A stretch of 64,000 nt of DNA, taken from Diplonema papillatum. Its lineage: Eukaryota > Euglenozoa > Diplonemea > Diplonemida > Diplonemidae. The notes beneath the pieces were generated by a model. The model saw only the letters and a list, made by a program, of their open reading frames with translations, did not search any database and had not been told where the DNA came from. The position numbers and the translations under genes are program-made. Numbering within the stretch: position 1 is the stretch's first letter; the number at the start of each line of letters is the position of its first letter. The DNA is taken from NCBI GenBank assembly GCA_030068145.1, contig JAPJBO010000003.1:436501-500500 (forward strand). The letters are read 5' to 3'. Shown here in pieces: positions 1 through 64,000 of the stretch.

Positions 1-110
1 GGAAATGAGAAGCTCGTCGCCGCAAACCGTGGCGTTTTCACTTGCGTCCTGAATCCAGCTTTACGTAAAAAACGATCAGGCACTGCGTTCAACGAAACAC
101 AACTCTCTTC
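1..110. repeat. Dispersed repeat A, copy 1
   Basis: A nearly identical sequence occurs at 18400-18510 in the same orientation, differing by a few substitutions and one indel. The copy is cut by the window edge, so its true length is unknown. No coding capacity was seen. Confidence 0.8.
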
Positions 111-173
111 CCGTCATCATCATCATTAGTTTTGTATCAGCCGCGGTTGTGCGAGTGACGAGCTCTTATTTTC

Positions 174-274
174 GGTTAAGAAGACGACTGCAAGCACAGA
201 CACAAAGATAGCTCAAAGCATTTGCAAAATAACACGAAAAGCCTCTAGGCAAAAACCCGCTTTCACATTTCTTT
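174..274. repeat. Dispersed repeat B, copy 1 (direct copy at 1090-1190)
   Basis: About 100 bp that recur almost unchanged at 1090-1190. The two copies bracket the 113-bp tandem array and repeat C. The arrangement suggests a local duplication or the ends of a nested insertion, which the sequence alone cannot decide. Bases 275-472 between this repeat and the array show nothing recognisable. Confidence 0.75.
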
Positions 275-472
275 TAGACAAGACTTTCGTGCATGCTGTC
301 GCACGACGCAGATGTATTGTCAGTGGAGTGGCAGTTCATACAATCATTGGCCGATAATCGCGAAAAAAGTTCGACAAGCGCGATCACACATACTCGTGTA
401 TTTTCTGGCCGGTTGATCTGTGCAACCGGTAAAATATCGCAACAGAGATTGTTAAAAAGCTGCCACACATCC

Positions 473-876
473 ACCACAAGACTCAGAGACCCGGGAGAAG
501 CAGCCTGGAACCAGTGTGATGGGCCTTTCTTCGGAGGGCCTCACGCACTCAAAGTTCGACAGAATATTCGAATTTCTGTAATACAACCACAAGACCCAGA
601 GACCAGGGATAAGCAGCCTGGAACCAGTGTGATGGGCCTTTCTTCGGAGGGCCTCACGCACTCAAAGTTCGACAGAATATTCGAATTTCTGTAATACAAC
701 CACAAGACCCAGAGACCAGGGATAAGCAGCCTGGAACCAGTGTGATGGGCCTTCCTTCGGAGGGCCTCACGCACTCAAAGTTCGACAGAATATTCGAATT
801 TCTGTAACACAACCACAAGACCCAGAGGCCCGGGATAAGCAGCCTGGAACCAATGTGATGGGCCTTCCTTCGGAGT
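473..876. repeat. 113-bp tandem repeat array
   Basis: Four successive units start near 476, 589, 702 and 815, an exact 113-bp spacing; the last unit is truncated near 876. Units differ by a few substitutions. A partial, diverged unit lies at 1270-1318. Short open frames crossing the array are by-products of the repeat. Confidence 0.9.
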
Positions 877-1017
877 TTCTACTCTTCGTATTATCAGACG
901 AGAACTGCCTAGAAGAAAGGGAGAAGTAAGAACACGTCTTTATAACTGATAGCACTAGCGCAGGGGAATGTTGAGAGACTGCCTTAACCCGGGGAAACGA
1001 GCTTGGGCGAGGTCAGC
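877..1017 (+). repeat. Dispersed repeat C (inverted copy at 63715-63857)
   Basis: The reverse complement of this segment is found at 63715-63857 with roughly 90% identity by eye. It is the left member of an inverted pair lying near both ends of the window. No coding potential was recognised. Confidence 0.75.
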
Positions 1018-1089
1018 TTCCATCCACCTTGAATTTTTCGCGCCGAAGCTTTACCAGCTTCGGCTGACACCATTTGCGCACTTTACCAT

Positions 1090-1190
1090 GGTTAAGAAGA
1101 CGGCTGAAAGCACAGACACAAAGATAGCTCAAAGCATTTGCAAAATAACACGAAAAGCCTCTAGGCAAAACCCCGTTTTCACATTTCTTT
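1090..1190. repeat. Dispersed repeat B, copy 2
   Basis: Direct copy of 174-274. Downstream, 1191-1539 holds only a partial unit of the 113-bp array (1270-1318) and otherwise unassigned sequence. Confidence 0.75.
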
Positions 1191-1539
1191 GAACCAACCA
1201 CACCCTGAAGGCTGTGCGAAGTTCTCTAATCGACTTTTCGTGGTGCATCAACTCCCTCAGTAAAACTGTGAGAGGGCCTCACGCACTCACAGTTCGACAG
1301 AATATTCAATTTCTGTAGACATAGAAGCGTTGTAGGAGTCACCCAGTGGCCAAACCGAGCTCAGATCCGTTCGTATCGGAACGGTGGGGTCAGTAGGGAC
1401 CGCCGGGAACGCCTGTGTCGCAAATTGAAAATGGGTAAGGTACCTACCCCTCCGTGTTAGTGTCGCCCTGAAGGCACATTTTCCTAAAAGGCGACACCAA
1501 CACAGGAAGCCGTTGGTGAGGATGAGACATGGGTAACCT

Positions 1540-1855
1540 GTTGAGAACCGTCTTCCATGTACTGTGCAGGCTAAAAAGACGCAGGCCGCGTGTTTTGGTG
1601 GTTGATCAGAATTCCTTACTTGAAAATGACACAGGAAACGATCAGCCGGCACGCACAAACAAAACGAAGCGCCTGTCTTTTTAGTACTAACAATCTTGGG
1701 CGGGTTGCCCTTCAATGTATTGTGCAGGCTAAAAGACGTATGCAGCGTGTTTTGGTGGTTGATCAGAATTCCTTACCTGAGTATCCACAGGGTAAGTACA
1801 AGTGGGAAAACGATCACCCGGCACGCACAAACAAAACGAAGCGGCTGTCTTTTTT
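1540..1855 (+). repeat. Repeat D, two tandem monomers (third copy at 27110-27286)
   Basis: Two diverged ~155-bp monomers lie head to tail here and a third is present at 27110-27286. Shared landmarks are a GTGTTTTGGTGGTTGA core and the GGCACGCACAAA segment. The position just upstream of the LINE would fit 5'-UTR monomers, but the isolated copy at 27 kb has no LINE beside it, so this may be an independent repeat. Confidence 0.6.
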
Positions 1856-2060
1856 TACATAAGCGCCAGCTTGAAAGGAAATGCTCGACGATGCTGCCCG
1901 ACAAAGAACAGAAGGGAACCCAAGTGCTGTAACTACCGAACCACGTGTTGAACGGACGTGAGGTCATGCGGGTCTACCCCGACACGACAAATCACGCAAA
2001 CACAACAGGTCAAAGTCCTGAGTGAGAAGGCAACACACGGTGGTGTAAGCGAAGAACAAA
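1856..2060 (+). repeat. Repeat upstream of the LINE, shared with 61422-61676
   Basis: This ~200-bp stretch matches 61422-61676 closely, apart from a 61-bp insertion in that copy. Homology stops about 20 bp before the (AC)n tract at 2080. It could be LINE 5' UTR, or an older repeat into which the LINE inserted. Confidence 0.7.
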
Positions 2061-2077
2061 ACTCTGTTATATGCGAC

Positions 2078-2079
<2 letters not shown>

Positions 2080-2123
<44 letters not shown>
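2080..2123 (+). repeat. (AC)22 microsatellite at the LINE 5' side
   Basis: Uninterrupted AC dinucleotides 43 bp before the ORF1 start codon. An (AC)n tract on the same strand also sits at the element's 3' end (9420-9449), so the coding part of the LINE is bracketed by AC repeats. Confidence 0.95.
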
Positions 2124-2125
<2 letters not shown>

Positions 2126-2165
2126 GGGAAAAATCCACACTACACACAAAATCACTAACGAAAAG

Positions 2166-3359
2166 ATGAGCACGGGCGACCTCCACGCGGTTCCCCTGGA
2201 ACCCGGTGCCAGAGCTTCGGGTGACCAACAGCCCATGCCAGTGGTACGTGTGGTGCACTTGCCTGTCTTCAGGCAGTTCTCTCTACATTTGGGAGGACTC
2301 AAAGGCAGGGCAGGGGCGTACGAGGCTGTCATCGAACAGCTCGGATGGGCGGGGGCGCGCGTGAGGATGAGGCGCGGTGTCGCTATCATCGAAGCCGCCA
2401 CCCCGCCGCCGGTGACGAGGGTGCGGGTGGGAGACGAGGAGGCCGACGTGGTCGACCTGGAAGAGCGGGAAAAACAGCGCCAAGAGGAGCTGAGGCGGGA
2501 GAAGGTCCAGCGGCTCAAAGGCCACATCGAGCGCCTCGCAGCGCCGGAACACCCGCTACGCCTCCCTGACAACAACATCCCTCGGGGGCCGAGGTACACG
2601 AAGGCCGAGTTTGTCTCGGAGTTCGGAAAGAAGGAGGGCGAGAGAGAGTGGCGCACGGCGGTGAAAGCGCACACCGAGGCAAGGAAGAGGCAAGTGGCGA
2701 GGCTCCAACAGCAGCTTGACGAGTTGCAACCGACTGCCAAAGCCGAGTCGGACGTCGAGATGCAGCAGGATGCAGTACCCACCGGCGCGGAGACCGCAGT
2801 TGCCTGGGAAGCTTGGGCCCAACAGCAGAAGCAGCAACGCCAAGCGTGGGAGAAGGAACGGGCCGTGGCGCGAGCGACATGGGAGCACTCGTACGAGCAG
2901 CGGTTTCTGAAGTGGGCGGAAGCCCAGACCCAGATAGCGAAGGAGCGGTACGACGAAACGTACAAACAGCAGCTGCTCTGGATGGGGGACGTCGAACGCC
3001 GCTTACTCGCGTTCGAAGACGAAACGAACGCGCGAATCGAATCGATGCGCAGGATCCCGAGTGAAGCGCCTCCAGCGCCAGCAATCGGCAATCCCGCGCC
3101 CGCACCCGTTTCACCTCCTGACGACGAACCTCCACGTCAGCCTCTTTCAAGCCAGACATCGTCGCAAACGAGCAAGAAGGGGAAGAAACAAGCAGCAAAG
3201 AAGGAAGCGGAAGAGCAAGAGGCCGAGCTGCTCCGGCAGATGAGCGAGGTTACAAAGAAGGCCGGGAAAGCCAAGGGTGCCAAGGGAAGCGGGAAGCAGC
3301 AGTCCCTTGTGGACATGATGTCCACCGGCGCCAACCGATACAGTCCAATTGAGAAGTAG
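2166..3359 (+). CDS. LINE ORF1 protein
   Basis: A 397-residue frame starting at ATG 2166, 43 bp after the (AC)n tract, and ending at TAG 3357-3359. It presumably encodes the RNA-binding or chaperone component of the retrotransposon particle, by analogy with other LINE ORF1s; no zinc knuckle or RRM was recognised. Residues about 95-130 and 165-290 are rich in Glu, Lys, Arg and Gln with heptad-like spacing, suggesting coiled coils. Residues about 300-340 are Pro/Ser-rich, and a Lys-rich basic stretch near 345-380 could bind nucleic acid. The downstream ORF2 is in the same reading frame, 11 open codons separating the TAG from the first GTG at 3393, so ORF1 may be the N-terminal part of a readthrough polyprotein. 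Confidence 0.8.
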   Translation: MSTGDLHAVPLEPGARASGDQQPMPVVRVVHLPVFRQFSLHLGGLKGRAGAYEAVIEQLGWAGARVRMRRGVAIIEAATPPPVTRVRVGDEEADVVDLEEREKQRQEELRREKVQRLKGHIERLAAPEHPLRLPDNNIPRGPRYTKAEFVSEFGKKEGEREWRTAVKAHTEARKRQVARLQQQLDELQPTAKAESDVEMQQDAVPTGAETAVAWEAWAQQQKQQRQAWEKERAVARATWEHSYEQRFLKWAEAQTQIAKERYDETYKQQLLWMGDVERRLLAFEDETNARIESMRRIPSEAPPAPAIGNPAPAPVSPPDDEPPRQPLSSQTSSQTSKKGKKQAAKKEAEEQEAELLRQMSEVTKKAGKAKGAKGSGKQQSLVDMMSTGANRYSPIEK

Positions 3360-3392
3360 GGCCCCGGGCGTCCTGGACAGGGTGTCGGAGAA

Positions 3393-6300
3393 GTGTGTAA
3401 ACGAGAACCGTCGGCAACAAAATCATCATCATCAGCATCAGTATCATCATCAGATCCAAACAACCGACGACCGAAGACTGTGCACACTGACCGGGGCGCC
3501 GATCTACACCTGGCAAACAAACCAAGTGCGACAAGGGCGACACAACAAGCCCCATCGCCGGAAGGCACCCTTGGCCTTGGACAACTCCCAACATCACCAG
3601 CCGACAACCAAACCACGCCAGCCCGACGCGGCGACAATCCAAAACCCCAGTCGGCCGGGTCCAAGGCCGCTCAACGTCATCAGCTAACGCGAGCGGAGAG
3701 CGACGACAAATATATTGATAGTGTGGCCGAGGCGCTGGCCGCAAAGCGCGTGTCGGTGGAGAAGGACGGGAATTGCCAATTCGCAGCTCTGGTAAGAGGG
3801 AGCAAGCTGAGCATCACGGCGGCTTCCATGCGACAGAAAGTGACGTGGCAACTTCGCAATTCAACACCAACCGCATTCGAGACCCAACCATTCTCCGAAT
3901 ACCTCTTTGCAGTCGCACAGGATGGTACATACGGGGACCAGATCACGCTGCAGGCCGCCGCAGTAGTTCTAAAGGCGAGCATATGGGTGCTCTCAACGGG
4001 GGACCTGCAGCATCTAAGGCGAGCGGGGAGAGCTGAGAACCCGTCGCGGGTAATCGTGCTAACCTACCGCCCGCAGCACTATGACGCGCTCATGCTTCCC
4101 CACACAGGGTATCGGTTACTGGCTTCCTTGCCCCCCGAGACGTCCCGAGTAAGCGTACGAGAGCTAACGTCTGCTGCCGTGTTGCACCCCACCGACGTGG
4201 AGCACGCACCTAAGGACGCAATTGTGTTAGCAACAGTTAATCTTGGCTCCATGAGCACAAAGTATCGAACTGTCGCGACGCTGCCCGCGGACATTGTGGC
4301 CTGTCAGGAAACCCGAGTGGGCCCAGAGGGGAAGAGGACGTGTGAGATGTTTCTCGGAGCGTACGGCAAGAAGTGCTGCTGGGGAGAAGACGTCCCGACA
4401 GTGGTTGGGGCAAACGGAAGAGGACAGAGGGCACCAGGCGGCTCCGCAGTGGTGATAAACAACAGCGTGGTCGCCGCAAACGCACGCCCGAAGACTGAAC
4501 TGGAGACTAGACTGGCGAAAAGCACACGGGTGGCTCACGCCGTCGTAGCGACAGGCAATGCTCGTTGCGTTTTGCACGTAATCTCGATTTATGCGCAAGT
4601 AGGGAGAGAAGCAGAGGTTGTCAGGGAACGGGAAAAGTTTATATCGGACGTATTTGAAATGGCGGCAGGGCTCGGGCAGGTACCAGTAGCCATCTTGGGA
4701 GATTTCAACACACCAGTAGAGGAGAGCGTGTCCCTAATGGCTGCCTGCCGGAGCGGGTGGACAGACGCGGCAGCAGCCGCGGCACATCAAACGTCGCGAG
4801 ACGCACCACCCACCTGCTGGGCAGGAGCGGCAGGCACAAGGATCGATATGTGTTTCCTAAACGCAAACGCGTCGCAAGCACTCGTCGACACCCGGACAGC
4901 GAACCCGCACGAGTACGACATACCGACTCACTGTCCACTTTTCGTGACCCTAGACATGCGGGCAGCCTCACACCCGAAGCGGACGCATTGGATACCGGCT
5001 CCCTTTCCGAAGAAGGTGCCGCTGTCGACGAAGAAGGAGGAGCAGGACGCACTCGAGGCGGCACTACGCCGGAAACGTTCGGTAGATGGGGCAGAAGCAG
5101 CTCTGCGCAATGCATCAGAAGTGGCGGAGATGTACCTGCTCGAGCTCCACAAGAAGGGCCTTTCTCAGAAAGACGCAGACGGCTGCAAAGGCAGGGCCGA
5201 AGGATATTCCGTTCGGGACGCACATGTCTCTGCACGACAGGCGGTCTCGGCGCGGGGTGCTGTTGATAGGACCACCAGGCAGCGGGACAAGGTACTAGGA
5301 ATGCTGCGAACAGTGGTAGCCGAGGCGAGTCAAAGGCTAGAAAGAGAGCAGCCCGGGGCGATGACTTTGGCCGAGAGAAATGCAAGAGGCGCACTTCAAA
5401 AGAAGGTATCCAGGGGGTACCTGCCGCAGAATGGTCCTACAAGCCACGACGAAGGCGGACGCGACGAGCTGGAGCGGTTATTGGAAATGGTAGAGGTGCT
5501 GGAAGGTTCGCAGCGCGAAGCGGTCTCCGCATTGAAGCAGCAGCGAACGCGGCGGTGGAAAGACCAGATGCAGAAGGCGTGGAACAGCGGTGACAAAGGC
5601 GACATATACCGGTTTCTTGCGGGAAGTCGAGAAAGCCCATCGGTGTTCCTGCGGCGACGAGACGGATCTCTGACGGCGTGTCCGGGAGAGATCGACGAGA
5701 TGTTGAGGGGCCCCGAAGCATGGGGTGGTATCTTTCAGAGGTACACCGACATCCAGGAACCGCAGTGGGAGGCTTTTAAGACGCACTACGCGCGGTACCT
5801 GCCGGCCCCCCAACAAATGGAACACAAGACCATCGGCGCGGCAGACGTTAGCGCAGCACTCAAGCGAATGAAGACGACCTCTTCGCCCGGACTGCACGCG
5901 TGGCGTGTCTTCGAGCTGCGACAACTACCCGCCGAAGTCCTGCAACTAATGGCTGAAGCGATGAACCGAGTCGAGAGCGAGGGGCAATGGCCAGAACAAC
6001 TGATGCACGCGATTCTGCACCTCTTGCCGAAGCCCGAGAGCACAGGAGACCCGCTATCGCAGCGGCCAATATCTGTCACACCGGTACTGTACAGAGTCTG
6101 GGCGGCGATCCGTGCACAAGAGGCCTTGGAATGGATGGATAAGGTAGCGCCCAGCGGGCTGCACGGGTGCCGGAAGAAACATGGGACGGACGACCTAGTC
6201 TGGCACCTCGCAGGTCTCATAGAGCAGGCGCACGTGACGGGGGATCCCCTCTACGGTCTTGGGCTGGACTTTAAGAAGTGCTTCGACTCGGTGCCGATAG

Positions 6301-9300
6301 ATATCGCCTTCCGGCTAGCGGAGGAGCTCGGGTTCCACCCAACAGTGCTGAGAACTCTGCGAGCGGCCTACTCCAGCATGCAGCGCCATTTCCGAATTGG
6401 AGCCGTGGTCGGAGAAGGCTTCGTACCGACTAATGGAATTATGCAGGGGTGTCCATTGAGCGTGATACTGATAAACGTTCTTATCAGTGTCTGGATGCGG
6501 CACGTAGCAGACATCGAGGCGACCATTCCGTTGTCTTACGTTGATGACGTTTACGCGTTGATGAAGAGCCTCGCGAAGCTGCAAGAGGCAGCCAAGAGGT
6601 CAGGAACATTTGCGGGGCTGACAGGAATGAAGGTGTGTACGCAGTCGAAGTCCCTGTGGTTCACAACTGCGCGGGACGCTCCGGAGCAGATAGTGTACGC
6701 CGAGAGCAAAGGGAACGAAGAGGCGGACGTACAGCCGGAGACGATAGCAAGGCGAACAACCTTTGACGTACTTGGAGTAATGCTCACGACGAAGCAAGTT
6801 GAACCGAGCAAGCCGCTCCGACCGTCAAAGCGGGTGGCGCAGCGAAACGCGATGGCCGAGACAGTGTTGAAGAGAGCGGCCTGCCTCCCGCTACCGGCTA
6901 GTGCGCGAGACCTTGCCGTAAGCATGACAGCAGGGGCAAAGAGGTTCTACGGTGCAGCCGTAACGGCGATTGGCAAAGGGGAAGTCGACCGCTTGAGAAG
7001 GGGATTTACGGAGGCGGTATGGACGGGGCCGCCACGACGAGCTCAGGAAGCAGTGCTACACATCCTACACCACGGGCACAGGCTGGACCCGGGAGTCGTA
7101 CCGGCCTACAGGAGAGTCACAACCTGGGCCGAACAGGTCCAAAAGTGGGACTACGCCCGAGCGTTGGCGGAAACAGCATGGGCCCACAACGACGAACTGG
7201 CAAGGCTACATGGGCCCTTCGCTTTCCTGAAAGAAGCGCTCAACGTACTCCAGTGGAGGTGGGTGACCCCGACAAGCGTCGCGTACGTGAATGAGGTAGG
7301 AGAAGGAGTCGTGCATGATGCAGCGGTCCTGGGTAATTCGCGCCTCCTGCAACATGACTTGAGACATGCCCTGCGTTTGCGGGAAATGGCGCGACTGGCG
7401 ACAAGGAGGGGAAATGACTATGGAGGCGTCCAGGGCGGAGTCGATTTCGCAGCAACGAGGCACGTTTTGGAAATGCGGAACTCACCACTCACCGCGTACC
7501 AGGCCGGTCTGCTGAGATCGGTAATCGCAGGAGCCACGCCGGTCACGGGACGAACAGGACTAAACGCAAGCGAGTGCCCTTACTGTGACACACAGGTCCC
7601 GGAGACGGTGGAACACCTGTTTTGGGAATGCCCCGCCTGGGAGACAATACGCTCAAAGTACGGGGAGCTAAGAACCGTGCAACACAGGTGGCCGCCATGC
7701 TTACGGTTGTGCGGGGTGGCTCCCGCTTTCCACGACCCGAATCTCTTACCCACCGAACAGGGAAAGAGGCTTCAGCTGCTTGAGAAACTGCACTTTTACT
7801 TCGTGGAGGTGCTGTCTGCACGTCAAGGGGCAGATGACATGCTGGACAGGTCTACACGGCACCACCGAACGCTTGAGTATCCGCGACGATGGAAACCAGC
7901 AGAACCACACAAACTGGCTGTGCCGGACGTTGCGCCTTCGGCAGTACTCACCCAGTGGAAGTACGGCCCGGAGATGTGGATGGCGTTCACGGATTGGCTG
8001 AGGGAATTGAAATGGGCGCCGCCGGGGCACGAACTCGGGGTAAGCTTTGTGGAGTTGGCGGTGGACTTCGAGTTGCGCACCGGACGCCGCCTCCCAACGC
8101 TCAAAAGTAGATACTACACGGCGGTGCCACAACACACGAAGAAGGCCACAACAGCACGACAGACTCTGCCAGAAGACGCCGCAGCTAGTTGCGATGTTGC
8201 AATCTACTTTGACGGAGGAGCGAGGGCCAACGGGACTGCCTTTGCCGTGGCGGGCGCAGGAGCGGTACTGTACAAGGAGGGCGTCAAGTACGCACAAATA
8301 GTGCTCCCGCTGCCAAACGTGCGCAGTAACAACGTGGCCGAGTACGAGGGATTTCTCGCGGGGCTGCAGCTCCTGGAGGATGCTGAAGGAACGGAAGGAG
8401 CGCAGTGTGTAATTCGCGGAGACTCGGCGCTGGTAGTCGGGCAAACCACGCGGCAATTGGCGTGTTCAGAAGACTTGAAGCCATTGCTGACGCGAGCGGT
8501 GGCAAAAATAGTGGCCCTGCGACAGCGGCTTTCCCTGCGGGTAGAACACGTGAAGCGCGAGCAAAACACCGATGCGGATGCTCTGAGCAACGCGGCAATG
8601 GACCTCGTGCAAGGCCAACGACCAACGCGGGAGCAGCAGGAAGCGGAGCTGCAGTCCTTCCGTGCCTCCGCACTCGGAAAAGCGATGAGCCTAATTGAGT
8701 TAGGCTCAGCATTCAAGAAGGTAACTGGACGACAGTGGTTCAGTGGCCACGAAGCAACAACAACGATCTTAACTGCCGTCGGAGGATCAGTTGTAAGGGG
8801 AGCGTCGCGGCGGGCGCAACTTTCGGATGAGACGGACGAGGTGATCCTAGGCATACGGGAACATGTGCAGAAGATGGGCACAGCGCAGGCGGAGACCAAC
8901 TTGTACCCGCAGCACCTGACGTGGGCGGCAACCTATCTGCCGGAGAAAGCCTACCCTGCAGGATGGGAACAAGGAAAGACTAACTGGAAACAGAGAGTGG
9001 AGATGGTAGAGAGAGTAACAGGCGCTGGACCTCGCAGAGGGTCACCACCCAAGAAGGCACCGGAAGACGCGGTGAACACATCCCGCCCTGGAGAAATATG
9101 TGTGCAACACCGGAAACCACGCTGCAAGGACTGTACAAAGAAGCGTTTGCCGGCGGAAACCTGTTGCCGGTTCAAACAGCACCACCGTGAGGGGGACGGC
9201 CTGCGACCACGAATGCTCTTCTGCCCTGCCCACAGATTGGGACGCTGCGGTGATTGCACAGCGGGCGGCCTGGAGATCGTGCATTGCTGCCAAAGGCATC

Positions 9301-9359
9301 ACCCACAGAAAAACACAGACCCCCACGCACAGCCTGGGGGAGCATCTGCAGTAACGTGA
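3393..9359 (+). CDS. LINE ORF2 polyprotein (OTU, APE, RT, zinc knuckle, RNase H)
   Basis: About 1,988 residues from the GTG at 3393; the frame is open from 3360, right after the ORF1 stop, and has no ATG before the OTU domain. OTU protease at ~105-245: Asp125-Gly-Asn-Cys128 with His229. APE endonuclease at ~275-521: Asn283, Glu306, GDFN (Asp437, Asn439), Asp485 and His513. Reverse transcriptase at ~815-1110: motif A Asp959 and Asp965, motif B around GIMQGCPLS, catalytic YVDD at 1049-1052. CX2CX9HX4C knuckle at Cys1395-Cys1413. RNase H at ~1598-1738: Asp1607, Glu1650, Asp1677 and Asp1727/1729. The last ~86 residues form two Cys/His modules. All key catalytic residues are present and no frameshift was seen, so the copy may be recently active. 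It would nick target DNA, prime cDNA synthesis and remove RNA; the protease may process the polyprotein or act on host ubiquitin, which is not shown. Confidence 0.93.
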   Translation: MCKREPSATKSSSSASVSSSDPNNRRPKTVHTDRGADLHLANKPSATRATQQAPSPEGTLGLGQLPTSPADNQTTPARRGDNPKPQSAGSKAAQRHQLTRAESDDKYIDSVAEALAAKRVSVEKDGNCQFAALVRGSKLSITAASMRQKVTWQLRNSTPTAFETQPFSEYLFAVAQDGTYGDQITLQAAAVVLKASIWVLSTGDLQHLRRAGRAENPSRVIVLTYRPQHYDALMLPHTGYRLLASLPPETSRVSVRELTSAAVLHPTDVEHAPKDAIVLATVNLGSMSTKYRTVATLPADIVACQETRVGPEGKRTCEMFLGAYGKKCCWGEDVPTVVGANGRGQRAPGGSAVVINNSVVAANARPKTELETRLAKSTRVAHAVVATGNARCVLHVISIYAQVGREAEVVREREKFISDVFEMAAGLGQVPVAILGDFNTPVEESVSLMAACRSGWTDAAAAAAHQTSRDAPPTCWAGAAGTRIDMCFLNANASQALVDTRTANPHEYDIPTHCPLFVTLDMRAASHPKRTHWIPAPFPKKVPLSTKKEEQDALEAALRRKRSVDGAEAALRNASEVAEMYLLELHKKGLSQKDADGCKGRAEGYSVRDAHVSARQAVSARGAVDRTTRQRDKVLGMLRTVVAEASQRLEREQPGAMTLAERNARGALQKKVSRGYLPQNGPTSHDEGGRDELERLLEMVEVLEGSQREAVSALKQQRTRRWKDQMQKAWNSGDKGDIYRFLAGSRESPSVFLRRRDGSLTACPGEIDEMLRGPEAWGGIFQRYTDIQEPQWEAFKTHYARYLPAPQQMEHKTIGAADVSAALKRMKTTSSPGLHAWRVFELRQLPAEVLQLMAEAMNRVESEGQWPEQLMHAILHLLPKPESTGDPLSQRPISVTPVLYRVWAAIRAQEALEWMDKVAPSGLHGCRKKHGTDDLVWHLAGLIEQAHVTGDPLYGLGLDFKKCFDSVPIDIAFRLAEELGFHPTVLRTLRAAYSSMQRHFRIGAVVGEGFVPTNGIMQGCPLSVILINVLISVWMRHVADIEATIPLSYVDDVYALMKSLAKLQEAAKRSGTFAGLTGMKVCTQSKSLWFTTARDAPEQIVYAESKGNEEADVQPETIARRTTFDVLGVMLTTKQVEPSKPLRPSKRVAQRNAMAETVLKRAACLPLPASARDLAVSMTAGAKRFYGAAVTAIGKGEVDRLRRGFTEAVWTGPPRRAQEAVLHILHHGHRLDPGVVPAYRRVTTWAEQVQKWDYARALAETAWAHNDELARLHGPFAFLKEALNVLQWRWVTPTSVAYVNEVGEGVVHDAAVLGNSRLLQHDLRHALRLREMARLATRRGNDYGGVQGGVDFAATRHVLEMRNSPLTAYQAGLLRSVIAGATPVTGRTGLNASECPYCDTQVPETVEHLFWECPAWETIRSKYGELRTVQHRWPPCLRLCGVAPAFHDPNLLPTEQGKRLQLLEKLHFYFVEVLSARQGADDMLDRSTRHHRTLEYPRRWKPAEPHKLAVPDVAPSAVLTQWKYGPEMWMAFTDWLRELKWAPPGHELGVSFVELAVDFELRTGRRLPTLKSRYYTAVPQHTKKATTARQTLPEDAAASCDVAIYFDGGARANGTAFAVAGAGAVLYKEGVKYAQIVLPLPNVRSNNVAEYEGFLAGLQLLEDAEGTEGAQCVIRGDSALVVGQTTRQLACSEDLKPLLTRAVAKIVALRQRLSLRVEHVKREQNTDADALSNAAMDLVQGQRPTREQQEAELQSFRASALGKAMSLIELGSAFKKVTGRQWFSGHEATTTILTAVGGSVVRGASRRAQLSDETDEVILGIREHVQKMGTAQAETNLYPQHLTWAATYLPEKAYPAGWEQGKTNWKQRVEMVERVTGAGPRRGSPPKKAPEDAVNTSRPGEICVQHRKPRCKDCTKKRLPAETCCRFKQHHREGDGLRPRMLFCPAHRLGRCGDCTAGGLEIVHCCQRHHPQKNTDPHAQPGGASAVT

Positions 9360-9418
9360 AACCGGAAGAAGCGTGGACGTCTCTCGTACAGGAAGGCACC
9401 ACGTTAAAACGGGTCCGC

Positions 9419-9419
<1 letters not shown>

Positions 9420-9449
<30 letters not shown>
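9420..9449 (+). repeat. (CA)n tail of the full-length LINE
   Basis: About 15 CA units follow the short ORF2 3' UTR. The truncated LINE at 20 kb ends in the same dinucleotide after a related 3' UTR, so (CA)n is either the element's 3' tail or its target sequence. Another short (CA)n lies at 9541-9558. Confidence 0.9.
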
Positions 9450-9558
9450 CCGCGAGCGGCCGGCTGGTGCATCGGCAGTAACGTAGGTGCATTGCGCAAC
9501 TGGGCTAGACTCCGCTCAGGGGTTACCCATTACTGAGATCACACACACACACACACAG

Positions 9559-10899
9559 ACGGTATCGGCGGGATCGGGCAGCGGCGACACGGGCTCCTGC
9601 CTCTCGACTTCGTCGCGCCCGTCGCTGTCGTCGTCGTCCGCGTCTTCTTCGTCCCTTGCTCGGTTCCCCGGAGAGGCGCACGCGGTAGAGACCCCGCGCT
9701 GGAACCCGCGCGGTGCGGCTACGGACCTGCTGTCCCTGAAGGCCGCTGCGGCCACCGCCAACCTGGCGCCCCTCGCAAACCCCTGCACGAAGCCTCACGA
9801 CCTGATCATGACCCCTCGCAGCAGCCTCCGCAGCAAGCGCGCCGGGCCGCCAAGCCCGGTCCTCCTCCCGGCGTCCACCCTCGACGCGACCTCTTCGCTC
9901 CGCCCGTACTCCCCTCGGCCCCCTTCGCCCAAGAAGGACCAGCCCCCGCCGGCGGCCAACCCCTGCGGCCCCGCCGCAGGCCTCGCAGCGGCGTCCGCCG
10001 CGCTGTCTGTCGCCTCCTGCGCTGCACGTGGAGCACAACCAAAGAAACATCTCTGCGTCGGAAAAGGTGAGGATGGGCCCACTTGTTGTTCGGCAGGGGC
10101 CACGCACTATCACGGACCGGGTCTCCTCGTGGATCCGGGATGCGAGAGGTCCGACAACAAGGAGCGATCGGCGTTCCTCGTGGACGACGACAAGGCAGAC
10201 CTGCCGGCAGGCGATCCTGGTACGCCGCCGCCCGCGGCCCGCCTCCTGTCCGACTACGCAGGATCCCCGCACAATGCGGCGCGCCGCCTGGGCGAGCACC
10301 CAGCGGGCGCGGACGGCGGCCGCCCGAAGCCGTCGGAGGCCCCCGCGGACGCGGACGCGGCGGGCAGCAGCAAAAGGAGGTGGTCCCAAGCGTTTTCGCA
10401 GGCCCTCCTCGCCCGCTCCCGCGGCGCCGAACCAGCCGGCGGCCCGCCGCCGCCCGCACCGGAGCCCGCGGCGGGGCCGGGCGCACCCCCCCAGCCCACG
10501 GCGCACCGGCCGCTCCAAGGGGCGAGGAGGAGTGAAGAGGGGGGGGGCTGGGATGCGGGATGTGGCGCCGCGGCGGTCTTGCTGCTCCCGCATGCGCACG
10601 GCACCGGTGAGTGGGGCCCCGGGGCGCTCAAGCAGGGGCCGCCCGCCGCCGGCGGCGTGCGGGCGGCGTCGTTCCGGCTGCCGGGGAACCACCCGCGCAA
10701 GCCGGCCGACCGAGACGGCAGTAGTACGACCGCCGCCGTGCCCGCGTCTGCCCTGCCGGATGTCGCGTTGCCCGCGGGGCAGAAGTGCGTCAGGGCGTCG
10801 GTTCTTCTCGATCCCCTCCCAGCTGGCGACACGACGCCTACCTCTGCTCCCCGCAGTAGGAAGCGAAGAGTCGTCGGCGCACGGCCCACGTCGACTTGA
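9559..10899 (+). CDS. GC-rich Pro/Ala/Ser-rich open frame, possible host exon(s)
   Basis: The frame is open from before 9559, where a (CA)n-AG sequence could serve as a splice acceptor, to TGA 10897-10899; there is no convincing ATG. The predicted chain is low in complexity, rich in Pro, Ala and Ser, with SSSSASSSS-like tracts and a Lys/Arg-containing KRRWSQAFSQALLARSR segment. Strong G/C preference at third positions supports coding, and GTGAG donor-like sites near 10066 and 10607 hint at introns inside the open frame. The last ~80 codons lie inside the 437-bp tandem unit. No domain was recognised and no function is proposed. It could be parts of a host gene or only a GC-rich chance frame. 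Confidence 0.35.
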   Translation, partial: TVSAGSGSGDTGSCLSTSSRPSLSSSSASSSSLARFPGEAHAVETPRWNPRGAATDLLSLKAAAATANLAPLANPCTKPHDLIMTPRSSLRSKRAGPPSPVLLPASTLDATSSLRPYSPRPPSPKKDQPPPAANPCGPAAGLAAASAALSVASCAARGAQPKKHLCVGKGEDGPTCCSAGATHYHGPGLLVDPGCERSDNKERSAFLVDDDKADLPAGDPGTPPPAARLLSDYAGSPHNAARRLGEHPAGADGGRPKPSEAPADADAAGSSKRRWSQAFSQALLARSRGAEPAGGPPPPAPEPAAGPGAPPQPTAHRPLQGARRSEEGGGWDAGCGAAAVLLLPHAHGTGEWGPGALKQGPPAAGGVRAASFRLPGNHPRKPADRDGSSTTAAVPASALPDVALPAGQKCVRASVLLDPLPAGDTTPTSAPRSRKRRVVGARPTST

Positions 10900-12880
10900 A
10901 GTTGAGCAGCGGCGTGTTTTCGCGTGCCTTCTGCTTGCAAAAGCTTCGATCCAACAGCTAACCGTGTGGAAAAAGACTCGGTTCTGGCAGTTGATTTTCT
11001 GACTCCCGAATACAACGAGCTGTCATCATAATGACGGGTGCCTCGCCCATCTCAACGAAGACGACCAGAGGGGCGCGGCTTGTGTAGAGATGGAATTGGA
11101 AACGGCGTCGTTCCGGCTGCCGGGGAACCACCCGCAAGCCGGCCGACCGAGACGGCAGTAGTACTACTGCCGCCGTGCCCGCGTCTGCCCTGCCGGATGT
11201 CGCGTTGCCCGCGGGGCAGAAGTGCGTCAGGGCGTCGGTCCTCCTCGACCCCCTCCCAGCTGGCGACACGACGCCTACCTCTGCTCCCCGCAGTAGGAAG
11301 CGAAGAGTCGTCGGCGCACGGCCCACGTCGACTTGAAGTTGAGCAGCGGCGTGTTTTCGCGTGCCTTCTGCTTGCAAAGGCTTCGATCCAACAGCTAACC
11401 GCGTGGAGAAAGACTCGGTTCTGGCAGTTGAATTTCGGACTCCCGAATACAACGAGCTGTCATCATAATGACGGGTGCCTCGCCCATCTCAACGAAGACG
11501 ACCAGAGGGGCGCGGCTTGTGTAGAGATGGAATTGGAAACGGCGTCGTTCCGGCTGCCGGGGAACCACCCGCGCAAGCCGGCCGACCGAGACGGCAGTAG
11601 TACTACTGCCGCCGTGCCCGCGTCTGCCCTGCCGGATGTCGCGTTGCCCGCGGGGCAGAAGTGCGTCAGGGCTTCGGTCCTTCTCGACCCCCTCCCAGCT
11701 GGCGACACGACTACTACCACTGCCCCCCGCAGTAGGAAGCGAAGAGTCGTCGGCGCACGGCCCACGTCGACTTGAAGTTGAGCAGCGGCGTGTTTTCGCG
11801 TGCCTTCTGCTTGCAAAAGCTTCGATCCAACAGCTAACCGTGTGGAAAAAGACTCGGTTCTGGCAGTTGATTTTCTGACTCCCGAATACAACGAGCTGTC
11901 ATCATAATGACGGGTGCCTCGCCCATCTCAACGACGACGACGAGAGGGGCGCGGCTTGTGTAGAGATGGATTGGAAACGGCGTCGTTCCGGCTGCCGGGG
12001 AACCACCCGCGCAAGCCGGCCGACCGAGACGGCAGTAGTACTACTGCCGCCGTGCCCGCGTCTGCCCTGCCGGATGTCGCGTTGCCCGCGGGGCAGAAGT
12101 GCGTCAGGGTACCAGTACGTGCCAAACTTCAAAAGTGTCCTTTTCACCCGAAGAATGCGGGATGTGTCCCATCGTCCCGTGTTCCGATCTCCCAACTCAC
12201 TGTATCCGACACGTCAATCTTCGCACCAAGGTCTCTGCACCTGACGTCCACGCTATGACGTACCTTTCCACCTTCCTCCTCTCACAGTCAGCCGTAGTTA
12301 GAGCTGACTCCCGAATACAAGGAGCTGTCATCATAATGACGGGTGCCTCGCCCATCTCAACGACGACGACGAGAGGGGCGCGGCTTGTGTAGAGATGGAA
12401 TTGGAAACGACGTTGTTCCGGCTGCGAGACGGTAGCAGTACTACTGCCGCCGTGCCCGCGTCTGCCCTGCCGGATGTCGGGCAGAAGTGCATCAGAGCGT
12501 CGGTCCTCTTCGACCCCCTCCCAGCTGGCGACACGACGCCTACCACGGCTCCCCGAAGCGGGAGGGTCGTCGGCGCACGGCCTACGTCGACTCGAGGGTG
12601 GCGAGCGTGTTGGCGCGTGCCTTCTGTTTGCTAAGGCTTCGACCAGACAGCTAGCCGTGTGGAAAAATACTCGGGTCTGGCAGTGGACTTTCTGCCTCCC
12701 GTGTACAACGAGCTGTCCTGCTAACGACGGTTGTCTCGCCCATCTTAGCGACGACGACCGCCACAACTACTAGGGTGGCGCGACCTGCGTAGAGATGGTC
12801 TGCTTGCAAGGGCTTCGACCCAACGGCTGACCCTGTAGACGTCGAAAAAGCTCGGACCTGGTAGTGGACTATCTGCCTCC
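10664..12880 (+). repeat. ~437-bp tandem repeat array, about five units
   Basis: The landmark GACGGGTGCCTCGCCCATCT recurs at 11033, 11470, 11909 and 12337 (spacings 437, 439 and 428 bp), with a 5'-partial unit from 10664 and a decayed one from about 12725. Each complete unit carries an ~80-codon segment ending in ARPTST and a stop. Unit 2 has lost two bases in CCGCGCAAG, which shifts its frame. Unit 3 has its second half replaced by ~200 bp of unrelated sequence (12111-12304). Units 1 and 2 are nearly identical; the last full unit (12337-12724) is clearly diverged. Confidence 0.9.
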
Positions 12881-14440
12881 CTCATCGTACCGACCGGCTC
12901 CCGTCCCGGACTCTGGGCTGGGTGAGTCCTCTCTTCTTCTGCGAGTCGCTCGCAGTTCCGGGTGTCGATGGGTGCTGAACAAGAGTAGTTGGCGGCGTGC
13001 ACGAAACTTACCAAAGAAGGGCGCGTTCCGCAAGTGCGCACAACCAATTTACATCGCCGTACTCGTTTTCTGTCTTTCGCGCGGCGACAGCGATGGGCTT
13101 TGTGAGGAGTGTCGTTGCATGTAGAATGACAATCCGTCTGTAGGATGGTTCCTGACGGGAGGCGTGCGCCGAGCAACAGAAGCGTCTTCTCGCCTCGTCT
13201 CGAAATGCTGGGGAGCTCAGGAGTTGAGGGTCAAGTCTAGATAAGCAATACCATAACCACCGTTTTGAGTCGCAAGTTCCGATGAGAAAGTTGATGCGCA
13301 ATCGATGGATCTCTTCGCAAACTCAATTTTAGTTGACCCCTTGCTAGGACGAGCAGTTTGGGACGCTGCACGAATTGGCGGGGGTCCCTGCTGACGCTAA
13401 ATGTCTCCCGGAGGTCGAAGGCGAACACGCAGCGGAAAGATGCAAAATAACCTTGAGCTGAGGGTAAAGCTGTCGCCGTAACCGCGGAACGGAGCCCCGA
13501 CATTCCGGCGCACGTGAGCGCTTCTACCCCGCGCTGGAAGTAGGAAAACAACAAAAAAACAAATGCACCAGCGAACGTGGGTGCCATCATCGTCCTGCAA
13601 AGGCATGTTGCGCACTGCCGCATCCAGTTAAAATTCTTCTCAACTATTGCTAGACATACAGTGCATACGAATCGTAGTCTCGTCTAAACTCGTATTCCGG
13701 AGCAGGGTTTTGTCAGACGAGTGGATGTATTCTTGTCTCTACCCGTCTATTCTCGTGTAGTCGAGACGAGTACACAGCTTTTATCGAACCTACGAAGTGC
13801 CGATGATAGCACGCTGCTCAGTGGATACGTCGAACCGTTTCCATTCGATGCGGTGCCAGTCATGCGGCCAGTAGCAGACACAGAAGCTTTACCGGAGACA
13901 TGAGACCATCCGAGGGGGGTGGGAAAGTTAACAACAAAAAGAAAAACGTGCAAACAAGAAAACAAATGGCGACACACCAAGGAAAACCGAAAAGAAGAAA
14001 GAAAGGACGCACAAGCCGGCCGAAAAGAGCAAAGAAAAAGCACTGCATGGAACAGCAATGGGAGCATCAGTGTGAATTGGCTGCGAATCATCTTCAGCAG
14101 GCGTCATAGAAAAATCAGCACCCGGTCAGACAGAGGGAACTTAAAGGGAGAAGTACACAAGAACAAAGACAAACAATAAACAGGCCGCAAGACAACAGAC
14201 CGCCGGAAACACAAAAAAGACCGGCCCCATGCCGTGTGTATGTTGTATGTGTGCGTTATGGGATAAGTTGGTGGCAAACGAACATTTGCCTTCCGTTTCA
14301 TTGTTAATGTCCCGTCAACATGTCATTCGTACTCATTCTATCCGGCATCCCTCTAAAGGCAAACGATTGTCCGTTGGATGTACCACCACCTCATTTTGAA
14401 GGAGGCGAGGTCATGCCAGTTACGTTACTTGATGTGACTT
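12881..14440. other. Unassigned stretch with a diverged repeat E copy
   Basis: No gene was recognised. At 12965-13060 the sequence aligns, with ~75% identity by eye, to 25470-25560, the segment that holds the proposed first exon and intron of the HSBP1 gene. 13900-14090 is A- and purine-rich. Open frames are short and unsupported. Confidence 0.5.
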
Positions 14441-14464
14441 TGATAGGAAGGTCGGGTGGACGAG

Positions 14465-15370
14465 TAGTGACGGCAAGTCACTTGCAAGTGATCAGGTTTA
14501 CATTGGCAAATGACAGGTCACTTGACACGTGATCAGGTTTACTTTGGCAAGTGACAAGTCACTTGACAGGTGATCAGGTTTACACTGGCAAGTGACAACT
14601 TACTTGACAAGTGATCAGGTTACATTGGCAAGTGACAAGTTGTTTAACAAATAAATCCGGTGACGAGTCATAGGGTTGACAAGTGCGTCGGGTGACGTCG
14701 TTTGGCGAGTGGTTTGGTAACCAGCGATTACAGACATTGACAAGTGACTTGTCACTTGCCAAGTAAAATTAAAAGTAGTTCGGGGGACTCACCCCGGCAA
14801 GTGTCGCTAACGACAAGTCACTTGAAAGTCTTTCGGGTGACTGTCACTTCATTTGTGTTCTCGGGTGACAAGTCACTTACTATGTAGTCCGTTCGGGTGA
14901 CGAGTCACTTGATGCGCGTTTTCGGGTGACAAAGTTACTTGCTATGCAGTTCGGGTGACAAGTTACTTGACCAGTGATTCGAGGGACAGCCCACTTCACA
15001 AATGATTTGGCTGACTAGTCGTTTACCGAGTAGTGTTCCATGGCGAGTAAATCGAGAGGAGGCCCGGGTGGCAAGACGTCTGACCAGCGGTTCAGTGAGT
15101 ACATTGTCGAGTGAACACGTCTTTAACAAGTATTTGGGATGACAAGTCACTGGGTGACGCCGAAGTGATTCCGGCGACATTGGCAAGTAGCAAGAAAATT
15201 GAGAAGTGGTTCGGTCGACAAGTATTTAAGAGCATGAAAATATAGCTGACAAGTGAATGGTGCCAAGTCACTTGGCAGACGACTCGGATGATACGTCACC
15301 TGACTAGTGGACAAGTGACAGTCGTCGATAGGTGAACCGCTTGGCATGTGTGTCATGCAGCAAGTGAAGT
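14465..15370. repeat. Degenerate palindromic repeat array (CAAGTGAC/GTCACTTG)
   Basis: About 900 bp in which GACAAGTCACTTG, its complement and variants recur every ~25-50 bp, often followed by a GTGATCAGGTTTAC- or TTCGGGTGAC-like spacer. The core is self-complementary, so every unit can fold into a hairpin. The 14.46-14.64 kb end is the most regular; units decay towards 15.3 kb. No open frame of note crosses it. Confidence 0.85.
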
Positions 15371-15379
15371 GGCAACTTA

Positions 15380-15738
15380 TCTCGTTTCAGTCTGTTGGCT
15401 CGTCGGCATGTGGCCACGCCGCCGCATCCCGTACTAGCTCTTCTGAACCTTGCAACTTTTGCGCAAGGCCGTACCGACTTTCACGAAGGGAAAACAAATA
15501 ACATCGAGAAATACAGCAAAGCAAAGTCAGAAGCTTTTTCCCGCCTTACTCCTGCATCCCACTGCAGCCGTATCAGGCGTCAGCACTGCCAACGTAATTA
15601 TCGCCCTTTTCAACAACAAAACAACCAACCTCTCTGTTGCTCTGAAAGCGACAGATGAAGGCCCGTGGGGAACGTACTTCGAAGAATCAAAGCGGGCGAC
15701 CTATCGCAGCAAGCGATTTCCTGCTTTCTGGTAGCAGG
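15380..15738. other. Unassigned interval
   Basis: Two overlapping short frames (15395-15658 and 15450-15734) show no recognisable domain and no codon signal. Nothing else is visible before the MITE at 15741. Confidence 0.4.
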
Positions 15739-15740
15739 TA

Positions 15741-15900
15741 AAGGGTGGGGGGGGTCGAATAATATCAGTTATTTGACACACGTCTGGTTGTCTAAAAACA
15801 CTACCACTATTTGATCCTACTACTGTTCGGCTACCCGGAACTTTTTTTATTATTCGGCAAATCGGATAATAACACAGTGTTATTATTCGACCTCCCCCTT
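15741..15900 (+). mobile_element. MITE family 1, copy 1
   Basis: A 160-bp element with terminal inverted repeats AAGGG(G)n-TCGAATAATA and its complement, flanked by TA on both sides (15739-15740 and 15901-15902). Other copies lie at 25093-25250 (inverted), 31147-31310, 56956-57062 (truncated) and 62926-62975 (end only). TA duplication is typical of Tc1/mariner-type elements; no transposase is encoded. Confidence 0.85.
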
Positions 15901-16119
15901 TACAAGCGAGCAAAAAAAGAGATCCAAATGACGGCCGGCGGCGCAGGGGGGGAAGCAAGGGAAACCCCATGCGCGCTTCGCGCGAGATCGTTTGGGAATC
16001 GCAAAGATTCCGTGCCGGGGGGCTGGCTGGACTACGGACCGGGTTTCCTGGAGGGGACAGGGGCAGGTTCGTCACGCCTTAGCAGCCCCAGGGCCCGGTC
16101 CCACCTTCCTGACATCTTC

Positions 16120-16460
16120 TTCGTACAAGCATCTGCTTTGTAGGAAATACCTGAGGAGGCTGCCAGTTGCGAAATATGGTAAGGATGTAAATGCCCACAA
16201 CGGACTGGGAACGCCGGGGCAAGAAGCGACGAGAAGCATGCCCCGACGCGTGTGCAAAAAGGTAGTTGGTGACTAAAGCCACAGATTTGCTGCTGCATAT
16301 CGTGTTCAAACAACTACTACCGCTGCTTGCGTTTGCAAGGAAACACTCGAGAACGCCGCCAGCTGCAAAATTGCAAAAAGGGGAGCAAAGTGTGCTGCAC
16401 ACAAAACCAGGTAATTCTGGGGTTCAGCGCCGGGGATTACGCGCTCAGCAACGAAAAAGA
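16120..16460 (+). repeat. Decayed fragments of repeat S and repeat F
   Basis: 16120-16195 and 16320-16460 are diverged pieces of the ~230-bp repeat S seen intact at 16541-16764. Between them, 16205-16330 matches 19797-19925 (repeat F). This is a small nest of old repeats; no gene was recognised. Confidence 0.6.
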
Positions 16461-16540
16461 ATAAGGCGTCGTTGAGCACGTGTGTGCGAAGGACCATGTT
16501 TTGTATCTTTACATGGCAGGTTCCAATGCTGCCAACTTTC

Positions 16541-16764
16541 TTTTTTTGTATAAGCACCTGCTTTGTAGGAAATGCTTGAGGAGGCTGCCAGTTGCGATAG
16601 ATCAAAGGAGGTAAATGTGCTGTAGCCCACACAAAACACAGGTAAATCTGGGTTTAGTGGCGGGCGTAAGCGTTCAACAAAAAAGACCACTTTGTAGTTG
16701 TATTGTTTTCTCCCCCTCTAGCCTCCTTCGAAATGAGCACAAGGCAGTCCCTCGAGTATTTTGT
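16541..16764 (+). repeat. Dispersed repeat S (SINE- or MITE-like), copy 1
   Basis: About 225 bp starting with a T-run plus GTATAAGCACCTGC and ending at CCCTCGAGTATTT. Close copies lie at 59415-59640 and 60392-60615, with inverted copies at 28443-28667 and (diverged) 35438-35595. Read on the minus strand it ends in an A-run, as SINEs do, but no clear pol III A and B boxes were found. Confidence 0.8.
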
Positions 16765-17054
16765 GCTGACATGTCCACGGCGTGGTATGTTGATCCAAAA
16801 AAGTCAAGAGGACCAATTTGTAGTGTTTCTCCCCTCTAGCTAGCCGTCGGAACAAGTCCCGGGCGCCTCTCTTACACCATGAGTACTAACAGTTGCACAA
16901 AGCGGTTTGTACCCCATTGCCAACCCGCTTTGTTGTGTGTGTCGTACGTGCTGAGAGGACCAACCTGTTGGCAAGCGAACGTAATCGTTGGGATAAGCTC
17001 CTCTCACACACGCTGCCAGCGTTCTCTTTCGAGTTTTAAATTCATGGTCGCCGG
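16765..17054. other. Unassigned interval
   Basis: A short ACACGCTGCCAGCGTTCTCT segment near 17005 recurs near 18075. No gene or defined element was recognised. Confidence 0.4.
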
Positions 17055-17247
17055 TATACTTAAGCCGGTCCGTCCCTATCTCCTGGAACTGCATCGAATT
17101 GCCTGCCGCTGTTCATTGTAGCGAATCGAGATCCACCACGGTCTATCAGGTCCATCCCTATCCCCTGGAGCTGCATAGAATTGCCTGGAGCTGCATTCTT
17201 CTGTCTATCACAGTCTATCAGGAGGGGATGGACCGGCTTAATATGCT
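17055..17247. mobile_element. MITE family 2
   Basis: About 190 bp bounded by imperfect inverted repeats of ~25 bp, TTAAGCCGGTCCGTCCC on the left and its complement near the right end. The interior has two tandem subrepeats containing CCTGGAGCTGCAT. Only one copy is in the window, so its status as a mobile element is inferred from structure. Confidence 0.65.
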
Positions 17248-18399
17248 AACCCTAAAAGGCAGAAGGTAGAACATGATCATGGCATTCAGTTTGAACGTAC
17301 CGAAATAAGCGGATATGCATGCACGAGGACGCGGGCCCGTACAGGTGGCAGAAAATAGATGTTGTTCTCTTCATTTGCAAGCGAAGAGATGTTGATCCAT
17401 CCTGAACAAAACATCGGCTGGTGTCATGGTTCTTTCTTTTGTGTAAACCTGAAAAACGGTGGTTCAACCTGCCAGAATGCATGCATGCCGAGACGATTGA
17501 AGCGTGGCGTTTGAGAAATTGACACCTCGTTATGGGGGCAACCGCAGCCTCGGATTTATGAAGTCCTTGTTCTAATGGCTCAGAATTTCTCCGAATCGAA
17601 AACTTGACCCTTTGGAAAGAAATGTCGAAAAGTCCCCAACCTACGCGCAGTGGCCGCAAGGGGTGAAATTTGAGAAACAGCAATCTTATCCTGGAAGGAC
17701 GGCTCAGAGTGTCTCAGAATCGTCAACCCGGCCCTGGAATTCTTTCTGAAAATCAACCCTCAACATCCCCCCGTCTCCTTATCCAAGCCTCTACGGTCAA
17801 CCGGAGGATTTTAAATACCGACCTTCTAATCCCAAAATAATGCTTGAAAAGGGATCCCCCAGAATTGTGGTGACCGCAAATCGTGTTCCCGTATCCCAGT
17901 GGGATCGCCCTGCCCATCCCAATATCGTCGGGGTATCAGGGAACACAATGGGTAAGTGGTGGAATACAAGAGAAATTCTCCAAAGAAGAATAGGCGTGTG
18001 TTCGTTTGTACGTGTCGGGGGGAGGATTAACCTGCTAGTGAATGGTAATGAGTGAATGTGATTGTTAGGCGAATCTTCTCCCAAACACGCTGCCAGCGTT
18101 CTCTTTTGTGCTTACAATGCATTGTAACTACGAAAAAAGATCGCCTGAAGCGTTTGAAAAACAGTGCGCACATGTTCCAAGCTGCAAGCAAGAGAGCAAG
18201 AACCGTCGATGTTTTGCTCGGGAGTATTCTTCTGACCGCTTGCTCTGGGGTTTCCACGGCAGGGTCGACATGGGCATACCTTGGGCCGGGTTTCTAATCA
18301 TCATATGTGACAATGCTGGGTCTCCGAGAGCGGCAGTGGAAAGATACGTCACAAACTGTTCATTCCATGTTTCTTTTTTACCAAACATGAAATGTTGGA
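17248..18399. other. Unassigned interval
   Basis: Several frames of up to 143 codons on both strands show no recognisable domain. Apart from the short repeat near 18060-18130 shared with ~17005, nothing was identified. Confidence 0.4.
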
Positions 18400-18510
18400 G
18401 GAAATGAGAAGCTCGTCGCCGCAAACCGCGGCGTTTTCACTTGCGTCCTGAATCCGGCTTTACGTAAAAAAACGATCAGGCACTTCGTTCAACGAAAACA
18501 ACTCTCTCTT
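18400..18510. repeat. Dispersed repeat A, copy 2
   Basis: Matches 1-110. Here the left boundary is visible: homology begins near GGAAATGAGAAG at 18400. Confidence 0.8.
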
Positions 18511-18519
18511 CTTGCTACG

Positions 18520-19796
18520 TATCTATGAACCTTCCGTTTGCTTCTCTACTAGTAGTCTTGCTTCTTCTCTTGCAGCTTGTTTTTGTGCTAGCTGGTAGTC
18601 ATGCTCCTCTGCTAAAAAGCTTGTGTACTAGTAGTCTTGCTTCGTTGCCAATAGCTCAGTAGTCCGGTGTTCTTACCTGCAACTTGCTTCTTTGTCAGTA
18701 TCTTGCTCCCTTGACTTAATTTCCTGCTTTTTCGCTAGTAGTAGTAACTCGCCTCTTGGCTCATATTCTTGCTTCTGCTCTCTTGCTCACTGCTCTTGCA
18801 CTGCCCCTTCCTGCAGGTCAGTTGGGGTTGTAAGGCGCTTGAGTGTTCCTGCCTGCAGTCCATCGGACAGTACTTTTTTGTTCCTTCGTTCTCCTTTGAA
18901 GTGCAAGTACTGCCACACGTCACTGCTGCTGTGTGCGCTCGGATTGGCGCCGCTCAAGCGGCCACCTTAAGTCACTCGTTTGTTTGTAAAGATTGCTCCG
19001 TTCTTCTCCCTGACTTGTTCCCGGATTAGGATGACCCATACTACTACTAGTTCTCCTTTGCAAGGTGTCATGGAGGGGCCTTCACGTGGCGACACTGTTG
19101 ACCTTGAGTCGCGGTCGCCGATCCCCCCAACCGCCAGATGCGACGCGGAACAAGTGCTGACAGCACCACCCGGCGAATAGAGGGCCACAAAAGTGGCAAA
19201 TCGACCGGTCGGGGGCAGCCAATGGTCTGATGGCTGAGTGCACACCTAAGCAGGGCTGCCGTGTTGTGTATAAGGCTTCGTGGGGGCCTGGTCGACCACC
19301 TCATCACAATAGGCGCAAACTTTCTCGACAGTGATAGGACAGTCGGGATGCCGGGGGCGGGTCTCCATGAAGAAGAGCAACATGCATGCGCGTGGGGGGC
19401 CCAAGACTAAATTCAAAGCGAATTTCTTCTTGGTGTTGGCAACACTTACAAACATGGCTAGCCGTAGTTAAAGTGTATGAGCATACCTACTACCCTCATA
19501 CTACCCGCCTCACAGCCTCAATGGTCAACAGGCGACCCTAAAACACCGAACCTCTAAACCACAATAAGCGCTAGAAAGTAAAGCAAGACCTGCTCCCTGC
19601 GCCTGCTGTCTCTGGCTGCTTCGGCAGACGACACGTACTACTACTGCCCACAAACCCAACTGAAGCGGAGAGCAGGCTAAGGAGTAGAGATCTCGGCCGC
19701 GGAAACAACCTGCGAGGGAGAAAGGAAGTGCGCCGAATCATCTGGTGATTCCTCGTCATCAAACTGCACATCGGACGTGAAGCGCGCGCCGGAGAC
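18520..19796. other. Pyrimidine-rich degenerate repeat, then unassigned sequence
   Basis: 18520-18800 contains repeated CTAGTAGTCTTGCTTC-like motifs in a pyrimidine-rich strand. The rest has no recognised gene. A minus-strand frame at 19246-19455 contains a Cys-x2-Cys pair within CPITVEKVCAYCDEVV but is too short to assign. Confidence 0.4.
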
Positions 19797-20037
19797 AAAC
19801 AGTACGCGGGGCAAGAAGCGACCGAAGCATGACACGACGCGTGCAAAGAGGTAGTCTGTAGCGGCTTGTGCAGTCTGTCGTCACAGATTGTTGCTGCATA
19901 ACAAGTTCAAACTACTACTAGTGGGGCAGCAGGATTACCTCGTCCAGGTGGGTGGCGTCACCTCCCCGGTGCGAGCTGATTGCCGGATGGATGCGGGCAA
20001 CTGCACCTTTGTACCACCGACACCCTCTGGGTGCTCA
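19797..20037 (+). repeat. Repeats F and G, target of the truncated LINE
   Basis: 19797-19925 matches 16205-16330 (repeat F). 19930-20037 matches the reverse complement of 63523-63632 (repeat G), and the match ends where the truncated LINE begins, so the LINE inserted into a copy of repeat G. Confidence 0.7.
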
Positions 20038-21000
<963 letters not shown>

Positions 21001-21081
21001 GGTGTCACGGGATAAGCCGGCAGCCGCTGCTTAACGGCTTATCACGTGGGCGGCCCTGAGATTACCCCCTCAGGTGACACC
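21001..21081 (+). other. Compact multi-stem palindrome (possible structured RNA or MITE remnant)
   Basis: An outer stem GGTGTCAC (21001-21008) pairs with GTGACACC (21074-21081). Inside it are two perfect hairpins: GATAAGCCG/CGGCTTATC (21011-21019 with 21035-21043, plus an inner GCAG/CTGC) and CCTGAG/CTCAGG (21055-21060 with 21069-21074). The result is a three-way junction. No known RNA family was identified. 21082-21400 is otherwise unassigned and AT-rich. Confidence 0.5.
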
Positions 21082-21400
21082 ACTTTATCTTTAGCCATAC
21101 TTCAACTCTCTTGTTTTCTGCTGCTAATCATCAGGGGGGCAAAGTTAGGACTTTCATCGGATTGGCCCCTGCTTTAAAAAAAATATACCAAAAAAAAAGC
21201 TATTAAAGTGTACACGAACACACACATAAATCCTAAGCGAGCTTACACTCTACAAAAAGTGTACATGCCCTTGTCAACAGCTGCCTCACGTTGTCCCTCC
21301 GAGGATGCGGGTCCAGTTACCAACGTCCGTTTCGTCCGCGCGACACCCTTTTAGAGTTATAGTTCGCTTGACAATCCGTGAATTTAGAGTCTCCGGGTGA

Positions 21401-23075
21401 CCTTCGTCGAATGGGTTCTTTTTAATGTAGTACGTACTAGGTGGGTTTGGGATGCATGCATCTCTTGGACGCCCTTCGTCGAATGGGTTCTTTTTAATGT
21501 AGTACGTACTAGGTGGGTTTGGGATGCATGCATCTCTTGGACGCCCTTCGTCGAATGGGTTCTTTTTAATGTAGTACGTACTAGGTGGGTTTGGGATGCA
21601 TGCATCTCTTGGACGCCCTTCGTCGAATGGGTTCTTTTTAATGTAGTACGTACTAGGTGGGTTTGGGATGCATGCATCTCTTGGACGCCCTTCGTCGAAT
21701 GGGTTCTTTTTAATGTAGTACGTACTAGGTGGGTTTGGGATGCATGCATCTCTTGGACGCCCTTCGTCGAATGGGTTCTTTTTAATGTAGTACGTACTAG
21801 GTGGGTTTGGGATGCATGCATCTCTTGGACGCCCTTCGTCGAATGGGTTCTTTTTAATGTAGTACGTACTAGGTGGGTTTGGGATGCATGCATCTCTTGG
21901 ACGCCCTTCGTCGAATGGGTTCTTTTTAATGTAGTACGTACTAGGTGGGTTTGGGATGCATGCATCTCTTGGACGCCCTTCGTCGAATGGGTTCTTTTTA
22001 ATGTAGTACGTACTAGGTGGGTTTGGGATGCATGCATCTCTTGGACGCCCTTCGTCGAATGGGTTCTTTTTAATGTAGTACGTACTAGGTGGGTTTGGGA
22101 TGCATGCATCTCTTGGACGCCCTTCGTCGAATGGGTTCTTTTTAATGTAGTACGTACTAGGTGGGTTTGGGATGCATGCATCTCTTGGACGCCCTTCGTC
22201 GAATGGGTTCTTTTTAATGTAGTACGTACTAGGTGGGTTTGGGATGCATGCATCTCTTGGACGCCCTTCGTCGAATGGGTTCTTTTTAATGTAGTACGTA
22301 CTAGGTGGGTTTGGGATGCATGCATCTCTTGGACGCCCTTCGTCGAATGGGTTCTTTTTAATGTAGTACGTACTAGGTGGGTTTGGGATGCATGCATCTC
22401 TTGGACGCCCTTCGTCGAATGGGTTCTTTTTAATGTAGTACGTACTAGGTGGGTTTGGGATGCATGCATCTCTTGGACGCCCTTCGTCGAATGGGTTCTT
22501 TTTAATGTAGTACGTACTAGGTGGGTTTGGGATGCATGCATCTCTTGGACGCCCTTCGTCGAATGGGTTCTTTTTAATGTAGTACGTACTAGGTGGGTTT
22601 GGGATGCATGCATCTCTTGGACGCCCTTCGTCGAATGGGTTCTTTTTAATGTAGTACGTACTAGGTGGGTTTGGGATGCATGCATCTCTTGGACGCCCTT
22701 CGTCGAATGGGTTCTTTTTAATGTAGTACGTACTAGGTGGGTTTGGGATGCATGCATCTCTTGGACGCCCTTCGTCGAATGGGTTCTTTTTAATGTAGTA
22801 CGTACTAGGTGGGTTTGGGATGCATGCATCTCTTGGACGCCCTTCGTCGAATGGGTTCTTTTTAATGTAGTACGTACTAGGTGGGTTTGGGATGCATGCA
22901 TCTCTTGGACGCCCTTCGTCGAATGGGTTCTTTTTAATGTAGTACGTACTAGGTGGGTTTGGGATGCATGCATCTCTTGGACGCCCTTCGTCGAATGGGT
23001 TCTTTTTAATGTAGTACGTACTAGGTGGGTTTGGGATGCATGCATCTCTTGGACGACCTTCGTCGAATGGCTTCT
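21401..23075. repeat. 72-bp satellite, 23 near-identical units
   Basis: Units of exactly 72 bp start at 21401 and repeat to 23056, followed by a partial unit to 23075. They appear identical except at the last junction (GGACGACC in place of GGACGCCC). Each unit contains the palindromes GTAGTACGTACTA and GATGCATGCATC. Because 72 is a multiple of three and the unit lacks stops in several frames, frames of 570-627 codons run through it on both strands; they are not considered genes. Confidence 0.97.
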
Positions 23076-23135
23076 TTCGTGTACATACGCAGTAGCATGC
23101 TGTATATGATAAGATGCCAAACCCCCCCCCCCCCA

Positions 23136-24645
23136 AGTACTTGTCATATGACAAGTACATACTTGTCATATGACAAGTACCTACTTGTCATATGAGAAGT
23201 TTTGTGAAGGAATTACTCTAGTCTCGCATACAATTGGCTGAGAAAAGTATGGTATATAACCCAATACTCGCAAAAAGTATTGATTCAAGCGACAACTGAC
23301 CGATCAAGCTCTGTGGCAGAAGAAACAAAGACGGAAAACTCTCCCAGTCCCTGCACCTAGGTCACAAAGGGGTTTGTGCGAGATCTGCGGTGCAAATGGA
23401 AGAAAGGAATTGCGTGTCTACAGGCAAGCTTTTATCAAGGGCTAGTTCACCCGAGATTCCCATAAAGATAGTGGCACCACGAAACGAGGAAAGAACGGAA
23501 GATGTGTTTCCGTTCCCTTCGAGAACAAAAGGTTGGAGGCACAGAGGACAGGTTTTCTTATCAGCTTCTTTGGATGCACATACAGTAAGTGTTGCCTAAA
23601 GCCAAGTGTCCCGACATGCTTATTGCAGAACGGGCAGTTCTGCTTGACTCGCGTGTATGGAGGCCGATGGGCATACAAACCCCTGATGCTGGAAAAGCCA
23701 GTCTTTCGGCACATGCAACAAAAGACTGCTTCCTCGGTACTGTCCTCTGCTTCGGCAAACACGCTACGGTGTTTCCCTGTTTCCCTACAAACACACGCCT
23801 TCAGAATCGCCCCCTCGTCTTGCGGGCTACCAAAATACTTCTGGCCCCATCCTGTCTTTTTGCCGCTGTGCTCACTAAAGTCCACGTTGCGAAGTCGAGT
23901 CCAACTTTTGGGTGGCCTGGTCGTTAGCACGAGCAATACACTTACACAAGTGTATTGCGTCGTTCGTCAGAACTTCTGGAACTGGTGGAATAGGCGGCGG
24001 ACGGAGAGGTTTCAGTTGAAAATCAACATGTTTGGTCTGGAGTTCGAAGGATAGCATGTCGCGTCGAATGTTTGTCGGGAAGTGTGGGATGCCCATCGCT
24101 TCCCATGTCGCGGACTTCTTGTTCTCGTTTTTGTCTTGTCCAGGTGTGCGGGTTTGCGCTTATGGTGAGGGGCGTGTGGTTGTTGCTTATCTTGGCAATG
24201 GTGATGTCTGCAAGCAGGGTTTGGTTGGCCGGACACGGCAGTTGGTCTGTCTGTGTCCAATTCCTTTCTTCCATTTCGCACCGCAGAACATAGCCATCTC
24301 GCGCAAACTCCTTTGGGACCTAGGTGCAGGGACAGGGAAGCTTTCCGTCTCTGTTTCTTCTGTCACAGAGCTTGATCGGTCAGTTGTCGCTCGAATTAAT
24401 ACCGTTTGCGAGTATTGGGTTGTATACCATACTTTTCTCAGCCAATTGTATGCGAGAGTAGAGTAATTCCTTCACAAAGCTTGTCATATGACGAGTAGGT
24501 ACTTGTCATATGACAAGTAGATACTTGTCATATGACAACTTGTCACATTACAAGTACATGCTTGTCATAGTACTTGTCATAATATGACAAGTACATGTAC
24601 TTGTCGTACTTGTCATATGTACTTGTCATACGTAAGACAAGTACG
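23136..24645. mobile_element. Foldback-type DNA transposon with long inverted repeats
   Basis: 23203-23412 is repeated in reverse complement at 24262-24476 with roughly 90% identity by eye. Outside these arms both ends carry tandem copies of the palindrome ACTTGTCATATGACAAGT (about three on the left, more and degenerate on the right to ~24645). The ~850-bp interior holds a minus-strand zinc-finger frame. Long inverted repeats with subterminal repeats are typical of foldback elements. No complete transposase was seen, so the copy is probably non-autonomous. Exact ends and target duplication are unresolved. Confidence 0.8.
23442..23936 (-). CDS. Zinc-finger frame inside the foldback element
   Basis: A 164-codon open frame without an ATG at its 5' end (first codon TTG), so it is probably an exon or a decayed piece. 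Residues 101-121 fit a C2H2 finger: Cys101-x2-Cys104-x11-His116-x4-His121. Just before it, Cys73-x2-Cys76 and His90 look like an incomplete second finger. C2H2 or BED-like fingers often bind transposon ends, so a DNA-binding part of an ancestral transposase is plausible. No DDE catalytic motif was seen. It lies entirely between the inverted-repeat arms. Confidence 0.45.
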   Translation of the reverse strand: MLVLTTRPPKSWTRLRNVDFSEHSGKKTGWGQKYFGSPQDEGAILKACVCRETGKHRSVFAEAEDSTEEAVFCCMCRKTGFSSIRGLYAHRPPYTRVKQNCPFCNKHVGTLGFRQHLLYVHPKKLIRKPVLCASNLLFSKGTETHLPFFPRFVVPLSLWESRVN

Positions 24646-24648
24646 TGG

Positions 24649-24846
24649 TGCACTAATAAAACGTTTTTTGACGTCACCCCATACTGTATGCCGGCCCCGA
24701 AACCCTGTCTGTGCGGCCGAAAACGGGCCCTAAACGGTTTTTGGCGGGTTAAGTGGAGGTAAAAGGGCCTCAGAAGGCACACAAGTGGGCCCAGATGGGG
24801 TTTCGGGGCCAGTAAGGGGGGACGTCGAAAAGTATTTTATTAGTGC
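24649..24846. mobile_element. MITE family 3, CACTA-like termini
   Basis: About 198 bp with terminal inverted repeats TGCACTAATAAAA and its complement, then a second inverted pair (GGCCCCGAAACCC and GGGTTTCGGGGCC) further in. It abuts the foldback element. The ends include CACTA/TAGTG, but no matching 3-bp target duplication is present, so superfamily assignment is tentative. 24850-25092 holds nothing recognisable. Confidence 0.65.
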
Positions 24847-25092
24847 AAAGGGGAGGGGGGGGTTTTTTTGGCATCGTCTCATATACATACGGATTACCTG
24901 CATGTCTACGGTGCTAGGGGCGTTGCGGATGCAACATGGGTTTGCTCTCGCGGGTCTTCAATATGTCCAAAAAACGCTCCTGTTGTTCGTGTGCACTAGC
25001 GGGATGATCCGTTTGCATCAGGACTTGTCAGGTTCCTGAGATGCTCCGCAAGCAGGTACACTGCAACTACCAACGATTAGTCCAACGGCATA

Positions 25093-25250
25093 AAAGGGGG
25101 GGGGGGGTCGAATAATAACACCTGTGTTAAGATTCGATTTGTCGAATATAAAAAAAGTTCTGGGAAGCCGAACCGTAGCAGGATCCAATAGTGGTAGTGT
25201 TTTTAGACAACCAGATGTGTTCCAAATAACTGTTATTATTCGACCCCCCC
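25093..25250 (-). mobile_element. MITE family 1, copy 2 (inverted)
   Basis: Reverse complement of the 15741 and 31147 copies, with the same G-run plus TCGAATAATAACA ends. TA precedes the left end, but the right flank is not TA. It lies ~250 bp upstream of the proposed HSBP1 start codon, so it may sit in that gene's promoter region. Confidence 0.85.
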
Positions 25251-25503
25251 AACGTACTCACAAGACTCGAGAAAGAGCTTTCGGTTTGGTAGGCCGCGGA
25301 AGCAGTACGAATGTAAACCTGAACGGAAATGTCACGACTGCAGTTGTGCATGCCGCTTGATATGCGCGCGCTTGAGGGAAAAGAGAAAAAAAGCAGCTTG
25401 AAAGGAAATCAACTGGTACCTTGCTAAACCTATGATTGCTTCGTGTTTTTTGTGTTAACAATGCATTGTTGGTACCAAAAATTAGTAGTTGGCAGCATAC
25501 TAC

Positions 25504-25817
25504 ATGAACTTATCAAAGCAGGTGAGTTCCGCTAGTGCGCACAAACAAAATAGTGTCTGCTAGCCTCTAGGGGCATGTTGGTGTTGTGTGCACCTGTTTG
25601 ACGTACAACCGCAAAACAACGCCAGGAGCTGACCGTTTTCGTCCAGAACCTCTTGCAGCAGATGCAAGGGCGGTTTCAGGAAATGGCTGACGCCATCGTG
25701 AACCGCATCGACGAGATGGGCACCCGGATCGACGACCTGGAGAAGAGCATCGGCGACATCATGCAGCAGGCGGGCATCGAAGAAGGCGACACGCCGAACG
25801 CCCAGCCGAGCCGTTAA
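25504..25817 (+). CDS. HSBP1: Heat shock factor-binding protein 1 homologue (two exons)
   Basis: Exon 2 (25626-25817) encodes 63 residues containing LLQQMQGRFQEMADAIVNRI and GTRIDDLEKSIGDIMQQAG, the hallmark coiled coil of HSBP1, ending at TAA 25815-25817. In animals HSBP1 is a small trimeric coiled-coil protein that binds the HSF1 trimerisation domain and dampens the heat-shock response, and it has been linked to WASH-complex assembly. Exon 1 is inferred: ATG 25504 to CAG 25521 (six codons), followed by the donor GTGAGT; the 104-bp intron ends CGCCAG. The join is in phase and gives 69 residues, close to the family's usual 70-80. Exon 2 is certain in identity. Exon 1 lies in sequence that also exists, diverged, at 12965-13060, so the true start could differ. 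Confidence 0.9.
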
Positions 25818-27109
25818 GCTTTCCGCCCCCGGCAAAAGAGTGCGCGGGAGGCGGTGGGCTGCCGGCAGCCAAGAACCATTTCCGGAGTTTTGGGGGCTTG
25901 CGCCGACGAAACAAAGTCGCGGATGATCAGCACCAAGCGATGATCTAAATGATGATGAGAATGCGAAAGTATTTCTCTTTCATCGCGGGTGCAGGGCGTG
26001 CACCACGGTGTTGGTGTTCCTGTACTGCGTGGCGGCTGTCGTTTTTCAGTTTTGACGTGCATTTCCCGAGAAGCGCTCCCTTCAGTACGAATGTACGGAA
26101 AATAAATAAAAGGCCCCCCAAAGAAAAGTCTCTCTCACTCGTTACCTCCAGAAAAAGCAGAAGAGAGATGCCAACCCACTCAGGAGGGATACTTCGTCCC
26201 AACTCGTGCGACACAATCCCCACCTCCCCCCAGCCCCCGAAAAAAGAAAAGAGCGGTTGAAGACCCATCCGAGATCGTTGGAAACACAAAGGCCAGATCC
26301 GATGCGCCTTTTCCACGGTTCTTTCTTTGGCGTTGCTCAACACAGCCGAGTTGCAAGGCGCCGGGGCTGCCGACCTTTCGGCGGAGATACGAAAATATTC
26401 TGCGCGGTCTTCACGACGGGGCCCAGTCTCCGAAGCTGGAGTTAGCAGCCAAGGGCAGTCCAAAGGCTGGGAAGAAGGTCAGAGGCCGGCCCCTTTCTCG
26501 TTTATTTTCGTCGCACAACCGGTGTATCATTCCCGGACAGTCCTGCACTGAGAGACAACGAGGTTGCGGACGATTAGCATCAACTGACCAATGACGCATC
26601 CCATCCTCTCTCTCTTTCTCACCGCGCGCTACGTACCTGTGCACGCATGGCATGCAAGTTTATACTTGTATCCAACATGTCAAGTAGTTTTCAGGGAATC
26701 GTGGGGGGTTTTTGAACACAACTTGCCATGTCGGCGAGTACCACGTAGAAATCGACCCAAACTTGTAGTTTGCTTTCCGCTGCATTTTGCAATCCCGTTT
26801 GGCGAGTCCGTGGTGTAACACTCTTTCCTTCCGTCCCCCAATTCTTCTTTTTCTTTCGTTTTTTTGGAGTCTTCCGCCGCTTTCCCGTCCACCCGTTCTT
26901 TTTTTCCCCCATTTTTTCATCTACTTTTCAACCCCATCCCATCCCGTTTTTCTTTTTGAAAGCATGCTAATACTGCAGGGAATAGTTGACTAGATCGCTT
27001 GAGTTTGTGCTGACCACGATTTGGGAGTCGGGAGAACCTACAAAGCCAAGGCAGGACCGACCCCCCCCCCCGTCCGTGAGTAAAAGCGAAGCATAAACCC
27101 ACCTTCCTC
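25818..27109. other. Unassigned interval downstream of HSBP1
   Basis: A 172-codon minus-strand frame (25945-26463) and several shorter ones show no domain. 26820-26960 is T- and pyrimidine-rich. A C-run occurs at about 27061-27071. Confidence 0.4.
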
Positions 27110-27286
27110 TTAGTACTAACAATCTTGCGGGTCGCCCTTCAATGTATTGTGCAGGCTAAAAAGACGTATGCAGCGTGTTTTGGTGGTTGAGCGGAAATCC
27201 TTACCTGAATATACACAGGGTAAATACGAGTGGGAAAACGATCAACCGGCACGCACAAATAAAACGAAGCGCCTGTCTTTTTCCCA
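27110..27286 (+). repeat. Repeat D, isolated copy
   Basis: Matches the monomers at 1540-1855. No LINE sequence follows it. 27287-28383 downstream holds short frames without recognisable domains. Confidence 0.65.
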
Positions 27287-28383
27287 TCCGTCTTTGTCAA
27301 GAGCTGCGACTCAACTATTCTTAAAATCCCCACGACGTCGGCGACGAAGGAAGAATGGACAACAAAACGAACACACCAGTGGCTTTCGCGTCTGGCCGCG
27401 GTCGTCATCGTTTCCAGAGCCAGGACTTCCACCGAAAAGCGCACTTGATGTCACACCTCGAGCAAACGCAGTTGAGCCGAGAGGATCAGTTGTTTTGCCT
27501 TTCTGTTTGCTCTGAAATTTTCGGTTTCCCTCATGACCTGGCAGACAGCCTGAAAAGTTGGAACCACCCAAGTCATGGGGAACAGCCACGTTGAATCGCA
27601 AGGTTTGATGAAATTGGATGGTGTTCGGTCTGGATCTTCAATGAGAGCGACTGACGATTTCCAAAAATCGTCTAGTCTCGTGAGGTTCCCACTTCAAAGG
27701 CATGGGCTGATTGAATCCGCGCGATAATCGCCGGAAACACAAAACAGGTCGTTCGAATGAAAACTCCCACTCCTGCCAATCCTCCCTACCTCCCCCCACT
27801 CTGTCCGTGGCTGACCGAAGCACGGTGCAGATGGGGGCCGGTGCGGTGTTGGGCACGCGGCTGTTCCAAGCACGTTCTTGGAACAAGCATTTCGCCCGCT
27901 CGCTCAACTGCAGTCGTAGGGCAGCTCCTCTCCCCCGAGAGAGCTCCTGTAGCATGGGCTGGGATGTGTGCGGCGACATACAAACACCCACCCGGCAAAC
28001 CCGGCCGCATCACAAGCCAATGCCTAGGCAATACCTTAAGAATATCGTATCCACGGGTGCTCGCTGGAAGAGAAAAGAAAACGGAGAAGAAGTAAAACTT
28101 GACAGAGAATCCAACACGAGGCGAGTGTGTGCTTTTTATTTTCCGCAGGTGGGGGTGAATGGAGAGGACGCCTGGAGGCTGTTGTCACACCATCAGTTCA
28201 CCTGCACAAGTCTTCCAGCGAGGAGCCACCTTTCGTGTCAATCCTTTCCAAAAGTACTTTAGTACTGACAAGGAAAAAACATTAAAACCCCACAGAAAAC
28301 AGCCCGACCAGGACACAGGGAACCCAAAAACATTCGGAACCCCCAGGAAAGTTTGATCCACACCGGTGTGGGTTGATAATACG

Positions 28384-28667
28384 CCCGCAAAATGTGTCGC
28401 CAAACCGCCGGTACGCGTCTTTCACAGGCTTCATGGCGTGTTCAAAATACTCGAGGGGCTGCCTCGTGCTTACTTCGAAGAAGGCTAGCGAGGGAGAACC
28501 AATACAACTACAAGGTGGGTCTTTTTTGATGAACGCTTACGCCCGCCACTGGACCCAGATTCACCCGTGTTTCGTGTGGGGTACAGCACATTTACCTCCT
28601 TTGATCTTTTGCAGCTGGCAGCCTCCTCAAGTATTTTCCTACAAAGCAGATGCTTATACAAAAAAAG
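28384..28667 (-). repeat. Short repeat H followed by inverted repeat S
   Basis: 28384-28412 shares CAAAATGTGTCGCCAAACCG with 57432-57462. 28443-28667 is repeat S in reverse orientation, ending in an A-run. Confidence 0.75.
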
Positions 28668-31146
28668 TAGGAGCCGGCCTTTCGAAAAGCCTTGCCTTGG
28701 TGGGTCGAAAGTGGACGACTGGCCTTTGCCCTCGCCCGGCGCTGGAGGACTACAACGGCAACGACAACAAAATAAAAAGAAGAAGAAAAAAAAAACGGAA
28801 ATGGAACTCAGTCCGACCCCCCCCCCCCCCCCTGCTAGAAAGATATCTTGATACGTTAACCCTCTAAAAAAAAAGACTTTTGCCCCGTCGTGCATCCTGT
28901 CCATCTTTATCCTGACCTCCGCACTTCCATTCGTTTTCTTTTTCGCCCCCTCCCCCCTCAGGGCTCCTGCTCCTCTCTTTCAGCACCTTCATTGAATATT
29001 AGACAGCAGTGCAGGGCATACTGTGCCACCACAATGCCATGAATGCCGTTTGAAACTTCCCAAAATCCGAGTTGAGACCTTGGACTCAATAATTACTCCT
29101 GTCTTTTTGAACTCGGGCCTTTGATTTTGAATTCCCAAATCTCAAAAGACTTTCAAGAAGTATCGGATCTTTTGCAGCAAGTCGCGGATCGACAGGCAAA
29201 TCTTGCTAGAAGAGAGATATCGCATCCCCTCTCCCCCCCTCCTTTGATCCCGTTCCCTTTTTGTTACGTTCTTTGCAAAAGGACAGGTCTCCTCTTCTGG
29301 AAACAAAGAAGAGAAAACTTGCTTTTTCTTCACACCCACTGTTGTCCTTTCCGTATCCGCTCGTTCAGGTTCGTTTCGCTTGGTATCGGGATGAAAGACT
29401 TGCTCCGCTGCTGTTGTGACCCAGCATCAGGCTGCGAGAATCGCTCTCACCGGGGATGCAAGGATGTGCTTGGAATGCAATGGGCTCAATACCCTGTCCT
29501 ACCCATGGACGATGCTGTGCATGTGGTGGATGCAACGTATGGGGGTCCCCTCCAGAACCTGTATTCTAAGGCCGAAGGGGCCCAAGACCATCCGCAAACC
29601 CGGCTTCTTCTGAGCATAGAACTCCGCTACAGATCCCTGCTAGTTCCTTAGGTTGTATGCCCCGCATGCGGTGTCGTGCACCCGTAACTTTCCCACAATG
29701 TGGTCAGAATAGCCACAAATTTACCCACTATGAGACACAATACACGGATCCAAAACTCAGAAGAAGAGGATGGACGGATGAAACGGAAGCGGCGAGGAGG
29801 GTTAGAAGCGGTGTGGGTGGAAGGAGTTCCGAGACGCCGCCTCTGTGTCCCCTGCTCCCCTCGCTGCAGCACTCCATTCCTGTCGCTAACTGGAGGTCGA
29901 TGGCGGGCACCGCGCAATTTGTTCAGCGTGCCACTCTCTGCCTTCTCCCATCTGGGCTCTCAACCATGCCGGCGAAGCCAAATGCACAGCTACTGCGCTC
30001 CATCGTCCTGCACTAGAAGAAGCTGGTTGACCTGGAAAACCCGGGGATGGTGTCGCCCAACCTGAATGGTGTCTCCAAACGAGGATTCGCGAGCCGAAGC
30101 CCGTTTGTCGCTGGAAACGGATAAGCTACGGATCCCAAGACGCTAACCCCACAAGGGAGCAGCTGCCGTCTTCCTATCATTGGAGAAGTAAAGCGACATC
30201 AAGAGTAGTGGTATTTCATTGTTGCGGCCTCCCACCTATTCTACCCCTGCTTGCGTGCAGGCTGAATCTTTGTATGGAACAGTGGACTTTAGAATCTCGG
30301 CTCCCCGGTTTCAGAAACCTGTTTTTCCCGGTTTCGGTTTTTCATAAAAATAAAAATAATTTATAAAACTTGAATTTCAAGTGGCCCCTGCAGTACTGTA
30401 CCTGTACTGCACAGTACTGCAGTCACGTGGCGCGTCATGGCGTGTCAGTACTATTCGAAGCTTGTCAGCCACCATCGCCGTAGTTTGATAGACGTGCACA
30501 CCGCCACCGCAAACCTATATCTCACCACCACTCTCCGTTCCCTTGTTTGCGTGCGCGGGGCGATGGTTCCAGGCACTCAGACACCCACATGCCCAAACTC
30601 GGGGTTTTTGGCTGAAACGGCTGTTTTGCTCGGTCAGACAAAGTGCTGAACTGCGGAACCAACCCGGGAAGGAAAACGAACACACACCTCACGACCCCGC
30701 TAAAGAATAAGAAACAGTCTAAAACACGACGTTAGTCGTCCCTTTGTTAAAAAAAAAAAAAGGCGCGAGACAAAAAAAAGGACGCTAACCCAAGCAACTT
30801 CCGCCGGTAGAGTAATCTTGCCTGAAGAAATCAACTGCCTTCGGGTAGGCTAGCTGACACTAGTTGTCGTCGGGGGGGAAAAAAAAAGAAAAGAAAAAGA
30901 GAAGAAGAAAACCCGCAAGAAAACTTCCGACAACCCTGCTCCCCCCCCCCCCCGTCTCTATCCGTCCGCGAGTTCTACCCCACCGCTCCTGCGCTATTTG
31001 CTTCTTTTTTGGGAACGAACCTGCGCCCCCTTCTTTTAGGGGAGGGTGGGGACGATAACAGAAAGGGAAGGGGCACGCCGTCGGACAACGGCGGAACAAT
31101 CCGTCAAAGGACCTTCGTTTTTATTTTGTTTTTGAACGGGAAACTA
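28668..31146. other. Unassigned 2.5-kb interval with a strong palindrome
   Basis: No gene was recognised. Homopolymer C runs lie near 28810 and 30940 and A-runs near 30750 and 30890. A 176-codon plus-strand frame at 29121-29651 has no identifiable domain. A perfect 12-bp inverted repeat, CTGCAGTACTGT with an 11-nt loop, lies at 30388-30422. Confidence 0.4.
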
Positions 31147-31310
31147 AGGGGGGGGGGGGGGGGGGTCGAATAATAACAGTCATTTGACACACGTCTGGTC
31201 GTCTAAAAACACTACCACCATTGGATCCTGCTACTGTTCGGCTACCCGGAACTTTTGTTATTATTCGACAAGTTGAAAAATAAGACAGGTGTTATTATTC
31301 GACCCCCCTT
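31147..31310 (+). mobile_element. MITE family 1, copy 3
   Basis: A 164-bp copy flanked by TA on both sides (31145-31146 and 31311-31312), with an extended G-run at its left end. It ends 98 bp before the DHHC-transferase start codon. Confidence 0.9.
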
Positions 31311-31408
31311 TATCCCGCAATCGAACCAGGTTGCAGTACCTAACGCACATACACACCTTCTCCGGTAGCTCCCGATTCAGCAGACTTCTGTGGCCTTCTT
31401 AAAAGGTG

Positions 31409-32653
31409 ATGGAGATCTGCTGCGACATAACCGACGCCCCGCCTGCGATCCCGGACAGCGATCGGCGGTACTCCAGCAGCGTCGTAAGCCCGTCAGACGG
31501 CGGCGATGCGCCGAGCGTTAAGACGCCAGCTGATGAGGCAGTCGAGATGGAAGAGGTGCGCCCGCGGCTCCGCGGGCGGAACTTCGCCACAGCCGACCCG
31601 GACAGCGACGGCGGCGGCGGCGACCTCAGCTGCAGCTCCTCACGGGATGCGAGCGACGGCCACACCAACAGCAACAACCACAACAACAACCACAACAACA
31701 ACCACAACAACAGCCACAGCCACAGCCACAACACCAACCACAACGACAACGATAGGACGGACACGCTGGAGGCTCCGGAGACGCCGCCGATGGACCTGTG
31801 GAGGCACAAGCTATCGGTAAGCGGGTCGCCTGTGACCCCGGGGCTGAATTTCAGCGACCGGTCGCCCGCGCTGGAGACCGACGACGGCGAAGGCGGCGAG
31901 GGGGCGTCGCCCGGCCAGCGGCAGCCGAACCACTTCGCGACCGCGTTCGAGGCGAGCTACGCCGAGCAGAAGGCGCAGCAGAACGCGCTGCTGTTCTACG
32001 CGGGGGGCAGCAGGCTGCTCTGCGGCGGCCGCTTCGTCGTCGGGCCGTCGCTGCGGCACTGCGGCGCGGCCCTCGCGCTCATCGTGATCCCGCTGGCGGT
32101 GTACTTCGCCCTCATCGTCGGCGACCTGCCGGCTCCGCTGATAGCGGCCGGCGTCGTGTTTGGGCTTGCCCCCATCCTACTTCTGTTGAAGGTGGCCTCA
32201 ACGGACCCCGGCATCCTCCCTCGCGAGTTGGACGCCGACAAAAGCACCCCGCCCGAGCTGTACGTGAGCCTTGCGAACCGGAAGCACCGGCTTTGGTTCT
32301 GCGGGAAGTGCCGGAGCTTCCGGTCTCCGCGGGCGAAGCACTGCTGGATCTGCGAGAACTGCGTCGAGGGGTACGACCACCACTGCCCGTGGATCGGCAC
32401 GTGCGTCGGGCGGTGCAACTACAAGTACTTCGTGTGGTTCCTGACCGCGACCAACGCCGGGATCCTCTACATCGCGGGCAGCATAATCTACGTGTGGGTC
32501 ACGAAGAGCCGCGACCAGCAGCGGACGGTCGTCGACACCGCCGGCGAGGGCGGCATGATCGCGCTGCTGGTCATCTTGGCGTACCTCTGCCTCATCTTCG
32601 TCTGCGTCTTCGCCCTGACGCTCTACCACTACTACCTCATCGGCACCGGGCAG
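31409..32653 (+). CDS. DHHC palmitoyltransferase, first exon (3' end not found)
   Basis: 415 codons from ATG 31409 to a phase-0 donor, CAG|GTGTGT at 32653/32654. The enzyme S-acylates cysteines of membrane-associated proteins, usually at Golgi, ER or plasma membrane. Seen: a Ser/Asp-rich N terminus with a His/Asn-rich low-complexity tract (~100-120), two predicted membrane segments (~220-270), the STDPG motif, a Cys-rich domain with FCGKC, KHCWIC and GYDHHCPWIGTCVG, then two more membrane segments. The catalytic Cys of DHHC is intact. The exon ends at YYLIGTGQ, where family members continue into a TTxE motif; the frame read beyond is Pro/Leu-rich and stops at 32740, which supports a splice site. 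No downstream exon was found in the window: the sequence beyond is rDNA-derived repeat, so the gene is either interrupted or has a long intron. Confidence 0.92.
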
Positions 32654-32791
32654 GTGTGTCGCCCCCTCCCAACACTCCCCTTTTTACCGCTTTCTATTCT
32701 GCATCCCTTTCCTAGACAACATCTTCCTCAGAAGACTTGATGCTAGCATCAACCATGTGAGGCAGTGTTCTGCCGAATCATTAAACTACGA

Positions 32792-33236
32792 CTTGCAACC
32801 TGAGCTCTGGATCCAACTACGAGCTTTTTAACAGCATTAGCAGCATTAGTATACGCTATAAAGGCACCATTACCACCGTTCACAGAGCACAGGTCTTGAT
32901 GCGAGGAGTTTATCCCAGCCTTCTGAATACCAGCAGTACGCTGATGCCCAGCAAACTGGGCCACCTTGCAACCTGAGCTCTGGATCCAACTACGAGCTTT
33001 TTAACAGCATTAGCAGCATTAGTATACGCTATTAAGATACCATTACCATCGTTCATAGAGCACAGGTCTTGATGCGAGGAGTTTATCCCAGCCTTCTGAA
33101 TACCAGCAGTACGCTGATGCCCAGCATACTGGACCACCTTGCAACCTGAGCTCTGGATCCAACTACGAGCTTTTTACCAGCATTAGCAGCATTAGTATAC
33201 GCGATTGGTGCTTGAATTGCCGCGGGTGCTGGCACC
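32792..33236 (-). repeat. 18S rDNA-derived tandem repeat (173-bp units)
   Basis: CTTGCAACCTGAGCTCTGG recurs at 32792, 32965 and 33138 (173-bp spacing). Read on the minus strand, each unit contains GTTAAAAAGCTCGTAGTTGG, the universal sequence at the start of the 18S V4 region, and the third unit continues into GTGCCAGCACCCGCGG, the 530-loop region with substitutions at conserved positions. The intervening ~110 bp are not recognisable rRNA. This is non-functional, rRNA-derived repeat DNA; a related single copy lies at 60680-60905. Confidence 0.85.
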
Positions 33237-33444
33237 TGTGCCGCAACACGGCACGCTCCGCCCCTTGCAGCAATGCCTGGACATGGGCGTGGGCCCCGTT
33301 GGGGACGGACGTGCGCGGAGACTGCGGGAGATGCTCTGTGTGCGTCGCGGGTTCGCCGGCGGCGTCGTCGGTTTGCGGCGCGGCGGCCGCCGGGCGCGAC
33401 CCGAAAAACGACTGCGCCCACGGCGTCTCAGACTTGTCCACCCA
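33237..33444. other. GC-rich insertion inside the rDNA-derived repeat
   Basis: Compared with the related copy at ~60890, this one is interrupted by ~208 bp of GC-rich sequence; homology resumes at AATTGTGTTCATT (33445). The insert is open in several frames but shows no recognisable domain. Confidence 0.6.
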
Positions 33445-34349
33445 AATTGTGTTCATTAGCACAGGTTCAGATACCATTCATTGTTTTCTAACCTACTAAG
33501 TACGGGTCGAGGCTATCATCTGCAAGGTCGCCGAAGAACAGTCATGAAACCTGCAGTCGAAAACACCTCTCCGAAACCGAAGACGAGCCAGACTAAACCA
33601 ACCCATCCAAAAAACAGACGACCCGCGAGCACTTGAAGAACTCGTACGACGACCTTCCGTTCTCTAGGGGATTCCTCACGAACTGCCGCACTGGCTGTTG
33701 TGGGCTGGATACTCGTATGGACGGAGTGCAACGGCTTAAAGAGCAAGCGCTGAGTGGCGCCGCGTAGAGGCTTCCGGCAGCGTTCACGTCATCGTGCTCC
33801 TACCACCATCCCGGAACCGAGCCTTTGTTGGGTGAGGCTAGAAATGAACATACGCGGGGTAGGCGGATGCCGCAATCGCCTCCCCTCCCTCCGTGCCAGC
33901 AAAGAAATTGACAACAAGCGGGTCTCGAGGGTCAGTAGCATGCGAGGCCCGGGGTTAACCTTCCGAGTCGTGAGCTCGTCGACGGGGAACATGCGGAAGC
34001 GATTGAGCAGCATCGCAATGTCAGCCGCGTCGAAAGCAAGGGAGCTCGACGGAAACGCAGCAACTGCAGTCCAAGCGCGGTTGAAGGCGGTGCTGGGCGA
34101 CTGGTTCAGCTTTGCGTGTACCTGTTAGACCATTCGGCGCTGTACGCAGGCGAAGTCGACGACGACGCGTCGCTCATGTCGAGTCCCCTCGTGACCTTCA
34201 ACTCGGTCCGCACGTTGGAAGGTTGACAGCTGGGTTAGGCCCGAAGTTAGCCGTGCTTTCGGAGTGTGTCGCTTCGTCATGGGAAACGGAAGGGACAGAA
34301 AAAATGGTAGGCCGATTCCTTGCTACCTACGGCGACGTGAAGTTGCACG
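33445..34349. other. Unassigned interval
   Basis: 33445-33515 continues the rDNA-repeat flank shared with ~60895-60965. A plus-strand frame, 33754-34128, ends in a helical, Ala-rich segment (about 33990-34125) but has no recognised family. Confidence 0.35.
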
Positions 34350-35065
34350 GCGTGCCACACCTCTGGATACCCGAGTACGGCCGATACTAGTGTTGGATGG
34401 ATGCGTACCTGATGCGCGGATACTTTTGCTGGGGTCAACAGACATGTATTCTCACCTTCTGTTTCGCAAATAATGGCCCACGGGATTAGTAGTTGGCGAC
34501 TCCTCAGGGGTAGAAAATTTGCGTAGGGGATAAAACTATCACACGGTTGGTCTGCAGCTCGTATTCAAGCAAGCGCGTTGCCGCGCGCCAGAAAACCTTA
34601 TGCCTACCGTTTGAACATTAGTATTCCTGCACGACCGCACGAGAATACGCATCTTCTAGGTCGTATGTTGCACGTTGACATAAACGGAAAGCAGAAGATT
34701 TAGAGCGACCCGACCGAAGTAAACACCGCAACCCTTGTTCGTGCCACACCTCTGGAAACCCCGATGGCCGAGGCTAGTGTTGGAATGATGCGTGGATACT
34801 TTTGCTGGGGTCAAGTTGTTTAACAGACGTGTACCCTTGCCTTCTGTTTCGCAAAGAATGGCCAGGATTAGTAGTTGGCGACCTCTCAGGGGTAGAGAAT
34901 CTGCTTCGGGATAATACGACGGCGATCTGCGGTTCATGTGCGCCATAAAATCTGGAAGACTCGTATGTCTACCGTTTGAACATAAGTCTTCTAGCGCTCG
35001 CACGTCGCACATTGACATAAACGGAAAGCAGAAAGTTTAGAGCTACCCGACTGCAGTAAAGTGTT
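34350..35065. repeat. ~385-bp tandem duplication
   Basis: Landmarks such as GTGCCACACCTCTGG and CTTCTGTTTCGCAAA occur about 385-389 bp apart (34352/34741 and 34456/34841). The two copies differ by substitutions and indels. 35066-35437 has no recognised feature. Confidence 0.8.
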
Positions 35066-35437
35066 TTAAAGGTACCTTGGACCGAAACGTTCCACCCAAT
35101 CTTCGGTTGTCACCGCGTGGTAGTGGTAACGTCGGTTTTCAGTCAGACCGCAGCTCCGTAACAGATCCCGCCTGACTCACGCTAAGGATCGAGCAGGCGT
35201 CATTGCTAAAGCAAATGCAAATAAAAGAGGACGAAAGACTACATAGAGAAACAGTTTAGAAACCCCAGGAAAGAATGGCCAAGTGAAGCAAGGACTGCAG
35301 TGTCTGGCGTGGGTAGAGAGATCAAGGCATCTTATTCACTTGCAGTCAAGGTGTCTCATTCACTTATAGAAAGGCTAGCCAACAGCATCCCTGCACGAAA
35401 ATTTGACAGCCTCAGTTATTACGTACAAATAGGTAAA

Positions 35438-35595
35438 ACTCGGAGAAGCCCCCCGGTGCTTATTTCGACGAAGGCTGGAGGGAAGAAACAATACAACTCC
35501 AATCGAGTCTTTGTTCTTGAGCGCTTGCGCCCGGCACTGACCCCAGACACACCTGTGTTTCGAGCACTTTGTGCTTTGCAACCGCCTCCCTAAGA
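35438..35595 (-). repeat. Repeat S, diverged inverted copy
   Basis: Aligns to 28443-28667 with many substitutions and a lost 3' portion. 35596-36534 downstream has only short unsupported frames and an A/G-rich run near 35620. Confidence 0.6.
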
Positions 35596-36534
35596 AGCGG
35601 TCCTTACTCAAATAAAGAAGAAAGAAGAAGAAAAGAAAAAGGCCGCACCTGGTCCAGGAACTTGCCGGTCAACCACAGCTTGCAAAGCTTGAGTCGGGGG
35701 CAACACAGTGCCACAACCCGTCCGCTCTGCCCTGTGGCTGACCGTCTCGACGAGCTTATGTTCAGCGCGAGCGCCAAGCCCCAAGGTGCGCCATGCCTTG
35801 CTGCTTTAGTTTGGGAAATTGGTAGCCACTCGACCCGTAGGCCCGTGGCTCTCCAGTACCGCCGAGCACGTGAAGCTCGGCTCCCGTGTAGCAGGCTTTC
35901 CCTGGTACCCTCACTGGTCAAAGAAAAGAAAAAAGAAACGCCAACCCAATCAACCCTCGCCGGTAGAGAAAAACTGCCTAAAAAGCTGTTTCGACCCACA
36001 ATAAACGCCCACAAATAATCGACTCGACTTCGGATGGGCTCGATTGACTGTCGTCGGGGTGAAGGAGACGCGAGTTGAAAGTAGAGAATGCTCCCTGCGG
36101 AACTAGCATCGCAACAACCGGAATGGAAACTGTTTCAGTGTCCGTTTCTCTTCGGTATCCTTCTCTTCAGTATCCGTCTGTGCCCGCCTTCCCCGTTTTC
36201 TTCGCTATGTCCGCGGGCGGCGCGCGAGCCGTGTCACCATTCGGCAAAAGGTTAGTGGGCGTTTAATTCAGCTCATTTCGCGCAAGCGCCGGCAGGAGCG
36301 AGATCTACCAAGCACCTTCCTTCGTTTTTGTTTGGTATCTCGTGACTGTTGCTTCCCGAAACTGACTTGAACCGAAAAGCAAGTACGGGCAAGTCCTTGG
36401 TTGCAGGTGGCGGCAGAATGGTGTCGGCGTCCGGCGACACGTTCTCGAGGGAGGACTATGCTGTTTTGCAACGAAGTCCCAGAGAACGTCCTCAGCGACT
36501 TCTCCCGTGCCGTGTCACGCGAGCCGTGTCACCA

Positions 36535-36695
36535 AGTTAGCGAATGTTCTACAATGGGCACAAGGTTGTCGCGAATGCGCAAAAAAGTTAGCGAATGTTC
36601 CAAAACGGGCAAAAAGTTAGCGAATGTTCTAGACTGGGCAAAAAGTTAAAAAAACAGTTCTAGAACGGGCAAAAGGTTAAGAAAGTGTACTATAA
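36535..36695. repeat. ~30-bp minisatellite
   Basis: About five degenerate units built on GTTAGCGAATGTTCTA plus a CGGGCAAAAA-like end. 36696-37322 shows nothing recognisable. Confidence 0.75.
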
Positions 36696-38023
36696 TGGGA
36701 TTTGTCCCGTCACCATTCCTCTGGTGGGCACAGCACGGCAAAAATGTGCTACAGAGAGAGCCTACAGAGTGGTATGTACGGTGTGCGCACGAGGCAGCAT
36801 CTGGCCGACAGAACAATGTAGGTAAGGGAAGTCGGCAAACTGGATCCGTAACTTCGGGAAAAGGATTGGCTCTGAGGACACATGCGGGATTGTCAGAGCG
36901 GACTCGGATTCAAGGTGCTGTGAGGGGCGCTTTCGGTGCTACCCGCGGCTCCTGATTTCTTCCAGGCCTTCTTGCATGTTGTGCCCGCGGTGAAGTGTCG
37001 GCTTGGAACTGTTACGAACAAGAAGAACCCAACTGGTTAATTAAACCGCAGGATTTTACTAGTAGGGCTCAGTCCTCTAAGCCGGTACAACACACACAAG
37101 CACAGCACGTCTGGCTCAGAAGTTATTTCAACGCAATATTGCCTCAAGGCAGAAATAAGCGGCAAAACGTGCTAACGGGCAACTAGCGCTCAACCTTTTT
37201 TTGTTTCCCAGGGTGATAACCATACGTCATGGTAAACGCAAACGATTGCAAGCGGCCAAAACATAAGAACGTGTCGCAAATAGCTTCTGTTCCGAATATG
37301 GTGTTACTCACTAGGAGCCTACACAACTTCTATCAAACTTCTATATTATTCAGGGGGGGTGTGTCACTTTTTATTTTGATATGTCAAAAATGACCACCCT
37401 ATGGCAGCGCACACAGTCACCAAAGGTTTCACTAAATCGACCAATTTTTGATGCTATGAGCGCAGGTGTCCCCGGTCTCTCTGTTCCCGAGGGTTTAGAA
37501 AAAAAAGATGACCCCCCTTGGACGCGTTCAACCCGATATAATTATATTTAGATCATACCGGGAGCGCGTGTGGTACGTGTGATATGTGCATGTTGCTCCC
37601 GAGAAGACACGGAATGGAAAGATCGGTCACGAAATCGTCAGAATACGACCTCGGATCCCAAAAAGGTTGTCCCCCATGGCCCCTCCTTTTGCACTTCACT
37701 TCACCAGGCATATTGCCATCCCCTATGAGCGCACTTCAGAACTGGGATGGCAGGTACTGAAGAACAGGGATGCTGCAAAATCTGCAGTGCGAAAACCTGG
37801 AGAAAGGTTGCTTCGTTTCCTCAGCCCGAAGTGAAGAAGAGACTGGTACAAGAGGAATCATCTGTTTGAAGTGCCTCCAGGAGTGTGGTGCCACGCGGAG
37901 GAAGTGCACACGACTACGACTGCAGCAACAACTACGACGGCAAGGTGCAAGGTTCCAAAACGACTACTTGGACAGCGTCTTCAAGCTGTCCGAATTGGAT
38001 GCTTGTTGTGAACGCTCCTGTCT

Positions 38024-38650
38024 ATGCACCCCCCAGAAGTATTCTGCTTCGGATGCTACACAGCGTGCCTTTCGGCGGAGCAGAACCCATCTGCCTCTCG
38101 ATATCCTCTGGAAGGAGCAAATTCGGGCAAAGTGCCGACCACGGCTGCGGTGAGCACAATGCCACACGCATTCTTTATCGAGGTTCCGACACTGCCAGCT
38201 GATTTTTTGCCGCATGGTTTTGCAACACAGCTCGTTGACATGGAATACAATGAGAAGGAGAACATGCAACGTTTTGCGATTGAAGAATTCGGATGCAGTT
38301 GCAGAGAATTCTTCAGGAGCCTGCTGACAGCCGCAAAACCTCGGCCGTACAAGGAATACAACGCATTATCGCATCTTGGTGGTGGGATGGTAGTGCGCCT
38401 GATACCAGCCGGCAGCAAAATAAACGGGTACTCTTCAAGACGGCACAGAAGGTGGGGCGTTCCACAGGGTTGTGCACAAGCTGGACATCGTATTATCATG
38501 CAGGATTCGAAGGTGAGCGTATCTTACTCTCACTTCTGCAAGCGACGACCGTCCAAACAAAAAGAGCCGGCGCAGTTAGTGCGATCGGAGACGGAAACTG
38601 TGCACAGAAACTCCCGGTACTCTTCCTCTTGCTTCTCTGGGAATGACTGA
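38024..38650 (+). CDS. Unrecognised open frame in the candidate element
   Basis: A 208-codon frame from ATG 38024. The middle part (about residues 45-125) has balanced, protein-like composition, including a short Cys-x-Cys within FGCSCREFF, but no family was recognised. The C-terminal part looks less natural, and a GTGAGC donor-like site occurs near 38512, so splicing or decay is possible. Overlapping frames at 37586-38153 are equally unassigned. It could be a remnant of the element's own gene or chance. Confidence 0.25.
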   Translation: MHPPEVFCFGCYTACLSAEQNPSASRYPLEGANSGKVPTTAAVSTMPHAFFIEVPTLPADFLPHGFATQLVDMEYNEKENMQRFAIEEFGCSCREFFRSLLTAAKPRPYKEYNALSHLGGGMVVRLIPAGSKINGYSSRRHRRWGVPQGCAQAGHRIIMQDSKVSVSYSHFCKRRPSKQKEPAQLVRSETETVHRNSRYSSSCFSGND

Positions 38651-39245
38651 TATACCACGTATTTTAGAACAACCCTCAGAAGACTTACCGAGCTAGCGGT
38701 GGTATTTGGCCACCTTTAGCTAAAATGCTGGTCGGGTGGCCGGGGGTGGGCAAAAGGCCCTAACCAATCCAGAAGCTCAGGACAGGCTCGACGCTCGACA
38801 GACATCCTGTCCTGAGGGCCACCGTGTGTATACCAGACGGAAAACTCTCAAATGCGAAGAGCTCAGTTGCAAAAATATCACACAAGCTTCAAATGCACCC
38901 TCGAAGGGCCTCGAGACCGCTAAGGAGGGGGCCGAACTTTTAAGCTTGGATTTCGACCAAATAACCAGGGAAAAGTTGAGAGCCTGGAGTTAAGGGGTTA
39001 AATGGATGAACCAGGGAAGGAACAAATCTGCACATAACAATGTCATGTACGTTCACGATGATCGTGAACAAAGTTATGCTGAAACAAGGAAAGATGGCAG
39101 CAGAAGCCGCACCAGTCCTCTCCCAGATAGCACTGGGCACTTACGAGCAGTGCATGGCGGGATTGCCGCGGCTGTTTTGAAATACGGTGACCACGTCAGC
39201 AACGCCGGTGGCCCGTCGGTTTGGCGCGGCTGTGATGCAAAACGG

Positions 39246-39995
39246 AGCCAGTCGCCCAGCCAGTCGCCCAGCCAGTCGCCCAGCCAGTCGCCCAGCCAGT
39301 CGCCCAGCCAGTCGCCCAGCCAGTCGCCCAGCCAGTCGCCCAGCCAGTCGCCCAGCCAGTCGCCCAGCCAGCTGCCCAGCCAGTCGCCCAGCCAGTCGCC
39401 CAGCCAGTCGCCCAGCCAGTCGCCCAGCCAGTCGCCCAGCCAGTCGCCCAGCCAGTCGCCCAGCCAGTCGCCCAGCCAGTCGCCCAGCCAGTCGCCCAGC
39501 CAGTCGCCCAGCCAGTCGCCCAGCCAGTCGCCCAGCCAGTCGCCCAGCCAGTCGCCCAGCCAGTCGCCCAGCCAGTCGCCCAGCCAGTCGCCCAGCCAGT
39601 CGCCCAGCCAGTCGCCCAGCCAGTCGCCCAGCCAGTCGCCCAGCCAGTCGCCCAGCCAGTCGCCCAGCCAGTCGCCCAGCCAGTCGCCCAGCCAGTCGCC
39701 CAGCCAGTCGCCCAGCCAGTCGCCCAGCCAGTCGCCCAGCCAGTCGCCCAGCCAGTCGCCCAGCCAGTCGCCCAGCCAGTCGCCCAGCCAGTCGCCCAGC
39801 CAGTCGCCCAGCCAGTCGCCCAGCCAGTCGCCCAGCCAGTCGCCCAGCCAGTCGCCCAGCCAGTCGCCCAGCCAGTCGCCCAGCCAGTCGCCCAGCCAGT
39901 CGCCCAGCCAGTCGCCCAGCCAGTCGCCCAGCCAGTCGCCCAGCCAGTCGCCCAGCCAGTCGCCCAGCCAGTCGCCCAGCCAGCTGCCCAGCCAG
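39246..39995 (+). repeat. 12-bp minisatellite (CCCAGCCAGTCG), ~62 units
   Basis: Highly homogeneous 12-bp units; two units near 39370 and 39982 carry CTG in place of the usual TCG. Frames are open in several registers on both strands (Pro-Ser-Gln-Ser, Arg-Pro-Ala-Ser and others). A 367-codon plus-strand frame at 39006-40109 spans the array but has no supporting domain. Confidence 0.95.
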
Positions 39996-40335
39996 CCGCC
40001 AGGACAACACCCTTGTGAGCTGGTGGCAGGGAAAGGCCGAGGCGAGCCATCCAGTGCATCAGCACAAGAAACGCAAGGTCGCTTGCACATTGGCCCCTTG
40101 CCAAGATGAACATCACAGGTGGTCAGAAAGTACTGGAGGTGTTGGCAAGGCCAGTGTCTTTACCTCGCCCGAAATGGGTCCAAAGGCCGCGTGCAGCGCG
40201 AACCACAACCGCAGTTGGGCTTGCGCGCAGAAAACGGGAGCTCGGCTCAAGAAAACGTCAGCGTTGTGCACCATCATTATAACAATAAAAAGTGACACCC
40301 TCTACTCCATACAACTTCTATCAAACTTCTATATT

Positions 40336-41053
40336 CAGCATTGTGGATAACACCAGAATAGCTGATGGGTTCAGAGGAGTTCCTGCCTCAACATCATATT
40401 ATACCCCTCCTGCGTACGAGCAGAATTGCTGGGGGCGAAAAGAGGAAGAACGATAGCTTCGCGTGCTTTGACGCATTTGCAGCAGAAGGTACACCAGGTG
40501 TCGTCATTTTCCATAGAAAGGTCCGGATGCAATGGATGCCATCGATGTCTGGCCGGCAGCGCTGGTAGTGGCAGGCGGCAGGCTTGAAAGGAAGACGAAC
40601 GGGGCACTACCCCCTCGGGGGATGCACTCTTTCCCGTCTCGTCTCCCACAAGAGGCAGACAAAAATCAACAGGAAAGAATACACACACACGCACACGCCC
40701 GAAGGATCCCCTCCCCCGAAAGCAATAACGACACTTTCTTGCCAAGGAAGCCCGCCTCCTGCGACCGCGGTGGCACACTGTCTCCAAGTCATATCTCGGA
40801 GCTTCCCAAAACCCACAGTTTGACACGGTCGTCCACTCCACATCCCTGCGCGATCTATTTCCAGCACGCTCAGGACACGAAGTCCACGGTTTCAGTCCTC
40901 CTTCGAGTTTGCTCAGGACCTCCTGGAGCCGATCTGGCGTGTTTCCCACCACCTGCGTTCTTCTTAGACTCCTCTTCACCGTCAACGTTGCACAGCGTGT
41001 AGCGGTCATCAGCTTTCATCGTGGCTTTGCCGCTACCAGCCTGCGTATGGTAT
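40336..41053. other. Upstream region of the giant gene
   Basis: No clear core promoter was recognised. A 212-codon minus-strand frame (40371-41009) has no recognised domain. An out-of-frame ATG lies at 41047, seven bases before the proposed start. Confidence 0.35.
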
Positions 41054-44000
41054 ATGACACGTACAGCTCGCTTGATCCTCCCCCTTCTGGCCTTGCTATT
41101 TCACCCAAGCCACGGATTCTCCCTGGCTCGCGATGATTCGGGTGCCAACCATTTCCCTCGCCATTCCACAAACCATCCTCTAGATGCCCCGCATTCTGCC
41201 TCGCAGCATGCAGGTTCTCACCCTATTCAAAACACTTCTTCTCCAATCGGCCTACCCACGTCCTTTCAGGCAAAAAGATACTCACTTGCACAGGCTGACG
41301 AGGATACTCTTTCTCCGGATACATCTCTGCCTTCGGCAGCACCTGATACCGCTGCGCCACCTTCCGCTGCACCCAATACGTCTGCCCCTACAGTTGCGCC
41401 GACAACAGCTGAGACGTCAGCCCCTGATACGGTTGCGCCGACTACAGCTCCTGAGACGTCAGCACCTGAGACGATAGCGCCATCATCTGCACCCGAGACG
41501 TCTTCATCTGACACTGGTGTACCGTCAGGAGCCCCAGACACGGGAGTACCATCAACATCACCTGCTACTACGATCCCTTCGGCAGCACCTGATACGGGTG
41601 CACCGTCAGCATCACCTGCCACTGAAGCACCACGTACAGCTGCACCTGATACGGCTGCGCCGACTACTGCTCCTGAGACGTCAGCACCTGATACGGATGC
41701 ACCGACTGCAGCTCCTGAGACTTCAGCCCCTGAGACGAGTCCGCCATCATCTGCACCCGCGACGTCTTCACCTGACACTGCAGCACCGTCAGGTGCACCT
41801 AGTACTGCAGCACCCGAAACGTCTGCACCAGACACTGGTGTACCGTCAGGAGCCCCAGACACGGGAGCACCATCCACATCACCTGCTACTGCAATCCCGT
41901 CGGCAGCCCCTGATACGGCTGCGCCGACTACAGCTCCTGAGACGTCAGCCCCTGATACGGATGCACCGACTGCAGCTCCTGAGACGTCAGCACCTGAGAC
42001 GAGTGCGCCATCATCTGCACCCGCGACGTCTTCACCTGACACTGCAGCACCGTCAGGTGCACCTAGTACTGCAGCACCCGAAACGTCTGCACCAGACACT
42101 GGTGTACCGTCAGGAGCCCCAGACACGGGAGCACCATCAACATCACCTGCTACTGCGATCCCGTCGGCAGCACCTGATACGGGTGCACCGTCAGCATCAC
42201 CTGCCACTGAAGCACCACGTACAGCTGCACCTGATACGGCTGCGCCGACTACAGCTCCTGAGACGAGTCTGCCATCATCTGCACCCGCGACGTCTTCACC
42301 TGACACTGCAGCACCGTCAGGTGCACCCGAAACGTCTGCACCAGACACTGGTGTACCGTCAGGAGCCCCAGACACGGGGGCTCCATCCACGTCCCCTGCT
42401 ACTGCGATCCCGTCGGCAGCACCTGATACGGGTGCACCGTCAGCATCACCTGCCACTGAAGCACCACGTACAGCTGTACCTGATACGGCTGCGCCGACTA
42501 CAGCTCCTGAGACGTCAGCACCTGAGACGAGTGCGCCATCATCTGCACCCGCGACGTCTTCACCTGACACTGCAGCACCGTCAGGTGCACCTAGTACTGC
42601 AGCACCCGAAACGTCTGCACCAGACACTGGTGTACCGTCAGGAGCCCCAGACACGGGAGCACCATCAACATCACCTGCTACTGCGATGCCGTCGGCAGCC
42701 CCTGAAACGGGTGCACCGTCAGCATCACCTGCCACTGAACCACCACGTACAGCTGCACCTGATACGGCTGCGCCGACTACTGCTCCTGAGACGTCAGCCC
42801 CTGATACGGATGCACCGACTGCAGCTCCTGAGACTTCAGCACCTGAGACGAGTCCGCCATCATCTGCACCCGCGACGTCTTCACCTGACACTGCAGCACC
42901 GTCAGGTGCACCTAGTACTGCAGCACCCGAAACGTCTGCACCAGACACTGGTGTACCGTCAGGAGCCCCAGACACGGGAGCACCATCAACATCACCTGCT
43001 ACTGCGATGCCGTCGGCAGCACCTGATACGGGTGCACCGTCAGCATCACCTGCCACTGAACCACCACGTACAGCTGCACCTGATACGGCTGCGCCGACTA
43101 CAGCTCCTGAGACGTCAGCACCTGAGACGAGTGCGCCATCATCTGCACCCGCGACGTCTTCACCTGACACTGCAGCACCGTCAGGTGCACCTAGTACTGC
43201 AGCACCCGAAACGTCTGCACCAGACACTGGTGTACCGTCAGGAGCCCCAGACACGGGAGCACCATCAACATCACCTGCTACTGCGATGCCGTCGGCAGCC
43301 CCTGAAACGGGTGCACCGTCAGCATCACCTGCCACTGAACCACCACGTACAGCTGCACCTGATACGGCTGCGCCGACTACTGCTCCTGAGACGTCAGCCC
43401 CTGATACGGATGCACCGACTGCAGCTCCTGAGACTTCAGCACCTGAGACGAGTCCGCCATCATCTGCACCCGCGACGTCTTCACCTGACACTGCAGCACC
43501 GTCAGGTGCACCTAGTACTGCAGCACCCGAAACGTCTGCACCAGACACTGGTGTACCGTCGGGAGCCCCAGACACGGGAGCACCATCAACATCACCTGCT
43601 ACAGCGATGCCGTCGGCAGCACCTGATACGGGTGCACCGTCAGCATCACCTGCCACTGAAGCACCACGTACAGCTGCACCTGATACGGCTGCGCCGACTA
43701 CAGCTCCTGAGACGTCAGCACCTGAGACGAGTGCGCCATCATCTGCACCCGCGACGTCTTCACCTGACACTGCAGCACCGTCAGGTGCACCTAGTACTGC
43801 AGCACCCGAAACGTCTGCACCAGACACTCGTGTACCGTCAGGAGCCCCAGACACGGGAGCACCATCAGCATCACCTGCTACTGCGATGCCGTCGGCAGCA
43901 CCTGATACGGGTGCACCGTCAGCATCACCTGCCACTGAAGCACCACGTACAGCTGTACCTGATACGGCTGCGCCGACTACAGCTCCTGAGACGTCAACAC

Positions 44001-47000
44001 CTGAGACGAGTCCGCCATCATCTGCACCCGCGACGTCTTCACCTGACACTGCAGCACCGTCAGGTGCACCCGAAACGTCTGCACCAGACACTGGTGTACC
44101 GTCAGGAGCCCCAGACACGGGGGCTCCATCCACGTCACCTGCTACTGCGATCCCATCGGCAGCACCTGATACGGGTGCACCGTCAGCATCACCTGCCACT
44201 GAAGCACCACGTACAGCTGTACCTGATACGGCTGCGCCGACTACAGCTCCTGAGACGTCAGCACCTGAGACGAGTGCGCCATCATCTGCACCCGCGACGT
44301 CTTCACCTGACACTGCAGCACCGTCAGGTGCACCTAGTACTGCAGCACCCGAAACGTCTGCACCAGACACTGGTGAACCGTCGGGAGCCCCAGACACGGG
44401 AGTACCATCAACATCACCTGCTACTGCGATCCCGTCGGCAGCACCTGATACGGGTGCACCGTCAGCATCACCTGCCACTGAAGCACCACGTACAGCTGTA
44501 CCAGATACGGCTGCGCCGACTACAGCTCCTGAGACGTCAGCACCTGAGACGAGTGCGCCATCATCTGCACCCGCGACGTCTTCACCTGACACTGCAGCAC
44601 CGTCAGGTGCACCTAGTACTGCAGCACCCGAAACGTCTGCACCAGACACTGGTGTACCGTCGGGAGCCCCAGACACGGGAGCACCATCAACATCACCTGC
44701 TACTGCGATGCCGTCGGCAGCACCTGATACGGGTGCACCGTCAGCATCACCTGCCACTGAAGCACCACGTACAGCTGCACCTGATACGGCTGCGCCGACT
44801 ACAGCTCCTGAGACGTCAGCACCTGAGACGAGTGCGCCATCATCTGCACCCGCGACGTCTTCACCTGACACTGCAGCACCGTCAGGTGCACCTAGTACTG
44901 CAGCACCCGAAACGTCTGCACCAGACACTGGTGTACCGTCAGGAGCCCCAGACACGGGAGCACCATCAACATCACCTGCTACTGCGATGCCGTCGGCAGC
45001 ACCTGATACGGGTGCACCGTCAGCATCACCTGCCACTGAAGCACCACGTACAGCTGTACCTGATACGGCTGCGCCGACTACAGCTCCTGAGACGTCAACA
45101 CCTGAGACGAGTCCGCCATCATCTGCACCCGCGACGTCTTCACCTGACACTGCAGCACCGTCAGGTGCACCCGAAACGTCTGCACCAGACACTGGTGTAC
45201 CGTCAGGAGCCCCAGACACGGGGGCTCCATCCACGTCACCTGCTACTGCGATCCCATCGGCAGCACCTGATACGGGTGCACCGTCAGCATCACCTGCCAC
45301 TGAAGCACCACGTACAGCTGTACCTGATACGGCTGCGCCGACTACAGCTCCTGAGACGTCAGCACCTGAGACGAGTGCGCCATCATCTGCACCCGCGACG
45401 TCTTCACCTGACACTGCAGCACCGTCAGGTGCACCTAGTACTGCAGCACCCGAAACGTCTGCACCAGACACTGGTGAACCGTCGGGAGCCCCAGACACGG
45501 GAGTACCATCAACATCACCTGCTACTGCGATCCCGTCGGCAGCACCTGATACGGGTGCACCGTCAGCATCACCTGCCACTGAAGCACCACGTACAGCTGT
45601 ACCAGATACGGCTGCGCCGACTACAGCTCCTGAGACGTCAGCACCTGAGACGAGTGCGCCATCATCTGCACCCGCGACGTCTTCACCTGACACTGCAGCA
45701 CCGTCAGGTGCACCTAGTACTGCAGCACCCGAAACGTCTGCACCAGACACTGGTGTACCGTCAGGAGCCCCAGACACGGGAGCACCATCAACATCACCTG
45801 CTACTGCGATGCCGTCGGCAGCCCCTGAAACGGGTGCACCGTCAGCATCACCTGCCACTGAACCACCACGTACAGCTGCACCTGATACGGCTGCGCCGAC
45901 TACTGCTCCTGAGACGTCAGCCCCTGATACGGATGCACCGACTGCAGCTCCTGAGACTCCAGCACCTGAGACGAGTCCGCCATCATCTGCACCCGCGACG
46001 TCTTCACCTGACACTGCAGCACCGTCAGGTGCACCTAGTACTGCAGCACCCGAAACGTCTGCACCAGACACTGGTGTACCGTCGGGAGCCCCAGACACGG
46101 GAGCACCATCAACATCACCTGCTACAGCGATGCCGTCGGCAGCACCTGATACGGGTGCACCGTCAGCATCACCTGCCACTGAAGCACCACGTACAGCTGC
46201 ACCTGATACGGCTGCGCCGACTACAGCTCCTGAGACGTCAGCACCTGAGACGAGTGCGCCATCATCTGCACCCGCGACGTCTTCACCTGACACTGCAGCA
46301 CCGTCAGGTGCACCTAGTACTGCAGCACCCGAAACGTCTGCACCAGACACTGGTGTACCGTCAGGAGCCCCAGACACGGGAGCACCATCAACATCACCTG
46401 CTACTGCGATGCCGTCGGCAGCACCTGATACGGGTGCACCGTCAGCATCACCTGCCACTGAAGCACCACGTACAGCTGTACCTGATACGGCTGCGCCGAC
46501 TACAGCTCCTGAGACGTCAACACCTGAGACGAGTCCGCCATCATCTGCACCCGCGACGTCTTCACCTGACACTGCAGCACCGTCAGGTGCACCCGAAACG
46601 TCTGCACCAGACACTGGTGTACCGTCAGGAGCCCCAGACACGGGGGCTCCATCCACGTCACCTGCTACTGCGATCCCATCGGCAGCACCTGATACGGGTG
46701 CACCGTCAGCATCACCTGCCACTGAAGCACCACGTACAGCTGTACCTGATACGGCTGCGCCGACTACAGCTCCTGAGACGTCAGCACCTGAGACGAGTGC
46801 GCCATCATCTGCACCCGCGACGTCTTCACCTGACACTGCAGCACCGTCAGGTGCACCTAGTACTGCAGCACCCGAAACGTCTGCACCAGACACTGGTGAA
46901 CCGTCGGGAGCCCCAGACACGGGAGTACCATCAACATCACCTGCTACTGCGATCCCGTCGGCAGCACCTGATACGGGTGCACCGTCAGCATCACCTGCCA

Positions 47001-50000
47001 CTGAAGCACCACGTACAGCTGTACCTGATACGGCTGCGCCGACTACAGCTCCTGAGACGTCAGCACCTGAGACGAGTGCGCCATCATCTGCACCCGCGAC
47101 GTCTTCACCTGACACTGCAGCACCGTCAGGTGCACCTAGTACTGCAGCACCCGAAACGTCTGCACCAGACACTGGTGTACCGTCGGGAGCCCCAGACACG
47201 GGAGCACCATCAACATCACCTGCTACTGCGATGCCGTCGGCAGCACCTGATACGGGTGCACCGTCAGCATCACCTGCCACTGAAGCACCACGTACAGCTG
47301 CACCTGATACGGCTGCGCCGACTACTGCTCCTGAGACGTCAGCCCCTGATACGGATGCACCGACTGCAGCTCCTGAGACTTCAGCACCTGAGACGAGTGC
47401 GCCATCATCTGCACCCGCGACGTCTTCACCTGACACTGCAGCACCGTCAGGTGCACCTAGTACTGCAGCACCCGAAACGTCTGCACCAGACACTGGTGTA
47501 CCGTCGGGAGCCCCAGACACGGGAGCACCATCAACATCACCTGCTACTGCGATGCCGTCGGCAGCACCTGATACGGGTGCACCGTCAGCATCACCTGCCA
47601 CTGAAGCACCACGTACAGCTGTACCTGATACGGCTGCGCCGACTACAGCTCCTGAGACGTCAGCACCTGAGACGAGTCCGCCATCATCTGCACCCGCGAC
47701 GTCTTCACCTGACACTGCAGCACCGTCAGGTGCACCCGAAACGTCTGCACCAGACACTGGTGTACCGTCAGGAGCCCCAGACACGGGGGCTCCATCCACG
47801 TCACCTGCTACTGCGATCCCGTCGGCAGCACCTGATACGGGTGCACCGTCAGCATCACCTGCCACTGAAGCACCACGTACAGCTGTACCTGATACGGCTG
47901 CGCCGACTACAGCTCCTGAGACGTCAGCACCTGAGACGAGTGCGCCATCATCTGCACCCGCGACGTCTTCACCTGACACTGCAGCACCGTCAGGTGCACC
48001 TAGTACTGCAGCACCCGAAACGTCTGCACCAGACACTGGTGAACCGTCGGGAGCCCCAGACACGGGAGTACCATCAACATCACCTGCTACTGCGATCCCG
48101 TCGGCAGCACCTGATACGGGTGCACCGTCAGCATCACCTGCCACTGAAGCACCACGTACAGCTGTACCTGATACGGCTGCGCCGACTACAGCTCCTGAGA
48201 CGTCAGCACCTGAGACGAGTGCGCCATCATCTGCACCCGCGACGTCTTCACCTGACACTGCAGCACCGTCAGGTGCACCTAGTACTGCAGCACCCGAAAC
48301 GTCTGCACCAGACACTGGTGAACCGTCGGGAGCCCCAGACACGGGAGTACCATCAACATCACCTGCTACTGCGATCCCGTCGGCAGCACCTGATACGGGT
48401 GCACCGTCAGCATCACCTGCCACTGAAGCACCACGTACAGCTGTACCTGATACGGCTGCGCCGACTACAGCTCCTGAGACGTCAGCACCTGAGACGAGTG
48501 CGCCATCATCTGCACCCGCGACGTCTTCACCTGACACTGCAGCACCGTCAGGTGCACCTAGTACTGCAGCACCCGAAACGTCTGCACCAGACACTGGTGT
48601 ACCGTCGGGAGCCCCAGACACGGGAGCACCATCAACATCACCTGCTACTGCGATCCCGTCGGCAGCACCTGATACGGGTGCACCGTCAGCATCACCTGCC
48701 ACTGAAGCACCACGTACAGCTGCACCTGATACGGCTGCGCCGACTACAGCTCCTGAGACGTCAGCACCTGAGACGAGTGCGCCATCATCTGCACCCGCGA
48801 CGTCTTCACCTGACACTGCAGCACCGTCAGGTGCACCTAGTACTGCAGCACCCGAAACGTCTGCACCAGACACTGGTGAACCGTCGGGAGCCCCAGACAC
48901 GGGAGTACCATCAACATCGCCTGCTACTGCGATCCCGTCGGCAGCACCTGATACGGGTGCACCGTCAGCATCACCTGCCACTGAAGCACCACGTACAGCT
49001 GCACCTGATACGGCTGCGCCGCCTACTGCTCCTGAGACGTCAGCCCCTGAGACTGCAGCACCGTCAGGTGTACCTAGTACTCCAGCACCCGAAACGTCTG
49101 CACCAGACACTGGTGAACCGTCGGGAGCCCCAGACACGGGAGTACCATCAACATCACCTGCTACTGCGATGCCGTCGGCAGCACCTGATACGGGTGCACC
49201 GTCAGCATCACCTGCCACTGAACCACCACGTACAGCTGCACCTGATACGGCTGCGCCGACTACAGCTCCTGAGACGTCAGCACCTGAGACGAGTGCGCCA
49301 TCATCTGCACCCGCGACGTCTTCACCTGACACTGCAGCACCGTCAGGTGCACCTAGTACTGCAGCACCCGAAACGTCTGCACCAGACACTGGTGTACCGT
49401 CAGGAGCCCCAGACACGGGAGCACCATCAACATCACCTGCTACTGCGATCCCGTCGGCAGCACCTGATACGGGTGCACCGTCAGCATCACCTGCCACTGA
49501 AGCACCACGTACAGCTGTACCTGATACGGCTGCGCCGACTACAGCTCCTGAGACGTCAGCACCTGAGACGAGTGCGCCATCATCTGCACCCGCGACGTCT
49601 TCACCTGACACTGCAGCACCGTCAGGTGCACCTAGTACTGCAGCACCCGAAACGTCTGCACCAGACACTGGTGAACCGTCGGGAGCCCCAGACACGGGAG
49701 TACCATCAACATCACCTGCTACTGCGATCCCGTCGGCAGCACCTGATACGGGTGCACCGTCAGCATCACCTGCCACTGAAGCACCACGTACAGCTGTACC
49801 TGATACGGCTGCGCCGACTACAGCTCCTGAGACGTCAGCACCTGAGACGAGTGCGCCATCATCTGCACCCGCGACGTCTTCACCTGACACTGCAGCACCG
49901 TCAGGTGCACCTAGTACTGCAGCACCCGAAACGTCTGCACCAGACACTGGTGAACCGTCGGGAGCCCCAGACACGGGAGTACCATCAACATCACCTGCTA

Positions 50001-53000
50001 CTGCGATCCCGTCGGCAGCACCTGATACGGGTGCACCGTCAGCATCACCTGCCACTGAAGCACCACGTACAGCTGTACCTGATACGGCTGCGCCGACTAC
50101 AGCTCCTGAGACGTCAGCACCTGAGACGAGTGCGCCATCATCTGCACCCGCGACGTCTTCACCTGACACTGCAGCACCGTCAGGTGCACCTAGTACTGCA
50201 GCACCCGAAACGTCTGCACCAGACACTGGTGTACCGTCAGGAGCCCCAGACACGGGAGCACCATCAACATCACCTGCTACTGCGATGCCGTCGGCAGCAC
50301 CTGATACGGGTGCACCGTCAGCATCACCTGCCACTGAAGCACCACGTACAGCTGCACCTGATACGGCTGCGCCGACTACAGCTCCTGAGACGTCAGCACC
50401 TGAGACGAGTGCGCCATCATCTGCACCCGCGACGTCTTCACCTGACACTGCAGCACCGTCAGGTGCACCTAGTACTGCAGCACCCGAAACGTCTGCACCA
50501 GACACTGGTGAACCGTCGGGAGCCCCAGACACGGGAGTACCATCAACATCACCTGCTACTGCGATCCCGTCGGCAGCACCTGATACGGGTGCACCGTCAG
50601 CATCACCTGCCACTGAAGCACCACGTACAGCTGTACCTGATACGGCTGCGCCGACTACAGCTCCTGAGACGTCAGCACCTGAGACGAGTGCGCCATCATC
50701 TGCACCCGCGACGTCTTCACCTGACACTGCAGCACCGTCAGGTGCACCTAGTACTGCAGCACCCGAAACGTCTGCACCAGACACTGGTGAACCGTCGGGA
50801 GCCCCAGACACGGGAGTACCATCAACATCACCTGCTACTGCGATCCCGTCGGCAGCACCTGATACGGGTGCACCGTCAGCATCACCTGCCACTGAAGCAC
50901 CACGTACAGCTGTACCTGATACGGCTGCGCCGACTACAGCTCCTGAGACGTCAGCACCTGAGACGAGTGCGCCATCATCTGCACCCGCGACGTCTTCACC
51001 TGACACTGCAGCACCGTCAGGTGCACCTAGTACTGCAGCACCCGAAACGTCTGCACCAGACACTGGTGTACCGTCAGGAGCCCCAGACACGGGAGCACCA
51101 TCAACATCACCTGCTACTGCGATCCCGTCGGCAGCACCTGATACGGGTGCACCGTCAGCATCACCTGCCACTGAAGCACCACGTACAGCTGCACCTGATA
51201 CGGCTGCGCCGACTACAGCTCCTGAGACGTCAGCACCTGAGACGAGTGCGCCATCATCTGCACCCGCGACGTCTTCACCTGACACTGCAGCACCGTCAGG
51301 TGCACCTAGTACTGCAGCACCCGAAACGTCTGCACCAGACACTGGTGAACCGTCGGGAGCCCCAGACACGGGAGTACCATCAACATCACCTGCTACTGCG
51401 ATCCCGTCGGCAGCACCTGATACGGGTGCACCGTCAGCATCACCTGCCACTGAAGCACCACGTACAGCTGTACCTGATACGGCTGCGCCGACTACAGCTC
51501 CTGAGACGTCAGCACCTGAGACGAGTGCGCCATCATCTGCACCCGCGACGTCTTCACCTGACACTGCAGCACCGTCAGGTGCACCTAGTACTGCAGCACC
51601 CGAAACGTCTGCACCAGACACTGGTGAACCGTCGGGAGCCCCAGACACGGGAGTACCATCAACATCACCTGCTACTGCGATCCCGTCGGCAGCACCTGAT
51701 ACGGGTGCACCGTCAGCATCACCTGCCACTGAAGCACCACGTACAGCTGTACCTGATACGGCTGCGCCGACTACAGCTCCTGAGACGTCAGCACCTGAGA
51801 CGAGTGCGCCATCATCTGCACCCGCGACGTCTTCACCTGACACTGCAGCACCGTCAGGTGCACCTAGTACTGCAGCACCCGAAACGTCTGCACCAGACAC
51901 TGGTGAACCGTCGGGAGCCCCAGACACGGGAGCACCATCAACATCACCTGCTACTGCGATCCCGTCGGCAGCACCTGATACGGGTGCACCGTCAGCATCA
52001 CCTGCCACTGAAGCACCACGTACAGCTGTACCTGATACGGCTGCGCCGACTACAGCTCCTGAGACGTCAGCACCTGAGACGAGTGCGCCATCATCTGCAC
52101 CCGCGACGTCTTCACCTGACACTGCAGCACCGTCAGGTGCACCTAGTACTGCAGCACCCGAAACGTCTGCACCAGACACTGGTGAACCGTCGGGAGCCCC
52201 AGACACGGGAGTACCATCAACATCACCTGCTACTGCGATCCCGTCGGCAGCACCTGATACGGGTGCACCGTCAGCATCACCTGCCACTGAAGCACCACGT
52301 ACAGCTGTACCTGATACGGCTGCGCCGACTACAGCTCCTGAGACGTCAGCACCTGAGACGAGTGCGCCATCATCTGCACCCGCGACGTCTTCACCTGACA
52401 CTGCAGCACCGTCAGGTGCACCCGAAACGTCTGCACCAGACACTGGTGTACCGTCAGGAGCCCCAGACACGGGGGCTCCATCCACGTCACCTGCTACTGC
52501 GATCCCGTCGGCAGCACCTGATACGGGTGCACCGTCAGCATCACCTGCCACTGAAGCACCACGTACAGCTGTACCTGATACGGCTGCGCCGACTACAGCT
52601 CCTGAGACGTCAGCACCTGAGACGAGTGCGCCATCATCTGCACCCGCGACGTCTTCACCTGACACTGCAGCACCGTCAGGTGCACCTAGTACTGCAGCAC
52701 CCGAAACGTCTGCACCAGACACTGGTGAACCGTCGGGAGCCCCAGACACGGGAGCACCATCAACATCACCTGCTACTGCGATCCCGTCGGCAGCACCTGA
52801 TACGGGTGCACCGTCAGCATCACCTGCCACTGAAGCACCACGTACAGCTGCACCTGATACGGCTGCGCCGACTACAGCTCCTGAGACGTCAGCCCCTGAT
52901 ACGGATGCACCGACTACAGCTACTGAGACATCAGCACCTGAGACGAGTGCGCCATCATCTGCACCCGCGACGTCTTCACCTGACACTGCAGCACCGTCAG

Positions 53001-56000
53001 GTGCACCTAGTACTGCAGCACCCGAAACGTCTGCACCAGACACTGGTGAACCGTCGGGAGCCCCAGACACGGGAGTACCATCAACATCACCTGCTACTGC
53101 GATGCCGTCGGCAGCACCTGATACGGGTGCACCGTCAGCATCACCTGCCACTGAAGCACCACGTACAGCTGTACCTGATACGGCTGCGCCGACTACAGCT
53201 CCTGAGACGTCAGCACCTGAGACGAGTGCGCCATCATCTGCACCCGCGACGTCTTCACCTGACACTGCAGCACCGTCAGGTGCACCTAGTACTGCAGCAC
53301 CCGAAACGTCTGCACCAGACACTGGTGTACCGTCGGGAGCCCCAGACACGGGAGCACCATCAACATCACCTGCTACAGCGATGCCGTCGGCAGCACCTGA
53401 TACGGGTGCACCGTCAGCATCACCTGCCACTGAAGCACCACGTACAGCTGCACCTGATACGGCTGCGCCGACTACAGCTCCTGAGACGTCAGCACCTGAG
53501 ACGAGTCCGCCATCATCTGCACCCGCGACGTCTTCACCTGACACTGCAGCACCGTCAGGTGCACCCGAAACGTCTGCACCAGACACTGGTGTACCGTCAG
53601 GAGCCCCAGACACGGGGGCTCCATCCACGTCACCTGCTACTGCGATCCCGTCGGCAGCACCTGATACGGGTGCACCGTCAGCATCACCTGCCACTGAAGC
53701 ACCACGTACAGCTGTACCTGATACGGCTGCGCCGACTACAGCTCCTGAGACGTCAGCACCTGAGACGAGTGCGCCATCATCTGCACCCGCGACGTCTTCA
53801 CCTGACACTGCAGCACCGTCAGGTGCACCTAGTACTGCAGCACCCGAAACGTCTGCACCAGACACTGGTGAACCGTCGGGAGCCCCAGACACGGGAGTAC
53901 CATCAACATCACCTGCTACTGCGATCCCGTCGGCAGCACCTGATACGGGTGCACCGTCAGCATCACCTGCCACTGAAGCACCACGTACAGCTGTACCTGA
54001 TACGGCTGCGCCGACTACAGCTCCTGAGACGTCAGCACCTGAGACGAGTGCGCCATCATCTGCACCCGCGACGTCTTCACCTGACACTGCAGCACCGTCA
54101 GGTGCACCTAGTACTGCAGCACCCGAAACGTCTGCACCAGACACTGGTGAACCGTCGGGAGCCCCAGACACGGGAGTACCATCAACATCACCTGCTACTG
54201 CGATCCCGTCGGCAGCACCTGATACGGGTGCACCGTCAGCATCACCTGCCACTGAAGCACCACGTACAGCTGCACCTGATACGGCTGCGCCGACTACAGC
54301 TCCTGAGACGTCAGCCCCTGATACGGATGCACCGACTACAGCTCCTGAGACTTCAGCACCTGAGACGAGTGCGCCATCATCTGCACCCGCGACGTCTTCA
54401 CCTGACACTGCAGCACCGTCAGGTGCACCTAGTACTGCAGCACCCGAAACGTCTGCACCAGACACTGGTGAACCGTCGGGAGCCCCAGACACGGGAGCAC
54501 CATCAACATCACCTGCTACTGCGATGCCGTCGGCAGCACCTGATACGGGTGCACCGTCAGCATCACCTGCTACTGAAGCACCACGTACAGCTGCACCTGA
54601 TACGGCTGCGCCGACTACAACTCCTGAGACGTCAGCCCCTGATACGGATGCACCGACTGCAGCTCCAGTGACGTCAGCACCTGAGACGAGTGCGCCATCA
54701 TCTGCACCCGCGACGTCTTCACCTGACACTGCAGCACCGTCAGGTGCACCTAGTACTGCAGCACCCGAAACGTCTGCACCAGTCACTGGTGTACCGTCGG
54801 GAGCACCAGACACGGGAGTACCATCAACATCACCTGCTACTGCGATCCCATCGGCAGCCCCTGATACCGGTGTGCCGTCAGCAGCACCTGAAACGTCTGC
54901 ACCAGAGACGGGTGTGCCATCGGCAGTACCTGATACCGCTGTACCGTCAGCAGTACCTGAGTCGTCAGCGCCTGATACAGGCATGCCATCGGTAGCACCT
55001 GAGACGTCAGTACCTGATACCGGTGTGCCATCAGCAGCACCTGAGACGTTAGTACCTGATACCGGTGTGCCGTCAGCTGCACCTGAGACGTCAGTACCTG
55101 ATACGGGTGTGCCATCGGGAGCACCTGAAACGTCAGTACCTGATACCGGTGTGCCGTCAGCAGCACCTGAGACGTCAGTACCTTATACCGGTGTGCCATC
55201 AGTAGCACCTGAGACGTCTGTACCAGAGACGGGTGTGCCATCAGCAGCACCTGAGACGTCTGTACCAGAGACGGGTGTGCCATCGGCAGCACCTGAGACG
55301 TCAGTACCTGATACCGGTGTGCCGTCAGCAGCGCCGGAGACGTCAGGACCTGATACCGGTGTGCCGTCAGCAGCACCTGAGACGTCAGTACCTGATACGG
55401 GTGTGCCATCGGGAGCACCTGAGACGTCAGTACCTGATACCGGTGTGCCGTCAGCAGCACCTGAGACGTCAGTACCTGATACCGGTGTGCCGTCAGTAGC
55501 ACCTGAGACGTCTGTACCAGAGACGGGTGTGCCATCGGCAGCACCTGAGACGTCAGTACCTGATACCGGTGTGCCGTCAGCAGCACCTGAGACGTCAGTA
55601 CCTGATACCGGTGTGCCGTCAGCAGCACCTGAGACGTCAGTACCTGATACGGGTGTGCCATCGGGAGCACCTGAGACGTCAGTACCTGATACCGGTGTGC
55701 CGTCAGCAGCACCTGAGACGTCAGTACCTGATACCGGTGTGCCGTCAGCAGCACCTGAGACGTCAGTACCTGATACCGGTGTGCCATCAGCAGCACCTGA
55801 GACGTCTGCACCAGAAACAGGTGTGCCATCGGCAGCACCTGAGACGTTAGTACCTGATACCGGTGTGCCATCGGCAGCACCTGATACCGTTGTGCCATCA
55901 GCAGCACCTGAGACGTCTGTACCAGAGACGGGTGTGCCATCGTCAGCACCTGAGACGTCAGTACCTGATACCGGTGTGCCATCGGCAGCACCTGAGACGT

Positions 56001-56362
56001 CTGTACCAGAGACGGGTGTGCCATCAGCAGCACCTGAGACGTCAGTACCTGATACCGGTGTACCGTCAGCAGCACCTGAGACGTCAGCACCTGATACAGG
56101 TGTGCCATCGGTAGCACCTGAGACGTCAGTACCTGATACCGGTGTGCCGTCAGCAGCACCTGAAACGTCTGCACCAGAGACGGGTGTGCCATCGGCAGCA
56201 CCTGAGACGGTAGTTCCGACGCCGCCGGAGACCGAGAGTCCGGAGAGCAGTGGCGAGCCAACCGTAAGCATAGAAGTGCGTTATGGGCAGCTACCGCTTG
56301 AGACCTTTCGGAAGGTAGAGACTCAAGCCGCACTGAAGGCGGCCCTGGCCTTGATTATTGGG
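41054..56362 (+). CDS. Giant mucin-like type I membrane protein, exon 1
   Basis: A single exon of 5,103 codons from ATG 41054; the frame is open from a GTG at 41021, but ATG 41054 begins a good signal peptide, MTRTARLILPLLALLFHPSH. After a short linker come about 4,470 residues of Ala/Pro/Thr/Ser/Asp repeats in 93-residue (279-bp) units with variants, then about 450 residues of 14-residue units of the VPSAAPETSVPDTG type, then a non-repetitive end containing EVRYGQLPLETF. Cys is absent from the repeats, and the high Thr, Ser and Pro content suggests heavy O-glycosylation and an extended shape. Exon 1 ends at GGG|GTATGC (56362/56363) in phase 0; unspliced, it stops at 56386. Joined to exons 2-4 it forms a secreted ectodomain anchored by one helix. 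Likely a cell-wall or surface adhesin-like protein; specific function unknown. Confidence 0.88.
41560..54870 (+). repeat. 279-bp coding repeat array of the giant gene
   Basis: The landmark GAT(C/G)CCGTCGGCAGCACC recurs every 279 bp (for example 49726, 50005 and 50284). Variant units carry an extra segment encoding APDTDAPTAAPETS or lack nine residues. Longer blocks are themselves duplicated: a rare TCAACACCTGAGACG variant occurs near 43994, 45095 and 46517, 1,101 and 1,422 bp apart. All changes keep the frame. Confidence 0.95.
54871..56210 (+). repeat. 42-bp coding repeat array of the giant gene
   Basis: About 30 units of 42 bp encoding VPSAAPETSVPDTG with small changes (VPETG, APDTG, SVAPE). 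They form a second, shorter-period domain between the 93-residue repeats and the juxtamembrane domain. Confidence 0.93.
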
Positions 56363-56955
56363 GTATGCCGACCACCGAGTTGCTGATATTGCTGTTAGAT
56401 TGAGGTGCTCGTCGGAGTGCGTCACAAGGCGTATTCGTAGATTTCCAGGATTTTGTTTCAGTAATTAGGATGCATTGGCATGCAATTGACTCAGATTCTG
56501 CTGGATAATCTTACATACTGTGATGTAGCTGCACATGCCATCTTCAGTGTTCGAACAGAGACGACCAATGTTTGATTGCTATTAACTGGTTTGATGCAAG
56601 AAACGTAATGGTCTGCCAATAGCTGAAACTGAGTTTTCCCCCTCGAGGCAAGATTGTGCCCAATTACGAAACTAAGATTCTGCCCAATTATGAAACTAAG
56701 ATTCTACCCCGCTCACAGGTCCCGAAGCGAGACGTCGTTGTCGGCCCAACAGGCGCCCAAGTGTACATGAATTCGCAGTGGGTGGTATGCAGCTTTTACT
56801 GGCAGCTAGTGCCCTCTACTTGTGCCCTCGAAAAATCTCTGCCGTGTGGATCCGGTAGCTTCCTCTGAGCGATCACCTGGACCTTGACGCAGCACTCGGT
56901 TCATCCCACGATACCCACAAGAACTTCGAACAAGTACTCTACGTCAGGTTTCAAG
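56363..56955 (+). other. Intron 1, first part
   Basis: Inferred intron sequence (intron 1 spans 56363-60269). It holds a 25-bp duplication (CCCAATTACGAAACTAAGAT at 56660 and a copy at 56685) and otherwise nothing recognisable. Confidence 0.55.
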
Positions 56956-57062
56956 TAAAGTGGCGTCGAATAATAGCAGTCATTAGGCACGCGTCTGGCT
57001 GTCAAGAAATGAACTACCACCATTTGGCCCTGCTACTGTTCGGCTGCCCAGAACATTTCTTG
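56956..57062 (+). mobile_element. MITE family 1, copy 4 (3'-truncated)
   Basis: Begins AAGTGGCGTCGAATAATAGC after TA and follows the family to about 57062, where homology to the right end is lost. The rest of 57063-57460 is unassigned, apart from a hairpin at 57284-57338. Confidence 0.75.
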
Positions 57063-57460
57063 TGTACGCTGGACACAACTGTTTTCGAGACCGGGAGGCT
57101 GCACTCGTTGCATCGAAGAGTTTGCAAAGGTCGCGTCGATGCAGTCAACCTTGGGCTTTACATCGTCTGGTACGATGAAGAGGTGCGAGGCGTCCCCGCG
57201 TCTTTCTTCGCATGGGGCTCACTGTCGCATCGTTTGAAAGAACTACACCACCAGGCTCGTTGCCAATCAAAAAACTGTCAGCTGCCCGTGAAAGTGTCTC
57301 ACTCCTCTGCGAGGTCGATTTGAGACGCTTTCACGGGTAAAAAGGGTGAGACGCATTCACGGGGGGGTACGCATAGTTGTAACTGCATACTTCGAGAATT
57401 AGGCCTTGCGTTGGTACACTTGGCCATAAAACGCCTGCAAAATGTGTCGCCAAACCGCCG

Positions 57461-57872
57461 GGACCCTAAAAGGACCCTAAAAGGACCCTAAAAGGACCCT
57501 AAAAGGACCCTAAAAGGACCCTAAAAGGACCCTAAAAGGACCCTGAAAGGACCCTAAAAGGACCCTAAAAGGACCCTAAAAGGACCCTAAAAGGACCCTA
57601 AAAGGACCCTAAAAGGACCCTAAAAGGACCCTAAAAGGACCCTAAAAGGACCCTAAAAGGACCCTAAAAGGACCCTAAAAGGACCCTAAAAGGACCCTAA
57701 AAGGACCCTAAAAGGACCCTAAAAGGACCCTAAAAGGACCCTAAAAGGACCCTAAAAGGACCCTAAAAGGACCCTAAAAGGACCCTAAAAGGACCCTAAA
57801 AGGACCCTAAAAGGACCCTAAAAGGACCCTAAAAGGACCCTAAAAAGACCCTAAAAGGACCCTAAAAGACCC
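57461..57872 (+). repeat. 11-bp minisatellite (GGACCCTAAAA), ~37 units
   Basis: Very homogeneous 11-bp units with only a few point variants (near 57543, 57845 and 57868). Each unit contains CCCTAAA, the complement of the TTTAGGG telomere motif used by plants and several protists. It is flanked on the left by repeat H. Confidence 0.95.
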
Positions 57873-59414
57873 CACATCAAAGCCTGGGCGGCGGCCGTCG
57901 GGGGGCCCTCTCTGCCGCTCCGGCTACCGCACGCATGACGGCCTGGCACCCCTCGCGTGAAAGAGCGTGAGTAGGATGATGGCTGTCATCGGGAAGGAGT
58001 CGCCGGACCCAGGGCGGGCGGAGACGCCGGGCGTGAAGGAGTTCAGGACGATCTTCGATGCCTCACCAGCTAGAGCTACGGCTCCGGCGAGAGCTCGCCG
58101 CGTCTTGAACGTCGTTATTTACAAAAGTGGTGCCGTGCGGTGCTCGGCGAAGCAGTAGCGTCACGCAGGTGTACTGACTACCGCCAGTGTGATCCGCTTG
58201 AAGCGGGTGGCTGGTACGCAATTCCGACTTTGCAACCGCCAACTCCACACGGCAGGGTAAGACAGGGCGGACAGCTACATCTAATGGCGTTGAGAACGTG
58301 TTCGACATGTTGTCGGGATGCGGAAGGGGAGAAGGGAGGGGAGGGTGAACCGACGCCCTGTCGCGTTTCAGTGCGGTCGTAGGGTGTGGTGGAGTTCGTG
58401 AGCGCATATGCAGTACAGTAAGGTTGCAGCGTCACACGAGTCGAGCACGTCAAGCGGATATACCGATGGCCCACCAGTTAGAGCTACAGCTCCGGCGACA
58501 TGGCGTCGGACACGCCATGTGTTGAACGTCGTTATGTACAAAAGTGCAAACCTCGGCGAAGTTGTAGCGTCACGCATGACTACTGACTACCGCCAGTGTG
58601 AGCCGCATGAAGCGGGAGGTTAGTGTGCAATTCGCGTTTTGCAACAGCCAACGTCCGCGACCACGGCGCTGCTCCGCAGATTCTGGACGAGTTTTGGCGC
58701 GGCTTAGAACCTCGAGTATGCGAGCGTCCAGGGCGCACAAGGTTCTTGACGCGTGAGGCCATAAATCTGCTTCCTCCGCTCGCGCTCCGATCTCAGAGGA
58801 GTCGGAGCGCGAGCGGCGAGGGCCCTGGTCAAGACCGCGCGGCACCCCAACGTCTACAACTTCGAAGCCATCAACACAATCGAGGTGCAGATGTGACACC
58901 CGCAAAATGGACTGCACAGTCCACCCGGTGCTGGAGCACACCGTGTGATTGTGACCTCAGAAAGCCCACAAAAAAGCCCTGAACGTGACACGCAACATAC
59001 CTTTTCTCCAACCAGTGTTTCTGACCCAGAAAAGAGAGAGACCGAGACAGGGTGATTTTCAACCCGAAAAGGCAGGAATCCTTGTGGATCTTACCACAGG
59101 CTGCGGTCAATGACCGCAATGTTGCGGTCATTAACCGCAAGGTTGCGGTCATTGACCAGTAGATGTTCGCCAAAGTCTACCTGACACGTTCCCCAGGTGT
59201 TATTATTCGTCCCAGCCCTTCAGCTTCGAGCTCAGTCCATATGAAGTTTGAGAAATGGTCGCGGAAGCGTTCTCCCCAATGCCTCGGAGGACTCGGTTGT
59301 TCGACGGAGACTAGGGGGACTCCTCCTGCGGCACAAACCACTTCTACTACTCGGTGCAAGAAACGTGCAGGGTGTAGGCTTGTACTACAAGCTCTCTGTC
59401 GACCAAAACCTTTA
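57873..59414 (+). other. GC-rich part of intron 1 with exon-like segments
   Basis: 58060-58240 and 58470-58655 are diverged direct copies ~409 bp apart. Two stretches look coding by composition: 57979-58060 and 58799-58875 (acceptor-like CTCAG before, GAG|GTGCAG after, encoding RALVKTARHPNVYNFEAINT). Neither matches a family confidently nor fits the phase of the giant gene, so a nested or overlapping gene is possible. 59101-59158 is a palindromic 21-bp triplication, and 59192-59212 is a solo MITE 1 end. Confidence 0.35.
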
Positions 59415-59640
59415 TATTTTTTGTATAAGCACCTGCTTTGTAGGAAATGCTTGAGGAGACTGCCAGTTGCGATAGATCAAAGGAGGTAAATGTGCTGTAG
59501 CCCACACGAAACACAGGTAAATCTGGGTTTAGTGGCGGGCGTAAGCGTTCAACTAAAAAGACCCACTTTGTAGTTGTATTGTTTTTCTCCCCCTCTAACC
59601 TCCTTCGAAATGAGCGGAAGGCAGTCCCTCGAGTATTTCT
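59415..59640 (+). repeat. Repeat S, copy in intron 1
   Basis: Nearly identical to 16541-16764 and 60392-60615. 59641-60269 after it, up to exon 2, has short frames only; a signal-peptide-like frame at 59927 has no other support. Confidence 0.85.
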
Positions 59641-60269
59641 GACGGACAGATGACGGCACGGCAAACCATGGCTTTGTCCTGTAGGCTACTGTGACCGAGC
59701 CCCTCGCCCCCCCCACTCCCCCACCATTCAGAGCAGTGGCTGTAAGTCTGTATCACTGTAATCGTGGAAACAGCAGCGTCAGTAGGAGGCGAATGGAACG
59801 CATGACATCCACATGAAGCCAGCAGAACCCGTGCACTAGGAGCTGGCCTCCAGGGTTTCCGCAAAAAATACCGTTTGTGTTTCCGACGATCCCGTACTCT
59901 CTAGTTATTTCTCAGTACGAACAACCTTGCGGGTTGTCCTTCAGTGTTTTGTCATCACTCCGACGCCTTTCTGGCGCAGACTCGCTGCCTGCGCATGCGC
60001 CCTCGTTTTGTGGGGCCTTGCTGCAGCGCGCGTTCCAGGCAGTGTGGGGGGGCTGGGAACGGATCTCCTGGAGCAACAGGGGGGAGGGGACACTTTCTAC
60101 TGTTTTATCAGCAGACCCATTCCTCCGCGCGAGAGCCTGGGCCCCGCGCGGCACCCCCACGCTGTTCCAGTAACAGCGATCGATCGCACCCCATTTCTTT
60201 TCAGCTGTCTCCGTGGCCTGGCCGCCGCTGTGGGTAACCCACATGCTCACACCACACGCATACACACAG

Positions 60270-60377
60270 GCGATCACTCTCGTGGCAGGAAGACGCGGCG
60301 ACGCTTTACAATCAAGCATTGCGGACAACACGGTTCGTCTGGTGGCCGGCATTCGAACGAATCAGACCGTTGAGCAG
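60270..60377 (+). CDS. Giant gene, exon 2
   Basis: Exactly 36 codons, beginning AITLVAGRRGDALQSS and ending RTNQTVEQ, bounded by CACACAG before and GTACGTG after. Both ends are phase 0, matching the exon 1 donor and exon 3 acceptor. It contributes the middle of a small alpha/beta-like domain that starts at EVRYGQLPLETF in exon 1. An N-glycosylation sequon (Asn-Gln-Thr) is present. The assignment rests on splice signals, phase and composition only. Confidence 0.7.
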
Positions 60378-60391
60378 GTACGTGTTGGAAC

Positions 60392-60615
60392 TCTTTTTGT
60401 ATAAGCACCCGCTTTGTAGGAAATACTTGGGGAGACTGCCAGTTGCGAAATCTCAAAAGGAGGTAACTGTGCTGTAGCCCACACGAAACACAGGTAAATC
60501 TGGGTTTGGTGGCGGGCGTAAGCGTTCATCAAAAAAGACCCACTTTCTAATTGTAATGTTTTCTCCCCGCTAGCCTCCGTCGAAATGAGCAGGCAGTCCC
60601 TCGAGTATTTTTCTC
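60392..60615 (+). repeat. Repeat S, copy 14 bp downstream of exon 2
   Basis: A full-length repeat S begins almost at the exon 2 donor site, so the intron's 5' end is largely made of it. Confidence 0.85.
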
Positions 60616-60679
60616 GCGTGTACCATCGGTGATCGACCCGTATGCGTATGGCGTACGCGTAAGCACTTTCATCCCGATG

Positions 60680-60965
60680 AAGAGATTACAAGGCACCATT
60701 ACCATCGTTCATAGAGCACAGGTCTTGATGCGAGGGGTTTATCCCAGCCTTCTGAACACCAGCAGTACGTTGATGCCCAGCAAACTGGGCCACCTTGCAA
60801 CCTGAGCTCTGGATCCAACTACGAGCTTTTTAACAGCAGCAGCATTACTACGCTATTGGTGCTGGAATTACCGCAGGTGCTGGCACCAGACGCACCAATT
60901 GTGTTCATTGACAGGTTTAGATATCATCCATTGCTTCTAGCGTACTAAGTACGTGTCGAGGCTAT
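60680..60965 (-). repeat. 18S rDNA-derived repeat, single copy
   Basis: The minus strand reads GTGCCAGCACCTGCGGTAAT, then AGCACCAATAGCG, then GTTAAAAAGCTCGTAGTTGG, in the same order as in 18S rRNA, followed by the ~110-bp unit shared with 32792-33236. Changes at universally conserved 530-loop bases show it is not functional. 60966-61421 is otherwise unassigned. Confidence 0.85.
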
Positions 60966-61421
60966 TTCTCTTCGCTGCCTCAGCAGTGTTGCTATTGGGC
61001 AATTTGCGTACGAAGGGAACAAGAACTACAGAGGTCAGTCGAGATGCTAAGTTGCCTTGCCCGTCGAAGAGATGTGCACCCTGCCTTCAGTTCGACGCAG
61101 CAAGCATTGCGCCGGGATGAAGACAGTGGTGTTTCTGCCTCCATCTCATAATGTATCGACTATGGCCCATCCGGCCGCTTTCTCACGCTGTTTTACGTCG
61201 TCTGCGGATGATGGGTCTTTCTGGTCTACTTTTTGGGTTTCTTGAAGAAGGGCCCAGTTCACGGGGTAGCCCGTGTGTCGGGTAGACTTCCTCATCAATG
61301 CCTGCGCTCTATGAAACGGTGGCAATGATGAATGGTGCCCTGGCAAGGGGTCTTTTCATTGGGACGAAAGCGTTTACACATACACTGTACGCCCGCACGG
61401 ACCAACCATCGATGTTTTACA

Positions 61422-61676
61422 AAAGCGCCAGCTTGAAAGGAAATGCTCGACGATGCTGCCCGACAAAGAACCGAAGGGATCCCAAGTGCTGTAACTACCG
61501 AACCACGTGTTGAACGGACGTGAGGTCATGCGGGTCTACCCCTACACGACAAAACAACAGGTCGTCTTCTTGTTGCGTTAGTGGGGAGTCATTTGCATAC
61601 AAATGAGTACCACACTAACAGGTCAAAAAATCCTGAGTGAGAAAACAACGCACGGTGGTGTAAGCGAAGAACAAAA
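61422..61676 (+). repeat. Copy of the LINE-upstream repeat with a small insertion
   Basis: Matches 1856-2060 but is interrupted by a 53-nt insert (61564-61616) between direct copies of AACAGGTC. The insert largely consists of a 41-nt imperfect palindrome, TTAGTG...CACTAA, overlapping the right direct repeat. 61677-62011 is unassigned. Confidence 0.8.
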
Positions 61677-62011
61677 TGAAAAAAAGACTGTGAACCACGC
61701 ACGAGAGGCAGCGGTCTGCGGGACATCAAACTAAGATCTTACCCGTATTATGGTCGGTGTTGCGTCTCTGTGTTTAAGATCGGCTTTGAGGCGCGCCGAC
61801 ACTACTCCTTGGACGTTGGACTCACGCTATCCCAGGCTTGCAGAGGGACAGGTATTGTTCGCGGCCATCGTCAAAAAGCATGACAAAAATGCACGGAGCA
61901 TCCGTGCCCCTGCCGGAATGGGGTTGGTCTCTCAGGGTCAGAGACCCTGCTTTCGGAGCTCATTGGCACCGGATTGGTGCGACTAACGGCCCGCAGGGGG
62001 CTCCGATGCGG

Positions 62012-62325
62012 ATTCCCTCGAATGTTTCCGACGGGCTCCCCTCCAATGGTTCCGATACGGGTTCCCTTGGATCTTTCCGATACGGATACCTCCAATGTTT
62101 CCGATACGGATTCCCTCGAAGGTTTTCGATACGGATTTCCTCGACTGTGTCCTATATGGTTTCTTCGAATGTTTCTGATACTGATTCCCTCGAATGTTTC
62201 CGATACGGATTCTTTCATTGTTTCTGATACGGAATCCCTCGAATGTTTCCGATACGGATTCCCTCGGCTGTTTCCGATATGGCTCCCCTCGACTGTTTCT
62301 GATACTGATTCCCTCGAATTTGCAC
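62012..62325 (+). repeat. ~25-bp minisatellite (GATTCCCTCGAATGTTTCCG-like)
   Basis: About 12-13 degenerate units of 24-25 bp in intron 2, ending ~80 bp before exon 3. Because the period is not a multiple of three, no single frame translates uniformly. Confidence 0.85.
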
Positions 62326-62405
62326 CCGACTCCTAGCGTTCGTAGAGGTGCACGGCGGGTTTGGCTGCATGTATGTCACACTTGCTAACTCACTCGCTCT
62401 CGCAG

Positions 62406-62566
62406 GTACGTTCGAAGGTTACATCCGCCGCGTTGGTGGCTAGAACTTCAGATGAGCTGACCAGGGCCAATATCTCGGCTGCTGGTCTTGCCGTCGAAGC
62501 CGCTGTGACTGTATTCGTACCGCCAACTCCCATTGCACCGGAAACTGACGAGGAAGACGACTCCAG
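62406..62566 (+). CDS. Giant gene, exon 3
   Basis: 161 nt between CTCTCGCAG and GTATCGG, starting in phase 0 and ending in phase 2. It encodes VRSKVTSAALVARTSDEL, then NISAAGLAVEAAVTVFVPP and an acidic Pro-rich linker ending TDEEDDS. The run with the AAGL-V-V pattern resembles the end of SEA-like juxtamembrane domains in algal surface proteins; this is pattern recognition, not a search. The acidic linker precedes the membrane helix in exon 4. Confidence 0.72.
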
Positions 62567-63883
62567 GTATCGGCACGTGACTCACTCATTCTCTCGTTCC
62601 TCTCTTTTTGCCGACACTCAGGCTCCCTGCTGATGAAAGTCCGCTGCTCTCTGGAAGAGACCAACACACACCCACACACGCAAGGGGCAGCATTGCAGAA
62701 TGCTTCGCGCCACTTCCCCGTGCGAGCGAGTCTCGGAGCAGGACTCAAAATGGTGGCGCAGGCGACTGCTGACCACGACAGGTGCTTGCACCAGGAGTTT
62801 GGAACAGCTAGTCAGGCCAAGCTCATTGCACACACACAGAGAGAGCTTGCCACATCCTCGGGTGAGATGTGCTGCCTGTGTAAAGACACTCAGCTGTTGC
62901 ACGGGGCCGAAAACCCCGTGCAGCAAAAGGGGGGGGTCGAATAATAACACTGTGTTATTATTCGATTTGTCGAATCAGTATATTTCGTTGTCATTTACCC
63001 CCCCCCCCCCCCCCCACCCCTGCATGGCAGGGGGTCCTGAGGGAGCGCAAACATTGTAGAAATCTTCGGTCAGAGTCGCACGAGGCATTTTCATTGTAAA
63101 GAATCTTTAAGATCTTCGGGGTTGGAAGTCGGGTGGGTCTCTCAGCATCTGGTACCTTGCCCAGCATTCTGTCTCTGGGCTGCTGGGGACATTTCCCAGC
63201 CGAGGCTCAGATGACCTCTGCAAACCCTTAAGTATGTCACCCCCCTTGAGTATGTCACCCCCCAGCGGACTTTTGCACAAAAGGGGGGTGACATGTTCAC
63301 GGGGGAGTATAGGTACTTAAAAAATTCCGCCGCGAACTTTAACTCAGAGCCACACTCACAGTTTCGCTGAGGGGGTTGATGCACCACGAGAGTCGATAAG
63401 AGTTTCAGGTCAGTGTGAGTTTGTACAAAGTAACATCAAGGCAGCCACAGCGCCGCGTGGGTGCGGGCTTTGATATTAATCATCATGTTTCAAACCCCCG
63501 ATTGCGCGTAAACTGGAAGCACCCAGAGGGTGTCGGTGGTACGAAGGTGCAGTTGCCCGCATCCAACCGGCAATCAGCTCGCATCGGGGAGGTGACGCTT
63601 CCCACCTGGACGAGGTGTCCTGCTGCCCCATCGACAAGAGAACTTCACGCAGCCTTCAGGTTGTGGTTGGTTCAAAGATACAGTCAAGTTTTCCCACCCT
63701 CCCTAACCCCCCGATGACCTCGCCCAAGCTCGTTCCCCCGGGTTAAGGCAGTCACTCAACATTCCCTTGCGCTAGTGATATCAGTTGCAAAGACGTGCTC
63801 TTACTTCTCGCTTTCTTCAAGGCAGTTTTCTCGTCAGACAATACGAAGAGCAGAAACTCCCACACACACACACGTCAACACAG
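62567..63883 (+). other. Intron 3 with MITE 1 end, palindrome and repeat G/C copies
   Basis: Inferred intron. 62926-62975 is a MITE 1 end, 63001-63016 a C-run, and 63228-63320 an imperfect palindrome (TTAAGTA and TGTCACCCCCC with complements). 63523-63632 is inverted repeat G and 63715-63857 inverted repeat C. An alternative exon beginning at 62622 is open for ~50 codons but lacks a matching donor phase. Confidence 0.6.
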
Positions 63884-64000
63884 CGACTTCTTCTGGAGTT
63901 GGCTGGCGGTGCTGATCATCGTCATCGGCGCGCTCGTCGTGCTGCTCATCTGCTTGCTGATATGCCTGCTCTGCTCTCGCCGCAAGGCGAAGCCGTTCGC
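63884..64000 (+). CDS. Giant gene, exon 4 (transmembrane and cytoplasmic tail, partial)
   Basis: After CAACACAG the sequence reads SDFFWSWLAV (the Ser codon shared with exon 3, AG|C), then about 22 hydrophobic residues and a Cys/Arg/Lys stop-transfer stretch, CLLCSRRKAKPF, running off the window. The phase (two bases from exon 3) fits exactly. It would anchor the giant ectodomain as a type I membrane protein with a short basic cytoplasmic tail. The gene's true 3' end is outside the window. Confidence 0.72.

Follow-up and report, generated by a model that had tools for sequence, protein, structure and literature searches.

The question raised by this locus is whether a repeat-rich open frame of more than 5,000 codons and a membrane helix several kilobases downstream belong to one gene. 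Both lie in a 64,000-nucleotide stretch of Diplonema papillatum DNA (the window), for which a giant mucin-like membrane protein coded by four exons had been proposed. The species of contig C3 was indicated by 342 + 303 spliced-leader matches (0 + 0 in the control); a brown-algal origin was rejected, as the light-harvesting family PF00504 had 0 matches. The observation behind the original prediction held, as the open frame, the repeats, the helix and exon joins 1-2-3-4 in phases 0, 0 and 2 (translation and splice-site reading) were all found. Its interpretation was retained in part: a giant, mucin-like type I protein was supported, the word "exceptional" for the exon was too strong, and the juxtamembrane segment was not confirmed as a domain. 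The locus is probably a nuclear gene whose giant product crosses the membrane once (type I) and has a mucin-like ectodomain. The predicted protein, read from sequence as repeat-rich and with a single helix, had about 5,700 amino acids and is the longest so far among such proteins in the D. papillatum genome. The gene extends past the window, as the last 512 nt of exon 4 lie outside and are followed by an exon 5. The features are shown in Table 1; the splice sites, the signal peptide and the membrane helix were all predicted by sequence reading.

Table 1. Features of the gene model (window positions; C3, contig positions)
Feature	Position	Strand	Remarks
Whole gene model	41054 to past 64000	+	Contig C3 of Diplonema papillatum
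Exon 1	41054..56362	+	15,309 nt, 5,103 codons, phase 0 at the donor; no in-frame stop; donor GTATGC after GGG
Signal-peptide-like start	41054..41125	+	Translation, hydropathy, judged by eye
Main repeat array	41409..54860 (approximate)	+	279-nt units, 264- and 321-nt variants
Older 42-nt (14-residue) repeat array	54860..56215 (approximate)	+	In-frame pN/pS 0.26
Intron 1	56363..60269	+	3,907 nt; in-frame stop 56384-56386 if unspliced; dispersed repeats inside
Exon 2	60270..60377	+	36 codons; entered and left in phase 0; can be skipped without a frame change
Intron 2	60378..62405	+	2,028 nt
18S rRNA sequence piece	60736-61036	-	Inside intron 2
Exon 3	62406..62566	+	53 codons + 2 nt; entered in phase 0, left in phase 2
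Intron 3	62567..63883	+	1,317 nt
Exon 4, first 117 nt	63884..64000	+	Continues to C3:501012; coding scan
Membrane helix	63900..63974 (about)	+	Hydropathy; SRRKAK after helix
Exon 5	C3:502451-503361	+	Phase compatible with exon 4

The frame of exon 1 begins with the ATG at 41054, and the claim of more than 5,000 repeat-rich residues in one exon agreed with the stop-free codons counted. A large proportion of its residues were Ser and Thr (32.4% together), Ala (24%) and Pro (21.5%), the repeats were cysteine-free, and the dipeptides AP and SP occurred 703 and 152 times, respectively. The N-terminal stretch (MTRTARLILPLLALLFHPSHGFSL) looked like a signal peptide by eye, as had been predicted, with a best 19-residue hydropathy mean of 1.51, and the first 82 codons had a coding score of -15.2. 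The uninterrupted exon of about 15.3 kb had been called exceptional. This was too strong, because 12 other repeat-matched open frames of more than 1,300 codons were found in the genome and most D. papillatum genes are intronless, introns being reported in 41% of them (PMC10161547).

The copy number of the near-identical 279-nt units depends on the assembly. Openness alone was weak evidence of coding, since 45/45 of the repeat spacings measured were multiples of 3 and two further frames were open across 4,397 and 4,638 codons. A non-coding tandem repeat, open by chance because its units are multiples of three, would fit the three frames open over more than 4,300 codons and the main-array pN/pS of 1.13, which indicated no constraint; the reverse strand of this array was also coding-like (coding score +311.8 versus +474.6). 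This explanation is nevertheless very improbable: paralogues on other contigs keep the Pro/Ala/Ser/Thr frame into a helix and tail, and the pN/pS of the 3' array was 0.26 in frame versus 11.7 and 1.65 in the other forward frames, although the reverse frame with a common wobble position gave 0.25.

The membrane helix predicted in exon 4 (WLAVLIIVIGALVVLLICLLICLLC) was supported by its hydropathy: the best 19-residue mean was 3.61, whereas no peak in 106.4 strand-kb of same-contig background reached 3.6. Exon 4 had a coding score of +102.3 over 210 codons, which fell below zero past the donor, and an unguided coding scan began it at 63882. Its open frame (63747-64514) contained no ATG, so an upstream exon is needed. 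The acceptor at 63884, the choice of the coding scan, requires a donor in phase 2. Exon 3 has one, and none of the ten GTs within 56201-56386 is in that phase. Exon 5 looked internal, because the 35 codons before its first ATG were coding-like (0.1% of background equally high); its phase fits exon 4. Given the splice model, the protein has a single membrane helix and a coding tail beginning SRRKAK; no second hydrophobic stretch was noticed by eye in the exon 4-5 translation. The relatives of exon 5 were itself, a partial copy just upstream and one very weak match there. A ubiquitin-like fold suspected by eye at the exon 5 end received no support from PDB and Pfam.

These results bear on the case in which exon 1 by itself makes up a whole gene that stops at 56386, coding for a secreted or GPI-anchored repeat protein like trypanosomatid mucins and proteophosphoglycans, with exon 4 in another gene or a second isoform. 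The stop lies 8 codons past the proposed donor, the unspliced end (...AALKAALALIIGVCRPPSC) is weakly hydrophobic (19-residue mean 1.36), and intronless genes are common in this genome. Such a gene is unlikely, however, as the strongly coding, ATG-less exon 4 must be fed by some upstream exon, a helix and tail were found in 3 of the 4 large paralogues with the C-terminal part read (the helix was not reached in the fourth), and the unspliced end, in which a Lys occurs, looks weak for GPI anchoring. In the spliced model the C terminus is a long tail.

The path between exon 1 and the helix was less sharply defined by the sequence. From 56.4 to 63.9 kb, 278 open candidate internal exons were counted, 102 of them with entry phase 0, and among these 102 exon 2 ranked ninth and exon 3 fourth by coding score. 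For both, the resemblance to coding sequence was modest (5.4% and 3.0% of open background equally high, respectively), and codon use at the exon 1 end, the putative start of the juxtamembrane segment, did not resemble that of coding sequence (19% of background equally high). The model introns (1.3-3.9 kb) are above the published D. papillatum median of under 1 kb (PMC10161547). Exons 2 and 3 are plausible, not unique. It is rather unlikely that exon 1 and the helix form one gene by some other path, in which exon 2 is left out, different exons are used, or several isoforms either include or lack the juxtamembrane segment. The many candidates would allow this, as would the phase of exon 2 and its position, flanked by two copies of a dispersed repeat that are 90% identical, an alternative donor (GTAAGC after ACC, at 56264, likewise phase 0), other possible acceptors and phases before the helix, and the alternative splicing confirmed in several D. 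papillatum genes in the genome paper (PMC10161547). Against it, strands and helices seemed, by eye, to alternate in the joined peptide, and the exons sit outside the dispersed repeats, neither of which is proof.

A small juxtamembrane domain split over exons 1-3 had also been predicted; the phases were compatible, but its status as a domain was not confirmed by PDB, Pfam or three paralogues. No PDB hit of the segment reached E 0.5; the hits had E values from 0.57 upwards and included no SEA domain. The joined segment had no meaningful match in Pfam, and no SEA even when E values of up to 10 were allowed. It did not align significantly with C245, C709, and C486, for which 6.2%, 23.6%, and 97.2% of 1,000 shuffles scored as high, respectively, and among nine candidates scored the only relative of the exon 1-3 segment was the gene itself. 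An SEA domain was thus not found in Pfam or PDB, nor was one found in C245.

Paralogues in the D. papillatum genome support the repeat-helix-tail architecture without splicing. C709 contained repeats, one helix and a tail in one complete frame of 2,850 codons, C740 and C245 ran from mid-repeat to stop in one frame through repeats, one helix and tail, and C528 is a 462-codon version of the family. The first three resemble the studied gene in Pro/Ala/Ser/Thr repeats, one helix and a tail; they are shorter and need no splicing where read, while C245 and C740 differ from it by Cys-containing modules near the membrane. The C709 anchor search returned, besides C709, weak matches only (E 0.012-0.58), of which C245 and C528 fit the family. 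Two candidates were rejected: C486 has a helix but a Cys-rich ectodomain without such repeats, and no repeats were seen in C283, a 218-codon frame with a helix. The paralogue C1003 matched Extensin_1, probably due to composition. Pro-dipeptides fit an arabinogalactan-protein or extensin reading loosely.

What the sequence shows is an open frame with its repeat structure, a membrane helix, a coding signal in exons 4 and 5, and an order of parts as in the unspliced paralogues. Support is good for a giant type I protein whose ectodomain is mucin-like, because exon 4 is ATG-less, its phase-2 donor comes from exon 3 and the paralogues have a like order of parts. For its synthesis, the mRNA would gain a spliced leader, exons 1-2-3-4-5 would be joined and the signal peptide would direct the chain to the secretory pathway. 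O-glycans may then be initiated on Thr/Ser by GT60-type polypeptide alpha-GlcNAc-transferases; in Trypanosoma cruzi, mucin O-glycans are started by GT60 enzymes (PMC9472816). The GT60 family (PF11397) had 12 matches on six contigs of the genome (best E 5.9e-86; 0/14 controls), which indicates family presence, not action on the studied protein, and hydrophobic leaders were seen in 2 of the 4 frames read. Once glycosylated, the chain of about 5,170 residues, which is Pro-rich, acidic and free of cysteine, would be extended as a surface brush of about 1-1.9 micrometres, an extended chain measuring 0.2-0.36 nm per residue. The cell itself is more than 10.5 micrometres long (PMC10161547). The helix would be the anchor, with a cytoplasmic tail of about 510 residues inside if no exon follows exon 5. 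The locus is best read as coding for a mucin-like transmembrane protein of the glycocalyx, and a "brush or adhesin" function would be reasonable; the likely role would be in a glycocalyx that protects and adheres, perhaps serving attachment or the handling of prey.

Mucin-like coats are a known feature of the surface of kinetoplastid parasites, and no described counterpart in diplonemids, their sister group, was found in the open-access papers searched. It is a tentative and somewhat doubtful proposal that diplonemids are coated with an undescribed giant transmembrane mucin-like family, O-glycosylated by GT60 like trypanosome mucins, that mucin coats in Euglenozoa predate parasitism, and that the long-tailed member is a micrometre-scale surface sensor or adhesin. 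D. papillatum is a free-living marine flagellate in which gene replacement was achieved (PMC10161547). If the protein is confirmed, this species could be used to ask what giant surface mucins do in an organism that is not a parasite, and whether Euglenozoa inherited O-glycosylation by GT60 from their common ancestor.

Animal transmembrane mucins (MUC1/MUC16/MUC17 type) have a signal peptide, a long Pro/Ser/Thr repeat ectodomain, one helix and a cytoplasmic tail. The studied protein has the same predicted parts, with a very long repeat ectodomain; it differs in that no SEA was found, in its Ser+Thr (32%) and Ala (24%), in its distant lineage, and in that GalNAc O-glycans are not expected. The PTS domain cut-off is Ser+Thr of at least 40% and Pro of at least 5%, and exon 1 lay above it for Pro (21.5%) and below it for Ser+Thr (32.4%). 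T. cruzi mucins are short, and Leishmania proteophosphoglycans are phosphoglycosylated and secreted or GPI-anchored. Like the studied protein, T. cruzi mucins are Thr/Ser-rich and come from Euglenozoa with GT60 in the genome, whereas they are reported as GPI-anchored (PMC9472816) and the studied protein has a predicted membrane helix and tail. Leishmania proteophosphoglycans, called mucin-like (PMC4728078), compare with it in long Ser/Ala/Pro-rich repeats and few or no introns. Bodonin and DGF-1 have a large repetitive Ser/Thr-rich ectodomain, a membrane part and an intracellular part, bodonin occurring in a free-living euglenozoan (PMC4728078). C1003, and C7 by eye, look nearer to bodonin. 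The studied protein has the same ectodomain-membrane-intracellular layout as bodonin and DGF-1, with one predicted helix versus the average of seven reported for bodonin (PMC4728078).

The giant gene began with an exon of 5,103 codons without a stop, from its ATG to its donor, and consisted mostly of Pro/Ala/Ser/Thr repeats (77.7% of exon 1), in agreement with the more than 5,000 repeat-rich residues of the original prediction. The protein started with MTRTARLILPLLALLFHPSHGFSLA, followed by a short linker and then the repeats, whose successive prolines mostly lay 4 residues (391 cases) or 5 residues (672 cases) apart. The modelled ectodomain contained 5,168 residues, of which 1,668 were Ser/Thr, 561 acidic, 63 basic and none cysteine. 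The main array had a unit of 279 nt with variants of 264 and 321 nt, and all 45 repeat spacings measured were multiples of 3. Two further frames across the repeats were open too (4,397 and 4,638 codons), and the reverse strand was also coding-like (+311.8 against +474.6), so openness of exon 1 alone is little proof. Variation between repeat units (nonsynonymous versus synonymous, pN/pS) showed no sign of purifying selection in the main array (1.13; 29 units, 14 distinct), while the 42-nt 3' array gave 0.26 in frame (29 units, 19 distinct), 11.7 and 1.65 in the other plus frames and 0.25 in the reverse frame with the shared wobble position. The first 82 codons scored -15.2, a stretch too short to count for or strongly against coding.

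Coding scores were trained on the codon usage of 14 stretches elsewhere (5,302 codons), including the DHHC exon of the window and several paralogues and excluding the tested gene. Exon 4 is the best-supported piece of exons 2 to 4 and beyond. It scored +102.3 over 210 codons (to 64514) and fell below zero immediately past the donor; an unguided scan placed its start at 63882, adjoining the acceptor AACACAG/C, and its open frame (63747-64514) contained no ATG. The predicted membrane helix was borne out by a 19-residue hydropathy mean of 3.61, with 0 such peaks in 106.4 strand-kb of background, and the phases of 0, 0 and 2 proposed for the joins were confirmed from the sequence. None of the 10 GTs in 56201-56386, at the end of exon 1, was a phase-2 donor, and use of the acceptor at 63884 therefore requires an exon that changes the phase between this end and exon 4; in the predicted model, exon 3 supplies the change and exon 2 is dispensable for the frame. 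Other splice paths would become available with an acceptor farther upstream in the frame of exon 4 or with a donor deeper in the array. Coding support for exons 2 and 3 appeared modest (ranks 9 and 4 among 102 phase-0 candidate exons), their scores being reached by 5.4% (exon 2) and 3.0% (exon 3) of the open stretches in the background, and that of the exon 1 end (42 codons) by 19%. Both exons sat between dispersed repeats and overlapped none of those listed. Two copies of one dispersed repeat flanked exon 2; they were 90% identical and could promote its loss or gain through recombination.

The four modelled introns (3,907, 2,028, 1,317 and 1,438 nt) all exceed the D. papillatum median of < 1 kb given in the genome paper (PMC10161547), which also reports introns in 41% of genes, GT-AG for most, and transposable elements frequent within long introns. 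Intron 1 contained an array in which the 10-base unit AAAAGGACCC recurred about 40 times, telomere-like in look by eye.

The four-exon structure originally predicted held in that exons 1 to 4 join in phase, but the gene goes on past exon 4, which ends in phase 1, to a compatible exon 5. The 35 codons before the first ATG of exon 5 were coding-like (0.1% of background reaches their score), so this exon appears internal. Read through to the next stop after exon 5, the model gave 5,737 residues with no internal stop. The next 27 kb showed no strong coding segment on the plus strand, and additional exons are possible. Intron 4 held a partial copy of the exon 5 start (83% identity over 58 residues), resembling the repeat-bounded genes of PMC10161547. 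At the exon 5 end (2050-2961 of L009, the stretch of contig C3 around it), the last ~90 residues had a ubiquitin-like fold to the eye, for which Pfam and PDB searches gave no supporting match.

Features of the giant gene and its surroundings (window positions unless marked C3)
Feature	Position	Strand	Description
Exon 1	41054-56362	+	
Exon 2	60270-60377	+	
Exon 3	62406-62566	+	
Exon 4	63884 to C3:501012	+	
Exon 5	C3:502451-503361	+	
Partial exon 5 copy	C3:502071-502244		L009 1671-1844
10-base array	57460-57866		intron 1
Dispersed repeat	59418-59638, 60394-60610		flanking exon 2
Dispersed repeat, same	16536-16761	+	
Dispersed repeat, same	28442-28665	-	
Retrotransposon	2049-9359	+	436-codon frame upstream, and a 1,999-codon frame
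Tandem array	21401-23077		near-perfect, 72-bp unit x 23
DHHC palmitoyltransferase exon	31403-32740	+	E 4.2e-28; same strand as giant gene
18S-like and 28S-like rRNA pieces	32792-33236, 36843-37015	+	
18S-like and 28S-like rRNA pieces	60736-61036	-	intron 2; 18S-like
Tandem array	39246-40000		near-perfect, 12-bp unit x 63

The genome searched was a 271-Mb assembly of 2,910 contigs, differing in extent from the published one (280 Mb, 6,181 contigs; PMC10161547); the window corresponds to C3:436501-500500 in it. The best 150 of 1,584 candidates from the repeat-unit search were scored and, among the matches listed, at least 12 more open frames longer than 1,300 codons had their match in the frame of the repeat (by contig, in codons: C245, 3,104; C740, 2,928; C709, 2,850; a second place on C3, 2,091; C22, 2,061; C190, 1,856; C340, 1,745; C614, 1,731; C633, 1,726; C285, 1,603; C162, 1,551 and 1,387). 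C614 and C633, with matching hits, may be copies of each other; at C245 a 1,128-codon frame adjoined the longer one, and one match there contained a TGA. C-terminal DNA was examined at 4 of the 12 places. C709 carried a signal-like start, repeats, helix, tail and stop in a single frame; C740, in a single frame from mid-repeat, had repeats, a Cys-containing module, helix, tail and stop; and the 1,128-codon frame of C245 had a C740-like order with a longer juxtamembrane segment. The second C3 place led into repeats of acidic character, and the 3 kb examined there did not reach a helix. A search anchored on C709 added, by a weak match (E 0.26), a 462-codon version on C528 with signal-like start, repeats and helix. 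Thus four of these five loci, the second C3 place being the exception, have the parts in the order of the giant gene without splicing. Two other C709 anchor matches were rejected as members: C486 had a helix with a Cys-rich ectodomain lacking such repeats, and C283 a helix with no repeats seen.

The retrotransposon 1,999-codon frame matched endonuclease, reverse transcriptase and RNase H-like domains. The scattered rRNA pieces are consistent with the ~3,600 dispersed 28S pieces of PMC10161547, which also reports the spliced leader on essentially all mRNAs of an expert-validated set. Twenty-two bases of the spliced-leader exon of diplonemids (at most 1 mismatch) gave 342 + 303 matches genome-wide and, backwards as a control, 0 + 0; these 645 matches are a surplus over the 110 published SL RNA genes (PMC10161547).

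The GT60 profile PF11397 matched 12 times, across six contigs, with a best E of 5.9e-86, and had matches in 0 of 14 control genomes. Hydrophobic leaders were present in 2 of the 4 GT60 frames examined (L064 and L067), with none in the exon seen for L065 and L066. In Trypanosoma cruzi, the Golgi GT60 enzyme TcOGNT1 forms the GlcNAc-alpha-O-Thr links of mucins, while T. brucei has a GT60 gene and no known mucins (PMC9472816), so the gene by itself is no proof of mucin glycosylation.

The giant product is best accounted for, on its predicted sequence, as a giant transmembrane mucin-like glycocalyx protein. We infer a long, acidic, probably glycosylated brush that would serve protection and adhesion. 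D. papillatum is suggested to be predatory in PMC10161547, which makes prey or substrate contact a fair guess. The term "mucin" is absent from the main text of that paper, and literature searches for diplonemid cell-surface glycoproteins, mucus or glycocalyx and Diplonema mucins found no such proteins described among the matches listed. The gene may well be annotated already in the public assembly. The protein would work like animal transmembrane mucins, yet it is not classed with them, since no SEA domain was found in Pfam and PDB searches, its Ser+Thr falls below a cut-off for PTS domains and the lineage is distant. The mucins of T. cruzi are GPI-anchored, whereas the spliced model is not. 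C7 and C1003 differed from these loci, with a Cys-rich part, Pro/Ala/Thr repeats and what looked by eye like a membrane part of several helices, in separate frames, a layout reminiscent of bodonin (PMC4728078); C1003 scored 26.4 bits against the TRP family PF06011, slightly below the cut-off of 28.5, and C7 gave no match to it. The two are possible diplonemid counterparts of bodonin, which averages seven helices, whereas the spliced model of the giant protein has one.
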